Position numbers and translations under genes: made by a program
Shown here: positions 1 to 64,000 of the stretch, piece by piece
Position numbering within the stretch: position 1 is the first letter of the stretch
How the letters are laid out: every line of letters starts with the position of its first letter
The notes under the pieces: model-generated
Told to the model about the DNA's origin: nothing
What the model saw: the letters and a program-made list of their open reading frames with translations, nothing else
The model's database searches: none
Source: Rhipicephalus microplus
Lineage: Eukaryota > Arthropoda > Arachnida > Ixodida > Ixodidae
Direction: 5' to 3'
NCBI RefSeq assembly: GCF_043290135.1
Contig: NC_134701.1
Span: 8,648,001-8,712,000 of the forward strand
DNA length: 64,000 nt

Positions 1-80
1 GTGGTGGTGCGGTGCTTTTTTTTCTTTGTGCTGATAGCTTTGAAGATATGTTATGATGGTGGTGAGAGTGGAGCAGGACT

Positions 81-153
81 GTCTCCGTGGCGCAATCGGC
101 TAGCGCGATTGGCTGTTAACCGGAAGGTTGGAGGTTCGAGCCACCCGGTGGTG
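81..153 (+). tRNA. tRNA-Asn(GUU)-like monomer, one-base T-arm deletion
   Basis: The first complete monomer keeps anticodon GTT but has only 73 nt. One C is missing after the T-loop (GAGCC ACCC instead of GAGCCC ACCC), which breaks the T-stem register. The anticodon-stem 3' strand is CCGGA. The same deletion marks a recurring subfamily whose tail reads GCGGTGG before the T-run (also 1410, 2442). Probably non-functional as a tRNA. Confidence 0.7.
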
Positions 154-227
154 GTGCGGTGGTTTTTTTTCTTTGGGCTGATAGCTTTGAAGATATGTTC
201 TGATGATGGTGAGAGTGGAGCAGGACT

Positions 228-301
228 GTCTCCGTGGCGCAATTGGCTAGTGCGATCGGCTGTTAACCGAAAAGTCGGAGGTTCGAGCCCACCCAGTGGT
301 G
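228..301 (+). tRNA. tRNA-Asn(GUU)-like monomer, AAGTC variable loop subtype
   Basis: Anticodon GTT is intact and the T-loop TTCGAGC is intact. The D-stem 3' strand is GTGC, giving one wobble. The acceptor 3' strand CAGTGGT adds a C6:A67 mismatch. This subtype (AAGTC and CCACCCAGTGG) nearly always precedes a monomer whose linker reads GATACCTTT instead of GATAGCTTT, so it marks a fixed position in the higher-order repeats. Confidence 0.7.
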
Positions 302-375
302 GTGCGGCGCTTTTTTTTCTTTGGGCTGATACCTTTGAAGATATGTTCTGATGGTGGTGAGAGTGGAGCAGGACT

Positions 376-449
376 GTCTCCGTGGCGCTATTGGCTTGCG
401 CGATCGGCTGTTAACCGAAAGGTTGGAGGTTCGAGCCCACACGGTGGTG
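376..449 (+). tRNA. tRNA-Asn(GUU)-like monomer with altered D-loop
   Basis: Anticodon GTT is intact. The D-loop reads TATTGGCTT in place of AATTGGCTA, and the T-stem 3' strand is CCACA, which loses the G49:C65 pair. It belongs to the GGCTTGCGC subtype that recurs through the array. Confidence 0.7.
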
Positions 450-672
450 GTGCGGCGCTTTTTTTTTCTTTGCGCTGATAGCTTTGAAGATATGTTCTGG
501 TGGTGGTGAGAGTGGAGCAAGACTGTCTCCGTGCCGCAATTGGCTAGTGTGATCGGCTGTTCACCGGAAAGTTGGAAGTTCGAGCCCACCCGTCGGTGGT
601 GCGGCGCTTTTTTTTCTTTGGGCTGATAGCTCTGAAGAAATGTTCTGACGGTGGTGAGAGTGGAGCAGGACT

Positions 673-746
673 GTCTCCGTGGCGCAATTGGCTAGCGCGA
701 TCGGCTGTAAACCGAAAAGTTGGAGGTTCGAGCTCTCCCGGTGGTG
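673..746 (+). pseudogene. tRNA-Asn-derived monomer with GTA (Tyr-type) anticodon
   Basis: The loop is CTGTAAA, so anticodon positions 34-36 read GTA instead of GTT after a single T to A change. The T-arm 3' strand is CTCTC. The body stays Asn-like, so a working tRNA-Tyr is unlikely. An identical monomer sits at 43792 in the duplicated block. Confidence 0.75.
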
Positions 747-820
747 GTGCGGCGCTTTTTTTTCTGTGGGCTGATAGCTTTGAAGATATGTTCTGATGGT
801 TGTGAGAGTGGAGCAGGACT

Positions 821-894
821 GTCTCCGTGGCGCAATGGGCTAGCGCGATCGGCTGTTAACCGAAAAGTTGGAGTTTCGAGCCCTCCCGGGAGTG
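821..894 (+). tRNA. tRNA-Asn(GUU)-like monomer, CCTCC tail subtype
   Basis: Anticodon GTT is intact. The T-arm is GGAGT/TTCGAGC/CCTCC, so A51 now pairs with U63, but the universal G53:C61 pair is lost. The acceptor 3' strand CGGGAGT leaves one C3:A70 mismatch and three wobble pairs against GTCTCCG. The tail GGTGTGTTGC ends in only T5 (904-908) before GC. Confidence 0.7.
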
Positions 895-1262
895 GTGTGT
901 TGCTTTTTGCTTTGCGGTAATAGCTTTGAAGATATGTTCTGATGGTGGTGAGAGTGCAGCAGGACTGTCTTGGTGGCGCAATTGGCTAGCGCGATCGGCT
1001 GTTAACCGAAAGGTTGGAGGTTCGAGCCCACCCGGTGGTGGTGCGGCGCTTTTTTTTTCTTTGGGGTGATAGCTCTGAAGAAATGTTCTGACGGTGGTCA
1101 GAGTGGAGCACGACGGTCTCCGTGGGGCAATAGGCTAGCGCGATCGGCTGTTAACTGAAAGGTTGGAGGTTCGAGCCCACCAGGTGGTGGTGCGGCGGTT
1201 TTTTTCTTTGGGCTGATAGCTCTGAAGAAATATTCTGACGGTGGTGAGAGTGGAGCAGGACT

Positions 1263-1336
1263 GCCTCCGTGGCGCAATTGGCTAGCGCGATCGGCTGTTA
1301 ACCGAAAAGTTGGAGGTTCGAGCCCACCCGGTGATG
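1263..1336 (+). tRNA. tRNA-Asn(GUU)-like monomer with GCCTCCG acceptor
   Basis: This copy starts GCCTCCG, the form found in insect and nematode tRNA-Asn as I know them, rather than GTCTCCG. The rest is consensus with AAGTT in the variable loop. Its 3' strand CGGTGAT no longer pairs at C2. It may be a chance reversion or a remnant of the founder sequence. Confidence 0.6.
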
Positions 1337-1704
1337 GTGTGGCGCTTTTTTTTCTTTGTGCTGATAGCTTTGAAGATATGTTCTGATGGTGGTGAGAGTG
1401 GATTAGACTGTCTCCGTGGCGCAATTGGCTAGCGCGATTGGCTGTTAACCGAAAGGTTAGAGGTTCGAGCCACCCGGTGGTGGTGCGGTGGTTTTTTTTC
1501 TTTGGGCTGATAGCTTTGAAGATATGTTCTGATGGTGGTGAGAGTGGAGCGGGACTGTCTCCGTGGCGCAATTGGCTAGCGCGATCGGCTGTTAACAGAA
1601 AAGTCGGAGGTTCGAGCCCACCCAGTGGTGGTGTGGCGCTTTTTTTTCTTTGGGCTGATACATTTGAAGATATGTTCTGATGGTGGTGAGAGTGGAGCAG
1701 GACT

Positions 1705-1778
1705 GTCTCTGTGGCGCAATGGGCTAGCGCGATCGGCTGTTAACCGAAAGGTTTGAGTTTCGTGCCCTCCCAGGATTG
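1705..1778 (+). pseudogene. tRNA-Asn-derived monomer with disrupted T-loop
   Basis: The anticodon is GTT, but the T-arm reads TTGAGTTTCGTGCCCTCCC, replacing the TTCGAGC loop by TTCGTGC and weakening the B-box to GTTTCGTGCCC. The tail has T6 (1788-1793). This subtype is always followed by the type starting GTCTTTG (see 1851), forming a conserved two-monomer module seen at many places. Confidence 0.7.
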
Positions 1779-1850
1779 GTGTGTTGCTTTTTTCTTTGTG
1801 GTAATAGCTTTTAAGATATGTTCTGATGGTGGTGAGAGTGGAGCAGGACT

Positions 1851-1924
1851 GTCTTTGTGGCGCAATTGGCTAGCGCGATCGGCTGTTATCCGAAAGGTTG
1901 GAGGTTTGAGCCCACCCGGTGAGG
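1851..1924 (+). tRNA. tRNA-Asn(GUU)-like monomer, GTCTTTG / CTGTTAT subtype
   Basis: Acceptor GTCTTTG, anticodon GTT, but position 38 is T (loop CTGTTAT). The B-box is GGTTTGAGCCC. The linker before it is distinctive (TGGTAATAGCTTTTAAGA). Some members of the subtype have a perfect anticodon stem (see 3325); this one keeps A27. Confidence 0.65.
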
Positions 1925-1999
1925 GTGCGGTGCTTTTTTTTTCTTTGGGGTGATAGCTCTGAAGAAATGGTCTGACGGTGGTGAGAGTGGAGCAGGACG

Positions 2000-2073
2000 G
2001 TCCCCGTGGCGCAATTCGCTAGCGCGATCGGCTGTTAACCGAAAAGTTGGAGGTTCGAGCCCTCCCGGGTGGG
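2000..2073 (+). tRNA. tRNA-Asn(GUU)-like monomer, GTCCCCG subtype with perfect T-stem
   Basis: The T-arm GGAGG/TTCGAGC/CCTCC is fully paired and the B-box GGTTCGAGCCC is intact. The acceptor GTCCCCG pairs with CGGGTGG at four inner Watson-Crick pairs plus a wobble. The D-loop reads AATTCGCTA, so the conserved G18 is replaced by C. The linker before it is of the TAGCTCTGAAGAAATGGTC type. Confidence 0.65.
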
Positions 2074-2145
2074 GTCTGTTGCTTTTTTCTTTGCGCTGAT
2101 AGCTTTGAAGATATGTTCTGATGGTGGTGAGAGTGGAGCAAGATT

Positions 2146-2219
2146 GTCTCCGTGGCGCAATTGGCTAGCGCGATCTGCTCTTAACCGAAAGGTTGGAGGT
2201 TCGAGCCCACCCGGTGGTG
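2146..2219 (+). pseudogene. tRNA-Asn-derived monomer with CTT (Lys-type) anticodon
   Basis: The anticodon arm reads ATCTG/CTCTTAA/CCGAA, so positions 34-36 are CTT, which would decode AAG. Stem pair 30:40 is also lost (U:C). The rest of the body is Asn-like. The subtype is abundant: further copies start at 3620, 4947, 6123 and 6565, at 45265, 46739, 48066, 49242 and 49684, and more lie right of 51 kb. Most are preceded by GAGCACGATT. The recurrence comes from copying a single variant, not from independent mutation. Confidence 0.75.
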
Positions 2220-2293
2220 GTGTGGCGCTTTTTTTTCTTTGCGCTGATAGCTTTGAAGATATGTTCTGATGGTGGTGAGAGTGGAGCACGACT

Positions 2294-2367
2294 GTCTCCG
2301 TGGCGCGATTGGCTAGCCCGATCGGCTGTTAACCGAAAGGTTGGAGGATCGAGCCCACCCGGTGGTG
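2294..2367 (+). tRNA. tRNA-Asn(GUU)-like monomer with GGATCGAGC T-loop edge
   Basis: Anticodon GTT. The T-arm reads GGAGGATCGAGC, changing the first T of the T-loop (position 54) to A and the B-box to GGATCGAGCCC. The D-arm start is GCGCGATTGG and the D-stem 3' side reads GCCC, breaking a D-stem pair. Confidence 0.65.
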
Positions 2368-2588
2368 GTGCAGTGCTTTTTTTTCTTTGGGCTGATAGCT
2401 TTGAAGATATGTTCTGATGGTGGTGAGATGGGAGCAAGACTGTCTCCGTGGCGCAATCGGCTAGCGCGATTGGCTGTTAACCGAAAGGTTGGAGGTTCGA
2501 GCCACCCGGTGGTGGTGCGGTGGTTTTTTTTCTTTGGGCTGATAGCTTTGAAGATATGTTCTGATGGTGGTGAGAGTGGAGCAGGACT

Positions 2589-2662
2589 GTCTCCGTGGCG
2601 CAATTGGCTAGCGCGATCGCCTATTAACCGAAAAGTCGGAGGTTTGAGCCCACCCAGTGTTG
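2589..2662 (+). pseudogene. tRNA-Asn-derived monomer with ATT anticodon and broken stem
   Basis: The loop is CTATTAA, giving anticodon ATT, and stem position 31 is C (ATCGC), which cannot pair with C39. The B-box is GGTTTGAGCCC. A duplicate starts at 45708. Confidence 0.7.
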
Positions 2663-3324
2663 GTGCGGCGCTTTTTTTTCTTTGGGCTGATACCTTTGAA
2701 GATATGTTCTGATGGTGGTGAGAGTGGAGCAGGACTGTCTCCGTGGCGCAATCGGCTTGCGCGATCGGCTGTTAACCGAAAGGTTGGCGGTTCGAGCCCA
2801 CCCGGTGGTGGTGCGGCGCTTTTTTTTCTTTGCGCTGATAGCTTTGAAGATATGTTGTGATGGTGGTGAGAGTGGAGCAAGACTGTCTCCGTGGCGCAAT
2901 GGGCTAGCGCGATCGGCTGTTAACCGAAAGGCTGGAGTTTCGAGCCCTCCCGGGTGTGGTGTGTTGCTTTTTTTCTTTGCGCTGATAGCTTTGAAGATAT
3001 GTTCTGATGGTGGTGAGAGTGGAGGAGGACTGTCTCCGTGGTGCAATTGGCTAGCGCGATCAGCTGTTAACCGAAAGGTTGGAGGTTTGAGCCCACCCGG
3101 TGGTGGTGCGGCGCTTTTTTTCTCTGCGCTGACAGCTTTGAACATATGTTCTGATGGTGGTGAGAGTGGAGCAAGACTGTCTCCGTGGCGCAATGGGCTA
3201 GCGCGATCGGCTGTTAACCGAAAGGTTTGACTTTCGTGCCCTCCCAGGATTGGTGTGTTGCTTTTTTCTTTGTGGTAATAGCTTTTAAGATATGTTCTGA
3301 TGGTGGTGAGAGTGGAGCAGGACT

Positions 3325-3398
3325 GTCTTTGTGGCGCAATTGGCTAGCGCGTTCGGCTGTTATCCGAAAGGTTGGAGGTTTGAGCCCACCCGGTGGGG
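3325..3398 (+). tRNA. tRNA-Asn(GUU)-like monomer with fully paired anticodon stem
   Basis: Unlike nearly all other monomers, this one has TTCGG/CCGAA, a perfect anticodon stem identical to ordinary animal tRNA-Asn. Position 38 is T (CTGTTAT), the acceptor is GTCTTTG and the B-box is GGTTTGAGCCC. Copies with the same stem occur in the duplicated block near 46444 and repeatedly right of 50 kb. The stem probably keeps the ancestral T27 rather than being a reversion. Confidence 0.65.
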
Positions 3399-4062
3399 GT
3401 GCGGTGCTTTTTTTTTCTTTGGGGTGATAGCTCTGAAGAAATGGTCTGACGGTGGTGAGACTAGAGCAGGACGGTCCCCGTGGCGCAATTCGCTAGCGCG
3501 ATCGGCTGTTAAACGAAAAGTTGGAGGTTCGAGCCCTCCCGGGTGGGGTCTGTTGCTTTTTTCTTTGCGCTGATAGCTTTGAAGATATGTTCTGATGGTG
3601 GTGAGAGTGGAGCACGATTGTCTCCGTGGCGCAATTGGCTAGCGCGATCTGCTCTTAACCGAAAGGTTGGAGGTTCGAGCCCACCCGGTGGTGGTGCGGC
3701 GCTTTTTTTTTCTTTGCGCTGATAGCTTTGAAGATATGTTCTGATGGTGGTGAGAGTGAAGCACGACTGTCTCCGTGGCGCAAGTGGCTAGTGCGATCGG
3801 CTGTTAACCGAAAGGTTGGAGGTTCGAGCCCACCCGGTGGTGGTGCGGTGCTTTTTTTTCTTTGGGCTGATAGCTTTGAAGATATGTTCTGATGGTGGTG
3901 AGAGGGGAGCAAGACTGTCTCCGTGGCGCAATGGGCTAGCGCGATCGGCTGTTGACCGAAAGGTTGGAGTTATGAGCCCTCCCGGGAGTGGTGTGTTGCT
4001 TTTTTCTTTGCGGTAATAGCTTTGAAGATATGTTCTGATGGTGGTGAGAGTTGAGCAGGACT

Positions 4063-4136
4063 GTCTTCGTGGCGCAATTGGCTAGCGCGATCGGCTATTA
4101 ACCGAAAGGTTGGAGGTTCGAGCCCAACCAGTGGTG
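4063..4136 (+). pseudogene. tRNA-Asn-derived monomer with ATT anticodon, otherwise consensus stem
   Basis: Loop CTATTAA with the usual ATCGG/CCGAA stem; the anticodon is ATT, which would still decode asparagine AAT if not modified. T-stem 3' strand is CCAAC. Duplicate at 47182. Its counterpart at 51600 has the normal GTT, so the change arose after that split. Confidence 0.65.
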
Positions 4137-5102
4137 GTGCGGCGCTTTTTTTTCTTTGGGGTGATAGCTCTGAAGAAATCTTCTGACGGTGGTGAGAGTG
4201 GAGCACGACTGTCTCCGTGGGGCAATTGGCTAGCGCGATCGCCTGTTAACCGAAAGGTTGGAGGTTCGAACCCACCCGGTGGTGGTGCGGCGCTTTTTTT
4301 TCCTTGGGGTGATAGCTCTGAAGAAATGGTCTGACGGTGGTGAGAGTGGAGCAGGACGGTCCCCGTGGCGCAATTGGCTAGCGCGATCGGCTGTTAACCG
4401 AAAAGTTGGAGTTTCGAGCCCTGCCGGGAATGGTGTCTTGCTTTTTTCTTTGCGCTGATAGCTTTGAAGATATGTTCTGATGGTGATGAGAGTGGAGCAC
4501 GACTGTCTCCATGGCGAAATTGGCTAGCGCGATCGGCTGTTAACCGAAAGGTTGGAGGAGCGAGCCCACCCGGTGGTGGTGCGGTGCTTTTTTTTCTTAG
4601 GGCTGATAGCTTTGAAGATATGTTCTGATGGGGGTGAGAGGGGAGCAAGACTGTCTCCGTGGCGCAATGGGCTAGCGCGATCGGCTGTTGACCGAAAGGT
4701 TGGAGGTTTGAGCCCACCCGGTGGGGGTGCGGTGCTTTTTTTTCTTTGGGATGATAGCTCTGAAGAAATGGTCTGACGGTGGTGAGAGTGGAGCAGGACG
4801 GTCCCCGTGGCGCAATTCGCTAGCGCGATCGGCTGTTAACCGAAAAGTTGGAGGTTCGAGCCCTCCCGGGTGGGGTCTGTTGCTTTTTTCTTTGCGCCGA
4901 TAGCTTTGAAGATATGTTCTGATGGTGGTGAGAGTGGAGCACGGTTGTTGCCGTGGCGCAATTGGCTAGCGCGATCTGCTCTTAACCGAAAGGTTGGAGG
5001 TTCGAGCCCACCCGTTGGTGGTGCGGCGCTTTTTTTTTCTTTGCGCTGATAGCTTTGAAGATATGTTCTGACGGTGGTGAGAGTGGAGCACGACTGTCTC
5101 CG

Positions 5103-5116
5103 TGGCGCAATTGGCT
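5103..5116 (+). promoter_or_regulatory. Internal Pol III A-box in the reference monomer
   Basis: TGGCGCAATTGG followed by CT fits the eukaryotic tRNA A-box (TRGCNNAGYNGG-like). It spans tRNA positions 8 to about 20. It is kept in most monomers; the clearest loss is in the four monomers starting at 29942, 30089, 37148 and 37296. Confidence 0.75.
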
Positions 5117-5147
5117 AGCGCGATCGGCTGTTAACCGAAAGGTTGGA

Positions 5148-5158
5148 GGTTCGAGCCC
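5148..5158 (+). promoter_or_regulatory. Internal Pol III B-box in the reference monomer
   Basis: GGTTCGAGCCC matches the B-box consensus GGTTCGANTCC except at one tolerated position. Subfamilies with GTTTCGAGCCC or GGTTTGAGCCC have a weaker first or internal position, and one subfamily has GTTTCGTGCCC. Confidence 0.75.
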
Positions 5159-5178
5159 ACCCGGTGGTGGTGCGGTGC

Positions 5179-5186
5179 TTTTTTTT
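5179..5186 (+). terminator. T8 run, probable Pol III terminator, 9 nt after the tRNA body
   Basis: Eight T residues follow the tRNA-like body after a 9-nt tail and are followed by CTTTG. This placement and length are typical for termination of a tRNA gene by RNA polymerase III. Equivalent runs of T5 to T9 close nearly every monomer. The CCACC-type tails usually have T7-T9 and the CCTCC-type tails T5-T6. Confidence 0.75.
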
Positions 5187-8033
5187 CTTTGGGCTGATAG
5201 CTTTGAAGATATGTTCTGATGGTGGTTAGAGGGGAGCAAGACTGTCTCCGTGGCGCAATGGGCTAGCGCGATCGGCTGTTGACCGAAAGGTTGGAGTTAT
5301 GAGCCCTCCCGGGAGTGGTGTGTTGCTTTTTGCTTTGCGGTAATAGCTTTGAAGATATGTTCTGATGGTGGTGAGAGTGCAGCAGGACTGTCTTTGTGGC
5401 GCAATTGGCTAGCGCGATCGGCTGTTAACCGAAAGGTTGGAGGTTCGAGCCCACCCGGTGGTGGTGCGGCGCTTTTTTTTTGGGGTGATAGCTCTGAAGA
5501 AATGTTCTGACGGTGGTCAGAGTGGAGGAGGACTGTCTCCGTGGTGCAATAGGCTAGCGCGATCAGCTGTTAACCGAAAGGTTGGAGGTTTGAGCCCACA
5601 CGGTGGTGGTGCGGCGCTTTTTTTCTCTGCACTGATAGCTTTGAACATATGTTCTGATGGGGGTGAGAGTGGAGAAAGACTGTCTCCGTGGCGCAATGGG
5701 CTAGCGCGATCGGCTGTTAACCGAAAGGTTTGAGTTTCGTGCCCTCCCAGGATTGGTGTGTTGCTTTTTTCTTTGTGGTAATAGCTTTTAAGATATGTTC
5801 TGATGGTGGTGAGAGTGGAGCAGGACTGTCTTTGTGGCGCAATTGGCTAGCGCGTTCGGCTGTTATCCGAAAGGTTGGATGTTTGAGCCCACCCGGTGGG
5901 GGTGCGGTGCTTTTTTTTTCTTTGGGGTGATAGCTCTGAAGAAATGGTCTGACGGTGGTGAGAGTAGAGCAGGACGGTCCCCGTGGCGCAATTCGCTAGC
6001 GCGATCGGCTGTTAACCGAAAAGTTGGAGGTTCGAGCCCTCCCGGGTGGGGTCTGTTGCTTTTTTCTTTGCGCAGATAGCTTTGAAGATATGTTCTGATG
6101 GTGGTGAGAGGAGAGCACGATTGTCTCCGTGGCGCAATTGGCTAGCGCGATCTGCTCTTAACCAAAAGGTTGGAGGTTCGAGCCCACCCGGTGGTGGTGC
6201 GGCGCTTTTTTTTCTTTGCGCTGATAGCTTTGAAGATATGTTCTGATGTTGGTGAGAGTGGAGCACGACTGTCTCCGTGGCGCAAGTGGCTAGTGCGATC
6301 GGCTGTTAACCGAAAGGTTGGAGGTTCGAGCCCACCCGGTGGTGGTGCGGTGCTTTTTTTTCTTTGGGCTGATAGCTTTGAAGATATGTTCTGATGGTGG
6401 TGAGAGGGGAGCAAGACTGTCTCCGTGGCGCAATGGGCTAGCGCGATCGGCTGTTGACCGAAAGGTTGGAGTTATGAGCCCTCCCGGGAGTGGTCTGTTG
6501 CTTTTTTCTTTGCGCTGATAGCTTTGAAGATATGTTCTGATGGTGGTGAGAGTGGAGCACGATTGTCTCCGTGGCGCAATTGGCTAGCGCGATCTGCTCT
6601 TAACCGAAAGTTTGGAGGTTCGAGCCCACCCGGTGGTGGTGTGGCGCTTTTTTTTTCTTTGCGCTGATAGCTTGGAAGATATGTTCTGATGGTGGTGAGA
6701 GTGGAGCACGACTGTCTCCGTGGCGCGATTGGCTAGCCCGATCGGCTGTTAACCGAAAGGTTGGAGGATCGAGCCCACCCGGTGGTGGTGCGGTGCTTTT
6801 TTTTCTTTGGGCTGATAGCTTTGAAGATATGTTCTGATGGTGGTGAGAGGGGAGCAAGACTGTCTCCGTGGCGCAATTGGCTAGCGCGATTGGCTGTTAA
6901 CCGAAAGGTTGGAGGTTCGAGCCACTTGGTGGTGGTGCGGTGGTTTTTTTTCTTTGGGCTGATAGCTTTGAAGATATGTTCTGATGGTGGTGAGAGTGGA
7001 GCAGGACTGTCTCCGTGGCGCAATTGGCTAGCGCGATCGCCTGTTAACCGAAAAGTCGGAGGTTTGCGCCCACCCAGTGGTGGTGCGGCGCTTTTTTTTC
7101 TTTGGGCTGATACCTTTGAAGATATGTTCTGATGGTGGTGAGAGTGGAGCAGGACTGTCTCCGTGGCGCAATTGGCTTGCGCGATCGGCTGTTAACCGAA
7201 AGGTTGGAGGTTCGAGCCCACCCGGTGGTGGTGCGGCGCTTTTTTTTCTTTGCGCTGATAGCTTTGAAGATATGTTCTGATGGTGGTGAGAGTGGAGCAA
7301 GACTGTCTCCGTGGCGCAATGGGCTAGCGCGATCGGCTGTTAACCGAAAGGTTGGAGTTTCGAGCCCTCCCGGGTGTGGTGTGTTGCTTTTTTCTTTGCG
7401 CTGATAGCTTTGAAGATATGTTCTGATGGTGGTGAGAGTGGAGGAGGACTGTCTCCGTGGTGCAATTGGCTAGCGCGATCAGCTGTTAACCGAAAGGTTG
7501 GAGGTTTGAGCCCACCCGGTGGTGGTGCGGCGCTTTTTTTCTCTGCGCTGATAGCTTTGAACATATGTTCTGAAGGTGGTGAGAGTGGAGCAAGACTGTC
7601 TCCGTGGCGCAATGGGCTAGCGCGATCGGCTGTTAACCGAAAGGTTTGAGTTTCGTGCCCTCCCAGGATTGGTGTGTTGCTTTTTTCTTTGTGGTAATAG
7701 CTTTTAAGATATGTTCTGATGGTGGTGAGAGTGGAGCAGGACTGTCTTTGTGGCGCAATTGGCTAGCGCGTTCGGCTGTTATCCGAAAGGTTGGAGGTTT
7801 GAGCCCACCCGGTGGGGGTGCGGTGCTTTTTTTTTCTTTGGGGTGATAGCTCTGAAGAAATGGTCTGACGGTGGTGAGAGTAGAGCAGGACGGTCCCCGT
7901 GGCGCAATTCGCTAGCGCGATCGGCTGTTAACCGAAAAGTTGGAGGTTCGAGCCCTCCCGGGTCGGGTCTGTTGCTTTTTTCTTTGCGCTGATAGCTTTG
8001 AAGATATGTTCTGATGGTGGTGAGAGTGGAGCA

Positions 8034-10060
8034 GGACTGTCTCCGTGGCGCAATTGGCTAGCGCGATCGGCTGTTAACCGAAAGGTTGGAGTTTCGAGCC
8101 CACCCGTCGGTGGTGCGGCGCTTTTTTTTCTTTGGGCTGATAGCATTGAAGGTATGTTCTGATGGTGGTGAGAGTAGAGCAGGAGTGTCTCCGCGGCGCT
8201 ATTGGCTAGCGTGATCGGCTGTTAACCGAAAGTTTGGAGGTTCGAGCCCACCCGGTGGTGGTGCGGCGCTTTTTTTTTCCGTGGGCTGATAGCTTTGAAG
8301 ATATGTTCTGATGGTGGTGAGAGTGGAGCAGGACTGTCCCCGTGGCGCAATTGGCTAGCGCGATCGGCTGTTAACCAAAAGGTCGGAGGTTCGAGCCCAC
8401 CCGGTGGTGGTGCGGTGCTTTTTTTTCTTTGGGCTGATGGCTTTGAAGATATGTTCTTATGGTGGTGAGAGTGGAGCAGGACTGTCTCCGTGGCGCAATT
8501 GGCTTGCGCGATCGGCTGTTAACCGAAACGTTGGAGGTTCGAGCCTACCCGGTGGTTGTGCGGCGCTTTTTTTCTGTGGGCTGATTGCTTTGAAGATATG
8601 TTCTGATGGTGGTGAGAGTGGAGCAGGACTGTCTCTGTGGCGCAATTGGCTAGCGTGAGCGGCTGTTAACCGAAAAGTTGGAGGTTCGAGCCCACCCGGT
8701 GGTGGTGCGGCGCTTTTTTTTCTTTGGGCTGATAGCTTTGAAGATATGTTCTGATGGTGGTGAGAGTGGAGCAGGACTGTCTCCATGGCGCAATAGGCAA
8801 GCGCGATCGGCTGTTAACCAAACGGTCGGAGGTTCGAGCCCACCCGGTGGTGGTATGGCGCTTGTTTTTCTTTGGGCTGATAGCTTTGAAGATATGTTCT
8901 GATGGTGGTGAGAGTGGAGCAGGACTCTCTCCGTGGCGCAATTGGCTAGTGCGATCGGCTGTTAACCGAAAGGTTGGAGTTTCGAGCCCACCCGGTGGTG
9001 GTGCGGCGCTTTTTTTTTCTTTGGGCTGATAGCTTTGAAGATATGTTCTGATGATGGTGAGAGGGAGGCAGGACTGCATCCGTGGCGCAACTGGCTAGCG
9101 CGATCGGCTGTTAACCGAAAAGTCGGAGGTTCGAGCCCACCCAGTGGTGGTGCGGCGCTTTTTTTTCTTTGGGCTGATACCTTTAAGATATGTTCTGATG
9201 GTGGTGAGAGTGGAGCAGGACTGTCTCCGTGGCGCAATTGGCTTGCGCGATCGGCTGTTAACCGAAAGGTTGGAGTTTCGAGCCCTCCCGGGTGTGGTGT
9301 GTTGCTTTTTTTTGCGCTGATAGCTTTGAAGATATGTTCTGATGGTGGTGAGAGTGGAGCAGGACTGTCTCCGTGGCGCAATTGGCTAGCGCGATCAGCT
9401 GTTAACCGAAAGGTTGGAGGTTTGAGCCCACCCGGTGGTGGTGCGGCGCTTTTTTTCTTTGCGCTGATAGCTTTGAAGATATGTTCTGATGGTGGGGAGA
9501 GTGGAGCAAGACTGTCTCCGTGGCGCAGTGGGCTAGCGCGATCGGCTGTTAACTGAAAGGTTTGAGTTTCGTGCCCTCCCAGGATTGGTGTGTTTCTTTT
9601 TTCTTTGTGGTAATAGCTTTTAAGATATGTTCTGATGGTGGTGAGAGTGGAGCAGGACTGTCTTTGTGGCGCAATTGGCTAGCGCGATAGGCTGTTATCC
9701 GAAAGTTTGGAGGTTTGAGCCCACCCAGTGGGGGTGCGGTGCTTTTTTTTTCTTTGGGGTGATAGCTCTGAAGAAATGGTCTGACGGTGGTGAGAGTGGA
9801 GCAGGACGGTCTCCGTGGCGCAATTCGCTAGCGCGATCGGCTGTTAACCGAAAAGTTGGAGGTGCGAGCCCTCCCAGGTGGCTTGTGTTGCTTTTTTCTT
9901 TGCGCTGATATCTTTGAAGATATGTTCTGATGGTGGTGAGAGTGGAGCACGATTGTCTCCGTGGCGCAATGGGCTAGCGCGATCGGCTGTTGACCGAAAG
10001 GTTGGAGTTTCGAGCCCTCCCGGGAATGGTGTGTTGCTTTTTTCTTTGCGCTGATAGCTT
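8034..10060 (+). repeat. Connecting mosaic of monomers
   Basis: These monomers bridge the 8-kb block and the 6.3-kb tandem pair. The part 8034-8650 resembles 15785-16400, 26220-26880 and 33275-33940. The part from about 9030 onward is the first copy of the recurring GGGAGGCAGGACTGCATCC module. Nothing other than array monomers is seen. Confidence 0.7.
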
Positions 10061-10740
10061 TGAAGATATGTTCTGATGGTGGTGAAGTGGAGCAAGACTG
10101 TCTCTGTGGCGCAATTGGCTAGCGCGATCGGCTGTTAACCGAAAAGTCGGAGGTTCGAGCCCACCCAGTGGTGGTGCGGCGCTTTTTTTTCTTTGGGCTG
10201 ATACCTTTAAGATATGTTCTGATGGTGGTGAGAGTGGAGCAGGACTGTCTCCGTGGCGCAATTGGCTTGCGCTATCGGCTGTTAACCGAAAGGTTGGAGG
10301 TTCGAGCCCACCCGGTGGTGGTGCGGCGCTTTTTTTCTTTGGGCTGATAGCTTGAAGGTATGTTCTGATGGTGGTGAGAGTAGAGCAGGACTGTCTCCGT
10401 GGCGCAATTGGCTAGCGCGATCGGCTGTTAACCGAAAGGTTGGAGTTTCGAGCCCTCCCGGGAGTGGTGTGTTGCTTTTTCCTTTGCGCTGATAGCTTTG
10501 AAGATATGTTCTGATAGTGGTGAGAGTGGAGCACGACTGTCTCCGTGGCGCAGTTGGCTAGCGCGATCGGCTGTGAACCGAAAGGTTGGAGGTTCGAGCC
10601 CACCCGGTGGTGGTGCGGCGCTTTTTTTTCTTTGTGCTGATAGCTTTGAAGATATGTTCTGATGGTGGTGAGAGTGGAGCAGGACTGTCTCCGTGGCGCA
10701 ATTGGCTAGCGTGATTGGCTGTTAACCAAAAGGTTGGAGG
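9030..10740 (+). repeat. Recurring module, first of five copies
   Basis: A run of monomers opening with the rare junction GAGGGAGGCAGGACTGCATC at 9061 recurs with that junction at 13469, 19788, 23904 and 30960. Copies two to five stay alike for at least 2.7 kb (about 18 monomers). The first copy departs at about 10740, where the sister copies have the one-base T-arm deletion and a GCGGTGG tail. Confidence 0.75.
10539..10612 (+). pseudogene. tRNA-Asn-derived monomer with GTG (His-type) anticodon
   Basis: The loop is CTGTGAA, a single T to G change giving anticodon GTG. Everything else is consensus apart from CAGTTGG in the D-loop. The same variant starts at 14948, 16859, 21265, 25382 and 32438, always following a monomer whose T-run is interrupted early (TTTTTCC). 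It is a positional marker of the repeated modules. A functional tRNA-His is unlikely because the G(-1) and identity features of tRNA-His are absent. Confidence 0.75.
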
Positions 10741-12452
10741 TTCGAGCCCACCCGGTGGTGGTGCAGCGCTTTTTTTTCTTTGGGCTGATAGCTTTGAAGG
10801 TATGTTCTGATGGTGGTGAGAGTAGAGCAGGACTGTCTCCGTGGCGCAATAGGCTTGTGCGATCGGCTGTTAACCGAAAGGTTGGAGTTTCGAGCCATCC
10901 CGGGAGTGGTGTGTTGCTTTTTTCTTTGCGCTGATAGCTTTGAAGATATGTTCTGATTGTGGTGAGAGTGGAGCACGACTGTCTCCGTGGCGCAGTTGGC
11001 TAGCGCGATCGGCCGTTAACAGAAAGGTCGGAGGTTCGAGCCCACCCGGTGGTGGTGCGGCGCTTTTTTTCTTTGTGCTGATAGCTTTGAAGATATGTTC
11101 TGATGGTGGTGAGAGTGGAGCAGGACGGTCCCCGTGGCACAATTCGCTAGCGCGATTGGCTGTTAACCGAAAAGTTTGAGGTTCGAGCCCTCCCGAGTGG
11201 GGTGTGTTGCTTTTTTCTTTGCGCTGATAGCTTTGAAGATATGTTCTGATGGTGGTGAGAGTGGAGCAGGACTGTCTCCGTGGCGCAATTGGCTAGCGCG
11301 ATCGGCTGTTAACCGAAAGGTTGGAGTTTCGAGCCCACCCGGTGGTGGTGCAGCGCTTTTTTTTCTTTGGGCTGATAGCTTTGAAGGTATGTTCTGATGG
11401 TGGTGAGAGTAGAGCAGGACTGTCTCCGTGGCGCAATAGGCTAGTGCGATCGGCTGTTAACCGAAAGGTTGGAGTTTCGAGCCATCCCGGGAGTGGTGTG
11501 TTGCTTTTTTCTTTGCGCTGATAGCTTTGAAGATATGTTCTGATGGTGGTGAGAGTGGAGCACGACTGTCTCCGTGGCGCAGTTGGCTAGCGCGATCGGC
11601 CGTTAACAGAAAGGTCGGAGGTTCGAGCCCACCCGGTGGTGGTGCGGCGCTTTTTTTTCTTTGTGCTGATAGCTTTGAAGATATGTTCTGATGGTGGTGA
11701 GAGTGGAGCAGGACGGTCCCCGTGGCACAATTCGCTAGAGCGATTGGCTGTTAACCGAAAAGTTGGAGGTTCGAGCCCTCCCGAGTGGGGTGTGTTGCTT
11801 TTTTCTTTGCGCTGATAGCTTTGAAGATATGTTCTGATGGTGGTGAGAGTGGAGCACGATTGTCTCCGTGGCGCAATTGGCTAACGCGATCTTCTGTTAA
11901 CCGAAAGGTTGGAGGTTCGAGCCCACCCGGTGGTGGTGCGGCGCTTTTTTTTCTTTGCGCTGATAGCTTTGAAGGTATGATCTGACGGTGGTGAGAGTGG
12001 AGCACGACTGTCTCCGTGGCGCAATGGGCTAGCGTGATCGGCTGTTAACCGAAAGGTTGGAGGTTCGAGCCCACCCGGTGGTGGTGCGGCGCTTTTTTTT
12101 CTGTGGGCTGATAGCTTTGAAGATATGTTCTGATGGTGGTGAGAGTGGAGCAGGACTGTCTCCGTGGCGAAATTGGCTAGCGCGATTGGCTGTTAACCGA
12201 AAGGTTGGAGGTTCGGGCCCACCCGGTAGTGGTGCGGTGCTTTTTTTCTTTGGGCTGATAGCTTTGAAGATATGTTCTGATGGTGGTGAGAGTGACGCAG
12301 GACTGTCTCCGTGGCGCAATTGGCTAGCGCGATCGGCTGTTAGCCAAAAGTTCGGAGGTTTGAGCCCACCCGGTTGTGGTGCGGCGCTTTTTTTTCTTTG
12401 GGCTGATAGCTTTGAAGATATGTACTTATGGTGCTGAGAGTGGAGCAGGACT

Positions 12453-12526
12453 GTCTCCGTGGTGCAATTGGCTAGCGCGATCGGCTGTTAACCAAAAAGT
12501 TGGAGGTTCGAGCCTACCCGGTGGTT
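12453..12526 (+). tRNA. tRNA-Asn(GUU)-like monomer with an interrupted terminator
   Basis: The body has anticodon GTT and variable loop AAAGT. The following T-run is broken to T4-G-T3 (12536-12543), so Pol III termination would be weaker than elsewhere and read-through into the next monomer is possible. The repeated copy near 18850 has the same break. Confidence 0.6.
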
Positions 12527-15242
12527 GTGCGGCGCTTTTGTTTCTGTGGGCTGATCGCTTTGAAGATATGTTCTGATGGAGGTGAGAGGGGAGCAGGACT
12601 GTCTCCGTGGCGCAATTGGCTAGTGTGATCGGCTGTTAACCGAAAAGTTGGAGGTTCGAGCCCACCCGGTGGTGGTGCGGCGCTTTTTTTTTTTGGGCTG
12701 ATAGCTTTGAAGATATGTTATGTAGGTGGTGAGAGTGGAGCAGGACTGTCTCCTTGGCGCAATTGGCTAGCGCGATCGGCTGTTAACCAAACGGTCGGAG
12801 GTTCGAGCCCACCCGGTGGTGGTATGGCGCTTGTTTTTCTTTGGGCTGATAGCTTTGAAGATATGTTCTGATGGTGGTGAGAGTGGAGCAGGACTGTCTC
12901 CGTGGCGCAATTGGCTAGCGCGATCGGCTGTTAACCGAAAGGTTGGAGTTTCGAGCCCACCCGGCGGTGGTGCGGCGCTTTTTTTTCTTTGGGCTGATAG
13001 CTTTGAAGGTATGTTCTGATGGTGGTGAGAGTAGAGCAGGACTGTCTCCGTGGCGCAATTGGCTAGCGCGATCGGCTGTTAACCGAAAGGTTGGAGTTTC
13101 GAGCCCTCCCGGGAGTGGTGTGTTGCTTTTTTCTTTGCGCTGATAGCTTTGAAGATATGTTCTGATGGTGGTAAGAGTGGAGCACGACTGTCTCCGTTGC
13201 GCAGTTGGCTAGCGCGATCGGCTGTTAACCGAAAGGTTGGAAGTTCGAGCCCACGCGGTGGTGGTGCGGCGCTTTTTTTTCTTTGTGCTGATAGCTTTGA
13301 AGATTGTTCTGATGGTGGTGAGAGTGGAGCAGGACTGTCTCCGTGGCGCAACTGCCTAGCGCGATTGGCTGTTAACCAAAAGGTTGGAGGTTCGAGCCAC
13401 CCGGTCGTGGTGCGGTGTTTTTTTTTCTTTGGGCTGATAGCTTTGAAGATATGTTCTGATGATGGTGAGAGGGAGGCAGGACTGCATCCGTGGCGCAACT
13501 GGCTAGCGCGATCGGCTGTTAACCGAAAAGTCGGAGGTTCGAGCCCACCCAGTGGTGGTGCGGCGCTTTTTTTTCTTTGGGCTGATACCTTTAAGATATG
13601 TTCTGATGGTGGTGAGAGTGGAGCAGGACTGTCTCCGTGGCGCAATTGGCTTGCGCGATCGGCTGTTAACCGAAAGGTTGGAGTTTCGAGCCCTCCCGGG
13701 TGTGGTGTGTTGCTTTTTTTTTGCGCTGATAGCTTTGAAGGTATGTTCTGATGGTGGTGAGAGTGGAGCAGGACTGTCTCCGTGGCGCAATTGGCTAGCG
13801 CGATCAGCTGTTAACCGAAAGGTTGGAGGTTTGAGCCCACCCGGTGGTGGTGCGGCGCTTTTTTTCTTTGCGCTGATAGCTTTGAAGATATGTTCTGATG
13901 GTGGGGAGAGTGGAGCAAGACTGTCTCCGTGGCGCAGTGGGCTAGCGCGATCGGCTGTTAACTGAAAGGTTTGAGTTTCGTGCCCTCCCAGGATTGGTGT
14001 GTTTCTTTTTTCTTTGTGGTAATAGCTTTTAAGATATGTTCTGATGGTGGTGAGAGTGGAGCAGGACTGTCTTTGTGGCGCAATTGGCTAGCGCGATAGG
14101 CTGTTATCCGAAAGTTTGGAGGTTTGAGCCCACCCAGTGGGGGTGCGGTGCTTTTTTTTTCTTTGGGGTGATAGCTCTGAAGAAATGGTCTGACGGTGGT
14201 GAGAGTGGAGCAGGACGGTCTCCGTGGCGCAATTCGCTAGCGCGATCGGCTGTTAACCGAAAAGTTGGAGGTGCGAGCCCTCCCAGGTGGCTTGTGTTGC
14301 TTTTTTCTTTGCGCTGATATCTTTGAAGATATGTTCTGATGGTGGTGAGAGTGGAGCACGATTGTCTCCGTGGCGCAATGGGCTAGCGCGATCGGCTGTT
14401 GACCGAAAGGTTGGAGTTTCGAGCCCTCCCGGGAATGGTGTGTTGCTTTTTTCTTTGCGCTGATAGCTTTGAAGATATGTTCTGATGGTGGTGAAGTGGA
14501 GCAAGACTGTCTCCGTGGCGCAATTGGCTAGCGCGATCGGCTGTTAACCGAAAAGTCGGAGGTTCGAGCCAACCCAGTGGTGGTGCGGCGCTTTTTTTTC
14601 TTTGGGCTGATACCTTTAAGATATGTTCTGATGGTGGTGAGAGTGGAGCAGGACTGTCTCCGTGGCGCAATTGGCTTGCGCGATCGGCTGTTAACCGAAA
14701 GGTTGGAGGTTCGAGCCCACCCGGTGGTGGTGCGGCGCTTTTTTTCTTTGGGCTGATAGCTTGAAGGTATGTTCTGATGGTGGTGAGAGTAGTGCAGGAC
14801 TGTCTCCGTGGCGCAATTGGCTAGCGCGATCGGCTGTTAACCGAAAGGTTGGAGTTTCGAGCCCTCCCGGGAGTGGTGTGTTGCTTTTTCCTTTGCGCTG
14901 ATAGCTTTGAAGATATGTTCTGATAGTGGTGAGAGTGGAGCACGACTGTCTCCGTGGCGCAGTTGGCTAGCGCGATCGGCTGTGAACCGAAAGGTTGGAG
15001 GTTCGAGCCCACCCGGTGGTGGTGCGGCGCTTTTTTTTCTTTGTGCTGATAGCTTTGAAGATATGTTCTGATGGTGGTGAGAGTGGAGCAGGACTGTCTC
15101 CGTGGCGCAATTGGCTAGCGTGATTGGCTGTTAACCAAAAGGTTGGAGGTTCGAGCCACCCGGTGGTGGTGCGGTGGTTTTTTTTCTTTGGGCTGATAGC
15201 TTTGAAGATATGTTCTGATGATGGTGAGAGTGGAGCAGGACT

Positions 15243-15316
15243 GTCTCCGTGGCGCAATTGGCTAGCGCGATCGGCTCTTAACCGAAAACTCGGAGGTTCG
15301 AGCCCACCCAGTGGTG
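15243..15316 (+). pseudogene. tRNA-Asn-derived monomer with CTT anticodon on the normal stem
   Basis: Loop CTCTTAA on the usual ATCGG/CCGAA stem, so the CTT anticodon arose here separately from the ATCTG-stem subtype. The corresponding monomers in the sister blocks (around 21560, 25677 and 32733) have CTGTTAA, so this is a private change in one copy. Confidence 0.7.
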
Positions 15317-16380
15317 GTGCGGCGCTTTTTTTTCTTTGGGCTGATACCTTTAAGGTATGTTCTGATGGTGGTGAGAGTGGAGCAGGAGTGTCTCCGTGGC
15401 GCAATGGGCTAGCGCGATCGGCTGTTAACCGAAAGGTTGGAGTTTCGAGCCCTCCCGGGTGTGGTGTGTTGCTTTTTTCTTTGCGCTGATAGCTTTGAAG
15501 ATATGTTCTGATGGTGGTGAGAGTGCAGCAGGACTGTCTCCGTGGCGCAATCGGCTAGTGCGATCAGCTGTTAACCGAAAGGTTGGAGGTTTGAGCCCAC
15601 CCGGTGGTGGTGCGGCGCTTTTTTTCTTTGCGCTGATAGCTTTGAAGATATGTTCTGATGGTGGTGAGAGTGGAGAAAGACTGTCTCCTTGGCGCAATGG
15701 GCTAGCGCGATCGGCTGTTAACCGAAAGGTTGGAGTTTCGAGCCCTCCCGGGTGTGGTGTGTTGCTTTTTTCTTTGCGCTGATAGCTTTGAAGATATGTT
15801 CTGATGGTGGTGAGAGTGGAGCAGGACTGTCTCCGTGGCGCAATTGGCTAGCGCGATCGGCTGTTAACCGAAAGGTTGGAGTTTCGAGCCCACCCGTCGG
15901 TGGTGCGGCGCTTTTTTTTCTTTGGGCTGATAGCATTGAAGGTATGTTCTGATGGTGGTGAGAGTAGAGCAGGAGTGTCTCCGCGGCGCTATTGGCTAGC
16001 GTATCGGCTGTTAACCGAAAGTTTGGAGGTTCGAGCCCACCCGGTGGTGGTGCGGCGCTTTTTTTTTCCGTGGGCTGATAGCTTTGAAGATATGTTCTGA
16101 TGGTGGTGAGAGTGGAGCAGGACTGTCCCCGTGGCGCAATTGGCTAGCGCGATCGGCTGTTAACCAAAAGGTCGGAGGTTCGAGCCCACCCGGTGGTGGT
16201 GCGGTGCTTTTTTTTCTTTGGGCTGATGGCTTTGAAGATATGTTCTTATGGTGGTGAGAGTGGAGCAGGACTGTCTCCGTGGCGCAATTGGCTTGACCGA
16301 TCGGCTGTTAACCGAAACGTTGGAGGTTCGAGCCTACCCGGTGGTTGTGCGGCGCTTTTTTTTCTGTGGGCTGATTGCTT

Positions 16381-19300
16381 TGAAGATATGTTCTGATGGT
16401 GGTGAAGTGGAGCAAGACTGTCTCTGTGGCGCAATTGGCTAGCGCGATCGGCTGTTAACCGAAAAGTCGGAGGTTCGAGCCCACCCAGTGGTGGTGCGGC
16501 GCTTTTTTTTCTTTGGGCTGATACCTTTAAGATATGTTCTGATGGTGGTGAGAGTGGAGCAGGACTGTCTCCGTGGCGCAATTGGCTTGCGCTATCGGCT
16601 GTTAACCGAAAGGTTGGAGGTTCGAGCCCACCCGGTGGTGGTGCGGCGCTTTTTTTCTTTGGGCTGATAGCTTGAAGGTATGTTCTGATGGTGGTGAGAG
16701 TAGAGCAGGACTGTCTCCGTGGCGCAATTGGCTAGCGCGATCGGCTGTTAACCGAAAGGTTGGAGTTTCGAGCCCTCCCGGGAGTGGTGTGTTGCTTTTT
16801 CCTTTGCGCTGATAGCTTTGAAGATATGTTCTGATAGTGGTGAGAGTGGAGCACAACTGTCTCCGTGGCGCAGTTGGCTAGCGCGATCGGCTGTGAACCG
16901 AAAGGTTGGAGGTTCGAGCCCACCCGGTGGTGGTGCGGCGCTTTTTTTTCTTTGTGCTGATAGCTTTGAAGATATGTTCTGATGGTGGTGAGAGTGGAGC
17001 AGGACTGTCTCCGTGGCGCAGTTGGCTAGCGTGATTGGCTGTTAACCAAAAGGTTGGAGGTTCGAGCCCACCCGGTGGTGGTGCAGCGCTTTTTTTTCTT
17101 TGGGCTGATAGCTTTGAAGGTATGTTCTGATGGTGGTGAGAGTAGAGCAGGACTGTCTCCGTGGCGCAATAGGCTTGTGCGATCGGCTGTTAACCGAAAG
17201 GTTGGAGTTTCGAGCCATCCCGGGAGTGGTGTGTTGCTTTTTTCTTTGCGCTGATAGCTTTGAAGATATGTTCTGATTGTGGTGAGAGTGGAGCACGACT
17301 GTCTCCGTGGCGCAGTTGGCTAGCGCGATCGGCCGTTAACAGAAAGGTCGGAGGTTCGAGCCCACCCGGTGGTGGTGCGGCGCTTTTTTTCTTTGTGCTG
17401 ATAGCTTTGAAGATATGTTCTGATGGTGGTGAGAGTGGAGCAGGACGGTCCCCGTGGCACAATTCGCTAGCGCGATTGGCTGTTAACCGAAAAGTTTGAG
17501 GTTCGAGCCCTCCCGAGTGGGGTGTGTTGCTTTTTTCTTTGCGCTGATAGCTTTGAAGATATGTTCTGATGGTGGTGAGAGTGGAGCAGGACTGTCTCCG
17601 TGGCGCAATTGGCTAGCGCGATCGGCTGTTAACCGAAAGGTTGGAGTTTCGAGCCCACCCGGTGGTGGTGCAGCGCTTTTTTTTCTTTGGGCTGATAGCT
17701 TTGAAGGTATGTTCTGATGGTGGTGAGAGTAGAGCAGGACTGTCTCCGTGGCGCAATAGGCTAGTGCGATCGGCTGTTAACCGAAAGGTTGGAGTTTCGA
17801 GCCATCCCGGGAGTGGTGTGTTGCTTTTTTCTTTGCGCTGATAGCTTTGAAGATATGTTCTGATGGTGGTGAGAGTGGAGCACGACTGTCTCCGTGGCGC
17901 AGTTGGCTAGCGCGATCGGCCGTTAACAGAAAGGTCGGAGGTTCGAGCCCACCCGGTGGTGGTGCGGCGCTTTTTTTTCTTTGTGCTGATAGCTTTGAAG
18001 ATATGTTCTGATGGTGGTGAGAGTGGAGCAGGACGGTCCCCGTGGCACAATTCGCTAGAGCGATTGGCTGTTAACCGAAAAGTTGGAGGTTCGAGCCCTC
18101 CCGAGTGGGGTGTGTTGCTTTTTTCTTTGCGCTGATAGCTTTGAAGATATGTTCTGATGGTGGTGAGAGTGGAGCACGATTGTCTCCGTGGCGCAATTGG
18201 CTAACGCGATCTTCTGTTAACCGAAAGGTTGGAGGTTCGAGCCCACCCGGTGGTGGTGCGGCGCTTTTTTTTCTTTGCGCTGATAGCTTTGAAGGTATGA
18301 TCTGACGGTGGTGAGAGTGGAGCACGACTGTCTCCGTGGCGCAATGGGCTAGCGTGATCGGCTGTTAACCGAAAGGTTGGAGGTTCGAGCCCACCCGGTG
18401 GTGGTGCGGCGCTTTTTTTTCTGTGGGCTGATAGCTTTGAAGATATGTTCTGATGGTGGTGAGAGTGGAGCAGGACTGTCTCCGTGGCGAAATTGGCTAG
18501 CGCGATTGGCTGTTAACCGAAAGGTTGGAGGTTCGGGCCCACCCGGTAGTGGTGCGGTGCTTTTTTTCTTTGGGCTGATAGCTTTGAAGATATGTTCTGA
18601 TGGTGGTGAGAGTGACGCAGGACTGTCTCCGTGGCGCAATTGGCTAGCGCGATCGGCTGTTAGCCAAAAGTTCGGAGGTTTGAGCCCACCCGGTTGTGGT
18701 GCGGCGCTTTTTTTTCTTTGGGCTGATAGCTTTGAAGATATGTACTTATGGTGCTGAGAGTGGAGCAGGACTGTCTCCGTGGTGCAATTGGCTAGCGCGA
18801 TCGGCTGTTAACCAAAAAGTTGGAGGTTCGAGCCTACCCGGTGGTTGTGCGGCGCTTTTGTTTCTGTGGGCTGATCGCTTTGAAGATATGTTCTGATGGA
18901 GGTGAGAGGGGAGCAGGACTGTCTCCGTGGCGCAATTGGCTAGTGTGATCGGCTGTTAACCGAAAAGTTGGAGGTTCGAGCCCACCCGGTGGTGGTGCGG
19001 CGCTTTTTTTTTTGGGCTGATAGCTTTGAAGATATGTTATGTAGGTGGTGAGAGTGGAGCAGGACTGTCTCCTTGGCGCAATTGGCTAGCGCGATCGGCT
19101 GTTAACCAAACGGTCGGAGGTTCGAGCCCACCCGGTGGTGGTATGGCGCTTGTTTTTCTTTGGGCTGATAGCTTTGAAGATATGTTCTGATGGTGGTGAG
19201 AGTGGAGCAGGACTGTCTCCGTGGCGCAATTGGCTAGCGCGATCGGCTGTTAACCGAAAGGTTGGAGTTTCGAGCCCACCCGGCGGTGGTGCGGCGCTTT

Positions 19301-22300
19301 TTTTTCTTTGGGCTGATAGCTTTGAAGGTATGTTCTGATGGTGGTGAGAGTAGAGCAGGACTGTCTCCGTGGCGCAATTGGCTAGCGCGATCGGCTGTTA
19401 ACCGAAAGGTTGGAGTTTCGAGCCCTCCCGGGAGTGGTGTGTTGCTTTTTTCTTTGCGCTGATAGCTTTGAAGATATGTTCTGATGGTGGTAAGAGTGGA
19501 GCACGACTGTCTCCGTTGCGCAGTTGGCTAGCGCGATCGGCTGTTAACCGAAAGGTTGGAAGTTCGAGCCCACGCGGTGGTGGTGCGGCGCTTTTTTTTC
19601 TTTGTGCTGATAGCTTTGAAGATTGTTCTGATGGTGGTGAGAGTGGAGCAGGACTGTCTCCGTGGCGCAACTGCCTAGCGCGATTGGCTGTTAACCAAAA
19701 GGTTGGAGGTTCGAGCCACCCGGTCGTGGTGCGGTGTTTTTTTTTCTTTGGGCTGATAGCTTTGAAGATATGTTCTGATGATGGTGAGAGGGAGGCAGGA
19801 CTGCATCCGTGGCGCAACTGGCTAGCGCGATCGGCTGTTAACCGAAAAGTCGGAGGTTCGAGCCCACCCAGTGGTGGTGCGGCGCTTTTTTTTCTTTGGG
19901 CTGATACCTTTAAGATATGTTCTGATGGTGGTGAGAGTGGAGCAGGACTGTCTCCGTGGCGCAATTGGCTTGCGCGATCGGCTGTTAACCGAAAGGTTGG
20001 AGTTTCGAGCCCTCCCGGGTGTGGTGTGTTGCTTTTTTTTGCGCTGATAGCTTTGAAGGTATGTTCTGATGGTGGTGAGAGTGGAGCAGGACTGTCTTCG
20101 TGGCGCAATTGGCTAGCGCGATCAGCTGTTAACCGAAAGGTTGGAGGTTTGAGCCCACCCGGTGGTGGTGCGGCGCTTTTTTTCTTTGCGCTGATAGCTT
20201 TGAAGATATGTTCTGATGGTGGGGAGAGTGGAGCAAGACTGTCTCCGTGGCGCAGTGGGCTAGCGCGATCGGCTGTTAACTGAAAGGTTTGAGTTTCGTG
20301 CCCTCCCAGGATTGGTGTGTTTCTTTTTTCTTTGTGGTAATAGCTTTTAAGATATGTTCTGATGGTGGTGAGAGTGGAGCAGGACTGTCTTTGTGGCGCA
20401 ATTGGCTAGCGCGATAGGCTGTTATCCGAAAGTTTGGAGGTTTGAGCCCACCCAGTGGGGGTGCGGTGCTTTTTTTTTCTTTGGGGTGATAGCTCTGAAG
20501 AAATGGTCTGACGGTGGTGAGAGTGGAGCAGGACGGTCTCCGTGGCGCAATTCGCTAGCGCGATCGGCTGTTAACCGAAAAGTTGGAGGTGCGAGCCCTC
20601 CCAGGTGGCTTGTGTTGCTTTTTTCTTTGCGCTGATATCTTTGAAGATATGTTCTGATGGTGGTGAGAGTGGAGCACGATTGTCTCCGTGTCGCAATGGG
20701 CTAGCGCGATCGGCTGTTGACCGAAAGGTTGGAGTTTCGAGCCCTCCCGGGAATGGTGTGTTGCTTTTTTCTTTGCGCTGATAGCTTTGAAGATATGTTC
20801 TGATGGTGGTGAAGTGGAGCAAGACTGTCTCCGTGGCGCAATTGGCTAGCGCGATCGGCTGTTAACCGAAAAGTCGGAGGTTCGAGCCCACCCAGTGGTG
20901 GTGCGGCGCTTTTTTTCTTTGGGCTGATACCTTTAAGATATGTTCTGATGGTGGTGAGAGTGGAGCAGGACTGTCTCCGTGGCGCAATTGGCTTGCGCGA
21001 TCGGCTGTTAACCGAAAGGTTGGAGGTTCGAGCCCACCCGGTGGTGGTGCGGCGCTTTTTTTCTTTGGGCTGATAGCTTGAAGGTATGTTCTGATGGTGG
21101 TGAGAGTAGTGCAGGACTGTCTCCGTGGCGCAATTGGCTAGCGCGATCGGCTGTTAACCGAAAGGTTGGAGTTTCGAGCCCTCCCGGGAGTGGTGTGTTG
21201 CTTTTTCCTTTGCGCTGATAGCTTTGAAGATATGTTCTGATAGTGGTGAGAGTGGAGCACGACTGTCTCCGTGGCGCAGTTGGCTAGCGCGATCGGCTGT
21301 GAACCGAAAGGTTGGAGGTTCGAGCCCACCCGGTGGTGGTGCGGCGCTTTTTTTTCTTTGTGCTGATAGCTTTGAAGATATGTTCTGATGGTGGTGAGAG
21401 TGGAGCAGGACTGTCTCCGTGGCGCAATTGGCTAGCGTGATTGGCTGTTAACCAAAAGGTTGGAGGTTCGAGCCACCCGGTGGTGGTGCGGTGGTTTTTT
21501 TTCTTTGGGCTGATAGCTTTGAAGATATGTTCTGATGATGGTGAGAGTGGAGCAGGACTGTCTCCGTGGCGCAATTGGCTAGCGCGATCGGCTGTTAACC
21601 GAAAACTCGGAGGTTCGAGCCCACCCAGTGGTGGTGCGGCGCTTTTTTTTCTTTGGGCTGATACCTTTAAGGTATGTTCTGATGGTGGTGAGAGTGGAGC
21701 AGGAGTGTCTCCGTGGCGCAATGGGCTAGCGCGATCGGCTGTTAACCGAAAGGTTGGAGTTTCGAGCCCTCCCGGGTGTGGTGTGTTGCTTTTTTCTTTG
21801 CGCTGATAGCTTTGAAGATATGTTCTGATGGTGGTGAGAGTGCAGCAGGACTGTCTCCGTGGCGCAATCGGCTAGTGCGATCAGCTGTTAACCGAAAGGT
21901 TGGAGGTTTGAGCCCACCCGGTGGTGGTGCGGCGCTTTTTTTCTTTGCGCTGATAGCTTTGAAGATATGTTCTGATGGTGGTGAGAGTGGAGAAAGACTG
22001 TCTCCTTGGCGCAATGGGCTAGCGCGATCGGCTGTTAACCGAAAGGTTGGAGTTTCGAGCCCTCCCGGGTGTGGTGTGTTGCTTTTTTCTTTGCGCTGAT
22101 AGCTTTGAAGATATGTTCTGATGGTGGTGAGAGTGGAGCAGGACTGTCTCCGTGGCGCAATTGGCTAGCGCGATCGGCTGTTAACCGAAAGGTTGGAGTT
22201 TCGAGCCCACCCGTCGGTGGTGCGGCGCTTTTTTTTCTTTGGGCTGATAGCATTGAAGGTATGTTCTGATGGTGGTGAGAGTAGAGCAGGAGTGTCTCCG

Positions 22301-22440
22301 CGGCGCTATTGGCTAGCGTGATCGGCTGTTAACCGAAAGTTTGGAGGTTCGAGCCCACCCGGTGGTGGTGCGGCGCTTTTTTTTTCCGTGGGCTGATAGC
22401 TTTGAAGATATGTTCTGATGGTGGTGAGAGTGGAGCAGGA
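16381..22440 (+). repeat. 6.32-kb higher-order repeat, copy 2
   Basis: Directly follows copy 1. The junction at 16380/16381 lies in a linker (TGATTGCTT before, TGAAGATATG after). It ends near 22440 where the sequence switches to a run (CTCCATGGCGCAATTGGCAAGC) that otherwise occurs near 8780. Confidence 0.85.
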
Positions 22441-23583
22441 CTGTCTCCATGGCGCAATTGGCAAGCGCGATCGGCTGTTAACCAAACGGTCGGAGGTTCG
22501 AGCCCACCCGGTGGTGGTATGGCGCTTGTTTTTCTTTGGGCTGATAGCTTTGAAGATATGTTCTGATGGTGGTGAGAGTGGAGCAGGACTGTCTCCGTGG
22601 CGCAATTGGCTAGTGCGATCGGCTGTTAACCGAAAGGTTGGAGTTTCGAGCCCACCCGGTGGTGGTGCGGCGCTTTTTTTTTGGGGGGCTGATAGCTTTG
22701 AAGGTATGTTCTGATGGTGGTGAGAGTAGAGCAGGACTGTCTCCGTGGCGCAATAGGCTAGCGCGATCGGCTGTTAACAGAAAGGTTGGAGGTTCGAGCC
22801 CACCCGGTGGTGGTGCGGCGCTTTTTTTCTTTGTGCTGATAGCTTTAAAGATATGTTCTGATGGTGGTGAGAGTGGAGCAGGACGGTCCCCGTGGCACAA
22901 TTCGCTAGCGCGATTGGCTGTTAACCGAAAAGTTGGAGGTTCGAGCCCTCCCGAGTGGGGTGTGTTGCTTTTTTCTTTGCGCTGATAGCTTTGAAGATAT
23001 GTTCTGATGGTGGTGAGAGTGGAGCACGATTGTCTCCGCGGCGCAATTGGCTAACGCGATCTGCTGTTAACCGAAAGGTTGGAGGTTCGAGCCCACCCGG
23101 TGGTGGTGCGGCGCTTTTTTTTCTTTGCGCTGATAGCTTTGAAGGTATGATCTGACGGTGGTGAGAGTGGAGCACGACTGTCTCCGTGGCGCAATGGGCT
23201 AGCGTGATCGGCTGTTAACCGAAAGGTTGGAGGTTCGAGCCCACCCGGTGGTGGTGCGGCGCATTTTTTTCTGTGGGCTGATAGCTTTGAAGATATGTTC
23301 TGATGGTGGTGAGAGTGGAGCAGGACTGTCTCCGTGGCGAAATTGGCTAGCGCGATTGGCTGTTAACCGAAAGGTTGGAGGTTCGGGCCCACCCGGTAGT
23401 GGTGCGGTGCTTTTTTTCTTTGGGCTGATAGCTTTGAAGATATGTTCTGATGGTGGTGAGAGTGACGCAGGACTGTCTCCGTGGCGCAATTGGCTAGCGC
23501 GATCGGCTGTTAGCCAAAAGGTCGGAGGTTTGAGCCCACCCGGTGGTGATGCGGCGCTTTTTTTTCTTTGGGCTGATAGCTTT
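22441..23583 (+). repeat. Connecting mosaic of monomers
   Basis: About eight monomers. The first two match 8780-9000. The rest matches 11100-12420 with a few monomers skipped, and also 34200-35200 further right. The T-run at 22674 runs directly into GGGG. Confidence 0.65.
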
Positions 23584-26500
23584 GAAGATATGTTCTTATG
23601 GTGGTGAGAGTGGAGCAGGACTGTCTCCGTGGTGCAATTGGCTAGCGCGATCTGCTGTTAACCGAAAAGTTGGAGGTTCGAGCCTACCCGGTGGTTGTGC
23701 GGCGCTTTTTTTTTCTGTGGGCTGATAGCTTTGAAGATATGTTCTGATGGAGGTGAGAGGGGAGCAGCACTGTCTCCGTGGCGCAATTGGCTAGCGTGAT
23801 CGGCTGTTAACCGAAAAGTTGGAGGTTCGAGCCACCCGGTCGTGGTGCGGTGTTTTTTTTTCTTTGGGCTGATAGCTTTGAAGATATGTTCTGATGATGG
23901 TGAGAGGGAGGCAGGACTGCATCCGTGGCGCAACTGGCTAGCGCGATCGGCTGTTAACCGAAAAGTCGGAGGTTCGAGCCCACCCAGTGTTGGTGCGGCG
24001 CTTTTTTTTCTTTGGGCTGATACCTTTAAGATATGTTCTGATGGTGGTGAGAGTGGAGCAGGACTGTCTCCGTGGCGCAATTGGCTTGCGCGATCGGCTG
24101 TTAACCGAAAGGTTGGAGTTTCGAGCCCTCCCGGGTGTGGTGTGTTGCTTTTTTTTTGCGCTGATAGCTTTGAAGATATGTTCTGATGGTGGTGAGAGTG
24201 GAGCAGGACTGTCTCCGTGGCGCAATTGGCTAGCGCGATCAGCTGTTAACCAAAAGGTTGGAGGTTTGAGCCCACCCGGTGGTGGTGCGGCGCTTTTTTT
24301 CTTTGCGCTGATAGCTTTGAAGATATGTTCTGATGGTGGGGAGAGTGGAGCAAGACTGTCTCCGTGGCGCAGTGGGCTAGCGCGATCGGCTGTTAACTGA
24401 AAGGTTTGAGTTTCGTGCCCTCCCAGGATTGGTGTGTTTCTTTTTTCTTTGTGGTAATAGCTTTTAAGATATGTTCTGATGGTGGTGAGAGTGGAGCAGG
24501 ACTGTCTTTGTGGCGCAATTGGCTAGCGCGATAGGCTGTTATCCGAAAGTTTGAAGGTTTGAGCCCACCCAGTGGGGGTGCGGTGCTTTTTTTTCTTTGG
24601 GGTGATAGCTCTGAAGAAATGGTCTGACGGTGGTGAGAGTGGAGCAGGACGGTCTCCGTGGCGCAATTCGCTAGCGCGATCGGCTGTTAACCGAAAAGTT
24701 GGAGGTGCGAGCCCTCCCAGGTGGGTTGTGTTGCTTTTTTCTTTGCGCTGATATCTTTGAAGATATGTTCTGATGGTGGTGAGAGTGGAGCACGATTGTC
24801 TCCGTGGCGCAATGGGCTAGCGCGATCGGCTGTTGACCGAAAGGTTGGAGTTTCGAGCCCTCCCGGGAATGGTGTGTTGCTTTTTTCTTTGCGCTGATAG
24901 CTTTGAAGATATGTTCTGGTGGTGGTGAAGTGGAGCAAGACTGTCTCCGTGGCGCAATTGGCTAGCGCGATCGGCTGTTAACCGAAAAGTCGGAGGTTCG
25001 AGCCCACCCAGTGGTGGTGCGGCGCTTTTTTTTCTTTGGGCTGATACCTTTAAGATATGTTCTGATGGTGGTGAGAGTGGAGCAGGACTGTCTCCGTGGC
25101 GCAATTGGCTTGCGCGATCGGCTGTTAACCGAAAGGTTGGAGGTTCGAGCCCACCCAGTGGTGGTGCGGCGCTTTTTTTCTTTGGGCTGATAGCTTGAAG
25201 GTATGTTCTGATGGTGGTGAGAGTAGAGCAGGACTGTCTCCGTGGCGCAATTGGCTAGCGCGATCGGCTGTTAACCGAAAGGTTGGAGTTTCGAGCCCTC
25301 CCGGGAGTGGTGTGTTGCTTTTTCCTTTGCGCTGATAGCTTTGAAGATATGTTCTGATAGTGGTGAGGGTGGAGCACGACTGTCTCCGTGGCGCAGTTGG
25401 CTAGCGCGATCGGCTGTGAACCGAAAGGTTGGAGGTTCGAGCCCACCCGGTGGTGGTGCGGCGCTTTTTTTTCTTTGTGCTGATAGCTTTGAAGATATGT
25501 TCTGATGGTGGTGAGAGTGGAGCAGGACTGTCTCCGTGGCGCAATTGGCTAGCGTGATTGGCTGTTAACCAAAAGGTTGGAGGTTCGAGCCACCCGGTGG
25601 TGGTGCGGTGGTTTTTTTTCTTTGGGCTGATAGCTTTGAAGATATGTTCTGATGATGGTGAGAGTGGAGCAGGACTGTCTCCGTGGCGCAATTGGCTAGC
25701 GCGATCGGCTGTTAACCGAAAACTCGGAGGTTCGAGCCCACCCAGTGGTGGTGCGGCGCTTTTTTTTCTTTGGGCTGATACCTTTAAGGTATGTTCTGAT
25801 GGTGGTGAGAGTGGAGCAGGAGTGTCTCCGTGGCGCAATGGGCTAGCGCGATCGGCTGTTAACCGAAAGGTTGGAGTTTCGAGCCCTCCCGGGTGTGGTG
25901 TGTTGCTTTTTTCTTTGCGCTGATAGCTTTGAAGATATGTTCTGATGGTGGTGAGAGTGCAGCAGGACTGTCTCCGTGGCGCAATCGGCTAGTGCGATCA
26001 GCTGTTAACCAAAAGGTTGGAGGTTTGAGCCCACCCGGTGGTGGTGCGGCGCTTTTTTTCTTTGCGCTGATAGCTTTGAAGATATGTTCTGATGGTGGTG
26101 AGAGTGGAGAAAGACTGTCTCCTTGGCGCAATGGGCTAGCGCGATCGGCTGTTAACCGAAAGGTTGGAGTTTCGAGCCCTCCCGGGTGTGGTGTGTTGCT
26201 TTTTTCTTTGCGCTGATAGCTTTGAAGATATGTTCTGATGGTGGTGAGAGTGGAGCAGGACTGTCTCCGTGGCGCAATTGGCTAGCGCGATCGGCTGTTA
26301 ACCGAAAGGTTGGAGTTTCGAGCCCACCCGTCGGTGGTGCGGCGCTTTTTTTTCTTTGGGCTGATAGCATTGAAGGTATGTTCTGATGGTGGTGAGAGTA
26401 GAGCAGGAGTGTCTCCGCGGCGCAATTGGCTAGCGTGATCGGCTGTTAACCGAAAGTTTGGAGGTTCGAGCCCACCCGGTGGTGGTGCGGCGCTTTTTTT

Positions 26501-27559
26501 TTCCGTGGGCTGATAGCTTTGAAGATATGTTCTGATGGTGGTGAGAGTGGAGCAGGACTGTCCCCGTGGCGCAATTGGCTAGCGCGATCGGCTGTTAACC
26601 AAAAGGTCGGAGGTTCGAGCCCACCCGGTGGTGGTGCGGTGCTTTTTTTTCTTTGGGCTGATGGCTTTGAAGATATGTTCTTATGGTGGTGAGAGTGGAG
26701 CAGGACTGTCTCCGTGGCGCAATTGGCTTGCGCGATCGGCTGTTAACCGAAACGTTGGAGGTTCGAGCCTACCCGGTGGTTGTGCGGCGCTTTTTTTTCT
26801 GTGGGCTGATTGCTTTGAAGATATGTTCTGATGGTGGTGAGAGTGGAGCAGGACTGTCTCTGTGGCGCAATTGGCTAGCGTGAGCGGCTGTTAACCGAAA
26901 AGTTGGAGGTTCGAGCCCACCCGGTGGTGGTGCGGCGCTTTTTTTTCTTTGGGCTGATAGCTTTGAAGATATGTTCTGATGGTGGTGAGAGTGGAGCAGG
27001 ACTGTCTCCATGGCGCAATTGGCTAGCGCGATCGGCTGTTAACCAAACGGTCGGAGGTTCGAGCTCACCCGGTGGTGGTATGGCGCTTGTTTTTCTTTGG
27101 GCTGATAGCTTTGAAGATATGTTCTGATGGTGGTGAGAGTGGAGCAGGACTGTCTCCGTGGCGCAATAGGCTAGCGCGATCGGCTGTTAACAGAAAGGTT
27201 GGAGGTTCGAGCCCACCCGGTGGTGGTGCGGCGCTTTTTTTTTGGGGCTGATAGCTTTAAAGATATGTTCTGATGGTGGTGAGAGTGGAGCAGGACGGTC
27301 CCCGTGGCACAATTCGCTAGCGCGATTGGCTGTTAACCGAAAAGTTGGAGGTTCGAGCCCTCCCGAGTGGGGTGTGTTGCTTTTTTCTTTGCGCTGATAG
27401 CTTTGAAGATATGTTCTGATGGTGGTGAGAGTGGAGCACGATTGTCTCCGCGGCGCAATTGGCTAACGCGATCTGCTGTTAACCGAAAGGTTGGAGGTTC
27501 GAGCCCACCCGGTGGTGGTGCGGCGCTTTTTTATCTTTGGGCTGATAGCTTTGAAGATA

Positions 27560-28690
27560 AGTTCTGTAGGTGGTGAGAGTGGAGCACGACTGTCCCCTTG
27601 GCGCAATTGGCTAGCGCGATCGGCTGTTAACCAAAAGGTCGGAGGTTCGAGCCCACCCGGTGGTGGTGCGGCGCTTTTTTTCTTTGGGCTGATGGCTTTG
27701 AAGATATGTTCTTATGGTGGTGAGAGTGGAGCAGGACTGTCTCCGTGGCGCAATTGGCTTGCGCGATCGGCTTTAACTGAAACGTTGGAGGTTCGAGCCT
27801 ACCCGGTGGTTGTGCGGCGCTTTTTTTTCTGTGGGCTGATAGCTTTGAAGATATGTTCTGATGGTGGTGAGAGTGGAGCAGGACTGTCTCCGTGGCGCAA
27901 TTGGCTAGCGTGAGCGGCTGTTAACCAAACGGTCGGAGGTTCGAGCCACCCGGTCGTGGTGCGGTGGTTTTTTTTCTTTGAGCTGATAGCTTTGAAGATA
28001 TGTTCTTATGGTGGTGAGAGTGGAGCAGGACTGTCTCCGTGGTGCAATTGGCTAGCGCGATCTGCTGTTAACCGAAAAGTTGGAGGTTCGAGCCTACCCG
28101 GTGGTTGTGCGGCGCTTTTTTTTCTGTGGGCTGATAGCTTTGAAGATATGTTCTGATGGAGGTGAGAGGGGAGCAGCACTGTCTCCGTGGCGCAATTGGC
28201 TAGCGTGATCGGCTGTTAACCGAAAAGTTGGAGGTTCGAGCCCACCCGGTGGTGGTGCGGCGCTTTTTTTCTTTGGGCTGATAGCTTTGAAGATAAGTTC
28301 TGTAGGTGGTGAGAGTGGAGCAGGACTGTCCCCTTGGCGCAATTGGCTAGCGCGATCGGCTGTTAACCAAAAGGTCGGAGGTTCGAGCCCACCCGGTGGT
28401 GGTGCGGCGCTTTTTTTCTTTGGGCTGATGGCTTTGAAGATATGTTCTTATGGTGGTGAGAGTGGAGCAGGACTGTCTCCGTGGCGCAATTGGCTTGCGC
28501 GATCGGCTTTAACTGAAACGTTGGAGGTTCGAGCCTACCCGGTGGTTGTGCGGCGCTTTTTTTTCTGTGGGCTGATAGCTTTGAAGATATGTTCTGATGG
28601 TGGTGAGAGTGGAGCAGGACTGTCTCCGTGGCGCAATTGGCTAGCGTGAGCGGCTGTTAACCAAACGGTCGGAGGTTCGAGCCACCCGGT
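27560..28690 (+). repeat. 736-bp (five-monomer) local tandem duplication
   Basis: 27560-27950 matches 28296-28690, including the rare GATAAGTTCTGTAGG linker and the monomer with the one-base anticodon deletion. The two copies are separated by three monomers with a different ancestry. Confidence 0.75.
27739..27811 (+). pseudogene. tRNA-Asn-derived monomer with a one-base anticodon deletion
   Basis: The anticodon arm reads CGGCTTTAACTGAAA: one base of the GTT anticodon is lost, leaving a six-base loop, and C40 has changed to T. It cannot act as a normal tRNA. Copies start at 28475 and 35680, so the broken form has been amplified as readily as intact ones. Confidence 0.75.
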
Positions 28691-28768
28691 CGTGGTGCGG
28701 TGGTTTTTTTTCTTTGAGCTGATAGCTTTGAAGATATGTTCTGATGATGGTGAGAGGGGAGCAGGACT

Positions 28769-28842
28769 GTCTCCGTGGCGCAATTGGCTAGCGCGATCGG
28801 CTGGTAACCGAAAAGTCGGAGGATCGAGCCCACCCAGTGGTG
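28769..28842 (+). pseudogene. tRNA-Asn-derived monomer with GGT (Thr-type) anticodon
   Basis: Loop CTGGTAA gives anticodon GGT. The T-loop edge is GGATCGAGC. The same anticodon is seen at 29062 and 40249 in different monomer subtypes and at 35974 and 36268 in the duplicated block, so GGT has arisen or been copied across subtypes more than once. Confidence 0.7.
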
Positions 28843-29941
28843 GTGCGGCGCTTTTTTTTCTTTGGGCTGATACCTTTAAGATATGTTCTGATGGTGGTGA
28901 GAGTGGGCAGGACTGTCTCCGTGGCGCAATTGGCTTGCGCGATCGGCTGTTAACCGAAAGGTTGGAGGTTTGAGCCCACCCGGTGGTGGTGCGGCGCTTT
29001 TTTTCTTTGCGCTGATAGCTTTGAAGATATGTTCTGATGGTGGTGAGAGTGGAGCAAGACTGTCTTCGTGGCGCAATGGGCTAGCGCGATCGGCTGGTAA
29101 CTGAAAGGTTTGAGTTTCGTGCCCTCCCAGGATTGGTGTGTTTCTTTTTTCTTTGTGGTAATAGCTTTTAAGATATGTTCTGATGGTAGTGAGAGTGGAG
29201 CAGGACTGTCTCCGTGGCGCTATTGGCTTGCGCGATCGGCTGTTAACCGAAAGGTTGGAGGTTCGAGCCCACACGGTGGTGGTGCGGCGCTTTTTTTTCT
29301 TTGCGCTGATAGCTCTGAAGAAATGGTCTGACGGTGGTGAGAGTGGAGCAGGACGGTCCCCGTGGCGCAATTCGCTAGCGCGATCGGCTGTTAACCGAAA
29401 AGTTGGAGGTGCGAGCCCTCCCGGGTGGGTTGTGTTGCTTTTTTCTTTCCGCTGATATCTTTGAAGATATGTTCTGATGGTGGTGAGAGTGGAGCACGAT
29501 TGTCTCCGTGGCGCAATGGGCTAGCGCGATCGGCTGTTGACCGAAAGGTTGGAGTTTCGAGCCCTCCCGGGAGTGGTGTGTTGCTTTTTTCTTTGCGCTG
29601 ATAGCTTTGAAGATATGTTCTGATGGTGGTGAGAGTGGAGCACGACAGTCTCCGTGGCGAAATTGGCTAGCGCGATCGGCTGTTAACCGAAAGGTTGGAG
29701 GTTCGAGCCCACCCGGTGGTGGTGCGGTGCTTTTTTTTCTTTGGGCTGATAGCTTTGAAGATATGTTCTGATGGTGGTGAGAGGGGAGCAAGACTGTCTC
29801 CGTGGCGCAATGGGCTAGCGCGATCGGCTCTTAACCAAAATGTTGGAGTTTCGAGCCCTCCCGGGAGTGGTATGTTGCTTTTTTCTTTGCGCTGATAGCT
29901 TTGAAGGTATGTTCTGATGGTGGTGAAAGCTGAGCAAGACT

Positions 29942-30015
29942 GTCTCCGGAGCGCAAAGGGCTAGCGCGATCGGCTGTTAACCGAAAGGTTGGAGTTTCGA
30001 GCCCTCCCGGTGGTG
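29942..30015 (+). pseudogene. tRNA-Asn-derived monomer with lost U8 and A-box
   Basis: The acceptor GTCTCCG is followed by GA instead of TG, and the D-loop starts AAAGGGCTA. This removes the universally conserved U8 and damages the A-box. The next monomer (start 30089) is nearly identical, making a local monomer doublet. The pair is repeated at 37148 and 37296. Confidence 0.7.
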
Positions 30016-30640
30016 GTATGGCGCTTTTTTTCTTTGGGCTGATAGCTTAGAAGATATGTTCTGATGGTGGTGAGAGCTGAGCAAGACTGTCTCCGGAGCG
30101 CAAAGGGCTAGCGCGATCGGCTGTTAACCGAAAGGTTGGAGTTTCGAGCCCTCCCGGTGGTGGTATGGCGCTTTTTTTTCTTTGGGCTGATAGCTTAGAA
30201 GATATGTTCTGATGGTGGTGAGAGTGGAGCAGGACTGTCTCCGTGGCGCAATTGGCTAGCCCGATTGGCTGTTAACCGAAAGGTTGGAGGTTCGAGCCAC
30301 CCGGTGGTGGTGCGGTGGTTTTTTTTCTTTGGGCTGATAGCTTTGAAGATATGTTCTGATGATGGTGAGAGTGGAGCAGGGCTGTCTCCGTGGCGCAATT
30401 GGCTAGCGCGATCGGCTGTTAACCGAAAAGTCGGAGGTTCGAGCCCACCCAGTGGTGGTGCGGCGCTTTTTTTTCTTTGGGCTGATAGCTTTGATGATAT
30501 GTTCTGGTGGTGGTGAGAGTGGAGCAAGACTGTCTCCGTGGCGCAATTGGCTAGCGTGATCGGCTGTTCACCGGAAAGTTGGAAGTTCGAGCCCACCCGT
30601 CGGTGGTGCGGCGCTTTTTTTTCTTTGGGCTGATAGCTCT

Positions 30641-33600
30641 GAAGATATGTTCTTATGGTGGTGAGAGTGGAGCAGGACTGTCTCCGTGGTGCAATTGGCT
30701 AGCGCGATCTGCTGTTAACCGAAAAGTTGGAGGTTCGAGCCTACCCGGTGGTTGTGCGGCGCTTTTTTTTCTGTGGGCTGATAGCTTTGAAGATATGTTC
30801 TGATGGAGGTGAGAGGGGAGCAGCACTGTCTCCGTGGCGCAATTGGCTAGCGTGATCGGCTGTTAACCGAAAAGTTGGAGGTTCGAGCCACCCGGTCGTG
30901 ATGCGGTGTTTTTTTTTCTTTGGGCTGATAGCTTTGAAGATATGTTCTGATGATGGTGAGAGGGAGGCAGGACTGCATCCGTGGCGCAACTGGCTAGCGC
31001 GATCGGCTGTTAACCGAAAAGTCGGAGGTTCGAGCCCACCCAGTGGTGGTGCGGCGCTTTTTTTTCTTTGGGCTGATACCTTTAAGATATCTTATGATGG
31101 TGGTGAGAGTGGAGCAGGACTGTCTCCGTGGCGCAATTGGCTTGCGCGATCGGCTGTTAACCGAAAGGTTGGAGTTTCGAGCCCTCCCGGGTGTGGCGTG
31201 TTGCTTTTTTTTGCGCTGATAGCTTTGAAGATATGTTCTGATGGTGGTGAGAGTGGAGCAGGACTGTCTCCGTGGCGCAATTGGCTAGCGCGATCAGCTG
31301 TTAACCGAAAGGTTGGAGGTTTGAGCCCACCCGGTGGTGGTGCGGCGCTTTTTTTCTTTGCGCTGATAGCTTTGAAGATATGTTCTGATGGTGGGGAGAG
31401 TGGAGCAAGACTGTCTCCGTGGCGCAGTGGGCTAGCGCGATCGGCTGTTAACTGAAAGGTTTGAGTTTCGTGCCCTCCCAGGATTGGTGTGTTTCTTTTT
31501 TCTTTGTGGTAATAGCTTTTAAGATATGTTCTGATGGTGGTGAGAGTGGAGCAGGACTGTCTTTGTGGCGCAATTGGCTAGCGCGATAGGCTGTTATCCG
31601 AAAGTTTGGAGGTTTGAGCCCACCCAGTGGGGGTGCGGTGCTTTTTTTTTCTTTGGGGTGATAGCTCTGAAGAAATGGTCTGACGGTGGTGAGAGTGGAG
31701 CAGGACGGTCTCCGTGGCGCAATTCGCTAGCGCGATCGGCTGTTAACCGAAAAGTTGGAGGTGCGAGCCCTCCCAGGTGGGTTGTGTTGCTTTTTTCTTT
31801 GCGCTGATATCTTTGAAGATATGTTCTGATGGTGGTGAGAGTGGAGCACGATTGTCTCCGTGGCGCAATGGGCTAGCGCGATCGGCTGTTGACCGAAAGG
31901 TTGGAGTTTCGAGCCCTCCCGGGAATGGTGTGTTGCTTTTTTCTTTGCGCTGATAGCTTTGAAGATATGTTCTGATGGTGGTGAAGTGGAGCAAGACTGT
32001 CTCCGTGGCGCAATTGGCTAGCGCGATCGGCTGTTAACCGAAAAGTCGGAGGTTCGAGCCCACCCAGTGGTGGTGCGGCGCTTTTTTTTCTTTGGGCTGA
32101 TACCTTTAAGATATGTTCTGATGGTGGTGAGAGTGGAGCAGGACTGTCTCCGTGGCGCAATTGGCTTGCGCGATCGGCTGTTAACCGAAAGGTTGGAGGT
32201 TCGAGCCCACCCGGTGGTGGTGCGGCGCTTTTTTTCTTTGGGCTGATAGCTTGAAGGTATGTTCTGATGGTGGTGAGAGTAGAGCAGGACTGTCTCCGTG
32301 GCGCAATTGGCTAGCGCGATCGGCTGTTAACCGAAAGGTTGGAGTTTCGAGCCCTCCCGGGAGTGGTGTGTTGCTTTTTCCTTTGCGCTGATAGCTTTGA
32401 AGATATGTTCTGATAGTGGTGAGAGTGGAGCACGACTGTCTCCGTGGCGCAGTTGGCTAGCGCGATCGGCTGTGAACCGAAAGGTTGGAGGTTCGAGCCC
32501 ACCCGGTGGTGGTGCGGCGCTTTTTTTTCTTTGTGCTGATAGCTTTGAAGATATGTTCTGATGGTGGTGAGAGTGGAGCAGGACTGTCTCCGTGGCGCAA
32601 TTGGCTAGCGTGATTGGCTGTTAACCAAAAGGTTGGAGGTTCGAGCCACCCGGTGGTGGTGCGGTGGTTTTTTTTCTTTGGGCTGATAGCTTTGAAGATA
32701 TGTTCTGATGATGGTGAGAGTGGAGCAGGACTGTCTCCGTGGCGCAATTGGCTAGCGCGATCGGCTGTTAACCGAAAACTCGGAGGTTCGAGCCCACCCA
32801 GTGGTGGTGCGGCGCTTTTTTTTCTTTGGGCTGATACCTTTAAGGTATGTTCTGATGGTGGTGAGAGTGGAGCAGGAGTGTCTCCGTGGCGCAATGGGCT
32901 AGCGCGATCGGCTGTTAACCGAAAGGTTGGAGTTTCGAGCCCTCCCGGGTGTGGTGTGTTGCTTTTTTCTTTGCGCTGATAGCTTTGAAGATATGTTCTG
33001 ATGGTGGTGAGAGTGCAGCAGGACTGTCTCCGTGGCGCAATCGGCTAGTGCGATCAGCTGTTAACCGAAAGGTTGGAGGTTTGAGCCCACCCGGTGGTGG
33101 TGCGGCGCTTTTTTTCTTTGCGCTGATAGCTTTGAAGATATGTTCTGATGGTGGTGAGAGTGGAGAAAGACTGTCTCCTTGGCGCAATGGGCTAGCGCGA
33201 TCGGCTGTTAACCGAAAGGTTGGAGTTTCGAGCCCTCCCGGGTGTGGTGTGTTGCTTTTTTCTTTGCGCTGATAGCTTTGAAGATATGTTCTGATGGTGG
33301 TGAGAGTGGAGCAGGACTGTCTCCGTGGCGCAATTGGCTAGCGCGATCGGCTGTTAACCGAAAGGTTGGAGTTTCGAGCCCACCCGTCGGTGGTGCGGCG
33401 CTTTTTTTTCTTTGGGCTGATAGCATTGAAGGTATGTTCTGATGGTGGTGAGAGTAGAGCAGGAGTGTCTCCGCGGCGCAATTGGCTAGCGTGATCGGCT
33501 GTTAACCGAAAGTTTGGAGGTTCGAGCCCACCCGGTGGTGGTGCGGCGCTTTTTTTTTCCGTGGGCTGATAGCTTTGAAGATATGTTCTGATGGTGGTGA

Positions 33601-36600
33601 GAGTGGAGCAGGACTGTCCCCGTGGCGCAATTGGCTAGCGCGATCGGCTGTTAACCAAAAGGTCGGAGGTTCGAGCCCACCCGGTGGTGGTGCGGTGCTT
33701 TTTTTTCTTTGGGCTGATGGCTTTGAAGATATGTTCTTATGGTGGTGAGAGTGGAGCAGGACTGTCTCCGTGGCGCAATTGGCTTGCGCGATCGGCTGTT
33801 AACCGAAACGTTGGAGGTTCGAGCCTACCCGGTGGTTGTGCGGCGCTTTTTTTTCTGTGGGCTGATTGCTTTGAAGATATGTTCTGATGGTGGTGAGAGT
33901 GGAGCAGGACTGTCTCTGTGGCGCAATTGGCTAGCGTGAGCGGCTGTTAACCGAAAAGTTGGAGGTTCGAGCCCACCCGGTGGTGGTGCGGCGCTTTTTT
34001 TTCTTTGGGCTGATAGCTTTGAAGATATGTTCTGATGGTGGTGAGAGTGGAGCAGGACTGTCTCCATGGCGCAATTGGCTAGCGCGATCGGCTGTTAACC
34101 AAACGGTCGGAGGTTCGAGCCCACCCGGTGGTGGTATGGCGCTTGTTTTTCTTTGGGCTGATAGCTTTGAAGATATGTTCTGATGGTGGTGAGAGTGGAG
34201 CAGGACTGTCTCCGTGGCGCAATGGGCTAGTGCGATCGGCTGTTAACCGAAAGGTTGGAGTTTCGAGCCCACCCGGTGGTGGTGCGGCGCTTTTTTTTTG
34301 GGGGCTGATAGCTTTGAAGGTATGTTCTGATGGTGGTGAGAGTAGAGCAGGACTGTCTCCGTGGCGCAATAGGCTAGCGCGATCGGCTGTTAACAGAAAG
34401 GTTGGAGGTTCGAGCCCACCCGGTGGTGGTGCGGCGCTTTTTTTCTTTGTGCTGATAGCTTTAAAGATATGTTCTGATGGTGGTGAGAGTGGAGCAGGAC
34501 GGTCCCCGTGGCACAATTCGCTAGCGCGATTGGCTGTTAACCGAAAAGTTGGAGGTTCGAGCCCTCCCGAGTGGGGTGTGTTGCTTTTTTCTTTGCGCTG
34601 ATAGCTTTGAAGATATGTTCTGATGGTGGTGAGAGTGGAGCACGATTGTCTCCGCGGCGCAATTGGCTAACGCGATCTGCTGTTAACCGAAAGGTTGGAG
34701 GTTCGAGCCCACCCGGTGGTGGTGCGGCGCTTTTTTTCTTTGCGCTGATAGCTTTGAAGGTATGATCTGACGGTGGTGAGAGTGGAGCACGACTGTCTCC
34801 GTGGCGCAATGGGCTAGCGTGATCGGCTGTTAACCGAAAGGTTGGAGGTTCGAGCCCACCCGGTGGTGGTGCGGCGCATTTTTTTCTGTGGGCTGATAGC
34901 TTTGAAGATATGTTCTGATGGTGGTGAGAGTGGAGCAGGACTGTCTCCGTGGCGAAATTGGCTAGCGCGATTGGCTGTTAACCGAAAGGTTGGAGGTTCG
35001 GGCCCACCCGGTAGTGGTGCGGTGCTTTTTTTCTTTGGGCTGATAGCTTTGAAGATATGTTCTGATGGTGGTGAGAGTGACGCAGGACTGTCTCCGTGGC
35101 GCAATTGGCTAGCGCGATCGGCTGTTAGCCAAATGGTCGGAGGTTTGAGCCCACCCGGTGGTGATGCGGCGCTTTTTTTTCTTTGGGCTGATAGCTTTGA
35201 AGATATGTTCTTATGGTGGTGAGAGTGGAGCAGGACTGTCTCCGTGGTGCAATTGGCTAGCGCGATCTGCTGTTAACCGAAAAGTTGGAGGTTCGAGCCT
35301 ACCCGGTGGTTGTGCGGCGCTTTTTTTTCTGTGGGCTGATAGCTTTGAAGATATGTTCTGATGGAGGTGAGAGGGGAGCAGCACTGTCTCCGTGGCGCAA
35401 TTGGCTAGCGTGATCGGCTGTTAACCGAAAAGTTGGAGGTTCGAGCCCACCCGGTGGTGGTGCGGCGCTTTTTTTCTTTGGGCTGATAGCTTTGAAGATA
35501 AGTTCTGTAGGTGGTGAGAGTGGAGCAGGACTGTCCCCTTGGCGCAATTGGCTAGCGCGATCGGCTGTTAACCAAAAGGTCGGAGGTTCGAGCCCACCCG
35601 GTGGTGGTGCGGCGCTTTTTTTCTTTGGGCTGATGGCTTTGAAGATATGTTCTTATGGTGGTGAGAGTGGAGCAGGACTGTCTCCGTGGCGCAATTGGCT
35701 TGCGCGATCGGCTTTAACTGAAACGTTGGAGGTTCGAGCCTACCCGGTGGTTGTGCGGCGCTTTTTTTTCTGTGGGCTGATAGCTTTGAAGATATGTTCT
35801 GATGGTGGTGAGAGTGGAGCAGGACTGTCTCCGTGGCGCAATTGGCTAGCGTGAGCGGCTGTTAACCAAACGGTCGGAGGTTCGAGCCACCCGGTCGCGG
35901 TGCGGTGGCTTTTTTTCTTTGAGCTGATAGCTTTGAAGATATGTTCTGATGATGGTGAGAGGGGAGCAGGACTGTCTCCGTGGCGCAATTGGCTAGCGCG
36001 ATCGGCTGGTAACCGAAAAGTCGGAGGTTCGAGCCCACCCAGTGGTGGTGCGGCGCTTTTTTTTCTTTGGGCTGATACCTTTAAGATATGTTCTGATGGT
36101 GGTGAGAGTGGAGCAGGACTGTCTCCGTGGCGCAATTGGCTTGCGCGATCGGCTGTTAACCGAAAGGTTGGAGGTTTGAGCCCACCCGGTGGTGGTGCGG
36201 CGCTTTTTTTCTTTGCGCTGATAGCTTTGAAGATATGTTCTGATGGTGGTGAGAGTGGAGCAAGACTGTCTTCGTGGCGCAATGGGCTAGCGCGATCGGC
36301 TGGTAACTGAAAGGTTTGAGTTTCGTGCCCTCCCAGGATTGGTGTGTTTCTTTTTTCTTTGTGGTAATAGCTTTTAAGATATGTTCTGATGGTAGTGAGA
36401 GTGGAGCAGGACTGTCTCCGTGGCGCTATTGGCTTGCGCGATCGGCTGTTAACCGAAAGGTTGGAGGTTCGAGCCCACACGGTGGTGGTGCGGCGCTTTT
36501 TTTTCTTTGCGCTGATAGCTCTGAAGAAATGGTCTGACGGTGGTGAGAGTGGAGCAGGACGGTCCCCGTGGCGCAATTCGCTAGCGCGATCGGCTGTTAA

Positions 36601-37687
36601 CCGAAAAGTTGGAGGTGCGAGCCCTCCCGGGTGGGTTGTGTTGCTTTTTTCTTTCCGCTGATATCTTTGAAGATATGTTCTGATGGTGGTGAGAGTGGAG
36701 CACGATTGTCTCCGTGGCGCAATGGGCTAGCGCGATCGGCTGTTGACCGAAAGGTTGGAGTTTCGAGCCCTCCCGGGAGTGGTGTGTTGCTTTTTTCTTT
36801 GCGCTGATAGCTTTGAAGATATGTTCTGATGGTGGTGAGAGTGGAGCACGACAGTCTCCGTGGCGAAATTGGCTAGCGCGATCGGCTGTTAACCGAAAGG
36901 TTGGAGGTTCGAGCCCACCCGGTGGTGGTGCGGTGCTTTTTTTTCTTTGGGCTGATAGCTTTGAAGATATGTTCTGATGGTGGTGAGAGGGGAGCAAGAC
37001 TGTCTCCGTGGCGCAATGGGCTAGCGCGATCGGCTCTTAACCAAAAGGTTGGAGTTTCGAGCCCTCCCGGGAGTGGTATGTTGCTTTTTTCTTTTCGCTG
37101 ATAGCTTTGAAGGTATGTTCTGATGGTGGTGAGAGCTGAGCAAGACTGTCTCCGGAGCGCAAAGGGCTAGCGCGATCGGCTGTTAACCGAAAGGTTGGAG
37201 TTTCGAGCCCTCCCGGTGGTGGTATGGCGCTTTTTTTTCTTTGGGCTGATAGCTTAGAAGATATGTTCTGATGGTGGTGAGAGCTGAGCAAGACTGTCTC
37301 CGGAGCGCAAAGGGCTAGCGCGATCGGCTGTTAACCGAAAGGTTGGAGTTTCGAGCCCTCCCGGTGGTGGTATGGCGCTTTTTTTTCTTTGGGCTGATAG
37401 CTTAGAAGATATGTTCTGATGGTGGTGAGAGTGGAGCAGGACTGTCTCCGTGGCGCAATTGGCTAGCCCGATTGGCTGTTAACCGAAAGGTTGGAGGTTC
37501 GAGCCACCCGGTGGTGGTGCGGTGGTTTTTTTTCTTTGGGCTGATAGCTTTGAAGATATGTTCTGATGATGGTGAGAGTGGAGCAGGGCTGTCTCCGTGG
37601 CGCAATTGGCTAGCGCGATCGGCTGTTAACCGAAAAGTCGGAGGTTCGAGCCCACCCAGTGGTGGTGCGGCGCTTTTTTTTCTTTGG
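30641..37687 (+). repeat. About 7.2-kb higher-order repeat, copy 2
   Basis: Follows copy 1 directly; the junction is in the linker before TCTTATGG at 30651. It has an extra monomer near 34190-34340, and around 34.8-35.4 kb it matches 23.2-23.8 kb better than its own partner position. It ends near 37687, where TACCTTTGAAGATATC replaces the partner's TAGCTTTGATGATATG. Confidence 0.8.
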
Positions 37688-37859
37688 GCTGATACCTTTG
37701 AAGATATCTTCTGATGGTGGTGAGAGTGGAGCAGGACTGTCTTCGTGGCGCTATTGGCTTGCGCGATCGGCTGTTAACCGAAAGGTTGGAGGTTCGAGCC
37801 CACACGGTGGTGGTGCGGCGCTTTTTTTTCTTTGCGCTGATAGCTTTGATGATATGTTC

Positions 37860-38570
37860 TGGTGGTGGTGAGAGTGGAGCAAGACTGTCTCCGTGGCGCA
37901 ATTGGCTAGCTTGATCGGCTGTTCACCGGAAAGTTGGAAGTTCGAGCCCACCCGTCGGTGGTGCGGCGCTTTTTTTTCTTTGGGCTGATAGCTCTGAAGA
38001 AATGTTCTGACGGTGGTGAGAGTGGAGCAGGACTGTCTCCGTGGCGCAATTGGCTAGCGCGATCGGCTGTTAACCGAAAAGTTGGAGGTTCGAGCTCTCC
38101 AGGTGGTGGTGCGGCGCTTTTTTTTCTGTGGGTTGATAGCTTTGAAGATATGTTCTGATGGTGGTGAGAGTGGAGCAGGACTGTCTCCGTGGCGCAATGA
38201 GCTAGCGCGATCGGCTGTTAACCGAAAAGTTGGAGTTTCGAGCCCTCCCGGGAGTGGTGTGTTGCTTTTTGCTTTGCGGTAATAGCTTTGAAGATATGTT
38301 CTGATGGTGGTGAGAGTGCAGCAGGACTGTCTTGGTGGCGCAATTGGCTAGCGCGATCGGCTGTTAACCGAAAGGTTGGAGGTTTGAGCCCACCCGGTGG
38401 TGGTGCGGCGCTTTTTTTTCTTTGGGGTGATAGCTCTGAAGAAATGTTCTGACGGTGGTCAGAGTGGAGCACGACGGGCTCCGTGGCGCAATAGGCTAGC
38501 GCGATCGGCTGTTAACCGAAAGGTTGGAGGTTCGAGCCCACCCGGTGGTGGTGCGGCGGTTTTTTTTCTC
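37860..38570 (+). repeat. Five-monomer block, repeated at 41403-42113
   Basis: The two copies are 3543 bp (24 monomers) apart and share the CTGTTCACCG monomer and the GAGCTCTCC T-arm variant. The same block also matches 500-1200. It lies in the 37.7-43.1 kb mosaic, which holds no other type of sequence. Confidence 0.7.
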
Positions 38571-41402
38571 TGCGCTGATAGCTTTGAACATATGTTCTGA
38601 TGGTGGTGAGAGTGGAGCAAGACTGTCTCCGTGGCGCAATGGGCTAGCGCGATCGGCTGTTAACCGAAAGGTTTGAGTTTCGTGCCCTCCCAGGATTGGT
38701 GTGTTGCTTTTTTCTTTGTGGTAATAGCTTTTAAGATATGTTCTGATGGTGGTGAGAGTGGAGCAGGACTGTCTTTGTGGCGCAATTGGCTAGCGCGATC
38801 GGCTGTTATCCGAAAAGTTGGAGGTTTGAGCCCACCCGGTGGGGGTGCGGTGCTTTTTTTTTCTTTGTGGTGATAGCTCTGAAGAAATGGTCTGACGGTG
38901 GTGAGAGTGGAGCAGGACGGTCCCCGTGGCGCAATTCGCTAGCGCGATCGGCTGTTAACCGAAAAGTTGGAGGTTCAAGCCCTCCCGGGTGGGGTCTGTT
39001 GCTTTTTTCTTTGCGCTGATAGCTTTGAAGATATGTTCTGATGGTGGTGAGAGTGGAGCACGATTGTCTCCGTAGCGCAATTTGCTAGCGCGATCTGCTC
39101 TTAACCGAAAGGTTGGAGGTTCGAGCCCACCCGGTGGTGGTGTGGCGCTTTTTTTTCTTTGCGCTGATAGCTTTGAAGATATGTTCTGATGGTGGTGAGA
39201 GCTGAGCACGACTGTCTCCGTGGCGCAATTGGCTAGCGCGATCGGCTGTTAACCGAAAGGTTGGAGGATCGAGCCCACCCGGTGGTGGTGCGGTGCTTTT
39301 TTTTTCTTTGGGCTTATAGCTTTGAAGATATGTTCTGATGGTGGTGAGAGGGGAGCGAGACTGTCTCCGTGGCGCAATGGGTTAGCGCGACCGGCTGTTG
39401 ACTAAAAGGTTGGAGTAATGAGCCCTCCCGGGAGAGGTGCGGCGCTTTTTTTTCTTTGGGCTGATACCTTTGAAGATATGTTCTGATGGTGGTGAGAGTG
39501 GAGCAGGACTGTCTCCGTGGCGCAATTGGCTTGCGCGATCGGCTGTTAACCGAAAGGTTGGAGGTACGAGCCCACCCGTCGGTGGTGCGGCGCTTTTTTT
39601 TCTTTGGGCTGATAGCTCTGAAGAAATGTTCTGACGGTGGTGAGAGTGGAGCAGGACTGTCTGCGTGACGCAATTGGCTAGCGCGATCGGCTGTTAACCG
39701 AAAAGTTGGAGGTTCGAGCTCTCCCGGTTGTGGTGCGACGCTTTTTTTTCTGTGGGCTGATAGCTTTGAAGATATGTTCTGATGGTGGTGAGAGTGGAGC
39801 AGGACTGTCTCCGTAGCGCAATGGGCTAGTGCGATCGGCTGTTAACCGAAAAGTTGGAGTTTCGAGCCCTCCCGGGAGTGGTGTGTTGCTTTTTGCTTTG
39901 CGGCGATAGCTTTGAAGATATGTTCTGATGGTGGTGAGAGTGCAGCAGGACTGTCTTGGTGGCGCAATTGGCTAGCGCGATCGGCTGTTAACCGAAAGGT
40001 TGGAGGTTCGAGCCCACCCGGTGGTGGTGCGGCGCTTTTTTTTCTTTGGGGTGATAGCTCTGAAGAAATGTTCTGACGGTGGTCAGAGTGGAGCACGACG
40101 GTCTCCGTGGGGCAATAGGCTAGCGCGATCGGCTGTTAACCGAAAGGTTGGAGGTTCGAGCCCACCCGGTGGTGGTGCGGCGGTTTTTTTTCTTTGGGCT
40201 GATAGCTCTGAAGAAATATTTTGACGGTGGTGAGAGTGGAGCAGGACTGTCTCCGTGGCGCAATTGGCTAGCGCGATCGGCTGGTAACCGAAAAGTGTGA
40301 GGTTCGAGCCCACCCGGTGATGGTGTGGCGCTTTCTTTTCTTTGTGGTGATAGCTTTGAAGATATGTTCTGATGGTGGTGAGAGTGGAGCAGGACTGTCT
40401 CCGTGGCGCTATTGGCTAGCGCGATTGGCTGTTAACCGAAAGGTTGGAGGTTCGAGACCACCTGGTGGTGGTGCGGTGCTTTTTTTCTTTGGGCTGATAG
40501 CTTTGAAGATATGTTCTGATGGTGGTGAGAGTGAAGCAGGACTGTCTCCGTGACGCAATTGACTAGCATGATCGGCTGTTAACCGAAAAGTTGGAGGTTC
40601 GAGCCCACCCGGTGGTGGTGCGGCGCTTTTTTTTTCTTTGGGCTGATAGCTTTGAAGATATGTTCTGATGGTGGTGAGAGTGGAGCACGACTGTCTCCGT
40701 GGCGCCGTTGGCTAGCGCGATCGGTTGTTAACCGAAAGATTGGAGGTTCGAGCCCACGCGGTGGTGGTGCGGCGCTTTTTTTTCTTTGTGCTGATAGCTT
40801 TGAAGATATGTTCTGATGGTGGTTAGAGTGGAGCAGGACTGTCTCCGTGGCGCAATTGGCTAGCGTGATCGCCTGTTAACCGATAAGTCGGAGGTTCGAG
40901 CCCACCCAGTGGTGGTGCGGCGCTTTTTTTGCTTTGGGCTGATACCTTTGAAGATATGTTCTGATGGTGGTGAGAGTGGAGCAGGACTGTCTCCGTGGCG
41001 CAATTGGCTTCCGCGATCGGCTGTTAACCGAAAGGTTGGAGGTTCGAGCCCACCCGGTGGTGGTGCGGCGTTTTTTTTTCTTTGCGCTGACAGCTTTGAA
41101 GATATGTTCTGATGGTGGTGAGAGTGGAGCAAGACTGTCTCCGTGGCGCAATGGGCTAGCGCGATCGGCTGTTAACCGAAAGGTTGGAGTTTCGAGCCCT
41201 CCCGGGTGTGGTGTGTTGCTTTTTTCTTTGCGCTGATAGCTTTGAAGATATGTTCTGATGGTGGTGAGAGTGGAGCACGACTGTCTCCGTGGCGCAGTTG
41301 GCTAGCGCGATCGGCTGTTAACCGAAAGGTTGGAGGTTCGAGCCCACCCGGTGGTGGTGCGGTGCTTTTTTTCTTTGTGCTGATAGCTTTGAAGATATGT
41401 TC

Positions 41403-42113
41403 TGATGGTGGTGAGAGTGGAGCAGGACTGTCTCCGTGGCGCAATTGGCTAGCGTGATCGGCTGTTCACCGTAAAGTTGGAAGTTCAAGCCCACCCGTCG
41501 GTGGTGCGGCGCTTTTTTTTCTTTGGGCTGATAGCTCTGAAGAAATGTTCTGACGGTGGTGAGAGTGGAGCAGGACTGTCTCCGTGGCGCAATTGGCTAG
41601 CGCGATCGGCTGTTAACCGAAAAGTTGGAGGTTCGAGCTCTCCCTGTGGTGGTGCGGCGCTTTTTTTTCTGTGGGCTGATAGCTTTGAAGATATGTTCTG
41701 ATGGTGGTGAGAGTGGAGCAGGACTGTCTCCGTGGCGCAATGGGCTAGCGCGATCGGCTGTTAACCGAAAAGTTGGAGTTTCGAGCCCTCCCGGGAGTGG
41801 TGTGTTGCTTTTTGCTTTGCGGTAATAGCTTTGAAGATATGTTCTGATGGTGGTGAGAGTGCAGCAGGACTGTCTTGGTGGCGCAATTGGCTAGCGCGAT
41901 CGGCTGTTAACCGAAAGGTTGGAGGTTTGAGCCCACCCGGTGGTGGTGCGGCGCTTTTTTTTCTTTGGGGTGATAGCTCTGAAGAAATGTTCTGACGGTG
42001 GTCAGAGTGAAGCACGACGCTCTCTGTGGGGCAATAGGCTAGCGCGATCGGCTGTTAAACGAAAGGTTGGAGGTTCGAGCCCACCCGGTGGTGGTGCGGC
42101 GGTTTTTTTTCTT
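41403..42113 (+). repeat. Five-monomer block, second copy
   Basis: Partner of 37860-38570. A private difference is CTGTTCACCGTAAAG here against CACCGGAAAG there. Confidence 0.7.
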
Positions 42114-43119
42114 TGGGCTGATAGCTCTGAAGAAATATTCTGACGGTGGTGAGAGTGAAGCAGGAGTGTCTCCGTGGCGCAATTGGCTAGCGCGATCAGC
42201 TGTTAACCGAAAAGTTGGAGGTTCGAGCCCACCCGGTGATGGTGTGGCGCTTTTTTTTCTTTGTGCTGATAGCTTTGAAGATATGTTCTGATGGTGGTGA
42301 GAGTGGATTAGGACTGTCTCTGTGGCGCAATTGGCTAGCGCGATTGGCTGTTAACCGAAAGGTTGGAGGTTCGAGCCACCCGGTGGTGGTGCGGTGGTTT
42401 TTTTTCTTTGTGCTGATAGCTTTGAAGATATGTTCTGATGGTGGTGAGAGTGGAGCAGGACTGTCTCCGTGGCGCAATTGGCTAGCGCGATCGGCTGTTA
42501 ACCGAAAGGTTGGAGGTTCGAGCCACCTGGTGGTGGTGCGGTGGTTTTTTTTCTTTGGGCTGATAGCTCTGAAGAAATATTCTGACGGTGGTGAGAGTGG
42601 AGCAGGACTGTCTCCGTGACGCAATTGACTAGCGTGATCGGCTGTTAACCGAAAAGTCGGAGGTTCGAGTCCACCCAGTGGTGGTGCGGCGCTTTTTTTT
42701 CTTTGGGCTGATACCTTTGAAGATATGTTCTGATGGTGGTGAGAGTGGAGCAGGACTGTCTCCATGGCGCAATTTGCTTGCGCGATCGGCTGTTAACCGA
42801 AAGGTTGGAGGTTCGAGCCCACCCGGTGGTGGTGCGGCGCTTTTTTTTCTTTGCGCTGATAGCTTTGAAGATATGTTCTGATGGTGGTGCGAGTGGAGCA
42901 AGACTGTCTCCGTGGCGCAATGGGCTAGCGCGATCGGCTGTTAACCGAAAGGTTGGAGTTTCGAGCCCTCCCGGGTGTGGTGTGTTGCTTTTTTCTTTGC
43001 GCTGATAGCTTTGAAGATATGTTCTGATGGTGGTGAGAGTGGTGCACGACTGTCTCCGTGGCGCAGTTGGCTAGCGCGATCGGCTGTTAACCGAAAGGTT
43101 GGAGGTTCGAGCCCACCCG

Positions 43120-46100
43120 GTGGTGGTGCGGTGCTTTTTTTTCTTTGTGCTGATAGCTTTGAAGATATGTTATGATGGTGGTGAGAGTGGAGCAGGACTG
43201 TCTCCGTGGCGCAATCGGCTAGCGCGATTGGCTGTTAACCGGAAGGTTGGAGGTTCGAGCCACCCGGTGGTGGTGCGGTGGTTTTTTTTCTTTGGGCTGA
43301 TAGCTTTGAAGATATGTTCTGATGATGGTGAGAGTGGAGCAGGACTGTCTCCGTGGCGCAATTGGCTAGTGCGATCGGCTGTTAACCGAAAAGTCGGAGG
43401 TTCGAGCCCACCCAGTGGTGGTGCGGCGCTTTTTTTTCTTTGGGCTGATACCTTTGAAGATATGTTCTGATGGTGGTGAGAGTGGAGCAGGACTGTCTCC
43501 GTGGCGCTATTGGCTTGCGCGATCGGCTGTTAACCGAAAGGTTGGAGGTTCGAGCCCACACGGTGGTGGTGCGGCGCTTTTTTTTTCTTTGCGCTGATAG
43601 CTTTGAAGATATGTTCTGGTGGTGGTGAGAGTGGAGCAAGACTGTCTCCGTGCCGCAATTGGCTAGTGTGATCGGCTGTTCACCGGAAAGTTGGAAGTTC
43701 GAGCCCACCCGTCGGTGGTGCGGCGCTTTTTTTTCTTTGGGCTGATAGCTCTGAAGAAATGTTCTGACGGTGGTGAGAGTGGAGCAGGACTGTCTCCGTG
43801 GCGCAATTGGCTAGCGCGATCGGCTGTAAACCGAAAAGTTGGAGGTTCGAGCTCTCCCGGTGGTGGTGCGGCGCTTTTTTTTCTGTGGGCTGATAGCTTT
43901 GAAGATATGTTCTGATGGTTGTGAGAGTGGAGCAGGACTGTCTCCGTGGCGCAATGGGCTAGCGCGATCGGCTGTTAACCGAAAAGTTGGAGTTTCGAGC
44001 CCTCCCGGGAGTGGTGTGTTGCTTTTTGCTTTGCGGTAATAGCTTTGAAGATATGTTCTGATGGTGGTGAGAGTGCAGCAGGACTGTCTTGGTGGCGCAA
44101 TTGGCTAGCGCGATCGGCTGTTAACCGAAAGGTTGGAGGTTCGAGCCCACCCGGTGGTGGTGCGGCGCTTTTTTTTTCTTTGGGGTGATAGCTCTGAAGA
44201 AATGTTCTGACGGTGGTCAGAGTGGAGCACGACGGTCTCCGTGGGGCAATAGGCTAGCGCGATCGGCTGTTAACTGAAAGGTTGGAGGTTCGAGCCCACC
44301 AGGTGGTGGTGCGGCGGTTTTTTTCTTTGGGCTGATAGCTCTGAAGAAATATTCTGACGGTGGTGAGAGTGGAGCAGGACTGCCTCCGTGGCGCAATTGG
44401 CTAGCGCGATCGGCTGTTAACCGAAAAGTTGGAGGTTCGAGCCCACCCGGTGATGGTGTGGCGCTTTTTTTTCTTTGTGCTGATAGCTTTGAAGATATGT
44501 TCTGATGGTGGTGAGAGTGGATTAGACTGTCTCCGTGGCGCAATTGGCTAGCGCGATTGGCTGTTAACCGAAAGGTTAGAGGTTCGAGCCACCCGGTGGT
44601 GGTGCGGTGGTTTTTTTTCTTTGGGCTGATAGCTTTGAAGATATGTTCTGATGGTGGTGAGAGTGGAGCGGGACTGTCTCCGTGGCGCAATTGGCTAGCG
44701 CGATCGGCTGTTAACAGAAAAGTCGGAGGTTCGAGCCCACCCAGTGGTGGTGTGGCGCTTTTTTTTCTTTGGGCTGATACATTTGAAGATATGTTCTGAT
44801 GGTGGTGAGAGTGGAGCAGGACTGTCTCTGTGGCGCAATGGGCTAGCGCGATCAGCTGTTAACCGAAAGGTTTGAGTTTCGTGCCCTCCCAGGATTGGTG
44901 TGTTGCTTTTTTCTTTGTGGTAATAGCTTTTAAGATATGTTCTGATGGTGGTGAGAGTGGAGCAGGACTGTCTTTGTGGCGCAATTGGCTAGCGCGATCG
45001 GCTGTTATCCGAAAGGTTGGAGGTTTGAGCCCACCCGGTGAGGGTGCGGTGCTTTTTTTTTCTTTGGGGTGATAGCTCTGAAGAAATGGTCTGACGGTGG
45101 TGAGAGTGGAGCAGGACGGTCCCCGTGGCGCAATTCGCTAGCGCGATCGGCTGTTAACCGAAAAGTTGGAGGTTCGAGCCCTCCCGGGTGGGGTCTGTTG
45201 CTTTTTTCTTTGCGCTGATAGCTTTGAAGATATGTTCTGATGGTGGTGAGAGTGGAGCAAGATTGTCTCCGTGGCGCAATTGGCTAGCGCGATCTGCTCT
45301 TAACCGAAAGGTTGGAGGTTCGAGCCCACCCGGTGGTGGTGTGGCGCTTTTTTTTCTTTGCGCTGATAGCTTTGAAGATATGTTCTGATGGTGGTGAGAG
45401 TGGAGCACGACTGTCTCCGTGGCGCGATTGGCTAGCCCGATCGGCTGTTAACCGAAAGGTTGGAGGATCGAGCCCACCCGGTGGTGGTGCAGTGCTTTTT
45501 TTTCTTTGGGCTGATAGCTTTGAAGATATGTTCTGATGGTGGTGAGATGGGAGCAAGACTGTCTCCGTGGCGCAATCGGCTAGCGCGATTGGCTGTTAAC
45601 CGAAAGGTTGGAGGTTCGAGCCACCCGGTGGTGGTGCGGTGGTTTTTTTTCTTTGGGCTGATAGCTTTGAAGATATGTTCTGATGGTGGTGAGAGTGGAG
45701 CAGGACTGTCTCCGTGGCGCAATTGGCTAGCGCGATCGCCTATTAACCGAAAAGTCGGAGGTTTGAGCCCACCCAGTGTTGGTGCGGCGCTTTTTTTTCT
45801 TTGGGCTGATACCTTTGAAGATATGTTCTGATGGTGGTGAGAGTGGAGCAGGACTGTCTCCGTGGCGCAATCGGCTTGCGCGATCGGCTGTTAACCGAAA
45901 GGTTGGCGGTTCGAGCCCACCCGGTGGTGGTGCGGCGCTTTTTTTTCTTTGCGCTGATAGCTTTGAAGATATGTTGTGATGGTGGTGAGAGTGGAGCAAG
46001 ACTGTCTCCGTGGCGCAATGGGCTAGCGCGATCGGCTGTTAACCGAAAGGCTGGAGTTTCGAGCCCTCCCGGGTGTGGTGTGTTGCTTTTTTTCTTTGCG

Positions 46101-49100
46101 CTGATAGCTTTGAAGATATGTTCTGATGGTGGTGAGAGTGGAGGAGGACTGTCTCCGTGGTGCAATTGGCTAGCGCGATCAGCTGTTAACCGAAAGGTTG
46201 GAGGTTTGAGCCCACCCGGTGGTGGTGCGGCGCTTTTTTTCTCTGCGCTGACAGCTTTGAACATATGTTCTGATGGTGGTGAGAGTGGAGCAAGACTGTC
46301 TCCGTGGCGCAATGGGCTAGCGCGATCGGCTGTTAACCGAAAGGTTTGACTTTCGTGCCCTCCCAGGATTGGTGTGTTGCTTTTTTCTTTGTGGTAATAG
46401 CTTTTAAGATATGTTCTGATGGTGGTGAGAGTGGAGCAGGACTGTCTTTGTGGCGCAATTGGCTAGCGCGTTCGGCTGTTATCCGAAAGGTTGGAGGTTT
46501 GAGCCCACCCGGTGGGGGTGCGGTGCTTTTTTTTTCTTTGGGGTGATAGCTCTGAAGAAATGGTCTGACGGTGGTGAGACTAGAGCAGGACGGTCCCCGT
46601 GGCGCAATTCGCTAGCGCGATCGGCTGTTAAACGAAAAGTTGGAGGTTCGAGCCCTCCCGGGTGGGGTCTGTTGCTTTTTTCTTTGCGCTGATAGCTTTG
46701 AAGATATGTTCTGATGGTGGTGAGAGTGGAGCACGATTGTCTCCGTGGCGCAATTGGCTAGCGCGATCTGCTCTTAACCGAAAGGTTGGAGGTTCGAGCC
46801 CACCCGGTGGTGGTGCGGCGCTTTTTTTTTCTTTGCGCTGATAGCTTTGAAGATATGTTCTGATGGTGGTGAGAGTGAAGCACGACTGTCTCCGTGGCGC
46901 AAGTGGCTAGTGCGATCGGCTGTTAACCGAAAGGTTGGAGGTTCGAGCCCACCCGGTGGTGGTGCGGTGCTTTTTTTTCTTTGGGCTGATAGCTTTGAAG
47001 ATATGTTCTGATGGTGGTGAGAGGGGAGCAAGACTGTCTCCGTGGCGCAATGGGCTAGCGCGATCGGCTGTTGACCGAAAGGTTGGAGTTATGAGCCCTC
47101 CCGGGAGTGGTGTGTTGCTTTTTTCTTTGCGGTAATAGCTTTGAAGATATGTTCTGATGGTGGTGAGAGTTGAGCAGGACTGTCTTCGTGGCGCAATTGG
47201 CTAGCGCGATCGGCTATTAACCGAAAGGTTGGAGGTTCGAGCCCAACCAGTGGTGGTGCGGCGCTTTTTTTTCTTTGGGGTGATAGCTCTGAAGAAATCT
47301 TCTGACGGTGGTGAGAGTGGAGCACGACTGTCTCCGTGGGGCAATTGGCTAGCGCGATCGCCTGTTAACCGAAAGGTTGGAGGTTCGAACCCACCCGGTG
47401 GTGGTGCGGCGCTTTTTTTTCCTTGGGGTGATAGCTCTGAAGAAATGGTCTGACGGTGGTGAGAGTGGAGCAGGACGGTCCCCGTGGCGCAATTGGCTAG
47501 CGCGATCGGCTGTTAACCGAAAAGTTGGAGTTTCGAGCCCTGCCGGGAATGGTGTCTTGCTTTTTTCTTTGCGCTGATAGCTTTGAAGATATGTTCTGAT
47601 GGTGATGAGAGTGGAGCACGACTGTCTCCATGGCGAAATTGGCTAGCGCGATCGGCTGTTAACCGAAAGGTTGGAGGAGCGAGCCCACCCGGTGGTGGTG
47701 CGGTGCTTTTTTTTCTTAGGGCTGATAGCTTTGAAGATATGTTCTGATGGGGGTGAGAGGGGAGCAAGACTGTCTCCGTGGCGCAATGGGCTAGCGCGAT
47801 CGGCTGTTGACCGAAAGGTTGGAGGTTTGAGCCCACCCGGTGGGGGTGCGGTGCTTTTTTTTCTTTGGGATGATAGCTCTGAAGAAATGGTCTGACGGTG
47901 GTGAGAGTGGAGCAGGACGGTCCCCGTGGCGCAATTCGCTAGCGCGATCGGCTGTTAACCGAAAAGTTGGAGGTTCGAGCCCTCCCGGGTGGGGTCTGTT
48001 GCTTTTTTCTTTGCGCCGATAGCTTTGAAGATATGTTCTGATGGTGGTGAGAGTGGAGCACGGTTGTTGCCGTGGCGCAATTGGCTAGCGCGATCTGCTC
48101 TTAACCGAAAGGTTGGAGGTTCGAGCCCACCCGTTGGTGGTGCGGCGCTTTTTTTTTCTTTGCGCTGATAGCTTTGAAGATATGTTCTGACGGTGGTGAG
48201 AGTGGAGCACGACTGTCTCCGTGGCGCAATTGGCTAGCGCGATCGGCTGTTAACCGAAAGGTTGGAGGTTCGAGCCCACCCGGTGGTGGTGCGGTGCTTT
48301 TTTTTCTTTGGGCTGATAGCTTTGAAGATATGTTCTGATGGTGGTTAGAGGGGAGCAAGACTGTCTCCGTGGCGCAATGGGCTAGCGCGATCGGCTGTTG
48401 ACCGAAAGGTTGGAGTTATGAGCCCTCCCGGGAGTGGTGTGTTGCTTTTTGCTTTGCGGTAATAGCTTTGAAGATATGTTCTGATGGTGGTGAGAGTGCA
48501 GCAGGACTGTCTTTGTGGCGCAATTGGCTAGCGCGATCGGCTGTTAACCGAAAGGTTGGAGGTTCGAGCCCACCCGGTGGTGGTGCGGCGCTTTTTTTTT
48601 GGGGTGATAGCTCTGAAGAAATGTTCTGACGGTGGTCAGAGTGGAGGAGGACTGTCTCCGTGGTGCAATAGGCTAGCGCGATCAGCTGTTAACCGAAAGG
48701 TTGGAGGTTTGAGCCCACACGGTGGTGGTGCGGCGCTTTTTTTCTCTGCACTGATAGCTTTGAACATATGTTCTGATGGGGGTGAGAGTGGAGAAAGACT
48801 GTCTCCGTGGCGCAATGGGCTAGCGCGATCGGCTGTTAACCGAAAGGTTTGAGTTTCGTGCCCTCCCAGGATTGGTGTGTTGCTTTTTTCTTTGTGGTAA
48901 TAGCTTTTAAGATATGTTCTGATGGTGGTGAGAGTGGAGCAGGACTGTCTTTGTGGCGCAATTGGCTAGCGCGTTCGGCTGTTATCCGAAAGGTTGGATG
49001 TTTGAGCCCACCCGGTGGGGGTGCGGTGCTTTTTTTTTCTTTGGGGTGATAGCTCTGAAGAAATGGTCTGACGGTGGTGAGAGTAGAGCAGGACGGTCCC

Positions 49101-51152
49101 CGTGGCGCAATTCGCTAGCGCGATCGGCTGTTAACCGAAAAGTTGGAGGTTCGAGCCCTCCCGGGTGGGGTCTGTTGCTTTTTTCTTTGCGCAGATAGCT
49201 TTGAAGATATGTTCTGATGGTGGTGAGAGTGGAGCACGATTGTCTCCGTGGCGCAATTGGCTAGCGCGATCTGCTCTTAACCAAAAGGTTGGAGGTTCGA
49301 GCCCACCCGGTGGTGGTGCGGCGCTTTTTTTTCTTTGCGCTGATAGCTTTGAAGATATGTTCTGATGTTGGTGAGAGTGGAGCACGACTGTCTCCGTGGC
49401 GCAAGTGGCTAGTGCGATCGGCTGTTAACCGAAAGGTTGGAGGTTCGAGCCCACCCGGTGGTGGTGCGGTGCTTTTTTTTCTTTGGGCTGATAGCTTTGA
49501 AGATATGTTCTGATGGTGGTGAGAGGGGAGCAAGACTGTCTCCGTGGCGCAATGGGCTAGCGCGATCGGCTGTTGACCGAAAGGTTGGAGTTATGAGCCC
49601 TCCCGGGAGTGGTCTGTTGCTTTTTTCTTTGCGCTGATAGCTTTGAAGATATGTTCTGATGGTGGTGAGAGTGGAGCACGATTGTCTCCGTGGCGCAATT
49701 GGCTAGCGCGATCTGCTCTTAACCGAAAGTTTGGAGGTTCGAGCCCACCCGGTGGTGGTGTGGCGCTTTTTTTTTCTTTGCGCTGATAGCTTGGAAGATA
49801 TGTTCTGATGGTGGTGAGAGTGGAGCACGACTGTCTCCGTGGCGCGATTGGCTAGCCCGATCGGCTGTTAACCGAAAGGTTGGAGGATCGAGCCCACCCG
49901 GTGGTGGTGCGGTGCTTTTTTTTCTTTGGGCTGATAGCTTTGAAGATATGTTCTGATGGTGGTGAGAGGGGAGCAAGACTGTCTCCGTGGCGCAATTGGC
50001 TAGCGCGATTGGCTGTTAACCGAAAGGTTGGAGGTTCGAGCCACTTGGTGGTGGTGCGGTGGTTTTTTTTCTTTGGGCTGATAGCTTTGAAGATATGTTC
50101 TGATGGTGGTGAGAGTGGAGCAGGACTGTCTCCGTGGCGCAATTGGCTAGCGCGATCGCCTGTTAACCGAAAAGTCGGAGGTTTGCGCCCACCCAGTGGT
50201 GGTGCGGCGCTTTTTTTTCTTTGGGCTGATACCTTTGAAGATATGTTCTGATGGTGGTGAGAGTGGAGCAGGACTGTCTCCGTGGCGCAATTGGCTTGCG
50301 CGATCGGCTGTTAACCGAAAGGTTGGAGGTTCGAGCCCACCCGGTGGTGGTGCGGCGCTTTTTTTTCTTTGCGCTGATAGCTTTGAAGATATGTTCTGAT
50401 GGTGGTGAGAGTGGAGCAAGACTGTCTCCGTGGCGCAATGGGCTAGCGCGATCGGCTGTTAACCGAAAGGTTGGAGTTTCGAGCCCTCCCGGGTGTGGTG
50501 TGTTGCTTTTTTCTTTGCGCTGATAGCTTTGAAGATATGTTCTGATGGTGGTGAGAGTGGAGGAGGACTGTCTCCGTGGTGCAATTGGCTAGCGCGATCA
50601 GCTGTTAACCGAAAGGTTGGAGGTTTGAGCCCACCCGGTGGTGGTGCGGCGCTTTTTTTCTCTGCGCTGATAGCTTTGAACATATGTTCTGAAGGTGGTG
50701 AGAGTGGAGCAAGACTGTCTCCGTGGCGCAATGGGCTAGCGCGATCGGCTGTTAACCGAAAGGTTTGAGTTTCGTGCCCTCCCAGGATTGGTGTGTTGCT
50801 TTTTTCTTTGTGGTAATAGCTTTTAAGATATGTTCTGATGGTGGTGAGAGTGGAGCAGGACTGTCTTTGTGGCGCAATTGGCTAGCGCGTTCGGCTGTTA
50901 TCCGAAAGGTTGGAGGTTTGAGCCCACCCGGTGGGGGTGCGGTGCTTTTTTTTTCTTTGGGGTGATAGCTCTGAAGAAATGGTCTGACGGTGGTGAGAGT
51001 AGAGCAGGACGGTCCCCGTGGCGCAATTCGCTAGCGCGATCGGCTGTTAACCGAAAAGTTGGAGGTTCGAGCCCTCCCGGGTCGGGTCTGTTGCTTTTTT
51101 CTTTGCGCTGATAGCTTTGAAGATATGTTCTGATGGTGGTGAGAGTGGAGCA
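43120..51152 (+). repeat. 8-kb higher-order block, right copy
   Basis: Near-identical partner of 1-8033. All monomer variants, including the private GTA anticodon monomer at 43792 and the ATT monomers at 45708 and 47182, recur in the same order. It is joined on the left to mosaic sequence and on the right to the CGATT-type linker. Confidence 0.9.
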
Positions 51153-52850
51153 CGATTGTCTCCGTGGCGCAATTGGCTAGCGCGATCTGCTCTTAACCGA
51201 AAGGTTGGAGGTTCGAGCCCACCCGGTGGTGGTGCGGCGCTTTTTTTTCTTTGCGCTGATAGCTTTGAAGATATGTTCTGATGGTGGTGAGAGTGGAGCA
51301 CGACTGTCTCCGTGGCGCAAGTGGCTAGTGCGATCGGCTGTTAACCGAAAGGTTGGAGGTTCGAGCCCACCCGGTGGTGGTGCGGTGCTTTTTTTTCTTT
51401 GGGCTGATAGCTTTGAAGATATGTTCTGATGGTGGTGAGAGGGGAGCAAGACTGTCTCCGTGGCGCAATGGGCTGGCGCGATCGGCTGTTGACCAAAAGG
51501 TTGGAGTTATGAGCCCTCCCGGGAGTGGTGTGTTGCTTTTTTCTTTGCGGTAATAGCTTTGAAGATATGTTCTGATGGTGGTGAGAGTTGAGCAGGACTG
51601 TCTTCGTGGCGCAATTGGCTAGCGCGATCGGCTGTTAACCGAAAGGTTGGAGGTTCGAGCCCAACCGGTGGTGGTGCGGCGCTTTTTTTTCTTTGGGGTG
51701 ATAGCTCTGAAGAAATCTTCTGACGGTGGTGAGAGTGGAGCACGACAGTCTCCGTGGGGCAATTGGCTAGCACGATCGCCTGTTAACCGAAAGGTTGGAG
51801 GTTCGAGCCCACCCGGTGGTGGTGCGGCGCTTTTTTTTTCCTTGGGGTGATAGCTCTGAAGAAATGGTCTGACGGTGGTGAGAGTGGAGCAGGACGGTCC
51901 CCGTGGCGCAATTGGCTAGCGCGATCGGCTGTTAACCGAAAAGTTGGAGGTTCGAGCCCTCCCGGGTGGAGTGTGTTGCTTTTTTCTTTGCGCTGATATC
52001 TTTGAAGATACGTTCTGATGGTGGAGAGAGTGGAGCACGATTGTCTCCATGGCGCAATTGGCTAACGCGATCTGCTGTTAACCAAAAGGTTGGAGGTTCG
52101 AGCCCACCCGGTGGTGGTGTGGCGCTTTTTTTTTCTTTGGGCTGATAGCTTTGAAGATATGTTCTAATTGTGGTGAGAGTGGAGCAGGACTGTCTCCGTG
52201 GCGCAATTGGCTAGCGCGATCGGCTGTTAACCGAAAGGTTGGAGTTTCGAGCCCTGCCGGGAGTGGTGTCTTGCTTTTTTCTTTGCGCTGATAGCTTTGA
52301 AGATATGTTCTGATGGTGATGAGAGTGGAGCACGACTGTCTCCATGGCGAAATTGGCTAGCGCGATCGGCTGTTAACAGAAAGGTTGGAGGATTGAGCCC
52401 ACCCGGTGGTGGTGCGGTGCTTTTTTTTCTTTGGGCTGATAGCTTTGAAGATATGTTCTGATGGTGGTGAAAGGGGAGCAAGACTGTCTCCGTGGCGCAA
52501 TGGGCTAACGCGATCGGCTGTTGACCGAAAGGTTGGAGGTTTGAGCCCACCCGGTGGGGGTGCGGTGCTTTTTTTCTTTGGGATGATAGCTCTGAAGAAA
52601 TGGTCTGACGGTGGTGAGAGTGGAGCAGGACGGTCCCCGTGGCGCAATTCGCTAGCGCGATCGGCTGTTAACCGAAAAGTTGGAGGTTCGAGCCCTCCCG
52701 GGTGGGGTCTGTTGCTTTTTTCTTTGCGCCGATAGCTTTGAAGATATGTTCTGATGGTGGTGAGAGTGGAGCGCGATTGTTGCCGTGGCGCAATTGGCTA
52801 GCGCGATCTGCTCTTAACCGAAAGGTTGGAGGTTCGAGCCCACCCGGTGG
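50695..52850 (+). repeat. About 2.1-kb block, repeated at 53498-55650
   Basis: Offset 2803 bp at the start and about 2800 after a GGT loss in the partner near 54915. It straddles the right end of the 8-kb block (51152), so this duplication used the junction formed by, or preceding, the larger event. Boundaries approximate. Confidence 0.65.
51897..51970 (+). tRNA. Best-preserved tRNA-Asn(GUU)-like monomer type
   Basis: This monomer combines GTCCCCG, an intact D-arm with G18G19 (AATTGGCTA), anticodon GTT, a perfect T-stem (GGAGG/CCTCC), TTCGAGC loop, consensus A- and B-boxes and A73. Remaining defects are A27:A43 and two acceptor mismatches (G1:G72, C3:U70). Relatives start at 54709 and 57396. 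If any monomer in the window scores as a genuine tRNA, this type is a leading candidate, but the acceptor end argues against normal function. Confidence 0.65.
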
Positions 52851-53849
52851 TGGTGCGGAGCTTTTTTTTTTCTTTGCGCTGATAGCTTTGAAGATATGTT
52901 CTGATGGTGGTGAGAGTGGAGCACGATTGTCTCCGTGGCGCAATTGGCTAGCGCGATCTGCTCTTAACCGAAAGGTTGGAGGTTCGAGCCCACCCGGTGG
53001 TGGTGCGGCGCTTTTTTTTCTTTGCGCTGATAGCTTTGAAGATATGTTCTGATGGGGGTGAGAGTGGAGCACGACTGTCTCCGTGGCGCAAGTGGCTCGT
53101 GCGATCGGCTGTTAACCGAAAGGTTGGAGGTTCGAGCCCACCCGGTGGTGGTGCGGTGCTTTTTTTTTCTTTGGGCTGATAGCTTTGAAGATATGTTCTG
53201 ATGGTGGTGAGAGGGGAGCAAGACTGTCTCCGTGGCGCAATGGGCTAGCGCGATCGGCTGTTGACCGAAAGGTTGGAGTTATGAGCCCTCCCGGGAGTGG
53301 TGTGTTGCTTTTTTCTTTGCGGTAATAGCTTTGAAGATATGTTCTGATGGTGGTGAGAGTTGAGCAGGACAGTCTTCGTGGCGCAATTGGCTAGCGCGAT
53401 CGGCTGTTAACCGAAAGGTTGGAGGTTCGAGCCCAACCGGTGGTGGTGCGGCGCTTTTTTTTCTTTGGGGTGATAGCTCTGAAGAAATCTTCTGACGGTG
53501 GTGAGAGTGGAGCAAGACTGTCTCCGTGGCGCAATGGGCTAGCGCGATCGGCTGTTAACCGAAAGGTTTGAGTTTCGTGCCCTCCCAGGATTGGTGTGTT
53601 GCTTTTTTCTTTGTGGTAATAGCTTTTAAGATATGTTCTGATGGTGGTGAGAGTGGAGCAGGACTGTCTTTGTGGCGCAATTGGCTAGCGCGTTCGGCTG
53701 TTATCCGAAAGGTTGGAGGTTTGAGCCCACCCGGTGGGGGTGCGGTGCTTTTTTTTTCTTTGGGGTGATAGCTCTGAAGAAATGGTCTGACGGTGGTGAG
53801 AGTAGAGCAGGACGGTCCCCGTGGCGCAATTCGCTAGCGCGATTGGCTG

Positions 53850-55785
53850 TTAACCGAAAAGTTGGAGGTTCGAGCCCTCCCGGGTGGGGTCTGTTGCTTT
53901 TTTCTTTGCGCAGATAGCTTTGAAGATATGTTCTGATGGTGGTGAGAGTGGAGCACGATTGTCTCCGTGGCGCAATTGGCTAGCGCGATCTGCTCTTAAC
54001 CGAAAGGTTGGAGGTTCGAGCCCACCCGGTGGTGGTGAGGCGCTTTTTTTTCTTTGCGCTGATAGCTTTGAAGATATGTTCTGATGGTGGTGAGAGTGGA
54101 GCACGACTGTCTCCGTGGCGCAAGTGGCTAGTGCGATCGGCTGTTAACCGAAAGGTTGGAGGTTCGAGCCCACCCGGTGGTGGTGCGGTGCTTTTTTTTC
54201 TTTGGGCTGATAGCTTTGAAGATATGTTCTGATGGTGGTGAGAGGGGAGCAAGACTGTCTCCGTGGCGCAATGGGCTAGCGCGATCGGCTGTTGACCGAA
54301 AGGTTGGAGTTATGAGCCCTCCCGGGAGTGGTGTGTTGCTTTTTTCTTTGCGGTAATAGCTTTGAAGATATGTTCTGATGGTGGTGAGAGTGGAGCAGGA
54401 CTGTCTTCGTGGCGCAATTGGCTAGCGCGATCGGCTGTTAACCGAAAGGTTGGAGGTTCGAGCCCAACCGGTGGTGGTGCGGCGCTTTTTTTTCTTTGGG
54501 GTGATAGCTCTGAAGAAATGTTCTGACGGTGGTCAGAGTGGAGCACGACTGTCTCCGTGGGGCAATTGGCTAGCGCGATCGCCTGTTAACCGAAAGGTTG
54601 GAGGTTCGAGCCCACCCGGTGGTGGTGCGGCGCTTTTTTTTCCTTGGGGTGATAGCTCTGAAGAAATGGTCTGACGGTGGTGAGAGTGGAGCAGGACGGT
54701 CCCCGTGGCGCAATTGGCTAGCGCGATCGGCTGTTAACCGAAAAGTTGGAGGTTCGAGCCCTCCCGGGTGGAGTGTGTTGCTTTTTTCTTTGCGCTGATA
54801 TCTTTGAAGATACGTTCTGATGGTGGTGAGAGTGGAGCACGATTGTCTCCATGGCGCAATTGGCTAGCGCGATCTGCTGTTAACCAAAAGGTTGGAGGTT
54901 CGAGCCCACCCGGTGGTGTGGCGCTTTTTTTTTCTTTGGGCTGATAGCTTTGAAGATATGTTCTAATTGTGGTGAGAGTGGAGCAGGACTGTCTCCGTGG
55001 CGCAATTGGCTAGCGCGATCGGCTGTTAACCGAAAGGTTGGAGTTTCGAGCCCTGCCGGGAGTGGTGTCTTGGTTTTTTCTTTGCGCTGATAGCTTTGAA
55101 GATATGTTCTGATGGTGATGAGAGTGGAGCACGAATGTCTCCATGGCGAAATTGGCTAGCGCGATCGGCTGTTAACCGAAAGGTTGGAGGATCGAGCCCA
55201 CTCGGTGGTGGTGCGGTGCTTTTTTTTCTTTGGGCTGATAGCTTTGAAGATATGTTCTGATGGTGGTGAGAGGGGAGCAAGACTGTCTCCGTGGCGCAAT
55301 GGGCTAGCGCGATAGGCTGTTGACCGAAAGGTTGGAGGTTTGAGCCCACCCGGTGGGGGTGCGGTGCTTTTTTTTTCTTTGGGATGATAGCTCTGAAGAA
55401 ATGGTCTGACGGTGGTGAGAGTGGAGCAGGACGGTCCCCGTGGCGCAATTCGCTAGCGCGATCGGCTGTTAACCGAAAAGTTGGAGGTTCGAGCCCTCCC
55501 GGGTGGGGTCTGTTGCTTTTTTCTTTGCGCCGATAGCTTTGAAGATATGTTCTGATGGTGGTGAGAGTGGAGCACGATTGTTGCCGTGGCGCAATTGGCT
55601 AGCGCGATCTGCTCTTAACCGAAAGGTTCGAGCTCACCCGGTGGTGGTTCGAAAGGTTCGAGCTCACCCGGTGGTGGTGCGGCGCTTTTTTTTTCTTTGC
55701 GCTGATAGCTTTGAAGATATGTTCTGATGGTGGTGAGAGTGGAGCACGACTGTCTCCATGGCGCAACTGGCTAGCGCGATCGGCT
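53850..55785 (+). repeat. About 1.9-kb block, repeated at 56547-58481
   Basis: Offset 2697 bp. Both copies end in the T-arm-rearranged monomer and the CTCCATGGCGCAACTGG monomer. Shared rare marks include GATACGTTCTG and GGTTTTTTC tails. Confidence 0.75.
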
Positions 55786-56142
55786 GTTAACCGAAAAGTT
55801 GGAGGTTCGAGCCCTCCCGGGTGGGGTCTGTTGCTTTTTTCTTTGCGCAGATAGCTTTGAAGATATGTTCTGATGGTAGTGAGAGTGGAGCACGATTGTC
55901 TCCGTGGCGCAATTGGCTAGCGCGATCTGCTCTTAACCGAAAGGTTGGAGGTTCGAGCCCACCCGGTGGTGGTGCGGTGCTTTTTTTTCTTTGCGCTGAT
56001 AGCTTTGAAGATATGTTCTGATGGTGGTGAGAGTGGAGCACGACTGTCTCCGTGGCGCAAGTGGCTAGTGCGATCGGCTGTTAACCGAAAGGTTGGAGGT
56101 TCGAGCCCACCCGGTGGTGGTGCGGTGCTTTTTTTTCTTTGG
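55384..56142 (+). repeat. 760-bp (five-monomer) tandem duplication, copy 1
   Basis: The run from the GGGATGATAG linker to the next one is repeated immediately at 56143-56902. Five monomers give 760 bp because one of them is the 23-bp-longer rearranged type. Confidence 0.8.
55580..55676 (+). pseudogene. tRNA-Asn-derived monomer with T-arm rearrangement and two B-box-like copies
   Basis: The 5' half is of the CTT-anticodon type with acceptor GTTGCCG. After the anticodon stem, seven bases (the 5' T-stem strand) are missing and a 30-bp stretch is duplicated in tandem, so the body grows to 97 nt. The result holds two GGTTCGAGCTC motifs 30 bp apart, each followed by ACCCGGTGGTGG. No T-arm of normal geometry is possible. 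The same rearranged monomer starts at 56340, 58276 and 63449. Confidence 0.8.
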
Positions 56143-56902
56143 GATGATAGCTCTGAAGAAATGGTCTGACGGTGGTGAGAGTGGAGCAGGACGGTCCCCG
56201 TGGCGCAATTCGCTAGCGCGATCGGCTGTTAACCGAAAAGTTGGAGGTTCGAGCCCTCCCGGGTGGGGTCTGTTGCTTTTTTCTTTGCGCCGATAGCTTT
56301 GAAGATATGTTCTGATGGTGGTGAGAGTGGAGCACGATTGTTGCCGTGGCGCAATTGGCTAGCGCGATCTGCTCTTAACCGAAAGGTTCGAGCTCACCCG
56401 GTGGTGGTTCGAAAGGTTCGAGCTCACCCGGTGGTGGTGCGGCGCTTTTTTTTTCTTTGCGCTGATAGCTTTGAAGATATGTTCTGATGGTGGTGAGAGT
56501 GGAGCACGACTGTCTCCATGGCGCAACTGGCTAGCGCGATCGGCTGTTAACCGAAAAGTTGGAGGTTCGAGCCCTCCCGGGTGGGGTCTGTTGCTTTTTT
56601 CTTTGCGCAGATAGCTTTGAAGATATGTTCTGATGGTGGTGAGAGTGGAGCACGATTGTCTCCGTGGCGCAATTGGCTAGCGCGATCTGCTCTTAACCGA
56701 AAGGTTGGAGGTTCGAGCCCACCCGGTGGTGGTGCGGTGCTTTTTTTTCTTTGCGCTGATAGCTTTGAAGATATGTTCCGATGGTGGTGAGAGTGGAGCA
56801 CGACTGTCTCCGTGGCGCAAGTGGCTAGTGCGATCGGCTGTTAACCGAAAGGTTGGAGGTTCGAGCCCACCCGGTGGTGGTGCGGTGCTTTTTTTTCTTT
56901 GG
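56143..56902 (+). repeat. 760-bp (five-monomer) tandem duplication, copy 2
   Basis: Nearly identical to copy 1. It ends where GGGCTGATAG replaces GGGATGATAG, which marks the breakpoint inside the linker just after the T-run. Confidence 0.8.
56340..56436 (+). pseudogene. Second copy of the T-arm-rearranged monomer
   Basis: Matches the monomer at 55580 exactly as far as I can see, and lies 760 bp further on inside a five-monomer tandem duplication. Confidence 0.8.
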
Positions 56903-58275
56903 GCTGATAGCTTTGAAGATATGTTCTGATGGTGGTGAGAGGGGAGCAAGACTGTCTCCGTGGCGCAATGGGCTAGCGCGATCGGCTGTTGACCGAAAGG
57001 TTGGAGTTATGAGCCCTCCCGGGAGTGGTGTGTTGCTTTTTTCTTTGAGGTAATAGCTTTGAAGATATGTTCTGATGGTGGTGAGAGTGGAGCAGGACTG
57101 TCTTCGTGGCGCAATTGGCTAGCGCGATCGGCTGTTAACCGAAAGGTTGGAGGTTCGAGCCCAACCGGTGGTGGTGCGGCGGTTTTTTTTCCTTGGGGTG
57201 ATAGCTCTGAAGAAATGTTCTGACGGTGGTCTGAGTGGAGCACGACTGTCTCCGTGGGGCAATTGGCTAGCGCGATCGCCTGTTAACCGAAAGGTTGGAG
57301 GTTCGAGCCCACCCGGTGGTGGTGCGGCGCTTTTTTTTCCTTGGGGTGATAGCTCTGAAGAAATGGTCTGACGGTGGTGAGAGTGGAGCAGGACGGTCCC
57401 CATGGCGCAATTGGCTAGCGCGATCGGCTGTTAACCGAAAAGTTGGAGGTTCGAGCCCTCCCGGGTGGAGTGTGTTGCTTTTTTCTTTGCGCTGATATCT
57501 TTGAAGATACGTTCTGATGGTGGTGAGAGTGGAGCACGATTGTCTCCATGGCGCAATTGGCTAGCGCGATCTGCTGTTAACCAAAAGGTTGGAGGTTCGA
57601 GCCCACCCGGTGGTGTGGCGCTTTTTTTTTCTTTGGGCTGATAGCTTTGAAGATATGTTCTAATTGTGGTGAGAGTGGAGCAGGACTGTCTCCGTGGCGC
57701 AATTGGCTAGCGCGATCGGCTGTTAACCGAAAGGTTGGAGTTTCGAGCCCTGCCGGGAGTGGTGTCTTGGTTTTTTCTTTGCGCTGATAGCTTTGAAGAT
57801 ATGTTCTGATGGTGATGAGAGTGGAGCACGAATGTCTCCATGGCGAAATTGGCTAGCGCGATCGGCTGTTAACCGAAAGGTTGGAGGATCGAGCCCACTC
57901 GGTGGTGGTGCGGTGCTTTTTTTTCTTTGGGCTGATAGCTTTGAAGATATGTTCTGATGGTGGTGAGAGGGGAGCAAGACTGTCTCCGTGGCGCAATGGG
58001 CTAGCGCGATAGGCTGTTGACCGAAAGGTTGGAGGTTTGAGCCCACCCGGTGGGGGTGCGGTGCTTTTTTTTCTTTGGGATGATAGCTCTGAAGAAATGG
58101 TCTGACGGTGGTGAGAGTGGAGCAGGACGGTCCCCGTGGCGCAATTCGCTAGCGCGATCGGCTGTTAACCGAAAAGTTGGAGGTTCGAGCCCTCCCGGGT
58201 GGGGTCTGTTGCTTTTTTCTTTGCGCCGATAGCTTTGAAGATATGTTCTGATGGTGGTGAGAGTGGAGCACGATT

Positions 58276-58372
58276 GTTGCCGTGGCGCAATTGCCTAGCG
58301 CGATCTGCTCTTAACCGAAAGGTTCGAGCTCACCCGGTGGTGGTTCGAAAGGTTCGAGCTCACCCGGTGGTG
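58276..58372 (+). pseudogene. Third copy of the T-arm-rearranged monomer
   Basis: Same 30-bp internal duplication and 7-base loss; differs by AATTGCCTA in the D-loop (G19 to C). Confidence 0.8.
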
Positions 58373-58578
58373 GTGCGGCGCTTTTTTTTTCTTTGCGCTG
58401 ATAGCTTTGAAGATATGTTCTGATGGTGGTGAGTGTGGAGCACGACTGTCTCCATGGCGCAACTGGCTAGCGCGATCGGCCGTTAACCGAAAGGTTGGAG
58501 GTTCGAGCCCACCCGGTGGTGGTGCGGTGCTTTTTTTCTTTGGGCTGATAGCTTTGAAGATATGTTCTGATGGTGGTG

Positions 58579-60347
58579 AGAGGGGAGCAAGACTGTCACC
58601 GTGGCGCAATGGGCTAGCGCGATCGGCTGTTGACCGAAAGGTTGGAGTTATGAGCCCTCCCGGGAGTGGTGTGTTGCTTTTTGCTTTGCGGTAATAGCTT
58701 TGAAGATATGTTCTGATGGTGGTGAGAGTGCAGCAGGACTGTCTTTGTGGCGCAATTGGCTAGCGCGATCGGCTGTTAACCGAAAGGTTGGAGGTTCGAG
58801 CCCACCCGGTGGTGGTGCGGCGCTTTTTTTTGGGGGGGTGATAGCTCTGAAGAAATGTTCTGACGGTGGTCAGAGTGGAGCACGACGGTCTCCGTGGGGC
58901 AATAGGCTAGCGCGATCGGTTGTTAACCGAAAGGTTGGAGGTTCGAGCCCACCCGGTGTCGGTGCGGCGGTTTTTTTTCTTTGGGCTGATAGCTCTGAAG
59001 AAATATTCTGACGGTGGTGAGAGTGGAGCAGGACTGTCTCCGTGGCGCAATTGGCTAGCGCGATCGGCTGTTAACCGAAAAGTGTGAGGTTCGAGCACAC
59101 CCGGTGATGGTGTGGCGCTTTTTTTTCTTTGCGCTGATAGCTTTGAAGATATGTTCTGATGGTGGTGAGAGTGGAGCAAGACTGTCTCCGTGGCGCAATG
59201 GGCTAGCGCGATCGGCTGTTAACCGAAAGGTTGGAGTTTCGAGCCCTCCCGGGTGTGGTGTGTTGCTTTTTTCTTTGCGCTGATAGCTTTGAAGATATGT
59301 TCTGATGGTGGTGAGAGTGGAGGAGGACTGTCTCCGTGGTGCAATTGGCTAGCGCGATCAGCTGTTAACCGAAAGGTGGGAGGTTTGAGCCCACCCGGTG
59401 GGGGTGCGGCGCTTTTTTTCTCTGCGCTGATAGCTTTGAACATATGTTCTGATGGTGGTGAGAGTGGAGCAAGACTGTCTCCGTGGCGCAATGGGCTAGC
59501 GCGATCGGCTGTTAACCGAAAGGTTTGAGTTTCGTGCCCTCCCAGGATTGGTGTGTTGCTTTTTTCTTTGTGGTAATAGCTTTTAGGATATGTTCTGATG
59601 GTGGTGAGAGTGGAGCAGGACTGTCTTTGTGGCGCAATTGGCTAGCGCGTTCGGCTGTTATCCGAAAGGTTGGAGGTTTGAGCCCACCCGGTGGGGGTGC
59701 GGTGCTTTTTTTTTCTTTGGGGTGATAGCTCTGAAGAAATGGTCTGACGGTGGTGAGAGTAGAGCAGGACGGTCCCCGTGGCGCAATTCGCTAGCGCGAT
59801 CGGCTGTTAACCGAAAAGTTGGAGGTTCGAGCCCTCCCGGGTGGGGTCTGTTGCTTTTTTCTTTGCGCTGATAGCTTTGAAGATATGTTCTGATGGTGGT
59901 GAGAGTGGAGCACGATTGTCTCCGTGGCGCAATTGGCTAGCGCGATCTGCTCTTAACCGAAAGGTTGGAGGTTCGAGCCCACCCGGTGGTGGTGCGGCGC
60001 TTTTTTTTCTTTGCGCTGATAGCTTTGAAGATATGTTCTGATGGTGGTGAGAGTGGAGCACGACTGTCTCCGTGGCGCAAGTGGCTAGTGCGATCGGCTG
60101 TTAACCGAAAGGTTGGAGGTTCGAGCCCACCCGGTTGTGGTGCGGTGCTTTTTTTTTCTTTGGGCTGATAGCTTTGAAGATATGTTCTGATGGTGGTGAG
60201 AGGGGAGCAAGACTGTCTCCGTGGCGCAATGGGCTAGCGCGATCGGCTGTTGACCGAAAGGTTGGAGTTATGAGCCCTCCCGGGAGTGGTGTGTTGCTTT
60301 TTTCTTTGCGGTAATAGCTTTGAAGATATGTTCTGATGGTGGTGAGA
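58579..60347 (+). repeat. About 12-monomer block, repeated at 60935-62703
   Basis: Offset 2356 bp (16 monomers). Shared marks include a T-run passing directly into GGGGGGGTGATAG, the AAAAGTGTGAGG variable region and TTTTAGGATATG in a linker. The two copies differ in places, for example AAATGTTC against AAAGGTTC near 58850 and 61207. Confidence 0.75.
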
Positions 60348-60934
60348 GTTGAGCAGGACAGTCTTCGTGGCGCAATTGGCTAGCGCGATCGGCTGTTAAC
60401 CGAAAGGTTGGAGGTTCGAGCCCAACCGGTGGTGGTGCGGCGCTTTTTTTTCTTTGGGGTGATAGCTCTGAAGAAATCTTCTGACGGTGGTGAGAGTGGA
60501 GCACGACTGTCTCCGTGGGGCAATTGGCTAGCGCGATCGCCTGTTAACCGAAAGGTTGGAGGTTCGAGCCCACCCGGTGGTGGTGCGGCGCTTTTTTTTC
60601 GTTGGGGTGATAGCTCTGAAGAAATGGTCTGACGGTGGTGAGAGTGGAGCAGGACGGTCCCCGTGGCGCAAATGGCTAGCGCGATCGGCTGTTAACCGAA
60701 AAGTTGGAGGTTCGAGCCCTCCCGGGTGAAGTGTGTTGCTTTTTTCTTTGCGCTGATATCTTTGAAGATACGTTCTGATGGTGGTGAGAGTGGAGCACGA
60801 TTGTCTCCATGGCGCAATTGGCTAGCGCGATCTGCTGTTAACCAAAAGGTTGGAGGTTCGAGCCCACCCGGTGGTGGTGTGGCGCTTTTTTTTCTTAGGG
60901 CTGATAGCTTTGAAGATATGTTCTAATTGTGGTG

Positions 60935-62703
60935 AGAGGGGAGCAAGACTGTCTCCGTGGCGCAATGGGCTAGCGCGATCGGCTGTTGACCGAAAGGTTG
61001 GAGTTATGAGCCCTCCCGGGAGTGGTGTGTTGCTTTTTGCTTTGCGGTAATAGCTTTGAAGATATGTTCTGATGGTGGTGAGAGTGCAGCAGGACTGTCT
61101 TTGTGGCGCAATTGGCTAGCGCGATCGGCTGTTAACCGAAAGGTTGGAGGTTCGAGCCCACCCGGTGGTGGTGCGGCGCTTTTTTTTGGGGGGGTGATAG
61201 CTCTGAAGAAAGGTTCTGACGGTGGTCAGAGTGGAGCACGACGGTCTCCGTGGGGCAATAGGCTAGCGCGATCGGTTGTTAACCGAAAGGTTGGAGGTTC
61301 GAGCCCACCCGGTGTCGGTGCGGCGGTTTTTTTTCTTTGGGCTGATAGCTCTGAAGAAATATTCTGACGGTGGTGAGAGTGGAGCAGGACTGTCTCCGTG
61401 GCGCAATTGGCTAGCGCGATCGGCTGTTAACCGAAAAGTGTGAGGTTCGAGCACACCCGGTGATGGTGTGGCGCTTTTTTTTCTTTGCGCTGATAGTTTT
61501 GAAGATATGTTCTGATGGTGGTGAGAGTGGAGCAAGACTGTCTCCGTGGCGCAATGGGCTAGCGCGATCGGCTGTTAACCGAAAGGTTGGAGTTTCGAGC
61601 CCTCCCGGGTGTGGTGTGTTGCTTTTTTCTTTGCGCTGATAGCTTTGATGATATGTTCTGATGGTGGTGAGAGTGGAGGAGGACTGTCTACGTGGTGCAA
61701 TTGGCTAGCGCGATCAGCTGTTAACCGAAAGGTTGGAGGTTTGAGCCCACCCGGTGGTGGTGCGGCGCTTTTTTTCTCTGCGCTGATAGCTTTGAACATA
61801 TGTTCTGATGGTGGTGAGAGTGGAGCAAGACTGTCTCCGTGGCGCAATGGGCTAGCGCGATCGGCTGTTAACCGAAAGGTTTGAGTTTCGTGCCCTCCCA
61901 GGATTGGTGTGTTGCTTTTTTCTTTGTGGTAATAGCTTTTAGGATATGTTCTGATGGTGGTGAGAGTGGAGCAGGACTGTCTTTGTGGCGCAATTGGCTA
62001 GCGCGTTCGGCTGTTATCCGAAAGGTTGGAGGTTTGAGCCCACCCGGTGGGGGTGCGGTGCTTTTTTTTTCTTTGGGGTGATAGCTCTGAAGAAATGGTC
62101 TGACGGTGGTGAGAGTAGAGCAGGACGGTCCCCGTGGCGCAATTCGCTAGCGCGATCGGCTGTTAACCGAAAAGTTGGAGGTTCGAGCCCTCCCGGGTGG
62201 GGTCTGTTGCTTTTTTCTTTGCGCTGATAGCTTTGAAGATATGTTCTGATGGTGGTGAGAGTGGAGCACGATTGTCTCCGTGGCGCAATTGGCTAGCGCG
62301 ATCTGCTCTTAACCGAAAGGTTGGAGGTTCGAGCCCACCCGGTGGTGGTGCGGCGCTTTTTTTTCTTTGCGCTGATAGCTTTGAAGATATGTTCTGATGG
62401 TGGTGAGAGTGGAGCACGACTGTCTCCGTGGCGCAAGTGGCTAGTGCGATCGGCTGTTAACCGAAAGGTTGGAGGTTCGAGCCCACCCGGTGGTGGTGCG
62501 GTGCTTTTTTTTTCTTTGGGCTGATAGCTTTGAAGATATGTTCTGATGGTGGTGAGAGGGGAGCAAGACTGTCTCCGTGGCGCAATGGGCTAGCGCGATC
62601 GGCTGTTGACCGAAAGGTTGGAGTTATGAGCCCTCCCGGGAGTGGTGTGTTGCTTTTTTCTTTGCGGTAATAGCTTTGAAGATATGTTCTGATGGTGGTG
62701 AGA
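60935..62703 (+). repeat. About 12-monomer block, second copy
   Basis: Partner of 58579-60347. It ends where GAGTGCAGCAGG here replaces GAGTTGAGCAGG. Confidence 0.75.
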
Positions 62704-63448
62704 GTGCAGCAGGACTGTCTTTGTGGCGCAATTGGCTAGCGCGATCGGCTGTTAACCGAAAGGTTGGAGGTTCGAGCCCACCCGGTGGTGGTGCGGCGCT
62801 TTTTTTTGGGGTGATAGCTCTGAAGAAATGTTCTGACGGTGGTCAGAGTGGAGGAGGACTGTCTCCGTGGTGCAATTGGCTAGCGCGATCAGCTGTTAAC
62901 CGAAAGGTTTGAGGTTTGAGCCCACCCGGTGGTGGTGCGGCGCTTTTTTTCTCTGCGCTGATAGCTTTGAACATATGTTCTGATGGGGGTGAGAGTGGAG
63001 CAAGACTGTCTCCGTGGCGCAATGGGCTAGCGCGATCGGCTGTTAACCGAAAGGTTTGAGTTTCGTGCCCTCCCAGGATTGGTGTGTTGCTTTTTTCTTC
63101 GTGGTAATAGCTTTTAAGATATGTTCTGATGGTGGTGAGAGTGGAGCAGGACTGTCTTTGTGGCGCAATTGGCTAGCGTGTTCGGCTGTTATCCGAAAGG
63201 TTGGAGGTTTGAGCCCACCCGGTGGGGGTGCGGTGCTTTTTTTTTCTTTGGGGTGATAGCTCTGAAGAAATGGTCTGACGGTGGTGAGAGTGGAGCAGGA
63301 CGGTCCCCGTGGCGCAATTCGCTAGCGCGATCGGCTGTTAACCGAAAAGTTGGAGGTTCGAGCCCTCCCGGGTGGGGTCTGTTGCTTTTTTCTTTGCGCC
63401 GATAGCTTTGAAGATATGTTCTGATGGTGGTGAGAGTGGAGCACGATT

Positions 63449-63545
63449 GTTGCCTTGGCGCAATTGGCTAGCGCGATCTGCTCTTAACCGAAAGGTTCGA
63501 GCTCACCCGGTGGTGGTTCGAAAGGTTCGAGCTCACCCGGTGGTG
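63449..63545 (+). pseudogene. Fourth copy of the T-arm-rearranged monomer
   Basis: Same rearrangement with acceptor-side change GTTGCCTTGG. Its flanks match those of the 58276 copy at an offset of about 5.17 kb. Confidence 0.8.
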
Positions 63546-64000
63546 GTGCGGCGCTTTTTTTTTCTTTGCGCTGATAGCTTTGAAGATATGTTCTGATGGT
63601 GGTGAGAGTGGAGCACGACTGTCTCCATGGCGCAACTGGCTAGCGCGATCGGCCGTTAACCGAAAGGTTGGAGGTTCGAGCCCACCCGGTGGTGGTGCTG
63701 TGCTTTTTTTTCTTTGGGCTGATAGCTTTGAAGATATGTTCTGATGGTGGTGAGAGGGGAGCAAGACTGTCACCGTGGCGCAATGGGCTAGCGCGATCGG
63801 CTGTTGACCGAAAGGTTGGAGTTATGAGCCCTCCCGGGAGTGGTGTGTTGCTTTTTGCTTTGCGGTAATAGCTTTGAAGATATGTTCTGATGGTGGTGAG
63901 AGTGCAGCAGGACTGTCTTTGTGGCGCAATTGGCTAGCGCGATCAGCTGTTAACCGAAAGGTTGGAGGTTCGAGCCCACCCGGTGGTGGTGCGGTGCGTT

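Follow-up and report, generated by a model that had tools for sequence, protein, structure and literature searches.

The window, by which we mean the whole 64,000-bp stretch analysed here (C2:8648001-8712000, contig NC_134701.1 of Rhipicephalus microplus, in an assembly of 3.26 Gb and 1202 contigs of which the eleven largest measure 110-513 Mb), is one tandem array. Wrap-around alignment divides it into 435 head-to-tail units on the forward strand; 433 of them are near complete (fewer than 20 gaps each) and supply the rows for all window counts, the first and last units being cut, and no non-array sequence was found. An earlier sequence-only reading, which proposed around 430 copies of a 147-148-bp unit and no other sequence, was therefore right on both points. 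The tandem-repeat search that it suggested (TRF) reports an array at 1-63501 with a period of 148, 430.9 copies and 86% matches, continued at 63523-63997, and the NheI, PvuI and HpaI sites that it placed in most monomers number 355, 296 and 330. The features are as follows.

1..64000 (+): satellite array derived from tRNA-Asn, 435 units without a break, extending past both ends of the window (TRF, alignment, flank samples)
81..227 (+): example of a subfamily A unit, with tRNA-Asn-like body (first ~74 bases), short trailer, T-run and spacer
821..966 (+): example of a subfamily B unit, with T-stem 52-64 paired, a changed acceptor and a shorter T-run
81..8033 (+): 54-unit block, repeated at an offset of 43,119 (three mismatches over window bases 1-8,033)
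43200..51152 (+): second copy of the 54-unit block
10100..16419 (+): 41-unit block, its next copy starting at 16420 (6,424-base alignment from 10001 on, 99.2% identity)
63489..63547 (+): 30-bp tandem duplication internal to a unit (TRF), also present at 55620-55678, 56380-56438 and 58316-58374

The consensus unit is 148 bp long, half tRNA-Asn-like body and half linker: columns 1-74 hold the body, 75-83 a short trailer, 84-91 a T-run and 92-148 a spacer. The commonest of the 434 start-to-start distances are 148 (154 cases), 146 (126), 147 (94) and 149 bp (41), with rarer values of 145 (9), 144 (4), 172 (4), 150 (1) and 80 bp (1). Mean identity is 93.2% between a unit and the consensus and 88.8% between units, and 259 of the 433 aligned units are distinct. 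Identity is flat along the array (0.878-0.900 at the distances tried, 0.881 between neighbours), and this near equality shows that the window array is well mixed. Flat identity and block duplications together indicate homogenisation as in concerted evolution, and the long head-to-tail array of a short unit is that of satellite DNA.

The units also fall into two interleaved subfamilies, a point on which the earlier description needs correction: 302 of the 433 belong to subfamily A, 116 to subfamily B and 15 are intermediates. The anticodon is mostly GTT in the window and is kept as GTT in 89% of 779 units outside it. An A28 x A44 mismatch in the anticodon stem is found in 422/433 window units and in both subfamilies; A has further mismatches at A52 x A64 and T4 x T70, and B at T54 x C62 (in most units) and C3 x A71. 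A T-run of at least four Ts is present in all 433 units, and A-box-like and B-box-like motifs are present in 354 and 199 of them, respectively, with both in 144, as counted by pattern matching.

Decay of the tRNA bodies

The Rfam tRNA model has 331 matches at or above the gathering score in the window; every one of the 150 listed lies on the + strand. This search, also proposed in the sequence-only reading, thus recovers the tRNA likeness, but the best score is only 47.6 bits, whereas intact tRNA-Asn copies of this genome reach 67.2-67.7 bits. Not one of 1212 units (the 433 of the window and 779 from 41 other loci on C2, C13 and C100) has at least 20 of the 21 cloverleaf pairs. Nor is the body more conserved than its flanks: among 917 distinct rows (of 1212), body columns have a diversity of 0.111 and linker columns one of 0.104 (permutation p = 0.70). 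When diversity is ranked over 148 column windows, the A-box lies at 61, the B-box at 92 and the anticodon loop at 27; the least variable stretch is the T-run, at rank 1, and at rank 2 within subfamily A. Diversity is higher in paired columns than in unpaired ones (0.121 vs 0.100 in the distinct rows of the 779 non-window units). With body diversity close to that of the linker and paired columns exceeding unpaired ones, nothing points to selection for a tRNA. Changes that might have indicated RNA selection were considered and set aside: joint pair counts show mostly one-sided variants rather than compensatory changes, and the main linked pair changes belong to the A/B subfamily division.

Judged from their sequence, the window bodies are not working genes; the earlier view of a satellite made of a tRNA-Asn-like body and an equally short linker stands, but its bodies are decayed. 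The T-run, the one clearly conserved feature, could reflect a lasting constraint on Pol III termination, and since both boxes occur in about one third of the window units and the T-run in all of them, leftover binding of Pol III or TFIIIC at decayed units is possible.

Extent of the satellite in the genome

The array runs beyond the window and is much larger than the window shows. On C2 the satellite forms a block of ~4.8 Mb, from ~5.1096 Mb to between 9.90 and 9.95 Mb, which contains insertions of other DNA: blind samples from 5.11 to 9.91 Mb found satellite in 26 of 27 (it was absent at 9.10 Mb), and 4 of these 26 also contain other DNA, with an LTR element in two. To the left lies a ~555-bp satellite with TTAGG stretches (sampled at 1, 4 and 5.0 Mb), which meets the tRNA satellite abruptly at ~5,109,560; to the right a 130-bp satellite is found at 9.95 and 10.0 Mb, and samples at 11, 13, 18, 60 and 200 Mb gave other DNA. 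The adjoining TTAGG-bearing and 130-bp satellites suggest that the tRNA satellite lies in heterochromatin. It is also present on C13 (on both strands), C3, C6, C9, C12 and smaller contigs, and window-like units occur on C4 at 231.76 Mb. By sparse sampling it lies near the ends of C2, C3, C6 and C9, and it was absent at the few points sampled on C1, C5, C7, C10 and C11 and at the sampled ends of C8, a distribution that does not support its presence at every chromosome end. Nor do we claim that transcription is directed uniformly away from the chromosome end: the points sampled on C2, C3, C4 and C6 agree with it, but only three of four on C9 do, where the satellite is on the minus strand at 135.5, 136.0 and 136.2 Mb and on the plus strand at 136.27 Mb.

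A 29-nt tRNA-Asn core, with up to 2 mismatches, matches the assembly at 117,181 forward and 153,262 reverse places (270,443 in all; 0 for a control read backward). Array sequence searched by the same rule gave 221 matches for the 64 kb of the window, 79 for a further 22 kb on C2 and 170 for 50 kb on C13/C100, from which we estimate that the assembly sequence holds ~0.51-0.54 million units, i.e. 75-80 Mb or 2.3-2.4% of it, on the assumption that nearly all 29-nt matches lie in arrays like those used for calibration.

The C13 array harbours a LINE whose endonuclease and RVT_1 domains score above the Pfam cut-off and whose zf-RVT domain scores below it. The element interrupts a unit and is flanked on each side by an identical 17-base stretch from the start of the tRNA, and its A-tail abuts that start; this tail also borders tRNA-Asn in the C9 gene array and at one dispersed gene on C8. 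Genome-wide, the LINE tail is joined to a tRNA-Asn start within 14 nt at 19 places (control 0), several of which look duplicate, and the 17-nt 3' end of the element has 257 exact copies (control 3). By these junctions tRNA-Asn is a repeated and exact target of the LINE, not necessarily its sole one. The reverse transcriptase matches 156 proteins; most of the 120 listed are unnamed, and those named by organism come from hard ticks, of the genera Ixodes, Haemaphysalis, Dermacentor, Rhipicephalus and Amblyomma, the sole non-tick name among the 120 being one bin labelled Anaplasma.

Intact tRNA-Asn genes and intermediate arrays

The same genome contains intact tRNA-Asn sequences. At C1:249.48 Mb, a dispersed gene with no broken pair reaches 67.7 bits, and a perfect 74-nt body occurs in 67 copies (41 on C9, 14 on C45, 7 on C293, 4 on C8 and 1 on C502), the four on C8, at 11-25 Mb, being dispersed genes whose flanks do not resemble the satellite linker. 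A 43-nt intact core with at most 1 mismatch is found 10,516 times (5560 + 4956; control 0), so that units with an intact core amount to ~4% of the 29-nt matches; in the window, this core has no match better than 2 mismatches. Among the exact 43-nt matches listed, runs at 149-150 bp spacing occupy C9:82.98-83.12 Mb. In two C9 samples, chosen for the intact core, all 8 units have 21/21 pairs, score 67.2 bits and lie 148-150 bp apart, and their linker is homologous to that of the satellite. Comparison of two C9 sub-arrays gives 0/74 differences in the body and 6 in the linker (Fisher p = 0.028), and comparison of a C9 sub-array with the C293 consensus 0/74 and 10 (Fisher p = 0.0014), each p-value resting on single representatives. 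Between C9 and subfamily A there are 6/74 differences in the body and 13/73 in the linker (p = 0.09), so some early constraint may have acted on the body between these two types.

Other arrays lie between these states. Samples from C8:125.13 Mb and C4:231.76 Mb, also chosen for the intact core, gave 4 scored units with 18-19 pairs and 39.9-47 bits. A 6-kb sample of C293 mixes intact and decaying units: 8 of its 32 body rows (two of them misaligned) have 20 or 21 pairs, 7 rows carry a CTT anticodon, and truncated units of 68 bp are present. Columns 2, 17, 28 and 73 carry changes common to subfamilies A and B but absent from the C1 gene and from the C293 consensus. The C293, C8:125.1 Mb and C4:231.76 Mb arrays would be intermediates between gene array and satellite. 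Taken together, these observations match the picture expected if a gene cluster were being converted to a satellite.

Discussion

The stages found side by side in this genome, namely dispersed intact genes, internal intact gene arrays, mixed arrays and huge decayed arrays, several of the very large ones near chromosome-contig ends, make it very probable that a hard-tick cluster of tandem nuclear tRNA-Asn(GUU) genes gave rise to the satellite. A satellite unit would be one former tRNA-Asn gene with its own spacer. Some gene units would have escaped selection for a working tRNA and gained pair-breaking changes, and these decayed units would have multiplied and become homogenised through unequal crossing-over and the duplication of blocks, after which the decayed arrays would contribute nothing to translation. 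The direction from gene array to satellite, which we infer from sequence comparison, rests on the changes shared by the two subfamilies.

A giant cluster of working tRNA-Asn genes, maintained for translation or for a supply of tRNA fragments, would account for the GTT anticodon in 89% of the 779 outside units, for the 331 window matches at the Rfam gathering score, and for the T-run in 433/433 and both box-like patterns in 144/433 units. It is nevertheless highly improbable, since neither the body nor its A and B boxes show excess conservation, paired columns are more diverse than unpaired ones, and the intact arrays elsewhere do have a conserved body; for the window a working cluster is rejected, given the lack of near-full pairing (0/1212) and of body conservation. 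The unrelated sequence that follows the tRNA part is also what a SINE with a tRNA-Asn head would leave if amplified in tandem, and the squamate SINE-derived satellites, in the part of PMC10702118 drawn on here, have units of 139-151 nt near chromosome ends. Such an origin is very unlikely, given that the same linker separates intact genes in C9, and that a T-run follows the tRNA at the unit end with no recognisable SINE body or simple-repeat tail.

That the array is an assembly artefact, or a modest array strongly inflated in assembly, might be argued from the copy at the 43,119 offset, nearly perfect over 8 kb, from several strand changes on C13, and from the fact that contigs of uncheckable placement hold most units by count. 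The 259 distinct aligned units among 433, the presence of the satellite on C2, C3, C6, C9, C12, C13 and smaller contigs, and its clean junctions with other satellites and with insertions leave this very little credence. A structural reading, in which the array serves, through its decayed tRNA promoters, as chromatin of chromosome ends or of centromere flanks, is unlikely too: hundreds of thousands of weak TFIIIC/Pol III sites, one per 146-149 bp, would set nucleosome spacing, limit heterochromatin or recruit condensin, and if so a tRNA gene cluster would have been turned into a structural chromosome element.

If descent from a tRNA-Asn gene cluster is accepted, one tick genome displays side by side the stages of satellite birth, which is rarely seen: single tRNA-Asn genes, clusters under constraint, mixed arrays in which bodies decay and anticodons have changed, and a satellite of some half a million decayed units. 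This allows the passage from gene cluster to satellite to be dated and to be compared between tick species. In the annotation of tick genomes, arrays of this kind would swell the number of tRNAs counted, and the repeat could serve as a chromosome marker; if the arrays bind TFIIIC, they would offer a test of tRNA genes as chromatin boundaries.

A 149-bp repeat of Rhipicephalus, RMR-1, has reportedly been described. Among the titles and abstracts listed by our search of the open-access literature, which covers few of the subscription papers on tick cytogenetics, none deals with a tick tRNA satellite. Exact linker or body-plus-linker patterns gave 0 matches in viral and prokaryotic contig collections, which says little for eukaryotes, and chance open frames of the array gave 7 weak matches (identity 28-44%) in other proteomes; these are not satellite relatives as far as the five inspected go, each carrying a short tRNA-Asn-like stretch in otherwise different sequence.

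Large satellite blocks are known in another tick, Ixodes scapularis, where the portion of PMC4748124 used here describes ISR-1 to ISR-3 at one heterochromatic, presumed centromeric, chromosome end. ISR-2, of 95-99 bp and ~7% of that genome (PMC4748124), differs from the present satellite in unit length and, in that portion, no tRNA origin is mentioned, the two being compared by description only. In Phytophthora infestans, the excerpt of PMC9584435 considered here gives 11,056 predicted tRNA genes, ~64% of them in same-gene arrays, one example array holding 271 tRNA-Cys copies in a 513-nt unit. These are long single-gene tandems attributed there to unequal crossing-over, as we propose for the tick, but that excerpt reads them as genes with little divergence, whereas the very large tick arrays are decayed, and decayed units outnumber perfect copies by several thousand to one, unlike in Phytophthora.

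Tandem repeats with a tRNA-like, Pol III-type stretch, resembling the tick satellite in this respect, are found in amphibians: Xenopus OAX/satellite I, Cynops PolIII/TAN, Rana/polIII, which makes up to 10% of some genomes, and Hydromantes Hy/polIII (PMC10702118). Their units are of ~200-360 nt, OAX being longer still, and their resemblance to a tRNA is less close (64% over 64 nt in Rana) or has been questioned (PMC10702118); section 3 of that paper names no source gene cluster. In the tick, by contrast, a clear tRNA-Asn body takes up half of the unit, and the genome also has intact arrays that share its linker. The squamate satellites, as covered in the part of PMC10702118 cited above, share with the tick satellite short units, a tRNA-related part and a tendency to subtelomeric places, but they come from SINE pieces and are amplified much less, whereas the tick linker is that of a tRNA gene cluster. 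Satellites derived from tRNA are thus known as a class; what would be new here is that the source cluster is visible in the same genome, and in a tick.

Mobile elements in the tRNA satellite and in tRNA-Asn genes

Two kinds of transposable element were found inserted in tRNA-Asn-derived units or genes, and two other satellites were found in the sampled loci (L-numbers; positions after a colon are those within the sample).

Features of the sampled loci
L022, about 4644-9480 (contig C13); L153:1-27 (C9, tandem arrays of intact genes); L158:55-80 (C8, a dispersed gene): LINE inserted exactly at the tRNA-Asn start
L016:7484-10000 and L017:1-537 (C2): LTR element within the tRNA satellite array
L029, L030, L049, L066, L100, L101 and others (several chromosome-contig ends): satellite (about 555 bp) that includes stretches of TTAGG
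L043, L064, L065, L110 (C2 and C13): 130-bp satellite rich in GGAC/GTCC steps

The LINE encodes an endonuclease and a reverse transcriptase, and its insertion in L022 is accompanied by a 17-bp target repeat. Genome-wide, its 3' end is joined to a tRNA-Asn start at 19 junctions, against 257 copies of that 3' end, and the element may be a tRNA-targeting retrotransposon. Among the 100 matches listed, 3' ends are densely clustered at C1:14.03-14.14 Mb (15) and C3:169.77-169.84 Mb (22), which are possibly further repeated targets of this LINE. The two ends of the LTR element share 98.1% identity across 539 aligned bases, and its insertion therefore postdates the array at that place.

Variation among units and flanking satellites

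Across the window (1-64000), the T-run 3' of the body (columns 84-91) is the least variable part of the unit, even though the body shows no sign of constraint. In the gene-like array of L109 (C293:4001-10000), some units carry altered anticodons, with CTT in 7 of the 32 rows, and truncated 68-bp units are interspersed among the full ones. On C2 the TTAGG-bearing satellite, present in the samples at 1, 4 and 5.0 Mb, directly adjoins the tRNA satellite, on the inner side of which lies the 130-bp satellite; the latter also occurs at 8.5-9.5 Mb on C13.
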